Origin: a virus
IMG/VR virus record: IMGVR_UViG_3300050821_015712
Span: 1-45,737 of that record
DNA: 45,737 bases
Reading direction: 5' to 3' (one strand)
Shown here: one piece after another, positions 1 to 45,737 of the stretch
How positions within the stretch are numbered: position 1 is the first letter of the stretch
Layout of the letters: every line of letters starts with the position of its first letter
Notes under the pieces: generated by a model
The model's database searches: none
Seen by the model: the letters and a program-made list of their open reading frames with translations, nothing else
Told to the model about the DNA's origin: nothing
Program-made: the position numbers and the translations under genes

Positions 1-86
1 TCTTGTCCACAGCGGCTCCCTCCACCCCAGCAAACTCAATGCATGCACATCCACTTCGCCCGAGCTAACGTGACCCGCGAACAGTT
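1..86. repeat. Terminal direct repeat, left copy (circular closure)
   Basis: These 86 bases are identical to the last 86 bases of the window (45652-45737). Either the contig is a circle whose overlap was left in, or the molecule is terminally redundant. A 72-codon reading frame with a plausible start region passes through the repeat without a break, so sequence on both sides is genuinely contiguous. The unique length is therefore 45,651 bases. Confidence 0.95.
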
Positions 87-114
87 CCAGTTGTCTTGGC
101 GGCTTTTTCGCCAT
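1..114 (-). CDS. Small hypothetical protein spanning the joint (5' part)
   Basis: This is the N-terminal part of a 72-residue protein that starts at ATG 114, runs to base 1 and continues at 45651 down to a TAA at 45547. It begins MAKKPPRQLELFAGHVSS, and a purine-rich GGCAGGTGG lies upstream as a possible ribosome binding site. It overlaps the end of the upstream minus-strand gene (65-445) by about 50 bases in another frame. The C-terminal half has a short beta pattern (FEITLLDGSKLPMTLATIRQL) of the kind seen in small phage accessory proteins. I do not recognise a family. Its intact frame across the repeat is the main proof of circularity. Confidence 0.7.
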   Translation of the reverse strand, partial: MAKKPPRQLELFAGHVSSGEVDVHALSLLGWREPLWTR

Positions 115-445
115 CTTCGCCACCTGCCAGTGTGCCGGAGTCCGGAGCCTCTTGGTCGCCGTTTTCCGGTGCTTCGGATTCCCCGGCGGCGCGGTCCTTG
201 CCGCTCAGCGGCCGCGATGCGATGGCAAATGCCGGGGCGTAGCGCTCAAGCCATTGCACGATGTACCCGTGGCTAAGCTCGGAGATGCCTTTTCCGTCCA
301 TGGCGCGCTGTAGCGTCCTCCATTTGAACGGAGAAGCCAATGCCATGTTCATCTGCGGCATCGAGTAGCGATGCTCGCGGCGGAAATTCTGCAGCCAGGC
401 GATCTGCTCTGGATTCAGGTTCTTCGTGCGTGGTCCCGGTGCCAT
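65..445 (-). CDS. Putative small DNA-binding regulator
   Basis: This 126-residue protein is not assigned to a family with certainty. Residues 8-70 are predicted helical and resemble a compact helix-turn-helix region (LNPEQIAWLQNFRREH, then FKWRTLQRAMDGKGI, then GYIVQWLERYAP). The rest is a charged, disordered tail. A good sigma70-like promoter (TTGACA, 16 bp, TATTCT) lies directly upstream, with the predicted transcription start at or next to the ATG. The message is therefore probably leaderless, and no Shine-Dalgarno sequence is visible. The gene adjoins the gene-free repeat-rich region at 446-942. A repressor or replication-control role would fit its size, position and fold pattern, but that is inference. 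Confidence 0.6.
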   Translation of the reverse strand: MAPGPRTKNLNPEQIAWLQNFRREHRYSMPQMNMALASPFKWRTLQRAMDGKGISELSHGYIVQWLERYAPAFAIASRPLSGKDRAAGESEAPENGDQEAPDSGTLAGGEDGEKAAKTTGTVRGSR

Positions 446-942
446 GTACGTAGAATACAGTGATTACATAGATTGTCAAGAGAAATTTTTGCGTGCTACA
501 ACTTTTTTTCCGTCGAACTATGCAAAACCACTTGCGAACAGGGGCTGTAGCGCACTGTAGCGCGTTTTTGTAGCCGTAGCACAGTGTAAGGTGTTGTAAG
601 GCAACGACATGTGATTTTACGAGTAGCGCGGAAACTCTATCAAATCTCCGCTATCTCTAAAAGAAAGAAAGAGTTATCTATTTTTGTGTAGTAGGGGTAC
701 TGATAGGCCACACCACTATCTTAGTGTGTCGCACTCAACATATATTTCTGGGAGTGCAACCCTGCTACAAATTCCCAATATCGGACAGTTATGTATTGTA
801 AGTAAAGGACTTGCGAACAGTAGCAGGGTTTTTGACCGTGCTACAACGTTTTTGCTAGATGTTTGCTAATCGATTGAAAACTAAGGTGTGTACGGTGGTG
901 TAGCAGGGTTTGTTGCGCTACTTTCGTGCTACCGTACCCCTG
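446..942. other. Gene-free AT-rich region with repeated GTAGC motifs (origin candidate)
   Basis: About 500 bases without a credible gene, clearly richer in A+T than the surroundings. It holds many copies of GTAGC/GCTAC in both orientations. These include GTAGCAGGGTTT twice (820-831, 900-911), the complementary CCCTGCTAC (760-768, and again near 938), GTGCTACAAC twice (493 and 838), and CTTGCGAACAG twice (near 523 and 810). Homopolymer T runs lie between the motifs. Such iteron-like clustering next to a helicase and a regulator gene suggests a replication origin or a multi-site operator. No consensus DnaA box was found by eye. Confidence 0.5.
452..479 (-). promoter_or_regulatory. Sigma70-like promoter for the 65-445 gene
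   Basis: On the minus strand a perfect TTGACA (479-474) is followed by a 16-base spacer and TATTCT (457-452). The predicted start point falls around 445-446, which is the first base of the ATG. That predicts a leaderless transcript. Confidence 0.65.
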
Positions 943-2136
943 CTACTTTTTGAAAAACCGGCGAACTACTTCTTCGACGCACTGCGGGACGATGGCGTCG
1001 CCGAGCGCAGCAAGACGGTCCACTCGGCGGGGTATCCCATGAGCCACTCGACCCACGTTGGGTTCAACTGGCCACCGACTTGATCTGCAAGACTCGGTGT
1101 GTTGTCGCCCATCTCTCGCGTCGCTCTCTTCTCGGAAGTTTTGCCTTTGTAATCGCGACTCTGTGGAGTTCTCCAATTCACCGCATCCGCCAGATCGTGC
1201 GGATAGTGATGACCGTCCGCGAAAAGATTGTTGCTCCCACGTCCGCCCATCGCATCGTGCGCCGTTGGCGTCGGCCACAATTTCACCGCTGAGTGTAGGC
1301 TGTCCCATGTCGCACCGTTCTTGTTCCGATGAGATCCCGCGCACTGGCTGTCCTCGCTTCTCGGCGTCGGCCAGAGTTTCGCCGCGCCCGTCAAAGTCAG
1401 CGTCGGCTTGTCGTGATTCCCTTTCGAATACTGGTAACTGCCCGATTCGTTGCTGCGGATCGTCGGCCAAAGCGCAGCACCGAGAAGAGTCGGATTGCCG
1501 CGCATGTGCGTCAAACTCCCCCGCGTTCCGTCCGCTGCTTCCGGAGTCGGCCACTTCGCCATCGTGTTCAAGGATGGACGTACGGATGCTCCATCGCTGG
1601 GCGATTGATTCGAGCCGTATTCGACTGCCGATGGGGTAGGCCACAATCCAGATTCGTCGTCGCAGGTGAGGGGCGCCAACGTCTGCGGCTGAAATGCAAT
1701 CCCCTTGCGCGTCATAACCGATCGCGGCCAGGTCTCCGAGTACTTCGCCCATCCCTCGACAAAGCAGCGCTGCCACGTTCTCCACGAAGACGAGCCGCGG
1801 TCGTACCACGCGAATGCAACGCACCATCTCCCGCCAGAGTCCCGAACGGGATCCGGTAATTCCGGCGCGTTTTCCGGCGTTGCTGATGTCCTGGCAGGGG
1901 AATCCTCCGGTGACGATGCGCACGTCTTCGGGGAAGCCGGAGCGGCGCAAGCCCAGCGGGAAGCCGCCGATCCCCGCGAAGAGGTGAATCTGCGTGTAGC
2001 CGGCGAAGTCTTTGTCCGGAATGGTTTCGATGTCGCGCTCATCTACGATTCCCTCCGGCAGCAGCCCTTCGCCCATACGTTCGCGCAGCACCGCCGCGCG
2101 GTAGGCGTTGTGTTCGTTGTAGTAGTGTCTACTCAT
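943..2136 (-). CDS. C5-cytosine DNA methyltransferase
   Basis: This protein transfers a methyl group from S-adenosylmethionine to carbon 5 of cytosine in DNA. The 397 residues contain the family motifs in order: motif I FAGIGGFPLG (about 53-62), catalytic motif IV GGFPCQDIS with Cys81, motif VI VENV (118-121), motif VIII RRRIWIVA, a variable target-recognition region (about 175-345), and motif IX/X near the end (RVDRLAALGDAIVPQ). Length is normal for a phage Dcm-like enzyme and no key residue is missing. The start overlaps the end of the upstream helicase gene by 8 bases, so the two are co-transcribed. It probably modifies viral DNA against host restriction. A partner endonuclease is not present next to it. 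Confidence 0.93.
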   Translation of the reverse strand: MSRHYYNEHNAYRAAVLRERMGEGLLPEGIVDERDIETIPDKDFAGYTQIHLFAGIGGFPLGLRRSGFPEDVRIVTGGFPCQDISNAGKRAGITGSRSGLWREMVRCIRVVRPRLVFVENVAALLCRGMGEVLGDLAAIGYDAQGDCISAADVGAPHLRRRIWIVAYPIGSRIRLESIAQRWSIRTSILEHDGEVADSGSSGRNAGEFDAHARQSDSSRCCALADDPQQRIGQLPVFERESRQADADFDGRGETLADAEKRGQPVRGISSEQERCDMGQPTLSGEIVADANGARCDGRTWEQQSFRGRSSLSARSGGCGELENSTESRLQRQNFREESDARDGRQHTESCRSSRWPVEPNVGRVAHGIPRRVDRLAALGDAIVPQCVEEVVRRFFKK

Positions 2137-3649
2137 CCTCGTCGCGTACTTCGGAGCTTTGGTTGTTTTTGAATTCTCGCTGCCAGCGGTACAGCGTGGT
2201 GCGGTGTAGTTCTTTGCCGGTGGGGGACAAATGCCTTAACACTTCCGTTGCTGGAGCTCCATTGGCGAACATCTCGAACGCCACTTTCTTTTGCGCCGCG
2301 GTTGCCGGACGGGTCAGCCATTGCGCTCCGTGATCTTCCGTCACCACCAGTTGCGCTTCGAAGGGTACCGTCCATCCAGCTTCGCCAAACTCGCGATTCT
2401 TCTCGACGTTCACGATCACGCGCAACCCCTGCGAACGGCGATAGTCCCCCGGATGTTCCAGCTTCAAATACGAATCCAGGATGTGTACCTGCGCGGAATC
2501 GCCCAGGAAGTCTCCTCCCTTGCCGGCATGCTGCAAGAAAAACACCGTGATCCCACGGGAGTTGAGATCGATGAACCAATCTTTTAACGTGGCAACTTGC
2601 TTCGATTCTTCCTCGCGCGAGGCGGACCATAGCGTCGAAATGTTATCCAGGACCAGGAAAAAGTATCCTTCGCCGAACAGTAAATCCTCGACAAACTTAC
2701 GATCGCTGGGGGTGGATACACTGGGCCGCCAGGACTGCGCCGCGCGAGTCGCCCGCGCGATCCGCTGATAGTCTTTCGAAACTACGGCCAGATCATCAAA
2801 CGTTTCATTCGTACGGTGAGCTTTGGCAATCATTTTTAATCGCTGGCGGATTTTCTCGCCGTGCATTTCACCGTACATGTAGAGCGTGCGGACTGGACCG
2901 AACATCGGCCAATGCCCTCCCGCGCCTTGATGTCCGTTGAAAATGATCTTCGATCCTTGCGCCATGCAGAATGCCATCTCCGTGGCGATCCAGCTTTTTC
3001 CCCAGCCAGACCACGAGTACAGCATGAACGTTCCTGCGCGAGTGACCAGAGGATCGATTAGAGGATCGGCTTTTGGCAGGTCCAGTGTGAGCAGTTCTTT
3101 GTAGCTTACGCACACGATGGGATTATCGTTGGTGCTGGGCGTGACGAGTTCTTTGATGCGCAGCTCGGCGGTCGATAGCAGCGCTTCGGGCGACTCTTCG
3201 CCTTCGAAGGCCCGCATCTGGATGTTGTGGCATTGATGAATCAGCGCGCGGCGCACGGCGAGATCTTTAACGATTTTCGCGTAGTGCTTGACGTTGGAAA
3301 CCTTGGGCATGCCATCGGCGAGAGATGCGAGATACGGCGCACCGCCGGCAGCTTCCAGATTGCCGGAAGTGTGCAGCGATTCCGTGAGCGTGACGAGATC
3401 GATAGCGGTGGCCAGCGCGCGCCCGGAACCTGTCTCGATCCGCGCCAGCTCCAACATCTGAATGAAGATGCGTTTGTTCTGGTCGAGAAAGAAATCGTCG
3501 GGGTGCAGGTAGCCTGTCAGTTCCGCGATGGCGCGGTTGTCCAGCAGGATCGCGCCGAGCACGCTGCGTTCGGCGTCCAGGTTGTTGGGTAACGGCTTGT
3601 CGGTATCGAGCGGAGTCTTCCGTTGACGAGAAAATGGGACAGTGGACAT
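2129..3649 (-). CDS. Replicative helicase-like protein: DnaB N-domain + RepA-like ATPase + C-terminal HTH
   Basis: Residues about 20-130 match the DnaB N-terminal domain (LPNNLDAERSVLGAILLDN). Residues about 195-420 form a RecA/RepA-like (AAA_25 type) ATPase with a P-loop SWSGWGKS (Lys218), Walker B FLVLDN (331-336) and a sensor-like FFLQHAGKGGD (370-380). Residues about 445-490 look like a helix-turn-helix (PATEVLRHLSPTGKELHRTTLYRWQREF). The combination suggests a hexameric helicase that may recognise the origin itself or load on DNA there. No primase or polymerase gene was recognised, so the host replisome would do the rest. The ATG has no convincing Shine-Dalgarno, and a terminator-like hairpin ends only about 30 bases upstream. 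Confidence 0.8.
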   Translation of the reverse strand: MSTVPFSRQRKTPLDTDKPLPNNLDAERSVLGAILLDNRAIAELTGYLHPDDFFLDQNKRIFIQMLELARIETGSGRALATAIDLVTLTESLHTSGNLEAAGGAPYLASLADGMPKVSNVKHYAKIVKDLAVRRALIHQCHNIQMRAFEGEESPEALLSTAELRIKELVTPSTNDNPIVCVSYKELLTLDLPKADPLIDPLVTRAGTFMLYSWSGWGKSWIATEMAFCMAQGSKIIFNGHQGAGGHWPMFGPVRTLYMYGEMHGEKIRQRLKMIAKAHRTNETFDDLAVVSKDYQRIARATRAAQSWRPSVSTPSDRKFVEDLLFGEGYFFLVLDNISTLWSASREEESKQVATLKDWFIDLNSRGITVFFLQHAGKGGDFLGDSAQVHILDSYLKLEHPGDYRRSQGLRVIVNVEKNREFGEAGWTVPFEAQLVVTEDHGAQWLTRPATAAQKKVAFEMFANGAPATEVLRHLSPTGKELHRTTLYRWQREFKNNQSSEVRDEDE

Positions 3650-3681
3650 GGTTGGCTGCTGTCGCCTCGGCGGAAAAGAAA

Positions 3682-3716
3682 AGGGCTCGCTTCAGCAGCC
3701 AGCAAAAACGAGCCCT
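3682..3716 (-). terminator. Terminator-like hairpin just upstream of the helicase gene
   Basis: On the minus strand an 8-bp perfect stem (AGGGCTCG / CGAGCCCT) closes a 19-base loop and is followed at once by TTTTCTTTTCC. It lies between the small gene 3813-3968 and the helicase start at 3649. No promoter fits between hairpin and ATG, so it may act as an attenuator that limits helicase expression. Confidence 0.55.
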
Positions 3717-3812
3717 GGACTTTTTCAGCGGGGTCGATGCGAACGTGAAGATACGCCCTACCACGGATGGCGGTCAAGCGAAAAAGACACAAGCTGTAGC
3801 GTGAAGGTTATT

Positions 3813-3968
3813 TCAACCGCGCGGCGGGAATGGATTGTTCGCCTGCATCATTTGCTGGACGAGCGAGTCCGGTACGTACGGCAACTTCTTGGCGACAGCA
3901 TGGAACGACGCAAGTATCGCCTGCACGTCTTCAAATGTCTCGGCAGTGATGCGAACATTTTCCACCAT
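3813..3968 (-). CDS. Small hypothetical protein (51 aa)
   Basis: A 52-codon frame below the usual length cut-off. It reads MVENVRITAETFEDVQAILASF and ends in NNPFPPRG. Composition is that of a soluble, mostly helical protein with a proline-rich tail. An in-frame stop lies just upstream of the ATG, so the protein cannot be longer unless a non-ATG start is used. It sits 42 bases after the stop of the 461-residue gene and before the terminator-like hairpin, in the same direction. Function unknown. Codon use is like that of its neighbours, which supports it being real. Confidence 0.6.
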   Translation of the reverse strand: MVENVRITAETFEDVQAILASFHAVAKKLPYVPDSLVQQMMQANNPFPPRG

Positions 3969-4010
3969 CTGCTGCCCGTCAGAATCTCACTGGACTGTTC
4001 CTTTCTTTTT

Positions 4011-5396
4011 TCAGTTCGATGCGGCGGCGAGCGGAGCGCCCTCCGGATGGAGATAATAAATCGCGCCGGCTAGGCATTCATCGAAATTGGGAGACGCCAG
4101 TGCCTGACTGAGAATGGGATCGCCGGCGAAGTACGTGCGGATTTGCGCTTCGGTACACGCCTTCATGGTGACGGCAAACGTTTCGTTTACCCCGGTGATG
4201 AACGCCATCAGCACATCGCCGCTGAATCCCTGGTGAACCATCTGCACGATGCGCTGTTTCACCGTGGTTTCGTCGAAGCCTTGCGGGGAAGCGGCAGCCG
4301 GCGCAGCAGCGGCCGCTGTCGGGCGATTCATGTCCACCACTGGAAAATCGGAATTGTTCGCCGGCTGCTGATGTTGCTGCGCTGGCTGCGCCGTGGGAGC
4401 GGCCGCGGGATGTGTGGCGACGTCGCGCGTAGTGACGTTCACCGGAGCAGGTTGCGCGCCGCGCTGAATCGCGATGGCGTTGTATTGCAGCACGGATTGT
4501 TTGGTGCGCTCTTCGGCGATCAAGCGGTAACGGTCCATGAATCCAGCACCCGCCTCGAGTATGCGCGGCGCCGCGTTGATCAACGACTCTCCGATCGCCG
4601 CCAGCGGATCGACTTTGGAAACACCTGTCCCGCCTCCGAGCTTTATTCCGAATAACGGCAGAAGTTCGAGTAGTTCCTTGATTCCCGAGACGGAGGCTTT
4701 TTCTGGCGGCTGCAATCCGCGGTTGAGAAGCGCCGTCATGATCGCGCCCATTTGCTGCATCATCATCTGCATGATCTGTTGCTGGGCCGCCTGGCCGGGT
4801 TGATTCTCCATTCGACTATAGGCCGCAGTGATAGCGGCTTCCGCTTGTTTTTGTACCAGAGAGAGAGACGCCACGTAAGCGGGATCGTTGGCTTTTTCCT
4901 TCCGTTCACTTTCAAGCTGCGCCCGTAAAAACTGGAGCGTGGCGTTCAGTTGCGCAGTGGTCTCCGTGGCGTTGCCTCCTCCAACTGGCATGCTTCCGCC
5001 CATGGTGAGCATCGCCGGATCGGCCACACCAACAGCTTTCGGCGGCGCCGCGATACTGAACACATCGCTGCAAACCCAGGTGCGGCCTTTGTGAAGCGAA
5101 ATCCGGTATTCGTAACCTCCAAACGATTCTTTGATCTCTTCCATGTCCACCGGTTTGGAGAACTTCGCGATCGCGCCTTTGAGCCCTTGCATGGCTGGCT
5201 GCAACCGGTACAGGTAGATCACGTAATCTTTTCCTTCGGCAGTGTCTAGAACCTGTTGCTGTTCCCAGAAATCCTTTTTGGGTTCGGTGTGTTGTTCGAT
5301 GGTCGGACCAGCGGCTGGAGCAGCTCCACCGCCCATTTCGATAGTAATCCCGCCAGTCGGGCTCTTAATTGTTGTAGAGCGTGTCGCTTTAGGCAC
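4011..5396 (-). CDS. Hypothetical protein, first gene of the minus-strand block
   Basis: 461 residues from a GTG at 5396. I chose that start because GAGAGGAG lies six bases upstream; the longer frame from 5423 adds a poorly coding stretch. The N-terminal third contains an ordered domain (DYVIYLYRLQPAMQGLKGAI, then GGYEYRISLHKGRTWVCSDV). The middle is rich in Ala, Gln and Met, with a coiled-coil-like part (LNATLQFLRAQLESERKEK). A Pro/Ala/Gln linker follows, and the last 100 residues are folded again. I do not recognise the family. As the first gene downstream of the divergent control region and next to the helicase, a replication-associated or DNA-binding role is plausible, but a structural role is not excluded. 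Confidence 0.8.
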   Translation of the reverse strand: MPKATRSTTIKSPTGGITIEMGGGAAPAAGPTIEQHTEPKKDFWEQQQVLDTAEGKDYVIYLYRLQPAMQGLKGAIAKFSKPVDMEEIKESFGGYEYRISLHKGRTWVCSDVFSIAAPPKAVGVADPAMLTMGGSMPVGGGNATETTAQLNATLQFLRAQLESERKEKANDPAYVASLSLVQKQAEAAITAAYSRMENQPGQAAQQQIMQMMMQQMGAIMTALLNRGLQPPEKASVSGIKELLELLPLFGIKLGGGTGVSKVDPLAAIGESLINAAPRILEAGAGFMDRYRLIAEERTKQSVLQYNAIAIQRGAQPAPVNVTTRDVATHPAAAPTAQPAQQHQQPANNSDFPVVDMNRPTAAAAAPAAASPQGFDETTVKQRIVQMVHQGFSGDVLMAFITGVNETFAVTMKACTEAQIRTYFAGDPILSQALASPNFDECLAGAIYYLHPEGAPLAAASN

Positions 5397-5466
5397 GGAA
5401 ACTCCTCTCAAGTGGTAGTGCAAACACGGGCATCGTGGCTAATTTACTCCTGTTTGTGGCTTTAGT

Positions 5467-5503
5467 ACAACAGTTTATACGGCGGTTTGTCATAAACTGT
5501 TGT
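5467..5503. promoter_or_regulatory. Perfect 12-bp inverted repeat (operator candidate)
   Basis: ACAACAGTTTAT (5467-5478) and ATAAACTGTTGT (5492-5503) are exact reverse complements separated by 13 bases. The right arm ends one base before a TTGACA -35 box. The element lies between the two divergent gene blocks. This geometry is typical of a dimeric or tetrameric regulator site that could control both directions at once. Confidence 0.75.
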
Positions 5504-5533
5504 TTGACACTTTTTGTCCATTGTAAGTACTGT
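5504..5533 (+). promoter_or_regulatory. Sigma70-like promoter of the plus-strand (late) block
   Basis: A perfect TTGACA (5504-5509) is followed by an 18-base spacer and TACTGT (5528-5533). The predicted start near 5540 gives a leader of about 110 bases before ATG 5651. The inverted repeat at 5467-5503 abuts the -35 box. Confidence 0.6.
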
Positions 5534-5550
5534 GTTCCCGTTGCGATACC

Positions 5551-5614
5551 GGGCCGGAGTGCGGGACGCCAACACGTCCCCGTGAACCAGCACCCCGCGC
5601 CGGCCCAACTTTTT
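5551..5614 (+). terminator. Structured leader with attenuator-like hairpin
   Basis: GGGCCGG (5551-5557) pairs with CCGGCCC (5600-5606). Inside, GCGGG (5561-5565) pairs with CCCGC (5594-5598), and a small GACG/CGTC stem (5565-5568/5575-5578) is possible. The closing stem is followed by AAC and five T residues (5610-5614). The element lies between the promoter and the first late gene, where it would stop early transcripts unless anti-terminated. Confidence 0.5.
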
Positions 5615-5650
5615 CGGTTTTTAGTTGCAGAAAAGGGACACTGACAAAAA

Positions 5651-6685
5651 ATGTCAACTCGCCCGCTACCGATCACCGCCTACCGACAACCCATTCCCGC
5701 GCAACTCTTCCTGATCGATGACGGCGATGCCGGCACCGCGCAAACCGTCGCGGCGATGTACCAGCAAATTTACGAAGGTTCGAAGAACGGCGAGATCAAC
5801 GCGCAAGCCATCGACATCATCCACGGCGCGCGCGTTCGCGATTTTGATTTTGGCGGGCAGCGGCGCGCCATCTTCAACTGGTTTCCGCGAAACATTATTT
5901 TCGTGCGCGATCCCGTAGCGGTAGAGACCGTGCGTACCCCGGTCGAAACCCTGCATCGCCGGGCTGGTGACTGCGATTGCCAGACCGTTTTAATGGGAGC
6001 TCTTCTCTCCACGATCGGGAATCACGTCCGCATCACCACGGTACGTTCTCAGCCGGGCAATCCGGATTTCTCGCACGTCTTCCTGGAAGTGCTCGACGGC
6101 GACAAATGGGTTCCCGTGGACTCCGCGCGGCCCGGCGCACGTTATGCGCGCGGCCCGGAGTACTATAAAGAACGTTTCCCCTGGCCGAATCCGTTCGATC
6201 CCGATGCCGCTCTCGGCAGGCTACGCGGATTGAACGGTTACGAAATTCCGCAAAACGCAGCGGCACTCAACAACACCTACCGCCCGATGGTGGTTCGGCG
6301 CCTAGCGGGACTTCGCGGACTGAATCGCCTGGCAGGCGCGCGCCTCGGCCGTCTGCGCGGACTTCGCGGACTCGGCCGCGGACGCATGGGCGACGATTCC
6401 GGCGATGGCGGATTCGATTTCAGCGGAGTGGCGCAAATTATCTCCGCAGGCGGCGCTGCGGCGGCGAACACGATCCGCGCGGTGAACACGCCAAGTTTTT
6501 CTAGTGGCCTGGTCTACAACCCAGCGACCGGTTCGTATACTTCTGCGCTCTCGCCCTACGGCAGCCCGTACGGATCGGTGGCGCCATCCGGCTATGTGAA
6601 CATTTTCGGCACGTTGGTTCCGACGAACACGCTGCTCGCCGGAGCTGCGGCGTTTGCTCTCTTGATGATTTGGGAAAAACGGTAG
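5651..6685 (+). CDS. Transglutaminase-fold membrane protein with RLRGL motif
   Basis: 344 residues in three parts. Residues about 75-165 carry a transglutaminase/cysteine-protease-like core: GDC with Cys108, then SHVFLEV with His142, then PVDSA with Asp157, in the order and spacing of the family triad. Residues about 224-262 are an Arg/Leu/Gly segment (LGRLRGLRGLGRGRMGDD) that recurs in four neighbouring proteins. The last 25 residues are a membrane segment ending in WEKR. First gene of the late block. A virion membrane protein that crosslinks, amidates or cleaves other virion proteins or cell-wall peptides would fit, but the substrate cannot be read from the sequence. Start: ATG 5651 with only a weak, distant AAAGGG. 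Confidence 0.75.
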   Translation: MSTRPLPITAYRQPIPAQLFLIDDGDAGTAQTVAAMYQQIYEGSKNGEINAQAIDIIHGARVRDFDFGGQRRAIFNWFPRNIIFVRDPVAVETVRTPVETLHRRAGDCDCQTVLMGALLSTIGNHVRITTVRSQPGNPDFSHVFLEVLDGDKWVPVDSARPGARYARGPEYYKERFPWPNPFDPDAALGRLRGLNGYEIPQNAAALNNTYRPMVVRRLAGLRGLNRLAGARLGRLRGLRGLGRGRMGDDSGDGGFDFSGVAQIISAGGAAAANTIRAVNTPSFSSGLVYNPATGSYTSALSPYGSPYGSVAPSGYVNIFGTLVPTNTLLAGAAAFALLMIWEKR

Positions 6686-6692
6686 GAGCACG

Positions 6693-7487
6693 ATGCCCTA
6701 TTTCAACATGTCGACGGCCAACCCCACGGGAGTACGTCCTTGGGGTTTCGCCATGCAAGCGCAAAAGAATCAGCTTGGACGACTGCGCGGATTGAGCCGA
6801 TTGAAATTTTATTTGCCGTCTGACTATCCGTTGCCGCAAAGCACGCTCGGGAATTTCTTTCCGAGGATTGCGAACATCCGGCAGTCGCCCTATACCGGGA
6901 AAAACACTTTCGGCGATCCGCAGCCGATCTATAAGCCGCTGAATCCTTTCTACTATCGCCCGGGATTGGGATTCGTACCTCCAACAGGAGCTCGTTCCGT
7001 TCAGCCGTTCAACAGCGCCGGACCGGTTTGGGGACCGCTAGTTAACGTGGGAGGAGATCCTATTCTTCCCGGGCCCGCACAAGACGGAAATCCTTTGAAC
7101 CTTCCTCCGGTCCCGGTGACGGGATCCGGAGTGCCGATCAGTCAGATCGTCTGGGCCAATGGTGGTCAACCCATCACTTACAACCCGGGGCAGCCAGTCA
7201 ACTGGAATGTTTACTATCAACAGCAAATCGCCGCGCAACAAGCAGCCGCTGCGGCTGCACAGCAAGCCGCGGCCAATGCCGCCGCCGCGTCCGCAGCGGC
7301 CATTCCGGCTTCCCAAGTGGCTGCGTCACCTTCTTCGCAGGCCGCCGCAGTGACCGCTCCGGCCGCCACCGCGCCGAGCTGGTTTACGGATCCCACGCAA
7401 GATGTGATCACCGGACTGCCGAATTGGGGATTGGTGGCCATCGCTGCAGGTGGCGCTCTGCTCTTGAGCGGAAAGGGGAGACGCTGA
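6693..7487 (+). CDS. Putative virion membrane protein, STANPTGVRPW family
   Basis: 264 residues with TAGGAG before the ATG. The N-terminus (FNMSTANPTGVRPWGFA) is nearly the same as that of the protein at 8141-8935, followed by the shared LGRLRGL motif (about 29-35). The middle is Pro/Asn/Tyr-rich. Then come an Ala/Gln-rich helical stretch (about 170-215) and a C-terminal membrane segment (WGLVAIAAGGALLLS) ending GKGRR. The stop overlaps the next ATG by one base. I recognise no named family. Tail-anchored topology and its place in the late block suggest a component of a viral membrane. Confidence 0.75.
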   Translation: MPYFNMSTANPTGVRPWGFAMQAQKNQLGRLRGLSRLKFYLPSDYPLPQSTLGNFFPRIANIRQSPYTGKNTFGDPQPIYKPLNPFYYRPGLGFVPPTGARSVQPFNSAGPVWGPLVNVGGDPILPGPAQDGNPLNLPPVPVTGSGVPISQIVWANGGQPITYNPGQPVNWNVYYQQQIAAQQAAAAAAQQAAANAAAASAAAIPASQVAASPSSQAAAVTAPAATAPSWFTDPTQDVITGLPNWGLVAIAAGGALLLSGKGRR

Positions 7488-8137
7488 TGCGTGTCGCTGC
7501 TTTCGATCCCCGAGTTCGCACGTTGAGCGCTTTCGATTCGCGCGTGCGTACGTTGAACGGTCTCGCCGCTGCAAGATTCCAGGCGCGACAGCGTTATCTG
7601 CACGGACTGGCATGCGCCTGCCGGCAACAGCAACTTGGCCGTCTGCGCGGTTTGCGCGGACTCGGTCGCTTCGGCCGCATGGGCGACGATACCGTCGATC
7701 AGGGAGTATTGGATCTCGCCACGCTTCCTCAGCCGAATCCTTTCGGGCCGACATTGGAGCAGCTCGGAACCACTCCTGCTGCTGTTGCTGCTGCCGCCGC
7801 TCAGGAAGCCGCTGCCGGCGCGCCGCAATCGATTCCCGCGAATACACCATTAACCGCGCAGGAAATAGCCAATCTTGCCAGCACTTCCGGACAGTACAAC
7901 ACGCCCGGCGATCCCAACGTTTACAACTCTTCCGGGCAAATCATCACCACGCTGAATTCTTCGCAGATGGCGCAAGTGGCGGCGTTGGTGGCGCAGGGAG
8001 CATCCCAGGCCGCTGCTCGCGCGCAAGTACTTGCGTTGCAGCCTTCGTTCCTCGGAAGCATCCCGAGCTGGGTTTGGTATGCCGGCATCGGGTTGGTGGG
8101 ATTGAGTTTGCTATCGAGCGGTTCGAAAAGGCGATAA
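7487..8137 (+). CDS. Putative virion membrane protein with RLRGL motif
   Basis: 216 residues from ATG 7487, which overlaps the preceding stop (TGATG). The N-terminus has a short internal duplication (FDPRVRTLSAFDSRVRTL), followed by the motif LGRLRGLRGLGRFGRMGDD (about 46-64). That copy is very close to the one in the transglutaminase-like protein. After an Ala/Gln-rich middle, the protein ends with a membrane segment (IPSWVWYAGIGLVGLSLL) and GSKRR. No known family recognised. Same architecture as its neighbours: Arg-rich N-terminal motif, low-complexity middle, C-terminal anchor. Confidence 0.75.
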   Translation: MRVAAFDPRVRTLSAFDSRVRTLNGLAAARFQARQRYLHGLACACRQQQLGRLRGLRGLGRFGRMGDDTVDQGVLDLATLPQPNPFGPTLEQLGTTPAAVAAAAAQEAAAGAPQSIPANTPLTAQEIANLASTSGQYNTPGDPNVYNSSGQIITTLNSSQMAQVAALVAQGASQAAARAQVLALQPSFLGSIPSWVWYAGIGLVGLSLLSSGSKRR

Positions 8138-8140
8138 ACG

Positions 8141-8935
8141 ATGTCGCACTATTTCAAGATGTCGACAGCGAATCCCACCGGGGTGCGTCCTTGGGAATTT
8201 GCCACGCAAAGCGGCGGACTGGGACATCCCCGAATGCGGCCGATGCGCCGGCTGCGCGGATTGGGCCGCGTTGGCGCGTTGAACTTCAGCCGGCTTGGGC
8301 GTCTCCGCGGAATGGGCGTGACGATTCCGGGAGCGCAAGCGCTGCAGGCGACCGCGGACAGTTACGCTTCCCAGCTTTCGCAAATGCAGCAGGCGCTCAC
8401 CGCCAGCCTGCAGCAAGCGTCCTCCGCTCAAATGTCCGGCGTGGATATGTCCGCGGAGCTCGGCATCATCAATTCGCAGCAAGCCGACCTGAACGGCACG
8501 ATCGAAAGTTTCAACACGGCGTATCGTGCGACGTACGGAACGGTCGCACCAGGTCTCGGAGCTCCGTGGGTTCTCATCGGTATTTTGACTGGCGCCGCTT
8601 TGCTGGTGTTGGCCGAATGGATTGCCGCCTGGTGGAGCACGCAGAACCAGGTGAACGCCGCGATACAGACCAAAGCGAATACCGCCGCCGCCGCGCAGGT
8701 GAGCGCTTCGAACATCACGCAGCAAGCCGCCGCCGCTTGCGCTTCTGGAGATCCATCGTGCGCGGAACTCACCACTCTGGCGCAGCAGGCCAACGGAAAC
8801 GTACAAGCCGGTTTGAATCCCGGTTTGCCAGGGTTGCCCACCGACTGGACCACATGGATTCAGAACAACGCGGTGACCATCGGACTGGTTTTTGCGGGCA
8901 TCATCATCGTTCCGAAACTTTTGAAAAAGATTTGA
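8141..8935 (+). CDS. Putative virion membrane protein, STANPTGVRPW family (paralogue)
   Basis: 264 residues. It shares its N-terminus (FKMSTANPTGVRPWEFA) with the protein at 6693-7487, then carries two Arg/Leu/Gly patches (RRLRGLGRVGALNF and LGRLRGMG). Residues about 70-130 are Gln/Ala-rich and probably coiled. Two membrane segments follow: WVLIGILTGAALLVLAEWIAAWW (about 148-170; two residues more if the flanks are counted) and a C-terminal one (VTIGLVFAGIIIVPKLLKKI). Between them lies an Ala-rich loop with two Cys (CASGDPSCAEL). It is likely to sit in a viral or host membrane. Function unknown. Confidence 0.75.
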   Translation: MSHYFKMSTANPTGVRPWEFATQSGGLGHPRMRPMRRLRGLGRVGALNFSRLGRLRGMGVTIPGAQALQATADSYASQLSQMQQALTASLQQASSAQMSGVDMSAELGIINSQQADLNGTIESFNTAYRATYGTVAPGLGAPWVLIGILTGAALLVLAEWIAAWWSTQNQVNAAIQTKANTAAAAQVSASNITQQAAAACASGDPSCAELTTLAQQANGNVQAGLNPGLPGLPTDWTTWIQNNAVTIGLVFAGIIIVPKLLKKI

Positions 8936-8946
8936 AGGAGTACAAG

Positions 8947-9201
8947 ATGCAAATCGGAGACAAAGTTTTGCTGCACAACGGCGCAGACAGTTCGCCGATC
9001 AACGCTGCGGTGGAAGCCATCCACGAAAACGGATCGATCGACGCCAAGATCACGCAGCGCGAGCATCCCGCGCAAGGAATGGTGACGCACGTTCTTGCTG
9101 GGAATTTCGGCGCAGTGGAATCGAAAGAGGAATTCACCACCAAGATCGCAGAGCCGTCCAAAACGATTCGCCTGGACGACTACACCACGGTGACGCGCTA
9201 A
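8947..9201 (+). CDS. Small hypothetical protein
   Basis: 84 residues with GGAG upstream of ATG 8947. The sequence (MQIGDKVLLHNGADSSP then AVEAIHENGSIDAKI) looks like a small beta-barrel of the SH3/KOW sort: G-D-x-V-x-L at the start and alternating hydrophobics. It lies 11 bases downstream of the paralogous membrane protein and 11 bases before the 296-residue protein. No named family assigned. Confidence 0.7.
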   Translation: MQIGDKVLLHNGADSSPINAAVEAIHENGSIDAKITQREHPAQGMVTHVLAGNFGAVESKEEFTTKIAEPSKTIRLDDYTTVTR

Positions 9202-9212
9202 CCGATTCCGAC

Positions 9213-10103
9213 ATGAGCGAACTTTTCAAAATCGACGACATCGCGCAGAAGCCGGACGGCTGGCGCGTGCGGACGATCATCCCTCGAGGCGAAAGCCAGC
9301 ACCGTATTCGCATCGGTTTCCCACCTGGTGGGAGGCACAAGGGGGCGGGACGCCTGCTGCAGATTCTTCACCCCAAACATGAGAATCCGAGCTGCCTCGT
9401 CACGCCCCAGCGCGCCGCGCATCTCGCCAGCGAAGAACTCGGCATCGCGAACCCCGCCGAGCTACTCATCCTCGGTGCGAATCCTGCACAGCAAAATCCC
9501 GGGGCGGAATTACTGATCCTTGGCGCCAATCCTGGCGAAACGCAGCAAGCCAAAGCGGCGGAACTCTATCGCCAGTTTCAAGGCAAAGAGCCGGACAAAG
9601 TCCTCGAACTACAGCGCTCGACGGCCATGCGCAAGGACTACACCGGGCTTGCCGACCTCGAGGCTTTGGTGGTTTGCGAGCATTTCACGATGGCGGAGTA
9701 CGAACTGTTCTCTCGCGATATGCGGCGCGAAAACGGAAACTTTGGCCGCGTCCACAAACCGCCCAACACCGGCATCATCACTTTCGGACGGCGAGACAAA
9801 GTGAAGCTGGCATCCAATCCGGACGGCACGCAGCTCTACGTGCTCGGCGAAAATCAGGATTTGAGCGGCTGCCTGATGGACCTCGGCGTCGATCCCCGCA
9901 AAGACTTGATCGACCTGGGCTACTGCATCTGCGTGCGCTACATCGCGGAAAAAGCGCAGAACAATTTCGATACCGGGTTGTACTGGCACATCCTCGGCGA
10001 AGAATCGAAAGTTCCGCCGCGGCTGTTCTACGACAAGCTGAAACGCGAAATCGCTTTTGCCGGCGGCGAATACGTCGTCAAGGCTCCGGGGATCATCAAC
10101 TGA
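9213..10103 (+). CDS. Hypothetical protein with tandem ELLILGANP repeat
   Basis: 296 residues. Near residue 85 a short unit is repeated in tandem (AELLILGANPAQQN then AELLILGANPGETQ). Similar ELLxLGANP motifs occur in uncharacterised phage proteins, as far as I recall. The C-terminal 150 residues look globular (FTMAEYELFSRDMRREN, then TQLYVLGENQDLSG, then YICVRYIAEKAQ written as YCICVRYIAEKAQ in the protein). No catalytic motif recognised. The stop TGA overlaps the next ATG (TGATG). It is flanked by membrane proteins, so it may be a soluble virion or assembly factor; the sequence does not show this. Confidence 0.75.
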   Translation: MSELFKIDDIAQKPDGWRVRTIIPRGESQHRIRIGFPPGGRHKGAGRLLQILHPKHENPSCLVTPQRAAHLASEELGIANPAELLILGANPAQQNPGAELLILGANPGETQQAKAAELYRQFQGKEPDKVLELQRSTAMRKDYTGLADLEALVVCEHFTMAEYELFSRDMRRENGNFGRVHKPPNTGIITFGRRDKVKLASNPDGTQLYVLGENQDLSGCLMDLGVDPRKDLIDLGYCICVRYIAEKAQNNFDTGLYWHILGEESKVPPRLFYDKLKREIAFAGGEYVVKAPGIIN

Positions 10104-10939
10104 TGCCGCTGGCCATCCAAATCGTCCCTGACCGCGCGGCATTTCCCGCGTCGATGATGATTCGTCCGCGCGCACGCCGCATGCAGCGGCTCGGACGCTT
10201 TGGCGCGCTCACGCCCGACCAGGCGGCGCAGCAAGCCATGCCGACCAGCACGATCAGCAGCAAAGCCGGCTTCACGCAGGCGGTCTACAACGACATTCTG
10301 CAAGCCGCGCAGACCGGGAATTTCGTCGCGTTCAATCCTTCCGGATGCACCAGCATCAAGCCTTCCGGCGCGCAATTGGTTTTGACCGGTGTTTCCGGTG
10401 CAACCGCAGCAGCAAGTCTAGCACTGAAGCTGGCCGCTGTTGCCGGTCCCGCTGGATTGATCGTTGCCGGCGTGGGCGCCGCCATCCAGATTTTCGGTGC
10501 GCTCTTTGCCCACCACGCCCAAGCCGTCGCCCTGGAACAAAAAACCGTCTGCGCCGCTGTTCCCGCGGCGAGCGATTCCATCACTGCCATCACCCAGGCC
10601 GTACAAAACGGCACGGTACCGCCGCAGACCGGCATCCAGATGCTTCAGAACCTGCAAGCGCAATTCGCCCAGCAGGTCTCGCCCATCATCAAAAATAATT
10701 CCAGCCAATGCAACGCCGCGTGCGTGTGGGTAAAGATGCTGCAGGCGATCGTGGCGGAACTTTCCAGCCAGTTCCAAGACATGGCCAACGCGCAGCAGGC
10801 GCAATCCGCCACGGCGTCGAGCAATCCGATCGCGGCGGCCGGCAACGTTGTTAGTTCCACGGCCACGCAGCTTGGCGTGCCTTCCTGGGCGCTATACGCG
10901 GCTGCTGGTCTACTTCTGTTTGTGGTGGTGAGCAAGTGA
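10103..10939 (+). CDS. Putative virion membrane protein with RLGRFGAL motif
   Basis: 278 residues from ATG 10103, overlapping the previous stop. The N-terminus carries a short form of the Arg/Leu/Gly motif (RPRARRMQRLGRFGALT, about 22-38). A strongly hydrophobic Ala/Gly segment (about 100-135) is followed by a Gln-rich amphipathic region and a C-terminal membrane segment (PSWALYAAAGLLLFVVVSK). Three Cys (TVCAAV, SQCNAAC) lie between. The hydrophobic Gly/Ala stretch resembles channel or membrane-fusion segments, and a role in membrane penetration or DNA delivery is possible. This is inference only. The stop overlaps a GTG start (GTGA). Confidence 0.75.
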   Translation: MPLAIQIVPDRAAFPASMMIRPRARRMQRLGRFGALTPDQAAQQAMPTSTISSKAGFTQAVYNDILQAAQTGNFVAFNPSGCTSIKPSGAQLVLTGVSGATAAASLALKLAAVAGPAGLIVAGVGAAIQIFGALFAHHAQAVALEQKTVCAAVPAASDSITAITQAVQNGTVPPQTGIQMLQNLQAQFAQQVSPIIKNNSSQCNAACVWVKMLQAIVAELSSQFQDMANAQQAQSATASSNPIAAAGNVVSSTATQLGVPSWALYAAAGLLLFVVVSK

Positions 10940-11139
10940 CTCCGCTAGCCATCGCTATCGTTGCGTTCACGCTCGGCGCGGTGCTTGTCGGATATTTTCT
11001 GTTGACGTGCATCAAGGCGACGTCACGGCATATTGCTCACTGCCGCGCTTGCAAAGACTACTGGAAAAACCTTCTAGACGAGCATGAGGATCAGGTTTCA
11101 GATTGCTTTTTTACCAAGTACGTAAAGTCCAGAAACTAA
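10936..11139 (+). CDS. Small membrane protein with Cys/His cluster
   Basis: 67 residues from GTG 10936, translationally coupled to the previous gene by a GTGA overlap. Residues 3-25 form one membrane segment (LAIAIVAFTLGAVLVGYFLL). The soluble part contains HIAHCRACKDYW, a C-x2-C pair with nearby His that might bind metal. It is one of several tiny membrane proteins in this block, a trait of membrane-containing phages. Function unknown. Confidence 0.65.
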   Translation: MTPLAIAIVAFTLGAVLVGYFLLTCIKATSRHIAHCRACKDYWKNLLDEHEDQVSDCFFTKYVKSRN

Positions 11140-11153
11140 ACGAAAGGAACGGT

Positions 11154-11831
11154 ATGAGCACAAACGCACCGGCAGTGATGACGGCAGCTCCGGTTGACGT
11201 GCCAGCGTTGCTGGCGTTTCAAAAGGAATGTCTGCGCACCAAGAACTACAAATTCATCGGAAAGATCATGAGGATCGTTTTCGAAGTGACGGACGCCATG
11301 TACATCCCTCCGGAACTCGCCGAAGACTTGAAGAGCGATCCCATGGGGCCCTGCATCGAATTTTTCCCGGAAGCGAATCGGCTTCCCGTAGCGCAAGTGG
11401 AAGCGGCCGGCGCGCAGAGTTTTCTGTTGCCGCTCGCGCCTTGCCTGTTTGCGCCCGGCGGGCGCGTGGGATTCCCAGACAAGCCGGACCGGCATTGGGT
11501 TCCGGACAAAGGGCCGGAGACCGTCAAAGTGACCGACGAAAAAACCGGGGAGATCAGCTACAAAATGGAGCACGCGAAACCCACCATGCTCCAGCAGAAT
11601 TTACGCAACTTCTCTCGCGGCATTTTGCGCGGAACGAATTTCATCATCTACGAGCGTGTCGCGCAGATTCTCGTCAAAGCCAATGGCATTGCCGAAGGCT
11701 GGATACTGAAGTGCGAAAACAATCCCGCCGAGAATCCGCCCACGCACATGACGTTTTTGCTCGATCGCGCCACCGGAGAATGCTTTTTCTACGGCGGCAT
11801 CTACGAGATCACGCGCCCTGGAGCGTTCTGA
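11154..11831 (+). CDS. Hypothetical protein, possible virion or assembly protein
   Basis: 225 residues from ATG 11154 with AAAGGAAC upstream. I rejected the in-frame upstream extension because it overlaps the previous gene. It is soluble and of mixed alpha/beta pattern, with no membrane segment. Readable ordered parts are KNYKFIGKIMRIVFEVTD near the N-terminus, and FSRGILRGTNFIIYERVAQIL then THMTFLLDRATGECFFYGGIY near the C-terminus. No family recognised. Its place between small membrane proteins and the candidate capsid genes argues for a structural or assembly role. Confidence 0.7.
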   Translation: MSTNAPAVMTAAPVDVPALLAFQKECLRTKNYKFIGKIMRIVFEVTDAMYIPPELAEDLKSDPMGPCIEFFPEANRLPVAQVEAAGAQSFLLPLAPCLFAPGGRVGFPDKPDRHWVPDKGPETVKVTDEKTGEISYKMEHAKPTMLQQNLRNFSRGILRGTNFIIYERVAQILVKANGIAEGWILKCENNPAENPPTHMTFLLDRATGECFFYGGIYEITRPGAF

Positions 11832-11859
11832 TGCCCACGGTACGCATGGTGAACCCATC

Positions 11860-11878
11860 CCCTCGCGGCAAGCGAGGG
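11860..11878 (+). terminator. Short GC-rich hairpin followed by CATTTT
   Basis: CCCTCGC (11860-11866) pairs with GCGAGGG (11872-11878) over a five-base loop, followed by CATTTTGG. The T run is short, so this may be a weak terminator or a processing site. It lies in the 89-base gap before the strongly initiated gene at 11921. Confidence 0.35.
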
Positions 11879-11920
11879 CATTTTGGAGTGGGACGGCACA
11901 CTCGGGAAGGAGAATACTCA

Positions 11921-12523
11921 ATGGTAAAGCACAGAAAAGGTTACAGGAATCCGCATCACCGCCATCGCAATCCCATCCTCGGCATGTCCGGCGGGGAGCT
12001 GATTGTCGAGACCGGCGCTGCGGTAGTCAACGGCGTGGCAACGCGCGTCATTCCCCAGATGATTCTCGGCACGAACAACACCGGGATCGTCGGGTATGCC
12101 GCAAACGCTGCCGCGGGGCTTGCGGGCGCATGGCTGGCCAGCAAGTTTTCCGTCAAAGCGGGACACGGCGCGCTGCTCGGCGCCGCGGTTGCCATCGCTT
12201 CGCGGATCCTCAGCGACACGATGGGTCAGAACGCTTTGGGTGGCGGGTTGAGTGGAGACATGGGCGGCGAGCTCGGTTTCTACATCAACAATAGCTTCCC
12301 ACTGCCGACGACAAGCAACGGCCCGTTGATGCTGAATCCCGGCTACAACGGTCCGCAAATGCTGTCCATGCAGATTCCGGGACAGCAGGCGACCATGGTG
12401 GCCACCGCGGCGGGAACGCAGGCGGTTGCCGGCGGCGGCGCGGGCAGCTCCAATGCCGCGCTGCAAACGGTAGCCAGCCCCAGTTCGGGTGCCGGCGTCT
12501 GGCAGAACCCCTGGGCTGCCTGA
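11921..12523 (+). CDS. Putative membrane-associated virion protein
   Basis: 200 residues from ATG 11921, chosen because a strong GGAAGGAG lies just upstream. An alternative in-frame ATG at 11831 would run through a GC hairpin and add 30 poorly ordered residues. The N-terminus is very basic (MVKHRKGYRNPHHRHRNP), suited to nucleic-acid or phosphate binding. It is followed by an Ala/Gly-rich hydrophobic region (about 25-95, with GAWLASKFS and GALLGAAVAIASRIL), then a Gly/Pro/Gln/Met tail ending GVWQNPWAA. No named family. The basic head and hydrophobic middle fit a protein that bridges viral DNA and membrane, which is inference. Confidence 0.7.
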   Translation: MVKHRKGYRNPHHRHRNPILGMSGGELIVETGAAVVNGVATRVIPQMILGTNNTGIVGYAANAAAGLAGAWLASKFSVKAGHGALLGAAVAIASRILSDTMGQNALGGGLSGDMGGELGFYINNSFPLPTTSNGPLMLNPGYNGPQMLSMQIPGQQATMVATAAGTQAVAGGGAGSSNAALQTVASPSSGAGVWQNPWAA

Positions 12524-12530
12524 AAGGACT

Positions 12531-12565
12531 GGTCTGCAGCGTCGGATGTGTTGACGCTGTAGACC
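12531..12565 (+). promoter_or_regulatory. 13-bp hairpin downstream of the 11921 gene
   Basis: GGTCTGCAGCGTC (12531-12543) pairs with GACGCTGTAGACC (12553-12565) with one G-U pair and a nine-base loop. No T run follows, so it is more likely an mRNA 3'-end stabiliser or processing element than an intrinsic terminator. It begins the 208-base leader of the candidate capsid gene. Confidence 0.45.
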
Positions 12566-12573
12566 GGCGGTCG

Positions 12574-12602
12574 TTGAGATCGCTTGGCGGTTTCGATTAA
12601 AA
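12574..12602 (+). promoter_or_regulatory. Possible internal promoter before the candidate capsid gene
   Basis: TTGAGA (12574-12579) is followed by a 17-base spacer and TTAAAA (12597-12602). The -10 match is weak. It sits in the only gene-free gap over 200 bases in the virion region, upstream of a gene with a strong ribosome binding site. That is what one expects for a highly expressed capsid gene. Confidence 0.3.
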
Positions 12603-12700
12603 ATTCTTCCGGTCTGCGAACGCCCTGGGACGGGGCGCCGCCACCGAGTATCCAATGTGCTGGGACGGGCGGTCGCGCAAGCGGCCAGCTAAAAAATTCA

Positions 12701-12722
12701 ACGCGGTTACCCGCGTCAGGAG
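12701..12722 (+). promoter_or_regulatory. Hairpin plus strong Shine-Dalgarno at the candidate capsid gene
   Basis: ACGCGG (12701-12706) pairs with CCGCGT (12711-12716) and is followed directly by CAGGAG (12717-12722), nine bases before ATG 12732. A stable stem immediately 5' of the ribosome binding site is common in highly expressed phage messages. Confidence 0.45.
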
Positions 12723-12731
12723 TTTTTCAAA

Positions 12732-13493
12732 ATGTTCACAGCAACAGAAAAACAAGCCAGCGCATCGTTCGGTACACCTTGGACCGAAGTGGATACGCAC
12801 GAACTTGGCCGTCCCCATCTCCGTTTCGGCAATCCCATTGTCGGCGGCGGACTGGAAGGACTGCGCCAGGCTTTGTACGACATCTACCGCGTCGATCCGA
12901 ACACCGTCGCTCCGCTGGTCACGCTGTTCTCCGTTCCCATCGGTGGCAACTACACCCAGGGCGTGGCCGCTTTGTTCCAAAAAACGAAGCTCCACACCAA
13001 TATGAAGCTCGGTGGTCTGCTCCAGTCGCCCAACAAGCACCTGGTGCGCTCCATCAAGTGCCGTATCTCGGGTGAACCCTCCGGCACGCAGCAGAATATC
13101 GCGAACGTCACCGACGTTCTCGGTTTCCTGTACGGCGTGCTCGCGGACTTCCAGGTCAACGACAAGGATTATTTCCTTGGCGAGCCTGCGGAGCATCCGC
13201 AGGGCGGCGGTGTGATGTTCTCGGCGGGTTCCGCAACCACCGTCGCGGCCACCACCACCGTCTCCGGAGTACCGAACAACGGATATCCGGACACACGGAA
13301 CATGTGGTCCACCGTGTACGACGGAATCTCGATCGAGCAAACGCAAACCTTCGGGCTCATCCTGGATCCGACTCAGGAAAACCTCGGAGCGTTCAAGACT
13401 CTGGCCGCCGCCGGCACGCTGTCCACCGGCCCTGGCACGGGTCTGAGCATCAAGTACGAGCTCGACGGGATCCTCTTCCGCGGGATCCAGTAG
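12732..13493 (+). CDS. Candidate major capsid protein
   Basis: 253 residues, soluble, no signal peptide or membrane segment, rich in beta pattern and Gly/Thr/Asn turns. Recognisable parts are LGRPHLRFGNPIVGGG near residue 27, LRQALYDIYRVDPNTV, VRSIKCRISGEPSGTQQNI in the middle, and LSIKYELDGILFRGIQ at the end. Support for a capsid role is indirect. It is preceded by a 208-base leader with hairpins and a strong ribosome binding site, it opens the cluster of beta-rich proteins that precedes the spikes, and no other capsid candidate of a known tailed-phage type exists. It could equally be a penton, or one of two or more jelly-roll proteins. Structure prediction would decide. Confidence 0.5.
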   Translation: MFTATEKQASASFGTPWTEVDTHELGRPHLRFGNPIVGGGLEGLRQALYDIYRVDPNTVAPLVTLFSVPIGGNYTQGVAALFQKTKLHTNMKLGGLLQSPNKHLVRSIKCRISGEPSGTQQNIANVTDVLGFLYGVLADFQVNDKDYFLGEPAEHPQGGGVMFSAGSATTVAATTTVSGVPNNGYPDTRNMWSTVYDGISIEQTQTFGLILDPTQENLGAFKTLAAAGTLSTGPGTGLSIKYELDGILFRGIQ

Positions 13494-13505
13494 TTCCACA
13501 CGAAC

Positions 13506-13533
13506 TTCTTGGACACTTTGCCGTCTCCAAGAA
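13506..13533 (+). other. 8-bp hairpin after the candidate capsid gene
   Basis: TTCTTGGA (13506-13513) and TCCAAGAA (13526-13533) are exact complements with a 12-base loop, in the 158-base gap before the next gene. It lacks a T run on the plus strand. It may be an mRNA-processing or stability element. The rest of the gap shows no gene. Confidence 0.35.
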
Positions 13534-13651
13534 AAAGCGGATAGGGGAAGGCGGACTGGCGCAACCGGAATGCCTCCCCTGTTTGCTTCGCACCAGGGAA
13601 AACGATTTGCCGCGCGCGAATTCATAGAGCGCCGCCGAGAAGGAAACGAAA

Positions 13652-14191
13652 ATGGCACAAGCAACTCAAACGACCTGCAAATGCTGCGCCGGACGGCGAA
13701 TCGTTCCGAATCCGTTGCAACGCAACATGCAGGCGTGTCCCATCTGCGGCGGCTCGGGCACGCAGCCGCAACAGGTTTTGCGCGTTCCGTACGACTACGT
13801 CTTTCCTCAGACGGTGCTCGCCGCCAACGCGCAAGGCAACATGGTCCTGCAGATCATGTTCGATTCCGATTTCGAATGGATCTTCACGGTCGGTTCGAGC
13901 ACCGGCGCTTTCATCATCACGGTCAACGATTCGTCGACCGGGCGCAACCTCTCGAACGCTCCCGTGCTCAGCTCGCTGTACATGGGCACGGCGCAATTGC
14001 CGTTTCCGTTCGTCGAGCCGTATCTTTTGGCGCGCTCGACGACCGTCACTGCCGCCGTGCAGGACGTGAGCGCCGCGGGCAACACCATTAACCTGGTGTT
14101 CAAAGGCTTCAAACTCTTCCCGAAAGACGCTCCGCAGCAAGGCGCTGCCGGACAAGTCTTTCCGGCGCAGCAGCAAGCTACTGGGAGCTAA
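13652..14191 (+). CDS. Beta-rich virion protein candidate with N-terminal zinc cluster
   Basis: 179 residues, with GAGAAGGAAACG before the ATG. Residues 9-31 hold four or more cysteines (CKCC, then CPICGGSG), a zinc-ribbon-like head. The remaining 140 residues are almost wholly beta: strand-turn repeats such as DFEWIFTVGSSTGAFIITV and INLVFKGFKLFP, length fitting a single jelly-roll. It is the first of three consecutive small beta-rich proteins. All three carry a late segment of the form LLARS/LRRTHTI/LLANRFV followed by a hydrophobic strand. A capsid, vertex or spike-base role is likely. The zinc head is unusual for such proteins. Confidence 0.55.
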   Translation: MAQATQTTCKCCAGRRIVPNPLQRNMQACPICGGSGTQPQQVLRVPYDYVFPQTVLAANAQGNMVLQIMFDSDFEWIFTVGSSTGAFIITVNDSSTGRNLSNAPVLSSLYMGTAQLPFPFVEPYLLARSTTVTAAVQDVSAAGNTINLVFKGFKLFPKDAPQQGAAGQVFPAQQQATGS

Positions 14192-14194
14192 GCC

Positions 14195-14722
14195 TTGCCT
14201 CGACAGCAAACCGTATTCCACCAAGATCGCGTGCCTGGCGTCCCTGGACGCTGGGCACTCGGCTTGTGGCTCACCTATCGCAAACTGGTCACGTCCGCGT
14301 ACGTTCCCGGGCAGAAATATCGTTCTCTGCTCAGCGGCCAGCAGCCGTACTGGTTTGTACTCGGTTTTCCCAATGGCAATTTTCTGCCCATGGCGCCGAA
14401 CTCCAACCAGGACGACCGCGTCACCTGCGTCAACGACTTCATCATGTTCGCCATGATGGGCGCGGCCGTCGACTTGGTTGGCGTGCAGAACTTCGATTTC
14501 TCCGCGCAGCTCTACGATTCCGGTGCGGATGAAAACTGGACGGAAGCGCTTTCGCCCTGCGCCAACAATTTCGGTACTGCGCAGCATCCTTTGATTCTGC
14601 GGCGCACGCACACCATCAAGGCGGGAACGCCGATCATCGCGCGTTTCCAAAATAGCCATGCGGTAAACAACAACATGCCGCAAATCGTTCTTTTCGGAGT
14701 GCTGGCGCCCGCGGCGCCGTAG
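14195..14722 (+). CDS. Beta-rich virion protein candidate (second of three)
   Basis: 175 residues from TTG 14195, with GGGAG upstream. No ATG would give a full-length product. The sequence is beta-rich and Asn/Gly-rich, without membrane segment or signal peptide. Parts: YWFVLGFPNGNFLPMAPNSN, CVNDFIMFAMMGAAVDLVG, and LRRTHTIKAGTPIIARFQNS near the end. The final pattern (strand, K/R-x-G-x-P, strand, N, strand) resembles the matching part of the next protein (LLANRFVRLQVTNASIVPAG), so the two may share a fold. Likely capsid or vertex protein; not proven. Confidence 0.55.
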   Translation: MPRQQTVFHQDRVPGVPGRWALGLWLTYRKLVTSAYVPGQKYRSLLSGQQPYWFVLGFPNGNFLPMAPNSNQDDRVTCVNDFIMFAMMGAAVDLVGVQNFDFSAQLYDSGADENWTEALSPCANNFGTAQHPLILRRTHTIKAGTPIIARFQNSHAVNNNMPQIVLFGVLAPAAP

Positions 14723-14731
14723 GGAGACCTG

Positions 14732-15253
14732 ATGGGCAGTCCACGTCAAGGATTGGGCGGCAGCGTCGAAGCGTATCTTCGGCAGACCAACAAGCAGGAT
14801 ATCTGTCCAGTCGCCATCATTCGTCTGCCCATTCATCTTTTCCCCAGCACCAAGAGTTTCAACCTGATCCGCACCGCGACCATCGTCATTCCGCCAGTCA
14901 GCGCCGGCGTGTTCACGGACATCGTGGCGTTTCGCATCGATCCGGGGAAAAACGGCATCCTTAAATTTATCGCCAACCAGTTTGTCGGAGGAGGCTTCAC
15001 GGATGGCAGCGGCGCACTCACCTGGCGGCTGCTGCACGATGAAAAGCCGGTCACTGGGCTGGAAAACATCAACGTTTCCCTCGGCACCAATCAGCTTCCC
15101 AGCGAAATCGCGCCGGTGCGCCTGCTGGCGAATCGCTTCGTGCGGCTGCAAGTTACCAACGCCTCGATCGTGCCCGCCGGGCAAATCATCGAAGGCGGCC
15201 TCCGCGGCTGGCTCTATCCCAAGGATGAGGAAGCCCCCGGAGCCAACTACTAA
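14732..15253 (+). CDS. Beta-rich virion protein candidate (third of three)
   Basis: 173 residues, with GTAGGGAG upstream. Soluble, beta-rich: FNLIRTATIVIPPVSAGVF, GILKFIANQFVGGGFTDGSG, then APVRLLANRFVRLQVTNAS and AGQIIEGGLRGWLYPKDE. It reads like a jelly-roll or similar beta-sandwich. It closes the group 13652-15253 just before the secreted spike genes, so it could be the vertex protein that anchors spikes. This is inference from order and composition only. Confidence 0.55.
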   Translation: MGSPRQGLGGSVEAYLRQTNKQDICPVAIIRLPIHLFPSTKSFNLIRTATIVIPPVSAGVFTDIVAFRIDPGKNGILKFIANQFVGGGFTDGSGALTWRLLHDEKPVTGLENINVSLGTNQLPSEIAPVRLLANRFVRLQVTNASIVPAGQIIEGGLRGWLYPKDEEAPGANY

Positions 15254-15261
15254 GGAGAACG

Positions 15262-16329
15262 ATGCGTTCCCATTTCAAAAAGTTCGCCCTATCGATGCTT
15301 CTCGGCCTGCTCGGGCTCCTTTCTCCGCAGTCCGCTCAAGCGCAGGTCACGTATACGTCGCCACAAACGGTGACATCGACTGCGTTCAACAACATTGCGT
15401 GTACGGGTACCACACAGCGCGCCTTGATTCCGAATCTCGGACAAGTCGGTCACTTTATCACTCTTACGCTCGGAGTGATTCCTCACGGAATTTCAACGGC
15501 GATCCAGGGTTCGTATGATGGAGTGTTATTTTTCGACATTTCTAATACGGTAACTTTTGCAAACGGTTTGGTGCAACCGACCGGACAGGGACAGGGATAC
15601 TATCCGGTAGTCGCCGTCCGTGTGAATTGCCTGGACACCACCGGACGTTTCACCGTTTTTTACACGGGAACGGGAGGAAGCATCGGTCCCCCTTCCGGAA
15701 GCGCGGTCGTCAGCCAGGTGATTCAAAACATCACCATATCCGCGTCCGATGGCACTTCCAACCAATTTTCTCTTAATTCTCCGTTCGGAAATTCCGGAGG
15801 AGCTCTGATACTCCAGGCCAACGGCGCCATGCCGGCAGGGTCGAATGTGGAGTTGATCTGCGACCTGGCATCAGCGGTAGCTAATGTGGTCGGTCCATTT
15901 GCCATCCCCACCACCGCTGGAGTGTTTTCTTTTCCGATACCGAACTACCCGTGTGCAACGCCAGAGATCCAGTTTTTCTCTGGTGGAGCGAGTTCCAACA
16001 CCTACAATCTGTATTATTCCTTTTCTCAGCCAGGACTCGATTCTCCCGCATTCCTTTTTTCGCACATCACCGGAACCACGGCAACTTCAGTAAAAAGTTC
16101 GCCGTCGTCTTTCCTTCATAATTTGACGGTCAATACCGGAGCTGCGGGAACGATCAGTATTTTCGACTTGGCATCCAGCTCCTGCACTGGAACTCCTTCG
16201 ACGAACACGGCGGCGGTGATCACAGCCACGGCCACCACCCTCCAGACGTTCACCTACGACATCAATTTCGTCAATGGAATCTGTGTGAAGGCATCGGTAG
16301 CGATGGACATCACGGTTTCTTCTAAATAG
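15262..16329 (+). CDS. Secreted beta-rich protein (spike cluster, gene 1)
   Basis: 355 residues with TAAGGAGAACG before the ATG. The N-terminus is a clear Sec signal peptide: a basic start (MRSHFKKF), a Leu-rich core and cleavage after AQA near residue 28. The mature part is Ser/Thr/Gly/Asn-rich beta, without Lys/Arg-rich regions, typical of an extracellular adhesin or fibre. Segments: IQGSYDGVLFFDISN, and INFVNGICVKASVAMDITVSS at the end. No enzymatic motif. It is the first of six consecutive signal-peptide genes in the same direction. Confidence 0.8.
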   Translation: MRSHFKKFALSMLLGLLGLLSPQSAQAQVTYTSPQTVTSTAFNNIACTGTTQRALIPNLGQVGHFITLTLGVIPHGISTAIQGSYDGVLFFDISNTVTFANGLVQPTGQGQGYYPVVAVRVNCLDTTGRFTVFYTGTGGSIGPPSGSAVVSQVIQNITISASDGTSNQFSLNSPFGNSGGALILQANGAMPAGSNVELICDLASAVANVVGPFAIPTTAGVFSFPIPNYPCATPEIQFFSGGASSNTYNLYYSFSQPGLDSPAFLFSHITGTTATSVKSSPSSFLHNLTVNTGAAGTISIFDLASSSCTGTPSTNTAAVITATATTLQTFTYDINFVNGICVKASVAMDITVSSK

Positions 16330-16338
16330 GAGGATGGC

Positions 16339-17076
16339 ATGCGAAAAATAATTCAATGGAGTATCCGCCATCGATTGATTCTCGGCATTTTCTTGTTTTT
16401 AGTAGCGAATCATATGTTCGATGGCGGACCGTTCGATGTGGTCGTCAACACCTACGCCCAGGCAGCACCGACCACGGTTACGGCTACCATCAAGGATCCA
16501 TCGGGGCTTGCCTATGCCAACGCCAGCATAAACATTAGCCTGACGCCGGCAACGCCCGGAGGCGCTACGTGTACTGGATCCGGACCCATCGGCCAGATTC
16601 CAGTTTTCAACACCAACTCCAACGGTTTTTTCTCTATCAATCTTTGTCCCAATGGTTCCATCGTGCCGGCCAGTTCGCAGTGGCTGTTCACCGTTTCGCT
16701 TTCGCCGGGTATCCAACTTCCACTCGGGAAAGGACCGCAATCTTTTTCCGCAGCCATCACGATCTCCGGAGCTTCGCAGGATATCAGCGCCACACTCAAC
16801 GCTTTGGCTCCCGCTCTGACCACGAACGGCAATCTTGTGGCCACCAGTGCGGCTTTCGCCACCGCCACTACTGCCGGAACGTGCGTTCAAAGCACGACCG
16901 CGGTGGCGGGGGCCACAACCAGCATGGTCGCTACCGCTTCGCCCGTAAGCACTCCTGGAGTTGGCGCCGTATGGTCGGCATTTGTTTCGTCGGCAGGCAA
17001 CGTGACCATCAATGAATGTGCGGTAGCCACCAGCGCTGGCGGAACCATCGCCTTTAACATTCGTGTCCAACAATAG
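16339..17076 (+). CDS. Secreted protein with carboxypeptidase-regulatory-like domain (spike cluster, gene 2)
   Basis: 245 residues, with TAGGAGG before the ATG. A long signal peptide or anchor (RLILGIFLFLVANHM) probably ends after YAQA near residue 40. Residues about 42-155 (ATIKDPSGLAYANASINIS and so on) are a clear paralogue of the N-terminal domain of the 1889-residue protein that follows. The two agree through NGFFSINLCPN and end with LNALAPAL. The module resembles carboxypeptidase-regulatory-like/Ig-like folds, frequent in outer-surface proteins. The C-terminal 90 residues are Ala/Thr/Val-rich. It probably assembles with, or decorates, the large spike protein. Confidence 0.75.
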   Translation: MRKIIQWSIRHRLILGIFLFLVANHMFDGGPFDVVVNTYAQAAPTTVTATIKDPSGLAYANASINISLTPATPGGATCTGSGPIGQIPVFNTNSNGFFSINLCPNGSIVPASSQWLFTVSLSPGIQLPLGKGPQSFSAAITISGASQDISATLNALAPALTTNGNLVATSAAFATATTAGTCVQSTTAVAGATTSMVATASPVSTPGVGAVWSAFVSSAGNVTINECAVATSAGGTIAFNIRVQQ

Positions 17077-17085
17077 AGGGCTCCG

Positions 17086-20000
17086 ATGCGGAAGAGACTA
17101 CTGCTGGCAGCCACGCTCTTCCTCGCTGTGCCGTTCCTCGCTTTCGCTCAGTCGGTGGTCGTCACCGGAACGATCGTCGATCCCAACGGCCTGCCGTACT
17201 CGAATGCCAGCGTCAACATCAGCCTGACGCCGGCAGCGCCAGGCGGCGCGATCTGCACTGGGATCGGCCGCATCAATCCCAACGGCTCGTTCCTCACCAA
17301 TGGCAACGGCTTTTTCACCATAAATCTTTGTCCTAACGCTTCCATCACGCCGGTCGGGTCGCAGTGGCAATTCAACGTTTCGATTTCACCGGGAGCTTTG
17401 CCGCCGATCGGCACCGGACCGCAATCCTTTAGCTCCAATATCACCATTGTCGGTCCAGGACCACAGGACATCAGCACCACGCTGAACGCTCTCGCGCCGG
17501 CGCTGAGCCACATCACCGGAGGAGGCGGAGGCACTGGAAACTGCACTGCGCCTTCCCCAGCAGGCTCGCTGGTCAAAACCAATGTTCCCATCACCGGCTG
17601 CGTTGCCAGCAACGTAACCGAAGTCGGATCCGTGTTGTCCGTTGGCGATACAACTGACATTTTTGGAGACTTCCATACTGCAGGGCCAAATCCCTATTTC
17701 GACATCACGCTTTATGGCGGCTATGTCGGCACCAACACGGTAGGCACGACAGGCACGATGGGCGCAACATCCAGTTCACTGGCTATCGCTGCGACGCAGG
17801 ATTGGGCAAATGGGCAAGGCGTTGTTGTCTACGGCGCCGGACCAGCGCCTTCTCTCGGCACACCTTCAGGCGTAGTCGTCACTCCCGTTGGCATTCTGAA
17901 CGGATCCACGACGGTCAACTACAAAGTTGTGTCGGAAGATTATTTCGGCGGACTGACGGCAGCCAGCGCGGCGGGAACAACCACCACCGCGGCTTCCGCT
18001 TTGGGCGTTACGAACGCGACGATATCGAGCTGCAGCCGAAACGGAGGACTGGTTAGCTGCACCACTACAGCAAATCATAATTTTCAGGTAGGCAAGCAGG
18101 TCAACATACTGGCCGGCAGCACAGGGGACACTACTTTCGAGGGTGCATTCACCATCTATACAACGCCCACCGGAAGCTCGTTCACCTACTGGCAAAACCT
18201 GCTCCCGAATGTTTCAGGGACTGTCACTACAGGCACAGCGCAAGTCGTGGCGGCCAACCTGGTCCAGTGGACGATTCAGCCTTACGGCCCAATTCGCAGT
18301 TTCGTGTACCGGCAAGTGGGCGCGGGCGCTTTCGTGCTCACAGGCGTCGTGCAGGGCATGGACAGCGGATTTTACGATTTAGGATTTACGGTCAATCCGG
18401 CCAGCCTGCCAAGTTACGTGCCAACCACGCCCCCATCGTCCGTCACCAATCAATGGTTGTCGACCACTATTATGGCTGGCGGGGGAACTACGACGCTCAC
18501 TCTGGCAAGCGCAGCCACGAATTCAGTGACGGGCGTAGCAGTCTTGCACGACAACACGCAGAACGTGCTCAATCTCTGCAAAACGGGTGGAGCGGCCTCT
18601 GGCGGCGGCACCATCTACTTCCCTATCGGGATGAACGCGCTGTTCAACTCCACGTTGAATCTTTCGGGATGTTCGGGATTCCAGCAGCGATTCTTATTCG
18701 GCGTGCAGGCTACGGTGAACGAAACCATTCTGCCGGCACACCTATTTATCGACTCCGTACCATCGGCAGTCAGTCAGGTGGGCTTTCCGTCATGGAACGA
18801 TGGCACCCAACTATGGACCGGAAAAGGGTATCCACTGCTCTACCTTCTCCCTGGCTCCAGTTCCGGCAACAGCATTGGGCATATCTATTTTAACGTTTTT
18901 GGAGCCTACCAATCCGCGGTTGTGCAGGACGAAGACGCAACGGGAAACAACGTCGTCAACATTCAGTACAACTCCGACTATTTCGTAGGTGGCGCTAACA
19001 CCGGCCCACCGTTCGTCATGAAGGGCGGCGGCGGTTTCCTGTTCGAGAAGGGAGGTTTCGCAGTCGGCTCAACTAGTTTCGCTTCCCCTCCAGCGCTACT
19101 GATAATCCCCAATTTTGGTCTCGGCAACACATCGCAGCAACTTGCAGGAAACGTCAACCTGAACTACGTGTCCTTCGCGGGCGCGGGGATCGTGCTGGAC
19201 TCCGAAGCAGTCGTAAGCGTCTCGAACGGCTCACACATGACGTTCAGAGAACCGCTGATGGAGAGTTCCTTTACGCCTATCTTCCGAGCCGCTGGCGGTA
19301 GCGGCATCATCTCCGACATGGAGTTCGATAATCCCAGTTACGCGGACTTTGTAGGCGGCGCTGCTACGCCTCTGTTCGACATGACCACTGCGTCAAACCT
19401 CGAACAATTAAAAATTTACCAAGCGAATCCTAGTAACTCCAACCAGCCTATCGTCACAGGTCCCAATCTGACCAGTTCAAGTTCGCAAGGCTCCGTAAGC
19501 TACTCGGAATTGCCGAACTCCGGCTTTTCCTTGGATGCTTACAACAACTGGAACATCCTCGGATTCGGTACCTCCGAATTCGGCTACAGCCTGACTCAGC
19601 CAGTCGCGCCTAGCGGGTCCGCGGTTAGCGGCGGCACCATTCCTGCTAACAGTTACTGCTATAAAATCTTGCCGATTGATATCAACGGTGGCATAGGTCC
19701 CATCTCTTTACCCTCTGGGTGCATAGCAGTCAATGGCAGCCAGCAAATTACACTCAATTGGACTCCAGTCAACGGGCAGGTGAAGACCACAATCTGCCGG
19801 GGCACTACGGTTAACAACATCGGATGCGGCGGCGCGGTTGGCCTTATCGCTATCTCCGGAACGTCCTTCACGGACAATCATCCTCAAACTGACTTCTCCG
19901 TAAGCGTGCCACAATCCTCAACAGGAGCTTCATCCAGCGTTGGATCGGTAGGAATCAGTACCTATAATCTAAAACTCACGTCAAACGGGTCACTCATCAA

Positions 20001-22755
20001 CGTTCAAGCACCGCCGTCCTTGTCTACTCCTTGGACTTTCACTTTCCCACTAACGCCTGGTGTGAACGGCCAATTTCTGCAAACAGACGGCACTGGAACT
20101 TCGACTTGGTCCCCGGGATCGATCGGAACGGCGCACAACCTTTCCGCGGTACTGACATGCGCCGCAGCTTCCGGATCAGGCACGGCCTACACATGTTCGA
20201 CGTCTCCGACCTTCACGCCGGCCGATGGCGATATCGTCTTATTCCAGGCCGACGTTGCGAATACCGGCGCCGCAACTCTCAACGTAAATAGTTCCGTAGC
20301 CGCGCCCATCAAAAAACAAGGTGGCGGCACCGCCCTGGTCGCCAACGACCTACTCGCCGGGCAAGACACGTTGATGGAGTTCGACGGCACGAACTGGCAG
20401 ATGCAAGGGCAAACAGGGAATGCCACAGGCGGAGGCGGAATCTCGGGACTCACCACTGGCTTTCTGCCCAAAGCCGGCAGTTCGACGACCATTGTCAATT
20501 CGCTGTGTGATGAAGGCATCACACTTGCCAATACATTCACCTGCTCGGACACTGCTGGTGCGTCGTTCGTTTCTCTGACCACTACCGGATCAGCCGGCAC
20601 GGCTGGATTCATCCAGATGGGGCAAGGCACGGCGCCGTCGCTTGGGACGACGGCCGTGCAGTTAGTGGCTCCCGCCGCTGTCACCAGCTATCAAGTGATT
20701 TTGCCTGGCGCGGCCGCTACTGGCCTTGGACATTTTTCCAATGCCTCAAACGTCGTCACCATGTCGATTTCCGCCGTGACGCCAGCGGATGCCACCGGCA
20801 ATACCACCGGCAGCGGGAATTTCTGCCTTACGACTTCGTGCGTTCTCACCACACCATTTTTCGGCGGAGTGAACGCCCAAAGCGGAACCACCTACACGGT
20901 ATTGGCGACTGACAACGGCAAGCTGGTCACTCTGAACAATGCGGCAACGGTCAATGTAACGTTGGCTCAAGCCACTACCAGCGGATTCACATCCGGCTCT
21001 ATCTTCCGATTCCACAATCTTGGAACGGGCAACGTTGTCATCACGCCCACGACGTCGACAATCAATGGTGCAGCTACGCTGAATGTCCTCCCTGTGGCCT
21101 CGACGACCATTTTCAGCGATGGAACCAACTATTTTGCTCAGGACTTTCCAGAGCCATACGGCGGAATCAACTCGCAAACCGCAAACTATACCGCCGTTCT
21201 CACCGACAAAAACAAAATGGTGGTGATGAACGGCGCCAGTTTGACGCTCACTTTGCCATCACCGCCGCCCACCGCGCGCTGGAACATTCAGGTGGACAAC
21301 ATCAATGCGTCGTCTCTCACCATCAGCCGGAACGGTCTCACGATCGACGGCGCCGCTTCGAACCTGACGCTCACGCAAAACCAGGGCGTCTATATCACCA
21401 CGGATGGAACGAACTATTTCACCAACCGCGGTGTCGGCAGCGCCGGTGGTGGAGGCGGAACGGTAACCTCTATCGCCACCACGTCTCCCATCACCGGAGG
21501 TACGATCACCACGGCCGGCACGATCGCCTGCGCTACATGCGTGGTTGCCACTTCCCCAGGAGCCGGCGTTGCGCACTTTGCGGGATCCACGCAGACGGTG
21601 ACGAGCAGCGCCGTTACGCCGTCTGACGCCACGGGAAACACTACTGGAAGCGGAAACTTCGTTCTGTCGAACTCCCCAACGCTGGTCACTCCCGTGCTCG
21701 GCACCCCCACGTCGGGCACTCTCACCAACACCACCGGCTATATCTGGAATAACCTCGCTGCGCCAACCGGGAATCTTTCGCTAGCGATGGGTTCCGATAC
21801 GTCGATTTTCACCACGACGACGGCGCTTTCGCAAATGTTCGCCTGGAAAAATACGACGGCGGCCGTCGTAGGCACTTCGCAGGGATCGCCGATTCTTGCG
21901 CTATGCGGCACATCCTTTCACGGCTCCGCCAGCGTCGAGGATTGCCTGACACTCAGCGAGCTGCCCGGGAACGGAAACGACGCGCCGATCATACAAACCC
22001 TCGGGCATTCCGGGACATCGACGGGAGTGGTGACCGTCAATATCCCTGGGCAGTTGTCGATCGGCACTCCTCCGGCCATCACGATCGGGACGGCTGGCGG
22101 ACTTGCATGGACGGAAGGCACCGTCCCCACGGGATTGGCATCGACCGGTGAAGTGTATGCAAGTTCTTCAACCCATACGGTGAACGTAAACAACAACAAC
22201 ACGGGTGACATGCCGGTCAGCCGCACTCCGTGCGTGAACGTCACCCCAGTAACCGTCAACGCCAATGTGACCACCGACCAGCTTTTGATGTCCTGCACGC
22301 TGTCGGCGAACACGCTGAATGTGGTTGGGCACGTCCTGAAAATCTACGGCGCGGCTGTGTATTCCACGCCGGTCGCTTCGGCGGCCACGGTTAACCTAAA
22401 GGCGAAGCTTTGTACCGTATCCGGATGCGGAAGCGGGACGGTCATCAACCTGGCTTCGATCACTTCCACGGCGAACCCGGGCACCGTCACCAACAACGCG
22501 ATCCAATTGAACCTGGAAGCGGCGACGCAGACGGCGGGAGCTTCCTCGGCTTACGAGTCTCACGGTTATCTGCTGATCGACCTGGGGGCGTCGAATACGG
22601 TCGCGGATTCTATTTTTGCGGATACCAATACGGCCACGGTGGGCACCATCGATTCCACCGGCCAGCTCTTCCTGCAAATCACTGGAGCGTTTTCCGCCGC
22701 CAGCGCCAGCAACTCTCTGACGGAGCGTCTCCTGCGCGTGGAGCTGGTGAATTGA
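17086..22755 (+). CDS. Giant secreted spike/fibre protein (1889 aa) (spike cluster, gene 3)
   Basis: Signal peptide of about 22 residues (MRKRLLLAATLFLAVPF, cleavage after AFA). Next a carboxypeptidase-regulatory-like domain (about 23-140) paralogous to gene 2, and an Ig/FN3-like part. A right-handed beta-helix-like region (roughly 490-800, starting GGGTIYFPIG) is of the pectate-lyase/tailspike sort. A second FN3-like stretch follows. Then two or more copies of a fibre module (TYTVLATDNGKLVTLNNAAT and NYTAVLTDKNKMVVMNGAS) and two DATGNTTGSGNF linkers. The last 190 residues look like a phage fibre knob. The fibre modules are known from phage tail fibres. A Sec signal on such a protein is very unusual. 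Stop overlaps the next start. Confidence 0.85.
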   Translation: MRKRLLLAATLFLAVPFLAFAQSVVVTGTIVDPNGLPYSNASVNISLTPAAPGGAICTGIGRINPNGSFLTNGNGFFTINLCPNASITPVGSQWQFNVSISPGALPPIGTGPQSFSSNITIVGPGPQDISTTLNALAPALSHITGGGGGTGNCTAPSPAGSLVKTNVPITGCVASNVTEVGSVLSVGDTTDIFGDFHTAGPNPYFDITLYGGYVGTNTVGTTGTMGATSSSLAIAATQDWANGQGVVVYGAGPAPSLGTPSGVVVTPVGILNGSTTVNYKVVSEDYFGGLTAASAAGTTTTAASALGVTNATISSCSRNGGLVSCTTTANHNFQVGKQVNILAGSTGDTTFEGAFTIYTTPTGSSFTYWQNLLPNVSGTVTTGTAQVVAANLVQWTIQPYGPIRSFVYRQVGAGAFVLTGVVQGMDSGFYDLGFTVNPASLPSYVPTTPPSSVTNQWLSTTIMAGGGTTTLTLASAATNSVTGVAVLHDNTQNVLNLCKTGGAASGGGTIYFPIGMNALFNSTLNLSGCSGFQQRFLFGVQATVNETILPAHLFIDSVPSAVSQVGFPSWNDGTQLWTGKGYPLLYLLPGSSSGNSIGHIYFNVFGAYQSAVVQDEDATGNNVVNIQYNSDYFVGGANTGPPFVMKGGGGFLFEKGGFAVGSTSFASPPALLIIPNFGLGNTSQQLAGNVNLNYVSFAGAGIVLDSEAVVSVSNGSHMTFREPLMESSFTPIFRAAGGSGIISDMEFDNPSYADFVGGAATPLFDMTTASNLEQLKIYQANPSNSNQPIVTGPNLTSSSSQGSVSYSELPNSGFSLDAYNNWNILGFGTSEFGYSLTQPVAPSGSAVSGGTIPANSYCYKILPIDINGGIGPISLPSGCIAVNGSQQITLNWTPVNGQVKTTICRGTTVNNIGCGGAVGLIAISGTSFTDNHPQTDFSVSVPQSSTGASSSVGSVGISTYNLKLTSNGSLINVQAPPSLSTPWTFTFPLTPGVNGQFLQTDGTGTSTWSPGSIGTAHNLSAVLTCAAASGSGTAYTCSTSPTFTPADGDIVLFQADVANTGAATLNVNSSVAAPIKKQGGGTALVANDLLAGQDTLMEFDGTNWQMQGQTGNATGGGGISGLTTGFLPKAGSSTTIVNSLCDEGITLANTFTCSDTAGASFVSLTTTGSAGTAGFIQMGQGTAPSLGTTAVQLVAPAAVTSYQVILPGAAATGLGHFSNASNVVTMSISAVTPADATGNTTGSGNFCLTTSCVLTTPFFGGVNAQSGTTYTVLATDNGKLVTLNNAATVNVTLAQATTSGFTSGSIFRFHNLGTGNVVITPTTSTINGAATLNVLPVASTTIFSDGTNYFAQDFPEPYGGINSQTANYTAVLTDKNKMVVMNGASLTLTLPSPPPTARWNIQVDNINASSLTISRNGLTIDGAASNLTLTQNQGVYITTDGTNYFTNRGVGSAGGGGGTVTSIATTSPITGGTITTAGTIACATCVVATSPGAGVAHFAGSTQTVTSSAVTPSDATGNTTGSGNFVLSNSPTLVTPVLGTPTSGTLTNTTGYIWNNLAAPTGNLSLAMGSDTSIFTTTTALSQMFAWKNTTAAVVGTSQGSPILALCGTSFHGSASVEDCLTLSELPGNGNDAPIIQTLGHSGTSTGVVTVNIPGQLSIGTPPAITIGTAGGLAWTEGTVPTGLASTGEVYASSSTHTVNVNNNNTGDMPVSRTPCVNVTPVTVNANVTTDQLLMSCTLSANTLNVVGHVLKIYGAAVYSTPVASAATVNLKAKLCTVSGCGSGTVINLASITSTANPGTVTNNAIQLNLEAATQTAGASSAYESHGYLLIDLGASNTVADSIFADTNTATVGTIDSTGQLFLQITGAFSAASASNSLTERLLRVELVN

Positions 22756-24137
22756 GAAAATTTCTCGTACTCACATTCCTCATCCTGTGTGCGCTTCCGG
22801 CGCAGGCGACTTACGTCGGCGGAAATAAAAACACCGATACGACAGGGACGGCCACGAGCATCACCGTCACCTATAGCCCGACCGCGGGGAACTGCGTCGT
22901 CATCGGGTTGGGAGCATCCACCACGCTGACGGTCTCTTCCATCAAGGACAACAACAATACCGTCTACCAGTTTTTCGGAGTCCCGAACTTTAATAATTCC
23001 TCGGACTTTAACACCATGTCCGTTGCCTGCAACATCGGCTCCGGTATCACGTCCTTTACGGCCACGTTCACCGCGGGGCCCTCTCTTTTCATGGGCGTGG
23101 TGGAAGAATCCGGCTTCCAAAACTTCGGCGTGTTCACCTCCAATTCCAGCGCCAGCAACGTCGCGCCTCCTGGCGGAGCCACGCTAACGACGCAAGCCGC
23201 AAACAACGCCATCGTCGTGCTGGTTTCGACGAACGTCGGCGTTGGGCAAACAATGTCGTCAGGAACCGGCACGCTGCGTCAGTCGGCGGCGTACGGCGGG
23301 CGCGTTGCGGGTATGGCGGACAATACGACGGCCTCAGCTGGAACTTCGTTGACAGCTTCCGTCAACTGGACAGGTGGCAACGCTCCGTTCACTGCTACGG
23401 GCGTTGAACTCTCTACTTCGCCGATGAACCTGGTGCAGTTTACGGGTGGGGTTTGCAGCAACGCGGTGACGTGCTCGCAGGCGTTCGCCAATCCCACGCA
23501 GATTGGTGACTACAAGATTGTTGCAAGTTACGACGGTTCCTCGCCCACCGCCAACGACACATTTTCGGACACGATCGACACCTATACGCAGGTCTCTCCT
23601 GGAGGGCACGTCTTCTGCGGACTGGCGACGGACGGCGACACCATCGCCATGTCCTTCGCTAAGGTATCGACGAACGTTACCCCCACCGTCACCATTGCCA
23701 ACGGCGGCACCACTGGGCACAAAACACTACTGCTCGCTGAGTTCAACGGTCTCGCGGCGTCCAGCCCGCTTGACCAGACATCGAACTGCACCAACACGCT
23801 TTCCGTGACCTCGTTGACGACCGGAAGCGTCACCACCACAGTTGCCAACGAAGTCATCGTCGCTGTATTCGGCACTGCGAATGGCAACACCTTCACGGCG
23901 GGGACGAACTATACCCTACTGTCGCAGCAGAACCCGGCCCCCGCCGCTGTTTCCGCGCAAGAGTTCCGTTCAGTAATCGCGACGGGAAGCTATAACGCTG
24001 CGGCGAGCTTCACAGGAGCCGCGCAGGAAGCGGCTGGCTTCCTCGCGACCTTCAAGGCGGCATCCCAGCCAGGTACCACCACCGGCACGATCTTTTTTGG
24101 ACCATCAAAACTTTTCGGAGGAACGCTGTCTTGGTAA
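22752..24137 (+). CDS. Secreted beta-rich adhesin-like protein (spike cluster, gene 4)
   Basis: 461 residues from TTG 22752, which overlaps the previous stop (TTGA), with GGAGCTGG upstream. A longer open frame exists upstream but lies inside the preceding gene. Signal peptide MRKFLVLTFLILCALPAQA, cleavage after AQA. The mature protein consists of two similar Ser/Thr-rich beta halves: NTDTTGTATSITVTYSP opens the first, and NPTQIGDYKIVASYDGSS opens the second. The pattern (TAGNCVVIGLGAST, then ITSFTATFT) is like repeated surface beta-sandwich modules in secreted bacterial proteins. No catalytic residues visible. Probably part of the receptor-binding complex. Confidence 0.75.
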   Translation: MRKFLVLTFLILCALPAQATYVGGNKNTDTTGTATSITVTYSPTAGNCVVIGLGASTTLTVSSIKDNNNTVYQFFGVPNFNNSSDFNTMSVACNIGSGITSFTATFTAGPSLFMGVVEESGFQNFGVFTSNSSASNVAPPGGATLTTQAANNAIVVLVSTNVGVGQTMSSGTGTLRQSAAYGGRVAGMADNTTASAGTSLTASVNWTGGNAPFTATGVELSTSPMNLVQFTGGVCSNAVTCSQAFANPTQIGDYKIVASYDGSSPTANDTFSDTIDTYTQVSPGGHVFCGLATDGDTIAMSFAKVSTNVTPTVTIANGGTTGHKTLLLAEFNGLAASSPLDQTSNCTNTLSVTSLTTGSVTTTVANEVIVAVFGTANGNTFTAGTNYTLLSQQNPAPAAVSAQEFRSVIATGSYNAAASFTGAAQEAAGFLATFKAASQPGTTTGTIFFGPSKLFGGTLSW

Positions 24138-27100
24138 AGTCTTTTTCATTTCTCGCCATCCTTTTGTTTGCGGGACTGTCTCTGCACGCACAGTCTGGAA
24201 CCATCGTCGGCGGATCCGCTAAAATTTCCGGAACGGCAGCTATCTCCGTTGTGCAAACCGGAGGAGGAGGTGGCGGTGGTCCCCTCAATCTGCCGTGCGG
24301 CACCACGCTGGGATGGTGCGACCTGACGGGGCTGAATATGGCGGCGACGGGATGTCCTTCGCCAAGTCCCGGTGGTGCTGAGAATTGCGACGCCATCATC
24401 CGTAAATGGGGCGGTGCGCTATACGATACGAAGCGCAACCGCCTGGTCATGTTCGGCGGCGGACACACCGATTACTTTGGCAACGAGATTTTCTATCTCG
24501 ATTTGGTGAACAAGACGTTTCCTCAATTGACAACTCCGACCGTGGCGGCCAATCTCAATCTCTGCCAGGACGCTACCCTTGATAGCCCGGCGCGAATCAC
24601 CGCGCGGCATACCTATGGCGGATTGGAGTATTGGGCCGCGAACGATACCTACTATGAATTCGGTGGAGCACAAGCCTGCTCAACGGGCGTTGGAACGAGC
24701 GGAAGCTGGATGTTCAATCCGAATGCGAGCAACCTGACGGTGAATGGCTGGACTTCGCTGGGCTCGCTGGCGTTCACGGCATCCGGCACCACGCAGATCG
24801 CCGCGGACCCGGCCAGTGGATTCATCTGGCTTGACGATGGGCACCAGCTCTGGCACTTCCAACCGAGCACCAACACTCTCCTTGGCCCCAACACGTGTTT
24901 CGGTTGCACCAGCTTCTTTATCGAATCCACGATGGCGGTGGACCCGATTCACCGTGTGCTCTGGCAGATTGGGAACAACGGGGGTGTGAAGGTTGCACGT
25001 ACGGATATTTCCAATCCGAATTCAGTGGGCAATGCACAACAGACACAACCCACGCTCGATGCGAGCTGCAACGCGCTTACCGGGTCGGAGGCTCCCGGCC
25101 TGGATTGGGATCCGGTGCTAGGTGTCATGGTCGGATGGCCCCAGTTCGGCAACAGCGTTTACTTATTTAATTCTGGACCTACCGATAACGCCATCACACC
25201 CTATGGGACGATTGCCCCTCAGACGTGTCTCGCCGTGACATTCGCGAGTGGCCCTCCAGACTCGAACCACAATCAATCGCCCTCGTCCTCGACCGGCGTT
25301 TACGGCCGCTGGCGGTACGTGCCGGCCGCAAACGTCCACGTTCTTTGCAACGATTTCAATATTGACTGTTTCTATCTTCGCCTGACCAATCAGGTGCAAA
25401 GCCTGCAACTCACAGCGACCACCACAGGAACACTTCCGTTTACGGTTGGGCTGGCATTCAAGCAGGGCGACGTTCCCAGCGGGAAAACTCCTCAACTGAC
25501 CAACTCGACCAGCCAGGTGGTCGTCAAATCCACCTGGCCCGATGGCAGCGCAAAGACGGCCATCGCTTCCGGTCGCACCGCTCTCACTTCCGGCGTACCG
25601 AAAACCATCAACGTGGTATGGGGAAGCAATTCCGGCACGCCGATGACCTGCTCGAACATCCAGACCGCTGCGCCCTCTGCTTCGATTCAGGTTGGCGCCA
25701 TCGGAACCGTCTCGCTCTCCAGCCTGCTTGCAACGCCATTTCGCACTTGGGTGAGCGGTTCGGAGATGGTGGAGTGCCACTATCGCGCGCAAGTCGGCTC
25801 TGACGCTTCTCTCGTCGCATGGTTCCACGTCCGTCTCTACGCGGATGGTAGCATGTGGGTGCGCGAAATCGTCGAGAACGGCTACCTCGATGTCGCCACC
25901 GTGGACAAATCGTACGTGCCCACGGCCATCATCGGAGGCACGACGGTCTACAACAATGGCGGGTCGTCCCTGACCAACTACGCTCAGACTCGCTGGGCAG
26001 TGGAAGGCTGGATTGGCACGAATCCCGGCATCACGCCAACGCACGATACCGTCTACCTGGAAGCCACGAAGCTGCTGCCCAACTATTTCAATTTCACACC
26101 CTCGGCGACTGCGCTCAACAACCTGACGCAAACGTACACGCCGATGCAGAAAGGCGACTGGACCACGGACATGGGTTCTACCGGGTTCCAGAATCAGATC
26201 GGGCTATTACCGCTGTGGGATGCGCTCTACGTCACCTCGAAAGCCGATTCCCGTGCCTACAATGCCGTCATCTCCGATTCCAAATCGCTCAACAGTTACG
26301 CCATCATCTGGAACGACAGCGCTACTGGCGTAGTCGCCGATCCGGTCAGCCGCTCGACATGGACGGTGCTCGGAAACAATGGAGGAGGCATCACATCTAT
26401 CGGCGCAGGCCCGCTCAACTGGGATATCGCTCACCATGGCTCCGGCGGCTATCTTGCCTATATCCTGACCGGCGACTATTACCACTACGAAACGATGGCG
26501 CACCAAGCCTCCATGTGCTTCCTGGCCAACAATTCCGCGCATGGCTCCGGTGTGAACCGCACGTTCGAATCCGTCGTGCAGGATCGTGGCGTGGCGTGGT
26601 GCAACCGCACGCTCTCACAGTACATCGCGCTCGCTCCATCCTCCGATACCGTCGCTGCCGACTACTCAACTCTGCTGGCCAACACCGTGACGAAGCTGAA
26701 CAATCGCGTGCAAGCGGTCGGCGTGACGCCTATCGGATATTTCCTCACCTACGACGTAACCAGCGGGTCGTATCTGCCCTTCAACGGAAACTCCAATGTG
26801 AGCGTAAACGCCGCGTGGCAGCAGCACTTCATGATTCAGTCGCTCGGGATGGGCGTGGACCTACAGCCGCTCGCCAACATGACGAATTATACGGCGCTGG
26901 CGACCTGGTCGAACCGCGCCATCGTCGGCATCCTCGGGCCCAACGGCTCCACGAACTACTGCTTCACGAACGCTTCCACGTACAACGTGCAGGTGGCCGA
27001 TACACAGACGGGAGACTTGACGCTTTGGTACCCCGACTGGGGAACGGTGTGGACGAAAAACCAAGGCAGCCCCAATACTTCTTGCGGCAATACGTTGCAG

Positions 27101-27301
27101 GGGAGTTCTGGCGGCGATCCATTGAACGCAGCAACGGGCTTTTGGGGTAATCTTATCCCTGCGGCTGCCTATGCTTTCGACCACAGCGCGCCGGGTGCCG
27201 TGGCAGCGTGGAGCAGATTGACCGGCGCGACCAACTGGAACACCAGCGTGCTCAATAGCGGGTTCGGCGACATACCGATTTGGGGCATTTCGCATCGATA
27301 G
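24131..27301 (+). CDS. Secreted glycan-lyase-like spike protein: Kelch-like + exo-rhamnogalacturonan-lyase-like (spike cluster, gene 5)
   Basis: 1056 residues from TTG 24131 with GGAGG nine bases upstream. Signal peptide to about LHA. Residues about 60-430 contain Kelch-like beta-propeller signatures (RLVMFGGGHTDYFGNEIFYLD). Residues about 435-560 resemble the N-domain of exo-rhamnogalacturonan-lyase-like proteins (PFTVGLAFKQGDVPSG, then STWPDGSAKTAIASG). The C-terminal half resembles an alpha/alpha toroid of polysaccharide lyases or hydrolases (GGYLAYILTGDYYHYETMAH, then QDRGVAWCNRTLSQYIALAP). It probably degrades or binds host surface polysaccharide. Its export signal parallels its neighbours. 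Family assignments are from memory of motif patterns. Confidence 0.75.
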   Translation: MVKSFSFLAILLFAGLSLHAQSGTIVGGSAKISGTAAISVVQTGGGGGGGPLNLPCGTTLGWCDLTGLNMAATGCPSPSPGGAENCDAIIRKWGGALYDTKRNRLVMFGGGHTDYFGNEIFYLDLVNKTFPQLTTPTVAANLNLCQDATLDSPARITARHTYGGLEYWAANDTYYEFGGAQACSTGVGTSGSWMFNPNASNLTVNGWTSLGSLAFTASGTTQIAADPASGFIWLDDGHQLWHFQPSTNTLLGPNTCFGCTSFFIESTMAVDPIHRVLWQIGNNGGVKVARTDISNPNSVGNAQQTQPTLDASCNALTGSEAPGLDWDPVLGVMVGWPQFGNSVYLFNSGPTDNAITPYGTIAPQTCLAVTFASGPPDSNHNQSPSSSTGVYGRWRYVPAANVHVLCNDFNIDCFYLRLTNQVQSLQLTATTTGTLPFTVGLAFKQGDVPSGKTPQLTNSTSQVVVKSTWPDGSAKTAIASGRTALTSGVPKTINVVWGSNSGTPMTCSNIQTAAPSASIQVGAIGTVSLSSLLATPFRTWVSGSEMVECHYRAQVGSDASLVAWFHVRLYADGSMWVREIVENGYLDVATVDKSYVPTAIIGGTTVYNNGGSSLTNYAQTRWAVEGWIGTNPGITPTHDTVYLEATKLLPNYFNFTPSATALNNLTQTYTPMQKGDWTTDMGSTGFQNQIGLLPLWDALYVTSKADSRAYNAVISDSKSLNSYAIIWNDSATGVVADPVSRSTWTVLGNNGGGITSIGAGPLNWDIAHHGSGGYLAYILTGDYYHYETMAHQASMCFLANNSAHGSGVNRTFESVVQDRGVAWCNRTLSQYIALAPSSDTVAADYSTLLANTVTKLNNRVQAVGVTPIGYFLTYDVTSGSYLPFNGNSNVSVNAAWQQHFMIQSLGMGVDLQPLANMTNYTALATWSNRAIVGILGPNGSTNYCFTNASTYNVQVADTQTGDLTLWYPDWGTVWTKNQGSPNTSCGNTLQGSSGGDPLNAATGFWGNLIPAAAYAFDHSAPGAVAAWSRLTGATNWNTSVLNSGFGDIPIWGISHR

Positions 27302-27313
27302 GAGGATTTTGAA

Positions 27314-27937
27314 ATGAGAAAGATTCTTGTAATTGCAGTTTTGATGCTGATGGCAGCGAGCGGGCTGCGCGCGCAGACGACGACCACCACGGTCACGATC
27401 GTTGCACCGGCATCGCTGGGAACCGTCACGCCCACTCCTTCACATTTTTATCAAAACACTGCGGCGCCGATTTCGCTGGCCAGCTCGACCAACGGTTTCA
27501 ACTCTGGTTGCACGGTCACCGTGGGGTCGACGGCGCTCACCGTGACTTTCAGCTCGACCACGCAGGCGTTGACCGGCACGCTCACCGCGGCGATGACTTC
27601 CGGCGCGGTAGGTTCGACCGTGACGATTACGATCGCCTGTACTCCGCCTGCTTTGACGATGCTCAGTCCGGTGACACTCCCAAACGCCCAATTGGGATCG
27701 GCCTACTCGGCGAATCTCGCCACCCTGGCCAACCTGCAGAAGAACGGCCAACCCTGCACAACGTGCAGTTTCAGTTGCAACAGTCCGTGCACGCTACCTG
27801 CCGGATTTGCATTGTCCGCCGCAGGCATCGTTAGCGGGATTGCCACGGTGTCGGGAACCTTCACTGCTGGCTTTACCGTCACGGACACCAGCGTGTCCGC
27901 CTCACGAATCGCGCAAGTGCGGTGGATTGCAGGTTGA
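27314..27937 (+). CDS. Secreted Ig-like protein (spike cluster, gene 6)
   Basis: 207 residues with TAGGAGG upstream. Signal peptide MRKILVIAVLMLMAASGLRA with cleavage after LRA. The mature part holds a Thr/Ser-rich beta domain (VTIVAPASLGTVTPTPSHF) and a second domain of the putative-Ig (He_PIG) kind: LGSAYSANLATL, then LPAGFALSAAGIVSGIATVSG. Two or three disulfides are possible (CTTCSFSCNSPC). It is the last of the six signal-peptide genes and the smallest. A stabilising or adaptor subunit of the exported spike is a reasonable guess. Confidence 0.75.
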   Translation: MRKILVIAVLMLMAASGLRAQTTTTTVTIVAPASLGTVTPTPSHFYQNTAAPISLASSTNGFNSGCTVTVGSTALTVTFSSTTQALTGTLTAAMTSGAVGSTVTITIACTPPALTMLSPVTLPNAQLGSAYSANLATLANLQKNGQPCTTCSFSCNSPCTLPAGFALSAAGIVSGIATVSGTFTAGFTVTDTSVSASRIAQVRWIAG

Positions 27938-27948
27938 CGGACGGTAGT

Positions 27949-27976
27949 GATGCGAATGATTCAAATCGATTGCATC
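27949..27976 (+). other. Imperfect 28-base dyad in the gap after the spike cluster
   Basis: GATGC and GCATC (27949-27953 and 27972-27976) flank a partly complementary centre (GATT/AATC). It lies between the last spike gene and the small membrane protein. No T run, so it is at best a weak hairpin or a protein-binding dyad. Confidence 0.25.
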
Positions 27977-27999
27977 TAAAGATGTGACGGGGAAAACAC

Positions 28000-28263
28000 A
28001 TGGCCAACGGTGAGAGTTCGAGTTCGGTGGTAACGGTAAAGAACTGGCACGTCGTGTTGGTCCTGGTTTCCTGGCTGGTTATTTGCACCATGGCGTTTTC
28101 GAATCTTCGTGCACAGGGAGACGAAAACACTCGCCGCATCACGGACCTCGAGCAAAAACCATCCGTAACGTTGCAGCAATATCAGGATGGACAGCGCGTC
28201 CTGGAAAAGCGTCTCGATCGCATCGAAGGCAAGCTGGACGCCGCGGATGCCCGCCGTCGATAA
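28000..28263 (+). CDS. Small membrane protein with coiled coil
   Basis: 87 residues. One membrane segment (WHVVLVLVSWLVICTMAFSNL, about 17-38) is followed by a charged helical stalk (TRRITDLEQKPSVTL, then VLEKRLDRIEGKLDAAD) that should form a coiled coil. This N-in or signal-anchor architecture resembles phage Rz-like spanins or small stalk proteins, but no spanin family motif is recognised. It lies at the change from spike genes to lysis genes. Confidence 0.65.
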   Translation: MANGESSSSVVTVKNWHVVLVLVSWLVICTMAFSNLRAQGDENTRRITDLEQKPSVTLQQYQDGQRVLEKRLDRIEGKLDAADARRR

Positions 28264-28298
28264 GTTGACTTTGCAGAACGTTTCCAATAGAAGGTGTC

Positions 28299-28559
28299 AT
28301 GCCCTTTGCGATTCACTCTTCGAAACCCGGCAAACACGGACGCACCGGCATCACGCATACGTTTTTCGGTGAAACGGAAGAGGAAGCCTGGGAATCGCTG
28401 GAAGAACACGCGGACATCTGTCCGAAGTTTGGCGCGGCATATCATGGCAGCGAGACGATCGAGAGCGCCGTCGAGATCGACGAGATTCCCGACTTCGACG
28501 TCGACGCCATCGACGATTTTTTTGACGTGGACCGGGACGACGAAGAAGACGGCGGATAA
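28299..28559 (+). CDS. Small acidic hypothetical protein
   Basis: 86 residues with AGAAGG upstream of the ATG. The N-terminal half (FAIHSSKPGKHGRTGITHTF) is ordered and His-rich. The C-terminal half is extremely acidic (DEIPDFDVDAIDDFFDVDRD). Such acidic tails occur in DNA mimics and scaffold or chaperone factors. No family recognised. The stop lies two bases before the next ATG. Confidence 0.6.
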   Translation: MPFAIHSSKPGKHGRTGITHTFFGETEEEAWESLEEHADICPKFGAAYHGSETIESAVEIDEIPDFDVDAIDDFFDVDRDDEEDGG

Positions 28560-28561
28560 AG

Positions 28562-28924
28562 ATGGGCATCAAAGAAACGCTCGCGGCGCGCACCAAGAAA
28601 CGGTTGTGGCTGGCCGTGCTGCGGCCCACCAACCAGGAAAAAGTCCGCGAGTGCCTTTCCACGCTCGAAGCTCGCGTCAACTCTGGAATGTCCAGCGAAG
28701 CGTTCCAGCAGGAAATAAACAATGTCCTCGATCGATCCTGCATTTTTGTCGGCTTCCTCAAGCCTGGCTGCAAACTGCTGTACGACGCCAACGGATTCCC
28801 CACCGGAGATTCACTTCATCCCGGAGACGTGATGGACAAGATCGACGATTTCAAAGTTGCGCTGGAACGCGGCGCCTACGTTTTCGCGCAAGGGAAAGCG
28901 ATGGTGGCCGATGCCGCAAGTTAA
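28562..28924 (+). CDS. Hypothetical protein
   Basis: 120 residues, mostly helical, no membrane segment. It opens MGIKETLAARTKKRLWLAVL and contains an ordered core (FQQEINNVLDRSCIFVGFLK). It overlaps the next gene by 14 bases and follows the acidic protein after a two-base gap, so the three small genes 28299-29102 form a tightly coupled group just before the lytic transglycosylase gene. Function unknown. Confidence 0.6.
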   Translation: MGIKETLAARTKKRLWLAVLRPTNQEKVRECLSTLEARVNSGMSSEAFQQEINNVLDRSCIFVGFLKPGCKLLYDANGFPTGDSLHPGDVMDKIDDFKVALERGAYVFAQGKAMVADAAS

Positions 28925-29102
28925 ACTCATCGTGGTCTCCGATGACGGCCAAACCTCCGCCATCCTCGATCTGCTGAAAGACGAACTGCGCGGCAACATG
29001 CCGCTGGATCAGTTCGTCGAGATCATCCGCAAACCGATTTTGAAGCTGGTGAAGCTGGACGTCGAACCGAGAGTCTCGAACGCCGGGAGCGCGCGTGCCT
29101 AA
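28911..29102 (+). CDS. Small hypothetical protein
   Basis: 63 residues from ATG 28911, the start that limits overlap with the preceding gene to 14 bases. Begins MPQVKLIVVSDDGQTSAILD and continues amphipathic-helical. Overlaps the GTG start of the transglycosylase gene by eight bases. No family recognised. Spacing and codon use support it as real. Confidence 0.55.
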   Translation: MPQVKLIVVSDDGQTSAILDLLKDELRGNMPLDQFVEIIRKPILKLVKLDVEPRVSNAGSARA

Positions 29103-29805
29103 CGCGCTGCAAGCCTGGCAGCCGGCGCGCCTGAGCATCTATGGCTTGGTGCGTGCGGCTCGAGGCGGCCTGGGCGCCGCCAGCACCACGCCCGCGATCG
29201 CGACTCTGGTGCAACAGGCGGCCATCCGCTATGGCGTGGATCCCGGACTGGCGCTCAGCGTGGCGCAGCATGAATCCGCATTGAATCCCAACGCGGTAAG
29301 CTCGGCCGGCGCCCAGGGCGTGATGCAGCTCGAACCGCCCACCGCCGCGCAGTATGGCGTCACCAATCCATTCGATCCCGTGCAGAACGTGAACGCCGGC
29401 GTGCACTACCTGGCCGATCTGATCGCGCAATTTGGCGGCGACGTCGTCAAAGGCGTGGCGGCCTACAATTGGGGCCCGGGAAACCTGAACAATGCCATCA
29501 ACACTTACGGCGGCAATTGGCTGAGCGCCGCCCCCACGGAGACGCAAAACTATGTTGCCGCCATTACCGGAGTTACCGCGGAGTCCAATGCGCCTTCGCC
29601 GGCCGTTCCGCAGCCTTCGCAGCAGAGTGCTGCGCCTGTTACGATCGATGCGTCAACTGGCCTTCCCGTGGTGGACGGGATGGACGTAAGCCAGCTCGAT
29701 ACGATCAGCGCCGGCGTGCTTCCCGGTTCGATTCCTCAATCGGTGGTGTACGGTGGATTGGCGCTCGGCGCGATCGTGGCGGTGCAGCTTCTAACGCGCG
29801 ATTAA
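29095..29805 (+). CDS. Membrane-anchored lytic transglycosylase (SLT fold)
   Basis: 236 residues from GTG 29095. Residues about 38-160 carry the SLT lytic-transglycosylase signature: catalytic Glu60 in AQHESALNPNAVS, then GAQGVMQLEP, then GVHYLADLIAQFGGDV and AAYNWGPGNLN. This enzyme type cleaves peptidoglycan glycan strands, leaving 1,6-anhydro-muramic ends. The C-terminus is a membrane segment (SVVYGGLALGAIVAVQLLT), which agrees with the tail-anchored architecture of the putative virion membrane proteins. It is therefore a good candidate for a virion-borne entry enzyme, like PRD1 P7, rather than the lysis enzyme. A second such enzyme follows at 30238. Confidence 0.88.
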   Translation: MPNALQAWQPARLSIYGLVRAARGGLGAASTTPAIATLVQQAAIRYGVDPGLALSVAQHESALNPNAVSSAGAQGVMQLEPPTAAQYGVTNPFDPVQNVNAGVHYLADLIAQFGGDVVKGVAAYNWGPGNLNNAINTYGGNWLSAAPTETQNYVAAITGVTAESNAPSPAVPQPSQQSAAPVTIDASTGLPVVDGMDVSQLDTISAGVLPGSIPQSVVYGGLALGAIVAVQLLTRD

Positions 29806-29810
29806 GTTTA

Positions 29811-29853
29811 GGGAGAGAACTGCGGGAGGCGGTTTTCTCTCCGCCTCCGCAGT
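29811..29853 (+). terminator. Alternative hairpins after the transglycosylase gene
   Basis: Two mutually exclusive structures are possible. One pairs GGAGAGAA (29812-29819) with TTCTCTCC (29835-29842). The other pairs ACTGCGG-AGGCGG (29819-29832, one bulged G) with CCGCCT-CCGCAGT (29841-29853). No T run follows. The GGGAGAGAA/TTCTCTCC stem is found again at 33407-33446 with a different loop, which suggests a conserved RNA element. Confidence 0.45.
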
Positions 29854-29909
29854 AGGGTGTTCCTCGAAGTGGTATGGAATTAGAGAGAGTCTATCACCAT
29901 AAAATTCTG

Positions 29910-29938
29910 TTGACAAGTCCTTCGTTGCAGGGTAGAAG
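29910..29938 (+). promoter_or_regulatory. Sigma70-like promoter before the HTH gene 29948
   Basis: TTGACA (29910-29915), a 17-base spacer and TAGAAG (29933-29938). The predicted start near 29945-29946 leaves only two or three bases before ATG 29948, so the message is nearly leaderless. This is the same arrangement as at the regulator gene 65-445. Confidence 0.5.
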
Positions 29939-29947
29939 CAGAACGTC

Positions 29948-30241
29948 ATGTTATCCCCAGAACAAATTGACGCCATCGAACGCGACGCTGGTTCAGGATT
30001 GTCCCTCACCGAAATTGCCAGGAAACATAAAGTCGCCATCGCTACTGCCAAGCGTTACGCCCCAAATGCTGTCTCGAAAAAAGGACGCCGTCCTGGCAAA
30101 TCGCTTGCTGGGGGGGGTAGCATGAAGCCCGCCAAACAAAAGAAGCAGAGCGTCGGTCGTTTCTCTGCCGCGATCGAGAATCTCCGCAGTGAGCGCGACC
30201 GCATCGACGCGATCATCCAGCAGCTCGAGGCGCTCGCATGA
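29948..30241 (+). CDS. Helix-turn-helix protein with coiled-coil tail
   Basis: 97 residues. Residues about 3-40 form a resolvase/homeodomain-like HTH (LSPEQIDAIERDAGSG, then LTEIARKHKVAIATAKRY). A basic linker follows (KKGRRPGKS) and the last 40 residues form a Leu/Ile/Arg coiled coil (IENLRSERDRIDAIIQQLEAL). Similar layouts are found in small phage transcription factors. Its own promoter, near-leaderless start and position ahead of the lysis genes suggest it controls the lysis or late switch. It is coupled to the next gene by ATGA overlap (30238-30241). Confidence 0.65.
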   Translation: MLSPEQIDAIERDAGSGLSLTEIARKHKVAIATAKRYAPNAVSKKGRRPGKSLAGGGSMKPAKQKKQSVGRFSAAIENLRSERDRIDAIIQQLEALA

Positions 30242-30828
30242 CCGACCAGGAACGAATGCACGTCATCAAGTCGATGTGGAGCCCGCTGATCAACTCGACG
30301 GTCAGCGGAGGGACTCTGCCGGCGTCGTTTCTTGCCGCCTTGATCGCCAACGAGTCTGGTGGAGACGCCAATGCCAAACGATTCGAGCCGCTTGTGCTTA
30401 TCGCTCTCTGGAAAGTTCTTCTGGGACGAACGGCGGCTTATGGCAGCATCGGTGGACAGGATATCGTCAAATTCGTTGCTTTCGCCGCAAACATTCCGGT
30501 TGTCGCTCCGCGTCTCTTGCCCGCCGACGCCTTTCAGCGGCTCGACTCTCTGGCAACTTCTTGGGGACTCACCCAGATTATGGGATATGAGGCGATCGCG
30601 TTTCAGCTAGGCGCCACCGTGGACGCCCTGAAAAAGCCGGACACCGAGCTGCCCATCACCGTGCGCATGCTGAAACAGTTTGCAGAGCGCAATGCGCTGG
30701 ATCTCGCCAAGGACTTCGATCAACTGTTCGACTGCTGGAATACCGGCCGTCCGCACGCGCAGACCGCCGATCCGCAGTACATCCCCAACGGTCTCGCCCG
30801 CATGAAGATCTACGAGGCGCTGGCATGA
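30238..30828 (+). CDS. Second lysozyme/transglycosylase-like enzyme (endolysin candidate)
   Basis: 196 residues. The lysozyme-like fold is suggested by LAALIANESGGDANAKRFEP (putative catalytic Glu39), TSWGLTQIMGYEA (GLxQIM motif) and LFDCWNTGRP near the C-terminus (the WN-x-G pattern of SLT enzymes). It has no membrane segment and is followed directly by small membrane proteins and the holin candidate. This is therefore the likely lysis enzyme, while the tail-anchored transglycosylase at 29095 would be carried in the virion. The start overlaps the previous stop by four bases (ATGA). Confidence 0.78.
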   Translation: MTDQERMHVIKSMWSPLINSTVSGGTLPASFLAALIANESGGDANAKRFEPLVLIALWKVLLGRTAAYGSIGGQDIVKFVAFAANIPVVAPRLLPADAFQRLDSLATSWGLTQIMGYEAIAFQLGATVDALKKPDTELPITVRMLKQFAERNALDLAKDFDQLFDCWNTGRPHAQTADPQYIPNGLARMKIYEALA

Positions 30829-31103
30829 AGAAACGGTTCCAGTGGCATCTTCTGATGCCTCTTTTGTTGTGCCTGACTGGTATTCCCTTCATGGTTTGGC
30901 GATTGAACTCCGAAACCGTTCGCGCGATGGAAAATCAGGAAGTGAAACCGTACGTCTTTGCGGAGCTACCGCATGGGCGCATCTACAAAACGGTTCATGA
31001 AGGCTGCGAACTCTACATCGTGGAAAATGACATGACCGGCACGGCCGGACAGAACGCGTACGAACACTTCTACTCCATTTCCTCCGGCAGAGGCTGCAAA
31101 TGA
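30825..31103 (+). CDS. Small secreted or membrane-anchored protein in the lysis cluster
   Basis: 92 residues, ATGA overlap with the enzyme gene upstream. N-terminal hydrophobic segment (WHLLMPLLLCLTGIPFMVW, about 7-25) acts as signal anchor. The rest is a small exported domain with two Cys (EGCELYIVEN, GRGCK). No family recognised. Position suggests an accessory lysis role. Confidence 0.6.
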   Translation: MKKRFQWHLLMPLLLCLTGIPFMVWRLNSETVRAMENQEVKPYVFAELPHGRIYKTVHEGCELYIVENDMTGTAGQNAYEHFYSISSGRGCK

Positions 31104-31315
31104 CGCCGCCGATGCAAATGATCTACGACGCCTTCGAAAGCGCCTGGGGATACGTGATTTTCTGTTTCGCGATTTCCTGGCTGTACGCCATGCTCCTGAC
31201 GGCGGCGTTGTTTGGCGGGTTACTGCTGCGCGAAATTTGGCAGTGGCTTACCGTCCACAGTTTCAGCCATGTAGTGGTATTGTTGGAACGGCGCGCGCTT
31301 CGAGGGCGTCCCTGA
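31100..31315 (+). CDS. Small membrane protein in the lysis cluster
   Basis: 71 residues, ATGA overlap on both sides. One long or two short membrane segments (AWGYVIFCFAISWLYAMLL, then AALFGGLLLREIW) and a basic C-terminus (LLERRALRGRP). The basic tail after membrane helices is a common holin feature, so this may be a holin or an antiholin partner of the next gene. Confidence 0.6.
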   Translation: MTPPMQMIYDAFESAWGYVIFCFAISWLYAMLLTAALFGGLLLREIWQWLTVHSFSHVVVLLERRALRGRP

Positions 31316-31740
31316 TGCACACCGGAGAAGAGTACTTCCAACTCGGCTGGCAGCAATATACCGTTTTCGGCGTGCTGCTGGTGGCGTATCTGCTCCTGAC
31401 GTTCGCCAACAAGCTGCCCAGCATCGGAGTGTTCAAGGACTTTCTGGACGCTATCAACTCTGCCGGCGGGCATATTTTAATTCTTTCGATCTTCACGCTG
31501 CTGTCCATCAAAGTCTCGATGCAGTTCATCTACCACACCATGAATCTGCCCACCGACCTGATCACCAAAAACCAGGCAGTGATCGGCCAGGGCATTTCCT
31601 ACGTCACTGGAGTGCTTAGCGGATCGTTTCTCGGAGCTCTGCTGAAAACCATGAGCGGCGGCAAAGCCAACGGCGTGGCGACGGGCCCGTCGCCGGACGC
31701 CATCAGCGCGCAATTCGCCACCGTGGAGAAGGAAAAATAG
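31315..31740 (+). CDS. Holin candidate (three membrane segments)
   Basis: 141 residues from ATG 31315, overlapping the previous stop (TGATG). A longer in-frame start upstream lies inside the previous gene. Hydrophobic segments at about 14-35 (YTVFGVLLVAYLLLTFA), 52-72 (GGHILILSIFTLLSIKVS) and 95-115 (GQGISYVTGVLSGSFLGALL) fit a class-I-like holin. The C-terminal 12 residues (PDAISAQFATV) are found almost unchanged at the C-terminus of the protein at 34482-34856. It lies just after the endolysin candidate, as expected for a lysis cassette. Confidence 0.6.
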   Translation: MHTGEEYFQLGWQQYTVFGVLLVAYLLLTFANKLPSIGVFKDFLDAINSAGGHILILSIFTLLSIKVSMQFIYHTMNLPTDLITKNQAVIGQGISYVTGVLSGSFLGALLKTMSGGKANGVATGPSPDAISAQFATVEKEK

Positions 31741-31917
31741 ATGCCACGCGTTCCCGTAGAAATTAGAGTAGGTGGCAAGGAACCGAAGTGCCGCGTGTGC
31801 CACAAGCCACTGATTCGCAACTCTTTCACAATTTCTATTTTTATGGATAACGGCCAGATGGAAATGCAACACGACAAATGCAAACCACCTGTCGAGAGGA
31901 GTTTGAATGCCCAATAG
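31741..31917 (+). CDS. Small zinc-finger-like protein (58 aa)
   Basis: A 59-codon frame that begins the base after the stop of the holin candidate. It contains CRVCHKPLIR and, 25 residues later, QHDKCKP: a C-x2-C...H-x3-C arrangement suited to one zinc ion. It overlaps the next start by 11 bases, and that gene's Shine-Dalgarno (GAGAGGAG) lies within it. No family recognised. Confidence 0.6.
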   Translation: MPRVPVEIRVGGKEPKCRVCHKPLIRNSFTISIFMDNGQMEMQHDKCKPPVERSLNAQ

Positions 31918-32209
31918 CATGCCGAAGACGGCTGCCGATGCTTTGAAACTGTGGCTGGCCGGCGAACCTGTTCCCGCGTTTCAGGTGGAAGCGGAGACCG
32001 CGTCGCAGGAAGAGGTTTACGCCGCAGCGTTCGAACTGATCGCGCTCGATCGCGAATTCAAGATCGAAGATGCCAGCGCCGCGCTCACCGACCGAGAACG
32101 CGAAGTGGCCTACTCGATCGCCGCGGTGGCCATCAACAAAGGATGGGGAGCGATGGTCCGCCAGCACGTCGGCCAGCACATCGCCGCCATCGAAATGAGG
32201 AAGCCGTGA
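31907..32209 (+). CDS. Small helical hypothetical protein
   Basis: 100 residues with GAGAGGAG before the ATG. Predicted all-helical, acidic: AADALKLWLAGEPVPAF, then QEEVYAAAFELIALDREFKI, then REVAYSIAAVAINKGWGAMV. No Cys, no membrane segment. The stop overlaps a GTG start (GTGA). Family unknown. Confidence 0.65.
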   Translation: MPNSMPKTAADALKLWLAGEPVPAFQVEAETASQEEVYAAAFELIALDREFKIEDASAALTDREREVAYSIAAVAINKGWGAMVRQHVGQHIAAIEMRKP

Positions 32210-32361
32210 TCATCCAAGAACTCAAACGGATCGGGCCTATTTATGCTGGCACTCCGTTTGCGTTCGCCACTTTTGTAAGACGCGGCTATCGTCATCACAA
32301 CTTGCGCTTTCCAGTATGGCTTGGAATCGAAATCGAGGTTCACTGGTCGAAGATATCCTAA
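32206..32361 (+). CDS. Very small hypothetical protein (51 aa)
   Basis: 51 residues from GTG 32206, overlapping the previous stop. Reads MIIQELKRIGPIYAGTPFAF and ends GIEIEVHWSKIS. Basic and beta-like. Too short to classify. Tight coupling to its neighbours supports expression. Confidence 0.45.
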   Translation: MIIQELKRIGPIYAGTPFAFATFVRRGYRHHNLRFPVWLGIEIEVHWSKIS

Positions 32362-32365
32362 AAAA

Positions 32366-32494
32366 ATGCCGCAGCCAAAACTCACTCGCGCGCAGCAGAT
32401 CAAGGGCTTGGAAAAAGCCCTGACCAATCGCAAGACGCCCAAACAATTTCTTCCCAGCATGCGCAAGCGTCTGGCCGAACTGAAAGGAAAGTGA
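32366..32494 (+). CDS. Very small basic protein (42 aa)
   Basis: 42 residues, about one quarter Lys/Arg, predicted helical (MPQPKLTRAQQIKGLEKALT, then QFLPSMRKRLAELKGK). Possibly nucleic-acid binding. It sits between two coupled genes, and its end (GGAAAG) supplies part of the ribosome binding site for the lipoprotein gene. Weakly supported. Confidence 0.4.
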   Translation: MPQPKLTRAQQIKGLEKALTNRKTPKQFLPSMRKRLAELKGK

Positions 32495-32496
32495 AC

Positions 32497-33039
32497 ATGG
32501 AAATGTATTGCAGCAAGATCCAGAATCGCCGGGTACTCGGGGCTTCGCTCTTCTTTTTTCTTTTGTGCGGTCTAGGTACCGCGCAGATAGCCGTCAGTCT
32601 CTCGGGATGCGCTGCGCTCAAGTCCGCGCAGTCCGCTCCGGTGAATCAGACCATCACCACCGTCATCGCCGATGCCGGCACCGCCGCCATCACCGCGGAA
32701 GCCATGTACAACGCCGGCACCATTCCGCAAAACTCCACCACGCGCTCGGCCATCAACGACCTGGGCGCCGCCTACAACGATGCCCGGCTGGCGTACCAAA
32801 CGGTGCTGCAGGCGGAAGCGGTCTATAAAGCTGCGGTCGTCACCCAGCTCGCCGCGTGTTCGCCTCCACCTAGCGCCGCTGTGATTCCCGCCTCTCTGTC
32901 CGGCAATTGCACCGCGGCTACCACGCAGGCCAACGCCGCGAAAGTCGCGTCCGATACCAGTAGCGCCAATCTATCCAGCAAGATTTCCGTGATGGTCTCG
33001 AAGACCAGCGCCGTCAAGGCGCTCACCGCCGGCAAATGA
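32497..33039 (+). CDS. Putative lipoprotein
   Basis: 180 residues from ATG 32497 (GTG 32491 is an alternative that adds two residues), with GAAAGG upstream. A hydrophobic leader (LGASLFFFLLCGLGTAQIAV) is followed by a lipobox-like LSGC at about 34-37, so Cys37 would be acylated and the protein placed in the periplasm or outer membrane. The mature part is Ala/Thr/Ser-rich and helical (YNDARLAYQTVLQAEAVYKA). A spanin-like or envelope-disrupting role near the lysis genes is possible. The length exceeds that of typical o-spanins. The stop overlaps the next start (ATGA). Confidence 0.6.
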   Translation: MEMYCSKIQNRRVLGASLFFFLLCGLGTAQIAVSLSGCAALKSAQSAPVNQTITTVIADAGTAAITAEAMYNAGTIPQNSTTRSAINDLGAAYNDARLAYQTVLQAEAVYKAAVVTQLAACSPPPSAAVIPASLSGNCTAATTQANAAKVASDTSSANLSSKISVMVSKTSAVKALTAGK

Positions 33040-33379
33040 AAGAACAGCAATCCAATCTAGCGCTATTGCCTGAGCGCGAATCGCAGAGCGATGCTCAGCC
33101 TGAATTGAAGGCATGGGCATTGGTGGAACTCTTTGGCCACCAGCGCATCGTCGGTAAAGTAACAGTGGATCCCGTTGATTTTCCCGGCATGGTTCGTGTG
33201 GACGTTCCCGACCTGCTGAAAAACGGTGAAGTGGAACGGGCCGGATTTACGCGCTTTTTGGCCGTAGCGCACTGTATTCCGTGACGCCGATTAGCGAGCA
33301 AAGCGTTCGCGAACTACTGCCGCATGTGAATGGGCATCCGTCGCGGCCTCTTTCGATTGGCCGATCCGAATACGATTGA
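33036..33379 (+). CDS. Small phage protein with apparent -1 frameshift
   Basis: The ATG frame gives 82 residues ending at 33284 after FTRFLAVAHCIP. If one T is added to the T5 run at 33255-33259, or the ribosome shifts by -1 there, the frame continues to a TGA at 33379 with FGRSALYSVTPISEQSV. That matches the usual ending of a common small phage/plasmid protein family, as I remember it (gsxAIYsiTPxsEExvr), and the N-part VELFGHQRIVGKV also fits this family. So the gene is either frameshifted by mutation or sequencing error, or uses slippage. The run is C-TTT-TTG, which is only a partial match to a slippery heptamer. Function unknown. Confidence 0.6.
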
Positions 33380-33406
33380 TTTTCTAAGGCGATAGCGACT
33401 GCGAAA

Positions 33407-33446
33407 GGGAGAGAAGAGAATTCCGGCGATCGACGGGCTTCTCTCC
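33407..33446 (+). other. Hairpin, second copy of the GGGAGAGAA/TTCTCTCC element
   Basis: GGAGAGAAG (33408-33416) pairs perfectly with CTTCTCTCC (33438-33446) over a 21-base loop. The stem bases are the same as at 29811-29842, while the loops differ. It lies between the frameshifted gene and the gene at 33472. No T run follows. Confidence 0.45.
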
Positions 33447-33471
33447 TGAGTAGCGCGAAAGGAAAAAGAAA

Positions 33472-33768
33472 ATGGCGACAGACATTCCGAATGGGGGAAC
33501 GATGGTCACCGAACTTTTGATTGGCCTGGCGACGCAAGGCATCTCCGCGATTCTCGCGGCGTTCCACAAAAACGGCGCGGCGGCCGCCGTACAGTCCGCG
33601 GACACGCTGGCGATGGCGCTTCTGCAGAAAACCGCCGAGATCAAGGGCTTGACGATCGACTGGACCGATCCCACCGCCGTCCTGGCCTACGTGCAGACGC
33701 TGCCGGCGTTCGTGCCGATCGCCGATCCCGCTGCCACACCGTCTTCCACGCCGCCCGCCGCGAAGTAA
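33472..33768 (+). CDS. Small hypothetical protein
   Basis: 98 residues, with GGAAAAAG upstream. Predicted helical N-part with a moderately hydrophobic stretch (TELLIGLATQGISAILAAFH), then an Ala-rich helix and a Pro/Ala/Ser tail. A membrane-peripheral protein is possible. No family recognised. Confidence 0.6.
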   Translation: MATDIPNGGTMVTELLIGLATQGISAILAAFHKNGAAAAVQSADTLAMALLQKTAEIKGLTIDWTDPTAVLAYVQTLPAFVPIADPAATPSSTPPAAK

Positions 33769-33841
33769 TTTTCTGTGCGGGGCGCGTCGAGCCTAATGGC
33801 GAGAACACGATAAATCGCCGGGAAGCATCTTCCGGTTGAAT

Positions 33842-33860
33842 AGCCGCCCTAAAGGCGGCT
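33842..33860 (+). other. Small perfect hairpin before the zinc-ribbon gene
   Basis: AGCCGCC (33842-33848) pairs with GGCGGCT (33854-33860) over a five-base loop, in the 122-base gap 33769-33890. No T run, so perhaps a processing or stability element. The rest of the gap shows no gene apart from GAGAGGAG for the next start. Confidence 0.35.
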
Positions 33861-33890
33861 CCCCGCTCATCCCTTTGAGAGGAGTACATC

Positions 33891-34106
33891 ATGGCGACCG
33901 TCCTGGAAACGCATCTCACCGTTTTGAACCTGATCAAGTTGACGGTGGAGTGTCCCGAGTGCCATCACTTCACCGCTCTGCAAGACGCGCCAAATCGAAT
34001 GGGCGAGAAAAACCATCTCGGCAACGAATGGGACTTTCCCTTCCGCTGCGAGCAGTGCCGCAAAGAGCTTTTCGTCCGCATAGAATCCCGCGTCCTGGAA
34101 ACCTGA
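33891..34106 (+). CDS. Zinc-ribbon protein
   Basis: 71 residues with GAGAGGAG before the ATG. Contains two Cys pairs (VECPECHHF at about 20-25 and FRCEQCRKE at about 52-56), the classic C-x2-C...C-x2-C zinc ribbon. Such proteins bind nucleic acid or serve as transcription or assembly cofactors. The next gene starts five bases after the stop. Confidence 0.68.
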   Translation: MATVLETHLTVLNLIKLTVECPECHHFTALQDAPNRMGEKNHLGNEWDFPFRCEQCRKELFVRIESRVLET

Positions 34107-34111
34107 GCGGC

Positions 34112-34411
34112 ATGATCCTCTGGAGAAAAGAACGACCAACAACAGACGGCCAAATCCCTGTGCGTCCGTACCACGTTAAAACCCCTGGCATCTGGAAAGA
34201 GCTTTGGTACATTTTCCGTGGCCGTTATTTGCCGCCCACCATCGAATGCAAAGTCGAAGTCGCCGCAGCGATGCAACTTGGCGAGTTTTCTTTTTGCGGA
34301 TACCCTGTTCTCCAGGCTGGATTTTACGTGCCGTGCGGTCGTCTCGCCACGCAGGGCTGCGCCTACTGCGATCTCCACGGAGAAAACCATGACGCACCAC
34401 AAGGGACGTAA
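34112..34411 (+). CDS. Small hypothetical protein with Cys-rich C-terminus
   Basis: 99 residues from ATG 34112. I rejected the longer open frame upstream because it runs through the preceding gene. N-part basic and aromatic (MILWRKERP, then HVKTPGIWKELWYIFRGRYL). C-part has CGYPVLQAGFYVPCGRLA and GCAYCDLHGEN, giving enough Cys/His for one or two zinc sites. Similar clusters occur in small HNH-associated phage proteins. No clear family. Confidence 0.55.
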   Translation: MILWRKERPTTDGQIPVRPYHVKTPGIWKELWYIFRGRYLPPTIECKVEVAAAMQLGEFSFCGYPVLQAGFYVPCGRLATQGCAYCDLHGENHDAPQGT

Positions 34412-34481
34412 CGATCACGAACATCGCCGTAGACATCGGCGCGAACTTCTCGTATTCTTCCTGCGAGGGGGAACCAACCAC

Positions 34482-34856
34482 ATGCCGCCGCAGATCGTCA
34501 ATCAGCTCGTTGCCAACGATACCAACGGGATCTATCTTCTGGTCGCGGAAACGCTCAAGGGCGCCGCGATTCCGCTTTCGAAAGGGCCGTTCACCGTCGC
34601 CGTCGACGACTCCGCAAATACCGGCGTTGTCGTTGTGCCGGGCAGCCCGGACCTGACCACGCCGCCGATCTTCAAAGCGCCGGCCACCGGATCGCTAGCC
34701 AGCGGCCAGGTGAACGTCACCGTGACGGATACCAGCGTCACGCCGCCGATCTCGACCACGGTCAGCTTTCAAGTGGTGCAGCCGGCTCCGCCGCCTCCAC
34801 CGCCGCCCACTGGGCCGGACGCCATCAGCGCGCAGTTCGCGACGGTCGGCACGTAG
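34482..34856 (+). CDS. Ig-like virion-associated protein sharing a C-terminal tag with the holin candidate
   Basis: 124 residues if it starts at ATG 34482, with GAGGGGG about ten bases upstream. ATG 34389 is in frame but adds a His/Arg-rich stretch that overlaps the previous gene. The protein is a single beta-sandwich-like domain (NGIYLLVAETLKGAAIPLS, then FTVAVDDSANTGVVVVPG, then GQVNVTVTDTSVTPP). A Pro8-like linker follows, and the C-terminus is GPDAISAQFATVGT. The last 11-residue core is the same as in the holin candidate at 31315-31740. It is the final gene of the plus block. Confidence 0.6.
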   Translation: MPPQIVNQLVANDTNGIYLLVAETLKGAAIPLSKGPFTVAVDDSANTGVVVVPGSPDLTTPPIFKAPATGSLASGQVNVTVTDTSVTPPISTTVSFQVVQPAPPPPPPPTGPDAISAQFATVGT

Positions 34857-34864
34857 ATAACTTC

Positions 34865-34939
34865 TGCGGGGTAGAGTATCGGTAGCTCGCCTGGCTCATA
34901 ATCAGGAGGCAGAGGGTTCAATTCCCTCCCCCGCTACCA
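34865..34939 (+). tRNA. tRNA with CAT anticodon (Met or lysidine-Ile), CCA encoded
   Basis: 75 bases fold as a cloverleaf. Acceptor GCGGGG pairs with CCCCGC (positions 2-7), with a T:T mismatch at 1:72. D stem GAGT/GCTC, anticodon stem CCTGG/TCAGG with loop CTCATAA (anticodon CAT), a five-base variable loop, and T stem GAGGG/CCCTC with loop TTCAATT. The discriminator A and CCA are encoded. The unpaired 1:72 and A11-T24 pair recall initiator tRNA, but the three G:C pairs of the initiator anticodon stem are absent. Elongator Met, Ile2 or an initiator-like variant all remain possible. Confidence 0.85.
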
Positions 34940-34942
34940 TAT

Positions 34943-34965
34943 CCTGCGCGCTCGCCCCGCGCAGG
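34943..34965 (+). terminator. GC hairpin after the tRNA
   Basis: CCTGCGCG (34943-34950) pairs perfectly with CGCGCAGG (34958-34965) over seven bases, three bases after the tRNA CCA end. It has no T run and may be the 3' processing hairpin of the tRNA precursor. Confidence 0.45.
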
Positions 34966-35015
34966 CCATCCGGCCAGTAACGAGCTGGCTGATTCCCTCA
35001 GTGCGGTTGCCTCGA

Positions 35016-35053
35016 GCGCGGCGTTCTCACCCCGGACGCCGCGCTTCTCTTTT
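35016..35053 (+). terminator. Rho-independent terminator of the plus block
   Basis: GCGCGGCGT (35016-35024) pairs perfectly with ACGCCGCGC (35036-35044), followed by TTCTCTTTT (35045-35053). This is a good intrinsic terminator for transcripts leaving the tRNA. Confidence 0.7.
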
Positions 35054-35093
35054 GCATCGAGTTGTGTTAGTTTTGCGGCGTTAGCCACGCAAC

Positions 35094-35175
35094 GCGGGGC
35101 GTGTGAGGTTCCTTGCGGCGTTCATGGTCCGCCGTAGTGGAATGAGGGCTGGGCCACACGCCTCGTCTTTTTTCG
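35094..35175 (+). ncRNA. Candidate structured RNA between the convergent blocks
   Basis: A 12-bp outer stem (35094-35105 with 35155-35166, two G-U pairs) encloses an inner arm made of TTCC/GGAA and CGGCG/CGCCG around a nine-base loop. It is followed by CTTTTTTC, which would end a transcript. No reading frame of quality covers it. A small RNA, a folded 3' end of the late transcript, or a protected RNA end are possible. The evidence is base-pairing by eye only. Confidence 0.4.
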
Positions 35176-35200
35176 TGCTAGACTTTTCTCCGCCAAGTGC

Positions 35201-35233
35201 GTTGGTCATCGAACCTGGCAGTTCTGGACCAAC
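35201..35233 (+). other. Nested hairpin in the convergent region
   Basis: GTTGGTC (35201-35207) pairs with GACCAAC (35227-35233), with an inner GAAC/GTTC stem (35211-35214/35221-35224). It is followed by AACAAAAAACG, so on the minus strand it is preceded rather than followed by T residues. Role unknown; it may belong to the same structured RNA as 35094-35175. Confidence 0.4.
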
Positions 35234-35284
35234 AAAAAACGTCAATCACCGAGCGCTGCCCATCGCAGCCTAAAGACTGATGGA

Positions 35285-35320
35285 AACGGCTCCGATCCTC
35301 TGAATCGGAGCCGTTTTATT
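35285..35320. terminator. Strong bidirectional terminator between convergent blocks
   Basis: A perfect 12-bp stem (35285-35296 with 35304-35315) with a seven-base loop, followed by TTATTT on the plus strand. It lies 23 bases beyond the stop of the last minus-strand gene and could serve both directions. Confidence 0.85.
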
Positions 35321-35342
35321 TGTAAGGGAGTTTGGCTGGAAC

Positions 35343-35726
35343 TTACTTCTTTGCGGGAGCTGGCGGGGGCGGCGGTTCGCTGAAGAGCAGAGAATCGGAA
35401 TTGAAGAGCAATGTCCGCGGCCAGCCGTTTTCGGTTTTCACGCGGTCTGCTTCGGCGTTCAGTTCGTTGACGGCGCCTTGGAAGCGCTGCTGCGCGGCTA
35501 CGTAGTCTCGCTGGGCGATCATGGCGTCTTTCTGCTTCACCTGCAGCCGCAACGTCTGGATCTCGCTGGGGGTGTACTTCGCCGGCGGGGACTGCGCGCC
35601 GCGGTGCATCTCCCTGGAGTAGCGCACCGCCATGGTAGCTTCAGTGGCCAGCAGGAACACCAGAACGAAAATCAGCGCAAAGAGCCACTGTGCCGCCAGA
35701 TCGCGGAAGTTGATGCGAACTTTCAT
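35343..35726 (-). CDS. Membrane-anchored coiled-coil protein
   Basis: 127 residues from ATG 35726, chosen because AAGGAG lies nine bases upstream; the longer frame overlaps the previous gene. Basic start, one membrane segment (LFALIFVLVFLLATEATMAV, about 16-35), a helical stalk (SEIQTLRLQVKQKDAMIAQ, then RFQGAVNELNAEADRVKTEN) and a Pro-rich tail (EPPPPPAPAKK). This is the plan of Rz-like i-spanins, so it may be an early-encoded envelope protein or a spanin. Last gene of the minus block, just before the terminator. The start overlaps the upstream stop by four bases. Confidence 0.62.
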   Translation of the reverse strand: MKVRINFRDLAAQWLFALIFVLVFLLATEATMAVRYSREMHRGAQSPPAKYTPSEIQTLRLQVKQKDAMIAQRDYVAAQQRFQGAVNELNAEADRVKTENGWPRTLLFNSDSLLFSEPPPPPAPAKK

Positions 35727-36079
35727 GGACGATTCTCCTTTTTGTTTTCCTGTGGAACGTAGACGACGCCGCAGACGGAACAGACGTGAACGAATAGATG
35801 AGGTGTTACGCAACGCTCACCTATTTTCATATTCTCCCAACATTGATATGAGACAGCGACTAACAGTTCACGTCTAAGTGCCTTCTGCGCATGTCCAACC
35901 GGGCAGTATTCCTCTCCTGGTTGGAGGAGGAGCTTATTCAAGGGAATCGCGTGCCCGTCACTACTCCCACCTACGCATGCAGACAGATTGACCAAACTGC
36001 ACCGTGGCTCCTGCCCTCTCGCCACTTCCGCGAGCCCTAGCATCCCCGCCAGGCGAACGAAGAACGATTTGCGCGTCAT
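35723..36079 (-). CDS. Hypothetical protein with signal-like start and Cys cluster
   Basis: 118 residues. The N-terminus (MTRKSFFVRLAGMLGLAEVA) is like a weak export signal. The C-terminus has HVCSVCGVVYVP, a C-x2-C-G knuckle. Middle part carries HAIPLNKLLLQPGEEYCPVGH. Composition and codon use are less G+C-rich than those of neighbours. The start overlaps the stop of the J-domain gene by four bases. No known family recognised. Confidence 0.55.
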   Translation of the reverse strand: MTRKSFFVRLAGMLGLAEVARGQEPRCSLVNLSACVGGSSDGHAIPLNKLLLQPGEEYCPVGHAQKALRRELLVAVSYQCWENMKIGERCVTPHLFVHVCSVCGVVYVPQENKKENRP

Positions 36080-36615
36080 ACGGTTCCTTTCAAGGCGGAG
36101 AGGTCGCGGATCGCGATGTCGCGGGCCTCGGTGATGGCCCGGAAAGACTCGGCCGATCCGCCAGCATCGGGATGATACACCGTGCTGAGTTTTTTGTACC
36201 GGGATTGAATCTCTTCCACGGTGACGGGTTTGTTCTGCGGAAAGCCGAGAATCACCCGCCAGGGAATTTCGCGCTGGGCGACGGCCGTCGACGGCGGCGT
36301 ATAGGGATTGCCAGGATAGGGATTGTACGGATTGTATCCTGGACCGGACGGCTGACGTTGGAAGTACATGCGAACCACTTCCGCGATCAAGCGTTCCATC
36401 TCGGGAGTCAACTGCGGTTTCGGCCGAGGCGGATCGGACGGCGGCGGTACGCCCGCAGCCGTTCCAGGAATCGTGCCAGGCGGGGTGTGTTTGTTGCGGA
36501 CGTAGGTGACGGCTTGCTCGTCGGTGACGCGCAGTCCAAGTTTACGCGCGAACTTGGCGATCCCCACCGCCAGCAACTCTTCCCGCGTCTCCGCTTTGAT
36601 TTTCTTAGGACTCAT
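36076..36615 (-). CDS. J-domain (DnaJ-like) protein
   Basis: 179 residues. The N-terminal half is charged and helical, followed by Pro-rich linkers (TPPGTIPGTAAGVPPP). A C-terminal J-domain spans about 115-172 (IPWRVILGFPQNKPVTVEEI, then RYKKLSTVYHPDAGGSAESF), with the diagnostic His-Pro-Asp tripeptide between helices II and III. J-domains stimulate the ATPase of Hsp70/DnaK. With no zinc or client-binding region of DnaJ, this protein would recruit host DnaK to a viral target, such as replication-complex or capsid assembly factors. Position next to early genes favours a replication or takeover role. Confidence 0.82.
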   Translation of the reverse strand: MSPKKIKAETREELLAVGIAKFARKLGLRVTDEQAVTYVRNKHTPPGTIPGTAAGVPPPSDPPRPKPQLTPEMERLIAEVVRMYFQRQPSGPGYNPYNPYPGNPYTPPSTAVAQREIPWRVILGFPQNKPVTVEEIQSRYKKLSTVYHPDAGGSAESFRAITEARDIAIRDLSALKGTV

Positions 36616-36624
36616 CGTATTGAA

Positions 36625-37785
36625 CTATTGAAAATCTAACTCTGTAAAATCATCTTGCATGAGTTGGGCAAGGTAGTCACGTTCCTCTGATTCGATGTAT
36701 TCCAGTTCTTGCTCTTGGTCTTGGAATATTTCGTCGAAATCTTCAAACGTGGCATCTAACCTAGCGTAGCCTTTTTCTTCTGGTGCCCACATCGGAATAT
36801 CGTCTAATGTTTCGCGCTCGACTTTTAGCGGCTTCTGTGAAGGGCGAGATCCATGATAACCAGCAGGACGCATACGCTGCGCTTTGCGAATCTTCTTTTT
36901 CCCCCATCCCTTGTGGCCTTGTGGCCCGCTCCAGTGGCCTCCACCAATCGCTATCTGAACGTTTGTAGTCCACCATTTATCACTAAGCAAAACCCCTCGG
37001 TCTATTGAGCCACGATGAAAAAACTTTGTTCTCTCGAAAGAATGACTAATCTCCCATCCCTGCATTGTCGAGAAAACAGGAAATCGTCCATCATCGCCTT
37101 TGAACAAATCCCATTTGTCTACCTGTCCGCGCATGGAACGAACGTAGTCGAAGAAATGCTCATGACGATGGCATAGGGGTCCTCCGTTTCTGGGAAACGG
37201 ACAGCCTTTTACTTCGCAGGGTCGTATGAGGGACTGCGCCTCTTGGCGATGCATTGTTGAACCTGTGCTTCCGCCAAGCATCCCAAACCAGAAAATGACT
37301 GGATGTTTGAATGCGCGATCGGAGATGGCCCCCCAACTACTGAACAATACAGGTAAGGACTTACGAAAATTTTCTGCTGCCTCGTGATTTTCCCACGAAC
37401 CTACTTTGTATATTTTTATTTTCTTTCCATCGGCGGAAGTCCTAAGAGAAAAACAAGCCAAACCGCCCACACTCATCGACACAGCCATGTGCAATTTATT
37501 GCGCACCTTGGGAATATCAACTTCAACGAACTGTCCTAGAGAGATGTCCCTCAATTGCTTTGTCAGCCAAGTCCAGCTTTCGCGTTTGGAATTTTTATTT
37601 TCGACCAAACAGAAGTGCTCAGGATTTCCGCAATAGGGTAGGTCGCATGTCGAGCCAAGACGCATGCCATTAGGAACAGTTTTGCCCCAAATCTTCAATC
37701 TGAGCGGCTGAAGTAGGGAATTACAAGGTTGTAGTCTTACACCCAAAATCTGTGTCCTTTTTGCCACACTTGGCAAATATCGCAA
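36625..37785 (-). CDS. HNH-like / zinc-cluster protein of foreign composition
   Basis: 386 residues from TTG 37785; the start is uncertain because no strong ribosome binding site is seen. Residues about 46-66 (CDLPYCGNPEHFCLVENKNS) resemble the His-containing end of HNH nucleases (C-x4-C-x-N-P-x-H). About residue 190, CEVKGCPFPRNGGPLCHRHE is a Cys/His cluster of the kind that accompanies homing-type HNH proteins. The C-terminal 90 residues turn from very basic (GWGKKKIRKAQRMR) to very acidic (DFDEIFQDQEQELEYIESEE). The gene is visibly A+T-richer than all neighbours, which points to recent transfer. Nuclease function is a guess. Confidence 0.65.
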   Translation of the reverse strand: MRYLPSVAKRTQILGVRLQPCNSLLQPLRLKIWGKTVPNGMRLGSTCDLPYCGNPEHFCLVENKNSKRESWTWLTKQLRDISLGQFVEVDIPKVRNKLHMAVSMSVGGLACFSLRTSADGKKIKIYKVGSWENHEAAENFRKSLPVLFSSWGAISDRAFKHPVIFWFGMLGGSTGSTMHRQEAQSLIRPCEVKGCPFPRNGGPLCHRHEHFFDYVRSMRGQVDKWDLFKGDDGRFPVFSTMQGWEISHSFERTKFFHRGSIDRGVLLSDKWWTTNVQIAIGGGHWSGPQGHKGWGKKKIRKAQRMRPAGYHGSRPSQKPLKVERETLDDIPMWAPEEKGYARLDATFEDFDEIFQDQEQELEYIESEERDYLAQLMQDDFTELDFQ

Positions 37786-37871
37786 TTAGAGGCGATTTGC
37801 CGAAACCCAAGCCTAGTCAGTCGCTGATTTTGGCGATGTCTTCTCCTGCCGCGCCGCCTGCGCAGGGCTGG

Positions 37872-38021
37872 CTACAGAGGCACGATTCCTTCTAGAAGTT
37901 TCTCGACTTCGGCCAACTGTGTCGCGTCATATCGGACGCCAGCACCCTCAGCCAACATGCGGAGCACTCGTACTTTCGCCAGACACACTCTTAGCGTAGT
38001 AAGTTCGATTTCGTTCATCAT
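37872..38021 (-). CDS. Very small helical protein (49 aa)
   Basis: 49 residues from ATG 38021, whose ATGATG overlaps the stop of the adenine methyltransferase gene. Reads MMNEIELTTLRVCLAKVRVL and continues helical to LLEGIVPL. A longer frame upstream would lie inside the methyltransferase gene. Probably real because of translational coupling; function unknown. The 86 bases between it and the next gene start (37785) hold nothing recognisable. Confidence 0.45.
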   Translation of the reverse strand: MMNEIELTTLRVCLAKVRVLRMLAEGAGVRYDATQLAEVEKLLEGIVPL

Positions 38022-38950
38022 CGAAAGAGTTCCTGTTGCTTCTGCGCCTGGGCGCAGGCTTTGTTCATCCAAACGACTTCGGTGCGCTTCTTGTCGCCGG
38101 AATTCTGCGAACAGAACTGGCCGCCGGTCCACTGGATCTTGCGCCAACCGCAGTACAGCTTTTCGTACAGCGGACTCGGATAGCTGGAGATGATCACCAT
38201 GCCTTTGAGAGAACGCAGCAGCGCGGCTAGTTTTTTGTGGTCGGCATCGGTCATTTCGTGGCGGTAACGATGCTCCGGAGTGGTGCCGTTGCCGATTTTG
38301 CGGACGCTCATAGGATACGGCGGATCGACGTAGTGCAACGTGTCGCGGCGGTCCATCTTGGCGAGAATATGCAGCGCGTCGCGCTGCTCGATCGTGACGC
38401 CTTGCAGGCGTTCCGTGAACGCCGCGAGATTGTTGGGATACTCTTTCCAGTCGGATGCCCCGGTGGTTCCCGAGCGGTTAGCGTTCCAGCGGAAGCCCGT
38501 TGCCATCGTGCTTGAGATGCGCGTGTTGAACCCGGCGCGCGAGGCTTTCATCCGCGAGATGGAATCCGATCCCCATCCCATAAAACTGCGGATGATGGTG
38601 CGGCGCGCGCGTTCCACTTCTGACCTGGTGGGCTTGTAGCTGAGCAGGAACTCGCCGCGGGCAAACGGCGTGACGCGCAGCAAATACTCGAGGCGCGCGG
38701 CGCGTTTGCGGTCCTGCAGCACGCGGAAGACGTTGACGACTTCACCATCGAGGTCGTTATAGATTTCGGAGTAGCATCGCGGCTTTTGCATCAAGACGCT
38801 GGCTCCGCCGCCATAGGCTTCGGTGTAGACGCGATGCTCGGGGAAAAGAGCGATCAGATTCTTGGCAAGGCGAAACTTTCCGCCATGGTAGCGCAGCGGC
38901 GGACGGCGAATCGGCGCGGGATCGATCCAAGGTTGAATGATAGGAGTCAC
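38018..38950 (-). CDS. Dam-type N6-adenine DNA methyltransferase (D12 class)
   Basis: 310 residues from GTG 38950, which overlaps the ASCH gene stop (GTGA). The longer frame runs back into that gene. Family motifs: N-terminal LRYHGGKFRLAKNLIALFP (the YxGGK motif), then EAYGGGASVL (SAM-binding motif I), SEIYNDLDGEVVNVFRVL, and the catalytic DPPY in LHYVDPPYPMSV. The C-terminus has MVIISSYPSPLYEKLY. It methylates adenine at N6, commonly in GATC or a related site, and probably shields viral DNA from restriction. The insertion between motifs I and IV (about 100-180) is where target recognition lies. Confidence 0.92.
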   Translation of the reverse strand: MTPIIQPWIDPAPIRRPPLRYHGGKFRLAKNLIALFPEHRVYTEAYGGGASVLMQKPRCYSEIYNDLDGEVVNVFRVLQDRKRAARLEYLLRVTPFARGEFLLSYKPTRSEVERARRTIIRSFMGWGSDSISRMKASRAGFNTRISSTMATGFRWNANRSGTTGASDWKEYPNNLAAFTERLQGVTIEQRDALHILAKMDRRDTLHYVDPPYPMSVRKIGNGTTPEHRYRHEMTDADHKKLAALLRSLKGMVIISSYPSPLYEKLYCGWRKIQWTGGQFCSQNSGDKKRTEVVWMNKACAQAQKQQELFR

Positions 38951-39426
38951 GGTTGGAGTCCTAGCTCGACGGAGAGATTTGCTGGCGGCGTCCAGTTCCA
39001 CAGGCGCTGCCAGCCGTGCGCGGGGATTGGCGGATCGATCGGCACGACGTCGCGCAGTATCCATGCCCAACGGCCCGGAGCGTAGTTGCCAAAGAGTTTT
39101 TCCACTTCCCATCCGCGTTTCGGTTCAAACCATTTCGGAAGTTTTTTGGCTTCGTATTCCACCAGGGCGGTGGGCAGGCAGGCGACCAGGTTGCACGTGG
39201 CGACCACCGCGCCGAAGACGAGATCGTTCCACTCAGGAGCGATGTGGCCGACGCCGCGCACGCTATTCAGTTTCAGGTGGAGCATGCGGCCATCGACATC
39301 CTGCTTCATGCCGGCGTGAATCGCCAGCGGTCCGCGATAGGATGTCAGCCAGCTTCGCGTCTCGACTTCTTTCCAGCCGGCTGCCACGGCCCACGCCCAC
39401 GGATTATGCAATGTGACGGCTTTCAT
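38947..39426 (-). CDS. ASCH domain protein
   Basis: 159 residues from ATG 39426; the upstream in-frame extension lies inside the next gene. The start MKAVTLHNPWAWAVAAGWK followed by VETRSWLTSYRGPLAIHAG is the signature of the ASCH/PUA-like family (K-x-h-x-h-x-x-PWA, E-T-R-x-W-x-T-x-Y-R-G-x-h-A-I-H-A). The domain binds RNA or modified nucleosides. Some members have nucleoside or amide hydrolase activity. It overlaps the adenine methyltransferase gene by four bases, so the two are translationally coupled and may act together on modified DNA or RNA. Confidence 0.85.
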   Translation of the reverse strand: MKAVTLHNPWAWAVAAGWKEVETRSWLTSYRGPLAIHAGMKQDVDGRMLHLKLNSVRGVGHIAPEWNDLVFGAVVATCNLVACLPTALVEYEAKKLPKWFEPKRGWEVEKLFGNYAPGRWAWILRDVVPIDPPIPAHGWQRLWNWTPPANLSVELGLQP

Positions 39427-39689
39427 AGCCAGGCGGCTCCGGTTTTGCGGGCATATTTGGCCAGAGGCGGAACGCGTTCCGTGCTTTGGCGAAGTTTGCG
39501 GGCGTCGAGGCATTCATCGCAGCAGACACGTTTCTGTTCTTCGCCGCGGATGATGCGTCCTGGACGCTTCGATGCGGGACGCACGCCGCAGTCCACGCAG
39601 ATTCCTTCGGCGAGCAGCCGGGCGCGGCGGTTGCGGTTGTATTTCTGCATGTACTTCGACCAGTCGCTCCTCGCCGGCGCCGTTTTCAT
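39423..39689 (-). CDS. Small zinc-cluster protein
   Basis: 88 residues with GAGAGGAAC before ATG 39689. Basic N-part (SKYMQKYNRNRRARLLAEG), then CVDCGVRPA and, 25 residues later, RVCCDECLDARK: a C-x2-C...C-C-x2-C pattern like that in many small phage HNH-adjacent proteins. It overlaps both neighbours by four bases. Likely nucleic-acid binding. Confidence 0.62.
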   Translation of the reverse strand: MKTAPARSDWSKYMQKYNRNRRARLLAEGICVDCGVRPASKRPGRIIRGEEQKRVCCDECLDARKLRQSTERVPPLAKYARKTGAAWL

Positions 39690-39925
39690 TGCGTTCCTCT
39701 CCAGAACGAGAAAACCATTGGCTTACGCCGAGAACGGAAGATGGCCACAACGGTGCGCATCAAACGCTGGCTCAGAGTGCTATCTAGTTTCCGTTTTCTT
39801 GTGGCGACTGCCAGCGCCAGGCCGAAGCAATAGCAGCACAACAGCGTTTTACGGTCTGCGTGGACGCCGCGGGACCCGCAGCCAGTACAGTCCTGATTGG
39901 GAATCAGCCGCAGGACGATGGTCAT
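39686..39925 (-). CDS. Small zinc-cluster protein
   Basis: 79 residues from ATG 39925, which overlaps the stop of the Gp37/Gp68-type gene (ATGA). Contains QDCTGCGSRGV and TLLCCYCFGLAL, a C-x2-C...C-C-x-C set. The C-terminus is basic (TRKRKLDST, then FRSRRKP). Probably a DNA/RNA-binding accessory protein. Confidence 0.55.
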   Translation of the reverse strand: MTIVLRLIPNQDCTGCGSRGVHADRKTLLCCYCFGLALAVATRKRKLDSTLSQRLMRTVVAIFRSRRKPMVFSFWRGTQ

Positions 39926-40917
39926 TTGGGGAACTCCGACCATTCACGGCCGTCGAGGAGACGGCCGGCTTTTTTCTTGCCGATTTTCGCCATGCACTGA
40001 GCTTTCACTCCGTGGACATTTCCAGCGTTGGACCCGTCCGCAGCCACCCATCGATACTTTTCAGTTTTGAATGGCTCGTTTGGAATTGGTGCCCATTCTC
40101 CCCATTGTTTGAAAAAGAACGGGACGCTGGCAGCCTGGCATTGGTCGCGCAACGAACGCGCCCAATCGGGATGCATCGGCCGCGCGTTGGGACCGCTCTC
40201 GCCGCCGCAGATCACCAAATCCAATCCCCGGCACATCTGCAAACTTTTGTGGCTCACATCACCGCAACCCAGCGCGTGAAGTCCGTCTTTTCGTTCGCTA
40301 TCTAGGTCCACCGGGCCAAGCAATGGCTCGGCGGAAATGAAGTGCACGACCGCTGGAGTATCGAGCAGCAGCGGAATGCGTTCATCGGCGAAGTGCTGAT
40401 TCTCCACGCTCACGCCTAGCCACACATTTGGCATTGGACGGTTTTTCCACCATCCCCATCCAGAAAAGTACTTCTGCATCCGCGCAACTCTTTTGGTGAG
40501 AATTTGATAGGTGTGTTCTACGCGTTTTTCGGCTTCGGGGTGCCGTTTCATGATCGTGGCGAATACATCGTCAATCCATTTATCTGGCACGCTTTCGTGG
40601 AACAGATCGCCCATGTCGCAGACGAAGATGCGCCGCGGCTGCCGCCAGTGTAGCGGCTCTTCGAGGCGTTCGGATAGGAAACGCACGGGCCGCTCAGTCA
40701 GGAAGTGCTCTTGAGTACTGAATGGTTTGTGTTCATCGGCGGCCCAATGAGAAACATTCTCGTGGATAACTGCCAAGCCCTTGTAATCGGGATGGTTTGT
40801 CAGGCGCGTGGCGGCGAGGCGCGCGGCGTAGCAGTTTGCGCAGCCAGGGGAAACCTCCGTGCAGCCCACGATGGGATTCCAGCTTGCATCCGTCCATTCG
40901 ATGCTAGTTTTACCCAT
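39922..40917 (-). CDS. Phage Gp37/Gp68 family protein (DUF5131)
   Basis: 331 residues with GAGGAAC before ATG 40917. It has the family hallmark near the N-terminus, IEWTDASWNPIVGCTEVSPGCANCYA, here reported in parts: WNPIVGCTEVSPGC then ANCYAARLA, with Cys19, Cys26 and Cys29. Further conserved parts are IFVCDMGDLFH, HTYQILTKR, VWLGVSVEN and ISAEPLLGPVD, then VICGGESGPNARP. The Cys cluster and TIM-barrel-like pattern suggest kinship with radical-SAM enzymes, but no reaction is established. The family is widespread in phages and mobile elements. It is coupled to its neighbours on both sides. Confidence 0.9.
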   Translation of the reverse strand: MGKTSIEWTDASWNPIVGCTEVSPGCANCYAARLAATRLTNHPDYKGLAVIHENVSHWAADEHKPFSTQEHFLTERPVRFLSERLEEPLHWRQPRRIFVCDMGDLFHESVPDKWIDDVFATIMKRHPEAEKRVEHTYQILTKRVARMQKYFSGWGWWKNRPMPNVWLGVSVENQHFADERIPLLLDTPAVVHFISAEPLLGPVDLDSERKDGLHALGCGDVSHKSLQMCRGLDLVICGGESGPNARPMHPDWARSLRDQCQAASVPFFFKQWGEWAPIPNEPFKTEKYRWVAADGSNAGNVHGVKAQCMAKIGKKKAGRLLDGREWSEFPK

Positions 40918-41161
40918 GCGGTTCCTCTACCTCTAGATCGCCGTACATTTCCTTGACGATCTCGCCGACGTGGTCGCTGTAGGGCTTCATCGCTAGGATC
41001 ATCATGCTGCCGAACAGCCAGAAGTACTCTTCCTTCGACAGGCCGACAACGGCGGTGTCGATTGACAGCGAAGCTGATTCAAGTAACCACTTACGGCGAG
41101 ACTCGGGGATGTTCCGCGAGGCCACGGCCATCAACAGTTCGTATCTGCGTCCGATGGTCAT
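40910..41161 (-). CDS. Small hypothetical protein
   Basis: 83 residues, helical and slightly acidic: MTIGRRYELLMAVASRN, then EEYFWLFGSMMILAMKPYSD, then VGEIVKEMYGDLEV. Overlaps the next gene by eight bases, and its ATG follows the stop of the poly-Ala protein gene by three bases. No family recognised. Confidence 0.6.
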   Translation of the reverse strand: MTIGRRYELLMAVASRNIPESRRKWLLESASLSIDTAVVGLSKEEYFWLFGSMMILAMKPYSDHVGEIVKEMYGDLEVEEPHG

Positions 41162-41164
41162 CGT

Positions 41165-41430
<266 letters not shown>

Positions 41431-41434
<4 letters not shown>

Positions 41435-41553
41435 GGTTGAAACCACGCCAGCCGCGACGCTGCTAGTCCAAAACAGAATCCTGCCGCTACACCAACGGCG
41501 AAGACGATTGCCAGTCCCCACCAGTTGATCCGTTGCCAGGGCTGTGGATTCAA
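41431..41553 (-). CDS. Tiny single-pass membrane protein (40 aa)
   Basis: 40 residues from TTG 41553, coupled to the upstream stop (TTGA), with GGAGG five bases before it. Reads MNPQPWQRINWWGLAIVFAV and goes on hydrophobic to LAASRLAWFQP, one clear membrane segment. It is one of several miniature membrane proteins in the genome. Confidence 0.55.
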
Positions 41554-41852
41554 TTGCTGCCTCCTGGGAAGTGGATGAGCGGCGGCTTGGGCGGAGTCGT
41601 GGCGTCGCCAGCGGCCGGCACGCGCAGATCCTCGACTTCCATGGGGATAAACTGGATCGAGATCACGCTTTTGCAGGCTTCGCAGGCGATGATGGACTGC
41701 ACCGCGGCCAGAGTGACGACCTGTCCTTTGAGCATGAACTGCAGTGCGCTCGCGGCGCTTAGCACCTGTAGCTTGAATTTCTCCGTGCCGCAGTGCGGGC
41801 ACTTGTACTGATACTGCTGCGCTGCGGTTAGCGGTCCGGCCGGCGTGCTCAT
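41550..41852 (-). CDS. Zinc-ribbon protein
   Basis: 100 residues with GGAGG before ATG 41852. Two Cys pairs (YKCPHCGTEKF at about 17-24 and IACEACKSVISI at about 56-63) form a zinc ribbon around a hydrophobic middle (QVVTLAAVQSII). The C-terminal 30 residues are Pro-rich. Overlaps the upstream gene by four bases. Confidence 0.65.
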   Translation of the reverse strand: MSTPAGPLTAAQQYQYKCPHCGTEKFKLQVLSAASALQFMLKGQVVTLAAVQSIIACEACKSVISIQFIPMEVEDLRVPAAGDATTPPKPPLIHFPGGSN

Positions 41853-42025
41853 TGTGGAACCTCCTGACGGTCGACGAACGGCTGCGGCGTGATGACGGCG
41901 AAGGCTTTGCCGTCTTCGGCCAGCAGGATGATATCCTCCTCGGAGCCGACGATGCGGTCCGCGACGACCGTCACGCTGCCCACGTCTTTATTGTCGCGCA
42001 CGAAGTGAAACGTTTTCGTCTGCAT
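41849..42025 (-). CDS. Small hypothetical protein (58 aa)
   Basis: 58 residues from ATG 42025 with GGAGG eight bases upstream. Beta-rich: MQTKTFHFVRDNKDVGSVTV then EEDIILLAEDGKAFAVITPQ. It overlaps the zinc-ribbon gene by four bases (ATGA) and begins three bases after the stop of the ATPase gene. It reads like a small, compact beta-domain. Function unknown. Confidence 0.6.
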   Translation of the reverse strand: MQTKTFHFVRDNKDVGSVTVVADRIVGSEEDIILLAEDGKAFAVITPQPFVDRQEVPQ

Positions 42026-42028
42026 GGC

Positions 42029-43873
42029 TTACGCCTCCACGATGTTGATCTTCATGCCTGGGACGGCTTGGTAGCCACCGTTTTCCTTGGTCAGGAAACC
42101 GAGATTGGCCAGGTTGTCGCATTCGTTGTACACCCCAGGCTTGGCCACTTTACGGCCGCGGCGCACAAGTTCGGTGTAGGCGCGGCTGGCGGAAACGACT
42201 TCCTTGAAAAAGTCTTCGGAGATGAGCAGAGCCAGTGAACCGCGCAGGGATTGGCCGTCCGCCTCGATCGTGGGCCGAGAGACGGTGACGCGGATCGCCG
42301 GCTTGGCCAGGAGTACCGCCAGCAGCTCGGGATCTTCCATGGCACGGCGTTTCACGTAAGCATAGATTTCTTCCATGCTGGCGTCTCGCGCCATGGATTG
42401 CGGCAGTTGCCGGGCTGCCGTTTTGCTTTCCTGCTGCGTCATGTGCGGAATTGGTTTCCCCATCGGTTCCTCGTCTTTCCGGTCGTACAGTTTAGATAGC
42501 TGCCTCGCTAATTCTTGAATGTCTTCGTGGAGCGTTTGGATCTCGGCGCGGATTTGTGCGGTTTCCGATTGGCTGTTGGAGTCACCTGCTGCGTCTGTTC
42601 GACGCCCAGTGCCAGGGGCGGTAATCCCAATCGGTTTGACTGAATCACCACTGACGCTTCGTATCCCAGCAGCTTGAGATGCGCGTTTACCTTCGCCAGT
42701 TCTTTCATCAGAGCTGTCGTTTTCACGTTCATGATCGATATGCGAGTCTGCGGCATCGGCTTTCTCCTCGAACTCTTCATGTGAAACGTGAATAGCTGGC
42801 GCTGGCTGCGGCGGCGCTGCGGGACGCTTGGGAGCTGGCGGCATGGACGGGATCGCGCGGCGAGGCTTCCCGTCGGCGGTACGGTCCTTGGCGTAGAACA
42901 TGCACTGATTGGCGTCCGCCCACACCGGCTGAACGTAAATCTTGCGGCTTTCCGTGCCGTAGAGCATGAAAAACTCGCCTTTGCCTAGCGTCATAATCTC
43001 CGTGGCGCTGGGCGGAGCCGGCAAGCTGACAAAACTCTTGATGGTGCGAGCCACTTCGTTCATTTCGCGCTGATTTCCGACCATCCAGCAACCCATCTGC
43101 CCGAGAATCACTTTGTCGATGCCGCGGATGTCCTGGCAATCCGCCCACAGAAAATTGTGCAGCGCGGCGGCGCGGCGGATGAACTCGCGCCCGGCAGTGC
43201 GAGTGATCGATCCGTGATCCTCGCCGATAAAGTTCCACGCCTCCGGAACCACGAAGATGGTGTTTTGCTCCTCTTCGTAGACCCATTCGAAGGCGTTGGC
43301 CATCAGCATCTCTTGCACGTTGTGGTGATACGCGCGCATGTCGATGATGTTGACGCCTTTTTTCAGCTCGAGGCGGTTGCTGCGGGGAATCTCCGCCAGC
43401 TCGGGAATGATGCTGGCGAAGTAGAAGTGCATGCGTTTCAGGATGCTGAGCTCGCGCTTGCCGACTTTGCCTTTGGGGTCGAACGTCCATTCGTCTTTTT
43501 TGTCGTTGAACTCGGCGTTCAGCCGGCGTTTGATGCGCTCCCACACGCCGCCGAGCGAGCGGACGCCGTTGCAGAGCTCCATGATCTCGACTTCTTTGTC
43601 GTTCTGGGAATAGCCGGTGGTCTGCTCGAACAGCGCTTTGACGTAGCGCCAGTCGTAGCGTTCCTTGAAGTACGGATCGATCTGCCGGCCGAACTGGAAC
43701 GCGGACTCGCCGCGCTTGGTGAGGAAAACGACGGCGCGCATTCCGGAACGCTCGACGAGGGCTTCCTGGGCAGTGGTTTTTCCGAACTGCGTCTGCCCGG
43801 TGCTCGCCATGTGCGTCACGGGGATGTGCACCGCGCGCCCTGTCCCGATTTCGTAGCCGGCTAGGATTTGCAT
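42029..43873 (-). CDS. HerA/FtsK-superfamily ATPase (packaging ATPase candidate)
   Basis: 614 residues. Walker A is GQTQFGKT (26-33, Lys32) near the N-terminus. A Walker-B-like NTIFVVPEAWNFI occurs near residue 208-219, with Pro where the usual Asp stands but the catalytic Glu kept. Other HerA-like parts are KRGESAFQFGRQID, KKGVNIIDMRAYHH and LGKGEFFMLYG. A long charged linker (about 345-430) leads to a coiled coil (IRAEIQTLHEDIQELARQL) and a C-terminal winged-helix-like domain (EVVSASRAYTELVRRGRK, then NLANLGFLTKENGGY). Such ATPases package DNA in PRD1-like and related membrane phages, and other members move plasmid or chromosomal DNA. The absence of a terminase makes packaging the best guess. 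Confidence 0.82.
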   Translation of the reverse strand: MQILAGYEIGTGRAVHIPVTHMASTGQTQFGKTTAQEALVERSGMRAVVFLTKRGESAFQFGRQIDPYFKERYDWRYVKALFEQTTGYSQNDKEVEIMELCNGVRSLGGVWERIKRRLNAEFNDKKDEWTFDPKGKVGKRELSILKRMHFYFASIIPELAEIPRSNRLELKKGVNIIDMRAYHHNVQEMLMANAFEWVYEEEQNTIFVVPEAWNFIGEDHGSITRTAGREFIRRAAALHNFLWADCQDIRGIDKVILGQMGCWMVGNQREMNEVARTIKSFVSLPAPPSATEIMTLGKGEFFMLYGTESRKIYVQPVWADANQCMFYAKDRTADGKPRRAIPSMPPAPKRPAAPPQPAPAIHVSHEEFEEKADAADSHIDHERENDSSDERTGEGKRASQAAGIRSVSGDSVKPIGITAPGTGRRTDAAGDSNSQSETAQIRAEIQTLHEDIQELARQLSKLYDRKDEEPMGKPIPHMTQQESKTAARQLPQSMARDASMEEIYAYVKRRAMEDPELLAVLLAKPAIRVTVSRPTIEADGQSLRGSLALLISEDFFKEVVSASRAYTELVRRGRKVAKPGVYNECDNLANLGFLTKENGGYQAVPGMKINIVEA

Positions 43874-43884
43874 TGGTTGTCGGA

Positions 43885-44373
43885 TTATTTCAGTTGATCA
43901 GTGGTGATGCCCACTACGTTGGGATTGCGAATAGGGAAATGAGTAACCGCTACGGAGACGCCCAACCCTTGCCCTATACCGACTGGCTCGACATTCATGG
44001 GAATGTACCAGCGAGGAACAAATCTAGAGTTTGGTGCCTGCACGGCCATTCCGTTAATGTGAATCGTTGCCAAGCCGTTCAGAACCGGGATGCCGGCTCC
44101 ATCTTCGTGGCAACTTACAACGTCTTCGTAGAGGATCGTGCCGCTGGAGTAGAGTTTCAGTTTTTCGTCGGCTAGGTCGCTGGCGATCTTTTGTGCATCG
44201 CGCAGAACGGTGGTAGCCAACGCCATCACGATACCGGCGCCGATGGCGAAGCCGATGATCCCCGACCACAAATATTTCAGCCACTGCGGGACGGGTTGCT
44301 TCCCTTGCGCGGCGATGGCCGCTTCTCTCCCTTGCTTCGATGCTAACTCAGTATCGAATTCGTTGTATTCCAT
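43885..44373 (-). CDS. Single-pass membrane protein
   Basis: 162 residues with AAAGGAG before ATG 44373. Acidic/Gln-rich cytoplasmic start (FDTELASKQGREAAIAAQG), one membrane segment (YLWSGIIGFAIGAGIVMALAT, about 34-54), and a beta-rich outside domain (GIPVLNGLATIHINGMAVQ, then YIPMNVEPVGIGQGLG). The gene precedes the ATPase gene by 12 bases in the same transcript, so a membrane partner for the ATPase at a packaging vertex is conceivable. No family recognised. Confidence 0.65.
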   Translation of the reverse strand: MEYNEFDTELASKQGREAAIAAQGKQPVPQWLKYLWSGIIGFAIGAGIVMALATTVLRDAQKIASDLADEKLKLYSSGTILYEDVVSCHEDGAGIPVLNGLATIHINGMAVQAPNSRFVPRWYIPMNVEPVGIGQGLGVSVAVTHFPIRNPNVVGITTDQLK

Positions 44374-44401
44374 GGTTTGCCGTCTCCTTTGTTTTAGACT
44401 T

Positions 44402-44617
44402 CTACGAATCTCTCACGTACCGATAACGTGGTGCTTTTCCCGTTCCTCCACACGTTTCGCAGGTAATTTCCTCTTGAACGGAATGGAAACTCATGATCAC
44501 CTTGCCGGCGTAAAACACGCGCATAATCGTTCCAGGGCCGATGCACGGTCCATCGTTTCGCCACGTTTTTCCGCCATCGGCGGAGTACTCCAGTTCGGGT
44601 TCGCCAAACCAGCTCAT
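44402..44617 (-). CDS. Small protein with C-x2-C-G-G-T-G knuckle
   Basis: 71 residues from ATG 44617, which overlaps the stop of the preceding gene (ATGA). Begins MSWFGEPELEYSADGGKTW. Near the end CETCGGTGKAPRY is like one zinc knuckle of the DnaJ Cys-rich domain (C-x2-C-x-G-x-G). Interesting beside the separate J-domain gene at 36076, but a link is not shown. Confidence 0.55.
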   Translation of the reverse strand: MSWFGEPELEYSADGGKTWRNDGPCIGPGTIMRVFYAGKVIMSFHSVQEEITCETCGGTGKAPRYRYVRDS

Positions 44618-45054
44618 CGGGCGTACCTCATGTCGAACGCGGAAGCGCTGGGACGTTGCCGGCGGGCGCGCGCGGCGCGTTTCGATATCGGAGCGATCCC
44701 GGACCGGCGCGCTTCCCATTCTTCGAAGCTGGAGCGGGATGCAGGAGTTGAACCTGCTCTTTGAGGAGTGGAATCCACAACGCTCACCCGATCTATCCCG
44801 CAGATTTCGCTCTCTGGCCATTCGTCCGTCGCCTGGTGAAGCATGTCCTCGGTGCGTGGGACTGCGCGGGGAGGATGCTGCCTGTCCCGCAGGTCAGAGA
44901 GATCGTTTCGCAGGCGGACTTCCGCTGTATGGAGCCATTCATCGGTGGCGTCGACGAGTTTGCGGAGTTGCCGCAGCGTCCAGCGATGCAACGCGATCTT
45001 TGTTTCGCGCGAAATCGCCGGCCGCGCCCACCAGGATTGAATTGAGGTTTTCAT
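44614..45054 (-). CDS. Hypothetical basic protein whose frame contains a tRNA-like sequence
   Basis: 146 residues from ATG 45054. The first 85 residues are well behaved and helical (RETKIALHRWTLRQLRKL, then EWLHTAEVRLRNDLSDLR). The next part is translated from a tRNA-like sequence (44801-44730), and the end is Arg/Ala-rich. Either the frame is open by chance beyond the tRNA-like part, or the gene really absorbed it. The stop overlaps the next start (ATGA), which favours a real coding end. Function unknown. Confidence 0.5.
   Translation of the reverse strand: MKTSIQSWWARPAISRETKIALHRWTLRQLRKLVDATDEWLHTAEVRLRNDLSDLRDRQHPPRAVPRTEDMLHQATDEWPESEICGIDRVSVVDSTPQRAGSTPASRSSFEEWEARRSGIAPISKRAARARRQRPSASAFDMRYAR
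44730..44801 (-). tRNA. tRNA-like sequence, Gly(TCC)-like, with irregular D and anticodon arms
   Basis: On the minus strand GCGGGAT (44801-44795) pairs perfectly with ATCCCGC, followed by T and an encoded CCA ending at 44730. The T arm is perfect: GCAGG, loop TTCAACT, CCTGC. The acceptor and U discriminator are like tRNA-Gly, and a TCC triplet lies where the anticodon should be. However, the anticodon stem pairs properly only if an eight-base loop and one T:T mismatch are allowed, the D arm is poor, and the total is just 72 bases. It may be a degenerate tRNA, a captured host tRNA or an unusual decoder. Confidence 0.5.
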
Positions 45055-45062
45055 TTCAGTGT

Positions 45063-45332
45063 CTATTGACTCAATGTATCTATTGGACGTCTGGAGCCAT
45101 CTGGACGTGCGGGAAGCGGCATCCAGTGAGTAATATAAACATCGTCCAGTTGTTTCTCTCCTCCACGGTCACGATGAAACCACTTACCAGAAATCCTGTA
45201 AGCATTCGTAACGCGGAATGCATCGCCCCAACCGAAGGATCTCGGCGATGGAAGAATACACATCCACACATCCACTTCACGACGGTCAGCCATTCTAAAG
45301 GTTTTGATTGGTCTCCAGGGATTTAGTCGCAT
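45063..45332 (-). CDS. DUF551-like small protein
   Basis: 89 residues from ATG 45332 with AGAGG upstream. The pattern WRPIKTFRMADRREVDVWM near the start, FRVTNAYRISGKWFH in the middle and YITHWMPLPARPDGS at the end matches the small phage family DUF551 (start Trp-x-x-I, end x-T-H-W-M-P-L-P-x-x-P). The role of this family is not known. It overlaps the upstream gene by ten bases. Confidence 0.72.
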   Translation of the reverse strand: MRLNPWRPIKTFRMADRREVDVWMCILPSPRSFGWGDAFRVTNAYRISGKWFHRDRGGEKQLDDVYITHWMPLPARPDGSRRPIDTLSQ

Positions 45333-45520
45333 GCGCGCCTCTGATCGAGCTCGCCGAGATCCACGCGGACGGGCGCGTACGCCAGCCCTGCGATGTAGCA
45401 GGGAATCCCTTTGAGCGGGCCGGAGATCAGTTCGGTGGCGAAACGGATGATGTTGCCCTGCGACGGCAACGGGCGAACCACTTGCACCAGGTCGCCGGTC
45501 CACCACACGCGGTCGCCCAC
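45323..45520 (-). CDS. Small beta-rich hypothetical protein
   Basis: 65 residues if it starts at GTG 45520. The open frame extends further upstream to 45676 but then overlaps the joint-spanning gene. Reads GDRVWWTGDLVQVVRPLPSQ then FATELISGPLKGIPCYIAG, with an SH3/KOW-like beta pattern (G-D-x-V at the start). Coupled to the DUF551-like gene by a ten-base overlap. Function and exact start uncertain. Confidence 0.55.
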   Translation of the reverse strand: MGDRVWWTGDLVQVVRPLPSQGNIIRFATELISGPLKGIPCYIAGLAYAPVRVDLGELDQRRACD

Positions 45521-45546
45521 GACCAGTTCGCTGTACAGCTTTTCGG

Positions 45547-45737
45547 TTACTTGCCGGCTGGAGAGTTCGCTTTGGCGATCGCATGGAGCTGCCGGATGGT
45601 GGCCAGCGTCATGGGTAGTTTCGAACCGTCCAGCAGCGTGATCTCGAATCGTCTTGTCCACAGCGGCTCCCTCCACCCCAGCAAACTCAATGCATGCACA
45701 TCCACTTCGCCCGAGCTAACGTGACCCGCGAACAGTT
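45547..45737 (-). CDS. Small hypothetical protein spanning the joint (3' part)
   Basis: C-terminal part of the 72-residue protein that starts at ATG 114 on the other side of the joint. The frame continues through the 86-base repeat and ends with ...IAKANSPAGK and TAA at 45547-45549. The stop lies about 27 bases upstream of the probable GTG start of the next minus-strand gene (45520), consistent with one transcript. Function unknown. Confidence 0.7.
   Translation of the reverse strand, partial: LFAGHVSSGEVDVHALSLLGWREPLWTRRFEITLLDGSKLPMTLATIRQLHAIAKANSPAGK
45652..45737. repeat. Terminal direct repeat, right copy (circular closure)
   Basis: Exact copy of positions 1-86. See the left copy: it marks the joint of a circular (or circularly permuted) genome and should be counted once. 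Confidence 0.95.

What the first reader, a model, noticed from the sequence alone, without database searches (positions are those of the whole stretch)
5651..43873. Probable large tailless, membrane-containing phage outside the usual size range
No terminase, portal, tape measure, tail or HK97-type capsid gene is recognisable in a full genome. Present instead are a HerA/FtsK-type ATPase (42029-43873), many small single-pass or tail-anchored membrane proteins, a tail-anchored lytic transglycosylase, and small beta-rich proteins as capsid candidates. Known tailless membrane phages (PRD1, PM2, P23-77 types) have genomes of about 10-20 kb, so 45.65 kb would be exceptional.
Basis: partly seen in the sequence, partly recalled or inferred. 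Interest (0 to 1): 0.85.

Follow-up and report, generated by a model that had tools for sequence, protein, structure and literature searches.

The report
Large tailless phage family, acidobacterial hosts
This is very probably a complete 45.65-kb tailless phage whose closest cultured relative is the isolated salt-lake phage SSIP-1 (43.8 kb, also tailless and membrane-containing); it belongs to a previously hidden family of large circular tailless phages associated with soil-type Acidobacteriota, so a size that looked unprecedented is a family trait.

Summary
The window is a circularly closed 45,651-bp virus record. Window proteins scanned against PHROGs and Pfam show no portal, terminase, HK97 or tail-tube match. 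[quoted passage not shown] Tailless membrane phages of this size are therefore not new.

Profile searches found at least 17 relatives with the same virion block. Ten are end-closed circles of 32.5-38.8 kb, and two are proviruses at a dif-like site in Acidobacteriota MAGs. The core is transglutaminase, tail-anchored membrane proteins, 11984, 12732, 13652, 14231, 14732. A divergent P-loop ATPase (42029) is in every close virus record of at least 14 kb.

12732 is the best major-capsid candidate: 191-aa relatives keep its core, and a low-confidence model has eight strands, with viral jelly-roll capsids prominent among its weak fold matches. A single jelly roll is favoured, but no sequence match to any known capsid protein was found.

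Best reading: a new SSIP-1-like group of large tailless, probably membrane-containing phages. Lipid, capsid fold and packaging role remain inferred.

The parts
1..86 (.). direct terminal repeat, identical to 45652-45737: closure of a circular (or circularly permuted) genome of 45,651 bp
   Evidence: relatives close with repeats of other lengths (24-169 bp)
2129..3649 (-). DnaB-type replicative helicase
   Evidence: Pfam DnaB 9.5e-27 and AAA_25; family of 7 genomes
4011..5396 (-). conserved 461-aa protein, divergent from the virion operon
   Evidence: homologues in 12 relatives by profile
5651..6685 (+). transglutaminase/cysteine-protease-fold virion-type protein with C-terminal TM; triad C108-H142-D157 invariant in 11 aligned homologues
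   Evidence: Pfam Transglut_core 4e-7; homologue of SSIP-1 structural protein gp34; alignment
6693..7487 (+). tail-anchored membrane protein (shares N-terminal MSTANPTGVRPW with 8141)
7679..8137 (+). tail-anchored membrane protein
8141..8935 (+). membrane protein with two TM segments, one C-terminal
9213..10103 (+). conserved virion-block protein; NP[AS]ELL-type peptide kept in most homologues and resembling a peptide in SSIP-1 gp44
   Evidence: 16 genomes
10103..10939 (+). conserved Ala-rich membrane protein, C-terminal TM
11154..11831 (+). conserved virion-block protein
11984..12523 (+). conserved Gly/Ala-rich protein directly before the capsid candidate
   Evidence: same relative position as SSIP-1 gp44
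12732..13493 (+). major capsid protein candidate, predicted single jelly roll (8 strands), 253 aa
   Evidence: in all 19 elements compared; AF2 pLDDT 49.8, pTM 0.47; Foldseek hits include many viral jelly-roll capsids, none with E<=1e-3; 191-aa homologues keep the core
13652..14191 (+). minor capsid candidate; here and in some relatives with an N-terminal CxxC zinc-ribbon
   Evidence: paralogue of 14231 (hhalign prob 97)
14231..14722 (+). minor capsid candidate, paralogue of 13652 (ORF opens at 14195, TTG)
14732..15253 (+). beta-rich core virion protein, candidate minor capsid or vertex protein
   Evidence: 18 elements; alignment
15262..27937 (+). cassette of large modular proteins with Sec-type signal peptides (15262, 16339, 17086, 22752, 24131, 27314): candidate spikes or receptor-binding proteins; accounts for much of the extra length of this genome
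   Evidence: signal-like N termini in family 7 (11/15) and 14 (4/8); modular matches
29095..29805 (+). lytic transglycosylase (SLT) with C-terminal TM anchor
   Evidence: Pfam SLT 2.5e-28; tail-anchored SLT also in SSIP-1 (gp54)
42029..43873 (-). divergent P-loop ATPase (HerA/FtsK-like motifs), candidate genome-packaging motor
   Evidence: found in G004 and in 13 of 14 close virus records; the exception is the 13.6-kb fragment L121; motifs
45652..45737 (.). second copy of the terminal repeat

Best explanation
The window is a complete circular dsDNA genome of a tailless, icosahedral, probably internal-membrane phage. It belongs to a family of Acidobacteriota-associated elements distantly related to SSIP-1. 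Capsid shell: 12732 (predicted single jelly roll) with 13652/14231/14732 as minor capsid proteins. Membrane: the tail-anchored proteins (5651, 6693, 7679, 8141, 10103) sit in the internal membrane; 5651 carries an intact cysteine-protease/transglutaminase triad and may process virion proteins; 29095 cuts the host wall at entry. Packaging: the 42029 P-loop ATPase pumps DNA into the shell in place of a terminase and portal. The 15.3-27.9 kb cassette makes the surface or receptor-binding proteins. Some relatives integrate at dif, presumably using the host XerCD recombinase. Shown: circle, gene content, homology to gp34, conserved synteny, absence of detectable tailed-phage hallmarks, dif-bounded proviruses in relatives. 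Inferred: capsid identity and fold, lipid, packaging role, processing, host of the window itself.
For: SSIP-1 gp34 was the only match in 50,697 phage records for nine concatenated virion-type proteins. The transglutaminase family profile scores gp34 at 78.1 bits against at most 25.2 bits for cellular homologues in three Acidobacteriota genomes. gp34 and the SSIP-1 SLT protein gp54 share C-terminal TM anchors with ours. Conserved block in 15-19 elements. Ten relatives closed by exact end repeats. ATPase in 13 of 14 close virus records. Eight-strand model with viral jelly-roll capsids prominent among weak fold hits. Homologues of 191 aa. No tailed-phage hallmark in the window, in relative G1003, or in the more distant G1019. 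Provirus ends coincide with dif half-sites.
Against: The capsid candidate has no sequence match to any known capsid protein, SSIP-1 gp45/46 included. The model has low confidence and no fold hit passes E 1e-3; non-viral jelly rolls are also among the hits. Only the transglutaminase, and weakly the SLT, link it to SSIP-1. SSIP-1's annotated ATPase gp40 resembles our DnaB-like AAA_25 protein rather than our 42029. There is no direct evidence of lipid or particles. Export signals on putative spike proteins are unusual for a cytosolically assembled capsid.
Confidence: 0.8

Rival explanations
1. A tailed phage (Caudoviricetes) whose portal, terminase, capsid and tail genes have diverged beyond recognition.
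For: One weak tape-measure hit for 10103; similarity of 24131 to a protein of EBPR siphovirus 1; a 'terminase'-labelled PHROG in a relative.
Against: That terminase hit is to a DUF87/HerA ATPase. No other head or tail hallmark in the elements scanned; 12732 models as a beta jelly roll; the conserved block consists of small beta proteins and tail-anchored membrane proteins. No tape-measure-length gene is conserved in the virion block.
Confidence: 0.07
2. A greatly enlarged double-jelly-roll (Bamfordvirae-type) phage.
For: Tailless membrane phages of that kind exist; 253 aa is near the size of the PM2 capsid protein (269 aa).
Against: Homologues of 191 aa keep the same core, which looks too short for two barrels; the model has eight strands; no match to PM2 P2, FLiP or PRD1 P3; surveyed prokaryotic double-jelly-roll genomes are 7-18 kb (PMC5894146).
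Confidence: 0.08
3. A plasmid, domesticated element or pleomorphic vesicle-type virus carrying capsid-like genes without making icosahedral virions.
For: HerA-type ATPases also occur in mobile elements; membrane proteins and Sec-type signals abound; one provirus (G268) is short and lacks the ATPase.
Against: Closed circles recovered repeatedly as virus records; the capsid-like block is kept complete; wall-degrading enzymes with virion-type anchors; specific link to a characterised icosahedral phage.
Confidence: 0.05

Closest known systems
[quoted passage not shown]
   Same: Circular dsDNA of about the same size; tailless, internal membrane (literature); homologous transglutaminase virion protein gp34 with C-terminal TM; tail-anchored SLT; similar order transglutaminase ... 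membrane proteins ... capsid genes; many small tail-anchored proteins.
   Different: No detectable homology between capsid candidates; SSIP-1 has two capsid protein types, ours one clear candidate; different ATPase; SSIP-1 has an annotated integrase gene, the window has no tyrosine integrase; different host phylum.
Thermus phage P23-77 / Matshushitaviridae (Helvetiavirae, realm Singelaviria)
   Same: Circular dsDNA, tailless, internal membrane, single jelly-roll capsid proteins, small packaging ATPase, virion lysozyme.
   Different: 17 kb; no sequence match of capsid or ATPase.
Sphaerolipoviridae (SH1 type)
   Same: Tailless internal-membrane viruses of about 30 kb (PMC12643093).
   Different: Linear genomes with terminal proteins, archaeal hosts; not compared by sequence here.
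Flavobacterium phages phiCjT23 and FLiP
   Same: Membrane-containing phages; phiCjT23-like prophages are flanked by dif sites (PMC9719478).
   Different: Circular ssDNA (FLiP 9.2 kb), double jelly roll; no capsid match with FLiP.

Membership tests
SSIP-1-like phages | homologue of virion protein gp34 | tested here: met
   78.1 bits versus at most 25.2 for cellular homologues
SSIP-1-like phages | capsid proteins homologous to gp45/gp46 | tested here: not met
   hhalign probability about 1 or below
SSIP-1-like phages | large circular dsDNA genome, about 44 kb | tested here: met
   86-bp end repeat, 45,651 bp; SSIP-1 43,788 bp circular
SSIP-1-like phages | icosahedral virion with internal membrane | not testable with these tools
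   needs particles; tail-anchored proteins only suggest it
Helvetiavirae / Singelaviria | vertical single jelly-roll major capsid protein | tested here: inconclusive
   low-confidence eight-strand model, capsid fold hits above E 1e-3; no sequence match to P23-77 VP16/VP17
[quoted passage not shown]
   eight strands in the model and 191-aa homologues argue against; no match to PM2 P2, FLiP, PRD1 P3
Caudoviricetes | portal, terminase and HK97-fold capsid genes | tested here: not met
   no such match in window proteins
HerA/FtsK superfamily ATPases | family profile match | tested here: inconclusive
   no Pfam hit in 13 members; DUF87 chain at E 0.49; hhalign to a DUF87 family prob 39

The most novel reading that the evidence does not exclude
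The family is a separate high-rank lineage of large single-jelly-roll tailless phages, in which the shell uses a capsid protein unrelated to those of SSIP-1 and P23-77, virion proteins are trimmed at G-[LMF]-G linkers by the virion-borne transglutaminase-fold protease, and spike proteins are exported through Sec before joining the particle.
Probability: 0.2. Interest if true: 0.82.

Novelty: new variant of a known kind. Interest (0 to 1): 0.62.

Why it matters
SSIP-1 has been described as hardly resembling anything in GenBank (PMC6356626). This window and its relatives give it company: many closed genomes with a shared core, plus probable hosts (Acidobacteriota, a major soil phylum). It shows that tailless phages of 30-46 kb are a class missed by profile-based annotation, since no PHROG or Pfam model covers their capsid block. 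It also gives concrete targets (an alignable capsid candidate, a conserved ATPase, dif-integrated lysogens) to test how a tailless shell handles a genome three times larger than PRD1's.

Tried and rejected
Single-protein scans of viral and genome contigs with 12732, 42029, 5651 and 24131 found nothing, as did plasmids and phages for 12732 and 42029; relatives appeared only after a DUF5131 search happened to lead to Acidobacteriota MAGs. Single-sequence AF2 of 12732 failed (pLDDT 30). PDB sequence searches with family profiles gave nothing usable for capsid candidates or ATPase. A dif-like attP was sought in the window and not found; matches in circular relatives are about what chance gives. 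A conserved domesticated gene cluster was considered for the two proviruses at one locus, but the capsid gene is rare across Acidobacteriota (4 of 396 genomes, two of them weak; 5 of 399, two of them weak), so repeated insertion at dif fits better. The G-[LMF]-G motif was noticed before it was counted, so its enrichment is only a lead.
Full report
1. What is in the window. The ends share an exact 86-bp repeat and the record is a single virus contig, so the unit is 45,651 bp. Gene calling gives a minus-strand replication/accessory half (DnaB helicase 2129, D12 methyltransferase 38018, ASCH-like 38947, DUF5131 39922, ATPase 42029) and a long plus-strand virion half from 5651 to about 34.9 kb. 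GC is even, about 58%.

2. Hallmarks of tailed phages. Pfam and PHROG scans of the window proteins found DnaB, SLT, transglutaminase, D12 methylase, DUF5131 and a few small domains, and nothing from the head-and-tail set beyond one weak tape-measure match of 10103 (22.6 bits). Three minus-strand proteins (2129, 38018, 39922) were scanned with Pfam only. One relative (G1003) and one more distant element (G1019) likewise lacked portal, HK97 and tail-tube matches. G1003's only 'terminase' label is a HerA/DUF87 ATPase; GenBank labels PM2 P9 and PRD1 P9 likewise.

3. The SSIP-1 link. A concatenated tblastn of nine virion-type proteins against 50,697 phage records hit one protein only: gp34, a structural protein of SSIP-1, a 43,788-bp circular genome. 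Pairwise 29.6% over 98 aa, E 4e-10; profile probability 99.3. The control is decisive: the family profile gives gp34 78.1 bits, and at most 25.2 bits to cellular transglutaminases of three Acidobacteriota genomes. A relative's protein also has gp34 as its best phage match. The SSIP-1 SLT protein gp54 is a weaker match and, like ours, ends in a TM anchor. SSIP-1 is tailless, membrane-containing and encodes two major capsid protein types (PMC6356626).

4. A hidden family. Whole-genome searches with 12732 found homologues in Acidobacteriota MAGs. Alignments of these (A2, A3, A6) then found IMG/VR relatives. Gene families over 19 elements give a core: 12732 in 19, transglutaminase in 18, 14732 in 18, 13652/14195 in 18, 9213 in 16, ATPase in 14, plus 11154-, 11984-, 15262- and 16339-type proteins. 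Ten relatives close by exact end repeats of 24-169 bp, at 32.5-38.8 kb before trimming. The window is the longest member found complete, with an unusually large cassette between 15.3 and 27.9 kb (1,889- and 1,056-aa proteins).

5. Capsid. 12732 has no sequence match to P23-77 VP16/VP17, PM2 P2, FLiP, PRD1 P3 or SSIP-1 gp45/46. AF2 with 11 sequences gave a low-confidence model (pLDDT 49.8, pTM 0.47) with eight main strands. Foldseek hits in PDB and BFVD are rich in viral jelly-roll capsids (luteovirus, circovirus, Sulfolobus polyhedral virus 1, nodavirus, CRESS viruses), alongside C1q/TNF-type jelly rolls and PNGase F; none reaches E 1e-3. Shorter homologues (189-222 aa) align across the same core, which favours one barrel. 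13652 and 14231 are paralogues.

6. ATPase. Thirteen aligned proteins keep GQTQxxxGKTT, a PEAWxF Walker B-like segment and NFxWxDxQ. Thirteen of 14 close-family virus records have it; the exception is the 13.6-kb fragment L121. The more distant elements and the two integrated proviruses lack it. It is HerA/FtsK-like, not proven.

7. Membrane and entry. C-terminal TM anchors are conserved in the transglutaminase (15/18), SLT (5/5), a second lysozyme-like family (8/8) and families 18 and 20 (6/6 each). The transglutaminase triad C108, H142, D157 is invariant in 11 homologues, so it may be a virion protease; its linker and other anchored proteins are rich in G-[LMF]-G (7 observed, 1.8 expected; SSIP-1 10 versus 3.0; post hoc).

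8. Host and life cycle. In G268 (C10:73007-100101) and G007 (C42:138278-174065) the element lies between the same flanking host genes; its ends are 18- and 15-bp repeats that are half of a dif-like site, and no tyrosine integrase lies inside. This fits Xer-type insertion, as reported for phiCjT23-like prophages (PMC9719478). No such site was found in the window itself. The window's host is inferred to be Acidobacteriota from its relatives.

9. Verdict. New variant of a known kind: SSIP-1-like large tailless phages, with a capsid family of their own.

Noticed in passing
window 15262-27937: Six consecutive genes begin with Sec-type signal peptides; the trait is conserved in family 7 (11/15) and partly in family 14 (4/8). 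Phage spike or fibre proteins rarely carry export signals.
   Followed up: partly
L089-L090, L158-L159 (G268) and L093-L094, L160-L161 (G007): Two proviruses of the family at the same host locus (between MiaB-side genes and truB), bounded by dif half-sites, in opposite orientations.
   Followed up: partly
L119, L120, L122, L126 (contigs of 34-97 kb): More distant elements with a 191-aa capsid-like protein and an ~1,100-aa transglutaminase protein; no 42029-type ATPase, no tail genes seen in one of them.
   Followed up: partly
L112, L113 (Planctomycetota genomes G853, G863): Short homologues of the capsid candidate outside Acidobacteriota.
   Followed up: no
window 31315-31740 and 34482-34856: Two otherwise unrelated proteins end in nearly the same peptide (PDAISAQFATV), encoded by a 33-bp repeat at 91% identity; not seen in relatives.
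   Followed up: partly
window 9213-10103: Peptide NPAELLILGANP is kept in most homologues; SSIP-1 structural protein gp44 has NPAELVVHENP.
   Followed up: partly
window 24131-27301: Residues 544-860 resemble gp39 of EBPR siphovirus 1 (27%, 8e-15): a surface or receptor-binding module shared with a tailed phage.
   Followed up: no
window 34865-34939: A single tRNA-Met(CAT) gene near the end of the virion half.
   Followed up: no
L130:5439-7238 (G1003): Some relatives carry a second, true DUF87/HerA ATPase that PHROGs labels terminase large subunit; the G007 provirus has this type and not the 42029 type.
   Followed up: partly

Follow-up and report, generated by a model that had tools for sequence, protein, structure and literature searches.

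Six consecutive genes in the DNA of a bacterial virus analysed here (45,737 nucleotides, hereafter the window) encode proteins that begin with a Sec signal peptide (SP), and their sequences make it very likely that these proteins are exported and cleaved. We propose, with a probability of about 0.5, that they are late-expressed, exported, disulfide-bonded proteins that bind or cleave glycans, act outside the cytoplasm and are released at lysis. The cytoplasm is where dsDNA phages normally make and assemble their receptor-binding and depolymerase proteins. Export tags on fibre-like and enzyme-like proteins are unexpected, since phage attachment proteins normally stay cytoplasmic until the particle is built. 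The six genes, each named by its first coordinate, are as follows.

15262..16329, plus strand: SP protein 1, 355 aa; SP MRSHFKKFALSMLLGLLGLLSPQSAQA, then QVTYTSPQT; score 8.3; core family of the virus group
16339..17076, plus strand: SP protein 2, 245 aa; score 6.7; long atypical SP and an N-terminal domain of about 110 aa in common with 17086
17086..22755, plus strand: SP protein 3, 1889 aa, fibre-like; SP MRKRLLLAATLFLAVPFLAFA, then Q; score 8.8
22752..24137, plus strand: SP protein 4, 461 aa; start codon TTG, in overlap with the stop of 17086; SP LRKFLVLTFLILCALPAQA, then T; score 8.7
24131..27301, plus strand: SP protein 5, 1056 aa; TTG start; SP MVKSFSFLAILLFAGLSLHA, then Q; score 5.9
27314..27937, plus strand: SP protein 6, 207 aa; SP MRKILVIAVLMLMAASGLRA, then Q; score 7.9

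All six lie on one strand with no other gene between them, separated by gaps of 9-12 bases or overlapping by 4-7 bases. Four start with ATG (15262, 16339, 17086 and 27314); the two TTG starts, at 22752 and 24131, overlap the stop of the preceding gene, and SD-like sequences precede most of the six starts. SPs were called with a home-made SPase-I caller at a cut-off score of at least 5.5; in calibration against 119 genes of E. coli K-12, it passed 16/17 known SPs, 1/73 cytoplasmic proteins and 7/29 inner-membrane proteins. Eight of the 55 window genes passed, six of them in a single run (permutation P about 6.5e-5), and shuffled N-termini passed in 1-25% of trials. The preliminary description of this DNA had claimed six consecutive Sec SP genes spanning 12.7 kb; the scores of 5.9-8.8 bear out the first point, and the open reading frames, confirmed at the starts listed above, cover 12.7 of 45.7 kb. 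The hallmarks of Sec export and SPase I cleavage (basic n-region, h-region, small residues at -3/-1) were found in the six, with 16339 atypical. AxA-type sites had been ascribed to every member, and this holds strictly for 15262 (AQA), 17086 (AFA) and 22752 (AQA), but not for 24131 (LHA) and 27314 (LRA), which have Leu at -3, while the AQA of 16339 lies atypically far (about 20 residues) past the hydrophobic core. A TM scan found no clear TM segment downstream of the SP in any of the six, save a marginal hydrophobic stretch in 27314. Tat export was set aside because no twin-arginine motif was seen, as was lipoprotein export because the cleavage sites lack a lipobox.

Export has good support, since family members retain both the SP and its cleavage boundary and the mature proteins have paired cysteines. 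Relatives of this virus, 33-39 kb in length, are present in IMG/VR, and the SP trait recurs in them as well as in unrelated tailed soil phages. When the trait was sought in related contigs, the 15262 family, a core family of the relatives, proved to carry an SP in 16/16 members, each scoring at least 5.9, with A or S at -1 and A, C, S or V at -3 in all 16, a conserved A|Q boundary and an invariant Gln at mature position +1. Neither the sequence nor the length (20-27) of the SP is constant, and its codon changes preserve hydrophobic character. In three neighbouring capsid-block families, SPs were found in 0/65 proteins. The N-terminal domain of 16339 and 17086, which are 62% identical across this region, occurs in 15 related records and bears an SP in 31 of its 33 copies, across non-tailed and tailed-phage contigs. 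Among mature SP proteins, cysteine number was even rather than odd at 44:15, as compared with 136:171; counting one member per family gives P about 0.044, which is of marginal significance only. The mature parts of all six cluster proteins have an even number of cysteines (six in 27314), and such pairing would be expected after export.

Three of the six proteins had been described as carrying fibre, beta-helix or lyase modules, a claim that finds no support in PHROGs or Pfam beyond a match of 24131 to PcRGLX_1st that falls under the cut-off (E 0.03). It is possible that 24131 is a glycan-active protein. Over residues 544-860, 24131 shares 27% identity with gp39 of EBPR siphovirus 1, which, unlike 24131, has no SP and comes from a tailed phage. 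In 17086, the SP and the shared N-terminal domain are followed by a long repetitive beta-rich region. No homologue of 22752 was found in related records, and the accessory SP proteins of relatives include CHB_HEX_C, Fn3_assoc and tectonin domains.

The preliminary description started from a tailed phage, which is probably wrong. The features that bear on the type of virus are the following.

5651..10939, plus strand: block of proteins whose TM segments are C-terminal or internal (5651, 6693, 7487, 8141 and 10103; TM scan)
12732..13493, plus strand: candidate major capsid protein, 253 aa; jelly-roll-like; no SP
13652..14191, plus strand: capsid-block protein of a family with paralogues; no SP
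14195..14722, plus strand: capsid-block protein, 175 aa (gene call); BLAST matches in 3 records; no SP
14732..15253, plus strand: capsid-block protein, 173 aa, immediately upstream of the SP cluster; no SP; family of 16, SP in 0
29095..29805, plus strand: SLT transglycosylase with a C-terminal TM segment at residue 215 (Pfam SLT E 2.5e-28)
42029..43873, minus strand: HerA/FtsK-like ATPase, putative genome packaging motor, 614 aa

This virus probably lacks a tail, since PHROGs and Pfam gave no match to a terminase large subunit, portal or HK97-fold capsid protein among the window proteins of at least 300 aa scanned, and the window instead encodes the HerA/FtsK-like ATPase together with tail-anchored membrane proteins and a capsid candidate that resembles a jelly roll; divergent tailed-phage genes could fall below detection. 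Those window proteins that were queried against 50,697 phage records gave no match beyond one partial match to 24131. The Walker A (GQTQFGKTT) and Walker B (FVVPEAW) motifs of the ATPase are conserved in 17 viral contigs, and in PDB profile comparisons it comes closest to DUF87 (E 0.027) and HerA (E 0.56) proteins. The comparison with the P23-77 ATPase was weak, HHalign giving nothing usable, and single-sequence scans of viral contigs with the ATPase or a motif pattern gave no match. In a search for the host, relatives of the ATPase were found only on short MAG contigs of mixed taxa, unfit to name a host; the N-terminal domain of 16339 and 17086 has no relative among the genome contigs searched for one.

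Homologues of the capsid candidate 12732 occur in 15 of the 18 records holding the ATPase. Its AF2 model (pLDDT 57.6, pTM 0.54) best matches single jelly-roll capsid proteins in VIA-align (SPV1 Z 7.5, HCIV-1 5.7 and SH1 5.5, all below the Z 8 mark), and the only double jelly-roll proteins among the leading matches of this moderate-confidence model are STIV (Z 5.7) and one iridovirus (Z 5.1). Foldseek gave nothing with E < 0.001, HHalign no profile match to P23-77 VP16 or VP17, and no double jelly-roll capsid protein was matched at the sequence level. An open reading frame at 11228-12523 was rejected as a capsid gene, being in the wrong frame according to codon-usage gene calls. The 13652 family has 33 members in 16 genomes, none with an SP. 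In the TM block, 5651 is transglutaminase-like (Pfam Transglut_core E 4e-7), and the tail-anchored proteins are only suggestive of a membrane-containing virion. The membrane-containing tailless phages PRD1, PM2, FLiP and P23-77 have packaging ATPases broadly similar in kind to the putative one here, as well as small membrane proteins and capsid proteins of a type other than HK97, and in PRD1 the transglycosylase P7 ends, like 29095, in a TM segment. Unlike the cluster proteins, however, PRD1 P2 and P5, PM2 P1 and the P23-77 capsid proteins have no SP, and the genomes of these phages are 9-17 kb, as against 33-46 kb in the group described here, a probably tailless group that appears to be undescribed in the literature searched.

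Cultured phages with a comparable arrangement are found among those of Tunturiibacter (Acidobacteriota). The podovirus-like Tunturi_1 and Tunturi_2 (PP887698 and PP885685; PMC11924767) are tailed phages that encode a terminase, a portal and a major head protein, which sets them apart from this probably non-tailed virus, yet their late structural module contains a run of genes, gp12, gp13, gp14, gp16 and gp17, with SP scores of 5.7-8.8 and, as in our cluster, an even cysteine number in most. These genes are annotated as tail spike, tail fibre or virion structural protein; the term 'signal peptide' is absent from the main text of PMC11924767, in which both matches to 'signal' fall in the reference list. 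In a non-tailed relative of our virus, one SP protein shares 39% identity over 116 aa with Tunturi gp17. In the siphovirus-like Tunturi_4 (PP885687), also a tailed phage of Tunturiibacter and unrelated to the other two, gp113 and gp114 bear SPs, whereas the adjoining tail fibre gp111 does not, and gp114 fuses its own SP to a domain 47% identical to residues 390-1061 of Tunturi_1 gp17.

A mechanism consistent with these observations is that the six genes form the variable end of a late operon in a probably non-tailed, membrane-containing virus, and that their products would be translated together with the capsid genes, exported by Sec and cleaved by signal peptidase I. Once in the periplasm or further out, they may be oxidized to disulfide-bonded, beta-rich proteins that bind or cleave glycans, whether these belong to the producing cell, to neighbouring cells or to the surrounding matrix, and they would be released at lysis. 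In such a scheme, 15262 would be a conserved core component, 16339 and 17086 would bear a widely exchanged N-terminal domain, and 22752, 24131 and 27314 would be accessory cargo of this virus. SPs are present at all six starts and absent from the neighbouring capsid genes, and SP clusters occur in the structural modules of Tunturi_1 and Tunturi_2 and in the unrelated Tunturi_4. Moreover, the cassette of SP and N-terminal domain moves between tailed and non-tailed viruses, and a host-side need is therefore likelier than docking to one kind of virion. The secreted adhesin or depolymerase system envisaged in the preliminary description is the part of its interpretation that survives best. Against secretion, no sequence indicates a route across the outer membrane before lysis.

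A less probable alternative is that the proteins are exported receptor-binding spikes or fibres of the virion: folding and disulfide formation would take place once they have left the cytoplasm, and they would join the particles during lysis or later. The 15262-type genes are core and lie directly behind the capsid genes across the group, and no other spike or receptor-binding candidate is visible in the window; for 15262, a virion spike therefore fits at least as well as a secreted protein. Its modules had no match in the tailed-phage set, and the annotations of the Tunturi SP genes agree with a place on the virion. Late mounting is familiar from phage P22, whose tailspikes attach to otherwise finished particles. 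The N-terminal domain of a fibre is, however, usually its docking end, and here that domain is common to viruses with very different particles; several accessory members, furthermore, look enzymatic or variable.

It is improbable that the hydrophobic N-termini are instead uncleaved anchors in the virion membrane or the host inner membrane. The virus has many membrane proteins and the 16339 leader is atypically long, but the conserved (-3,-1) residues and +1 Gln throughout the 15262 family, the cysteine pairing and the same arrangement in membrane-less tailed phages argue against anchoring. Slightly less probable still is that the SPs came along with gene fragments acquired from hosts and contribute nothing to infection. 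Viruses have clearly exchanged modules with one another, yet the SP is retained throughout the core family and in nearly all domain copies in divergent viruses, under codon changes that keep it hydrophobic. Budding, with virions assembling at or outside the inner membrane where exported proteins gather, was the other part of the preliminary interpretation and is the least credible, since, despite exported soluble and tail-anchored membrane proteins in one virus, the SP proteins have no anchor past the SP, several lysis-type enzymes such as the SLT transglycosylase are present, and SP clusters occur equally in phages with terminase, portal and head protein, tailed phages not being known to bud.

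Neither a precedent for exported phage fibres nor a description of the trait was found in the literature searched, to whose scope subscription journals and preprints did not belong. A bolder, somewhat unlikely proposal is that a tailless lineage and, by convergence, several tailed phages that infect Acidobacteriota and other soil hosts export their receptor-binding proteins via Sec, mature them by disulfide formation outside the cytoplasm and add them to virions no earlier than lysis; if true, this would constitute an extracytoplasmic last step of phage assembly. The cultured Acidobacteriota phages that share the trait make the question testable, including whether an exported protein such as 15262 is mounted on virions. 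The conserved core protein and the repeated late clusters of export signals, seen in tailless as well as tailed soil phages, imply either a secreted arm of infection, which may act on cells or matrix before and after lysis, or completion of the virion outside the cytoplasm.

The 45,737-base IMG/VR record carries an 86-base repeat at its two ends and is therefore a circularly assembled genome. At 15262-27937 it contains six adjacent genes on one strand. In all six products the N-terminus has a basic stretch and a hydrophobic core, and a plausible signal-peptidase site comes next. The starts are firmly assigned, since they follow strong SD-like sequences or overlap a preceding stop codon. Signal peptides were scored with a home-made caller. 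It was calibrated on three E. coli K-12 regions of 49 kb each, where a cut-off of 5.5 passed 16 of 17 known signal peptides, 1 of 73 cytoplasmic proteins and 7 of 29 inner-membrane proteins. All six products exceeded this cut-off (scores 5.9-8.8), and a run of six such genes among the 55 in the window has a permutation P of about 6.5e-5, so the claim of the preliminary description that six consecutive genes encode Sec signal peptides held with this caller. Only two genes outside the cluster passed, and they are possibly a spanin pair:

32497-33039 (+), protein with a lipoprotein-like leader
35343-35726 (-), small protein that looks membrane-anchored

The preliminary description had also proposed looking for the cluster in related contigs, and signal-peptide genes recur there. 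Of the late-block genes that follow the capsid gene in the relatives, 42 of 167 encode signal peptides; the counts are 1/95 for the capsid-plus-upstream block and 1/84 for the remainder of that strand. Conservation was compared across 16 relative genomes.

Homologues of window genes in the 16 relative genomes
12732, candidate major capsid protein: 15
13652, capsid-block family: 15
14732, capsid-block family: 15
15262, first cluster gene: 13 by BLAST, 15 by profile
16339/17086, domain of two cluster genes: 15
42029-43873, ATPase: 16
5651, transglutaminase-like: 12

No homologues of the remaining cluster genes (22752, 24131 and 27314) were found in the relatives, and the cluster thus consists of a core and variable cargo. 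Every member of the 15262 family, the window's included, has a signal peptide (16/16); none was found in three capsid-block families (12732, 0/16; 13652, 0/33; 14732, 0/16). The leader of the 15262 family varies from 20 to 27 residues, and the mature protein starts with an invariant Gln, usually within QF[IVL]G, after Ala (15) or Ser (1) at -1 and Ala, Cys, Ser or Val at -3. Such a pattern, with the boundary fixed and the hydrophobic leader before it variable, is expected if cleavage occurs. Chitobiase-C-terminal/Fn3-associated/InlB-like repeats or tectonin domains occur in accessory signal-peptide proteins of the relatives (L053:1607-3889 (-); L033:5420-7066 (+); L025:6901-8376 (+)) and point to carbohydrate binding.

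Disulfide-forming proteins that bacteria export tend to have an even number of cysteines, a property used to predict DsbA substrates (e.g. PMC7678975). Across the group, even and odd counts were 44:15 for mature signal-peptide proteins versus 136:171 for other proteins (Fisher P 1.5e-5), and with one member per family the median was 16:5 versus 50:44 (P about 0.044). The six window proteins are all even (6, 4, 26, 6, 18 and 6), and the window proteins that lack signal peptides divide 9:12.

What kind of virus encodes this cluster? Among the window proteins of at least 300 residues that were scanned, none matched a terminase, portal or HK97 capsid protein in PHROGs and Pfam. Gene 42029-43873 encodes an ATPase whose motifs are HerA/FtsK-like; the best PDB matches of its profile, a DUF87 protein and HerA, are both weak. 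A scan with the ATPase alignment returned 17 IMG/VR contigs, and among 18 related records recruited via the ATPase or the N-terminal domain of 16339 and 17086, 15 encode the candidate capsid protein; several related contigs are 33-39 kb with terminal repeats of 97-127 bases. The model of the capsid candidate is moderate (pLDDT 57.6, pTM 0.54). Viral jelly-roll capsid proteins make up most of its top structural matches, with SPV1 first (Z 7.5) and HCIV-1 and SH1 included, although Z below 8 is suggestive only. Several late proteins have a C-terminal transmembrane segment, and an SLT transglycosylase that has one resembles PRD1 P7 in layout. From the lack of tailed-phage hallmarks, the ATPase and the moderate capsid model, we infer a tailless, probably membrane-containing virus. 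For prokaryotic double jelly-roll viruses, genome sizes of 7-18 kb have been described (PMC5894146), and by that measure a member with 33-46 kb would be large.

Other features of this genome and its relatives are as follows:

5651-6685 (+), transglutaminase-like protein with a C-terminal transmembrane segment, unusual in a phage virion gene block
6693-7487 and 8141-8935, tail-anchored proteins with a common N-terminal motif, MSTANPTGVRPW
39922-40917 (-), phrog_2045 protein (E 6e-110) with no assigned function, kept in 10 relatives
34865-34939 (+), the one tRNA gene, anticodon CAT

A repeated RLxRLRGLRGLGR stretch occurs in several late membrane proteins (6693-7487, 8141-8935, also 5651, 7487 and 10103), possibly with a role in capsid binding or processing. 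Short MAG contigs assigned to Gemmatimonadales, Nitrosopumilus and Asgard archaea (L072-L075) encode relatives of the ATPase with 36-42% identity; either the tailless group may include viruses of archaea or the binning of these contigs may be wrong.

The signal peptides are also found in tailed phages. The N-terminal domain of 16339 and 17086, roughly 110 residues, occurs in other contigs, including one with matches to terminase, portal and major head protein (L006), one with a terminase match (L008) and one that by inspection has portal and head proteins in common with L006 (L004). Across all contigs a signal peptide precedes 31 of 33 copies, a slightly generous count because the best start was taken. 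Among cultured phages of Acidobacteriota, Tunturi_1 and Tunturi_2 resemble the window cluster in having signal peptides on gp12, gp13, gp14 (tail spike or pectin lyase), gp16 and gp17 (virion structural protein), and four of the five in Tunturi_1 have an even cysteine number. In Tunturi_4, a siphovirus with a different host species, they are on gp113 and gp114, and gp114 is the Tunturi_1 gp17 domain with a signal peptide of its own and without the first 390 residues of gp17; none was seen among the structural genes scanned in Tunturi_3. A possible link to Acidobacteriota as hosts rests on the modules in common with the Tunturi phages and on the resemblance of the leaders. In contrast, an EBPR siphovirus 1 homologue of part of 24131 and the spikes of PRD1 and PM2 lack signal peptides, and the trait therefore belongs to these lineages and not to fibres in general.

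One possibility is that the signal-peptide proteins are spikes mounted on the virion. The case is strongest for 15262: the gene is core, it was confined to the tailless group in the searched sets, and that group has no other kind of spike candidate. However, a fibre usually docks to the particle by its N-terminal end, and here that end is common to tailed and tailless viruses; because of this, we rank free or cell-associated secreted adhesins and glycan-active proteins slightly higher. Two facts speak against assembly by budding, which the preliminary description had also raised: tailed phages show the trait too, and the signal-peptide proteins have no membrane anchor.

At the sequence level, the observations are signal peptides and their conservation, a conserved boundary, cysteine pairing and a late-operon position. 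The cluster products probably leave the cytoplasm by Sec export, lose their signal peptides by cleavage and fold outside the cytoplasm, and they may be released at lysis and act on glycans.
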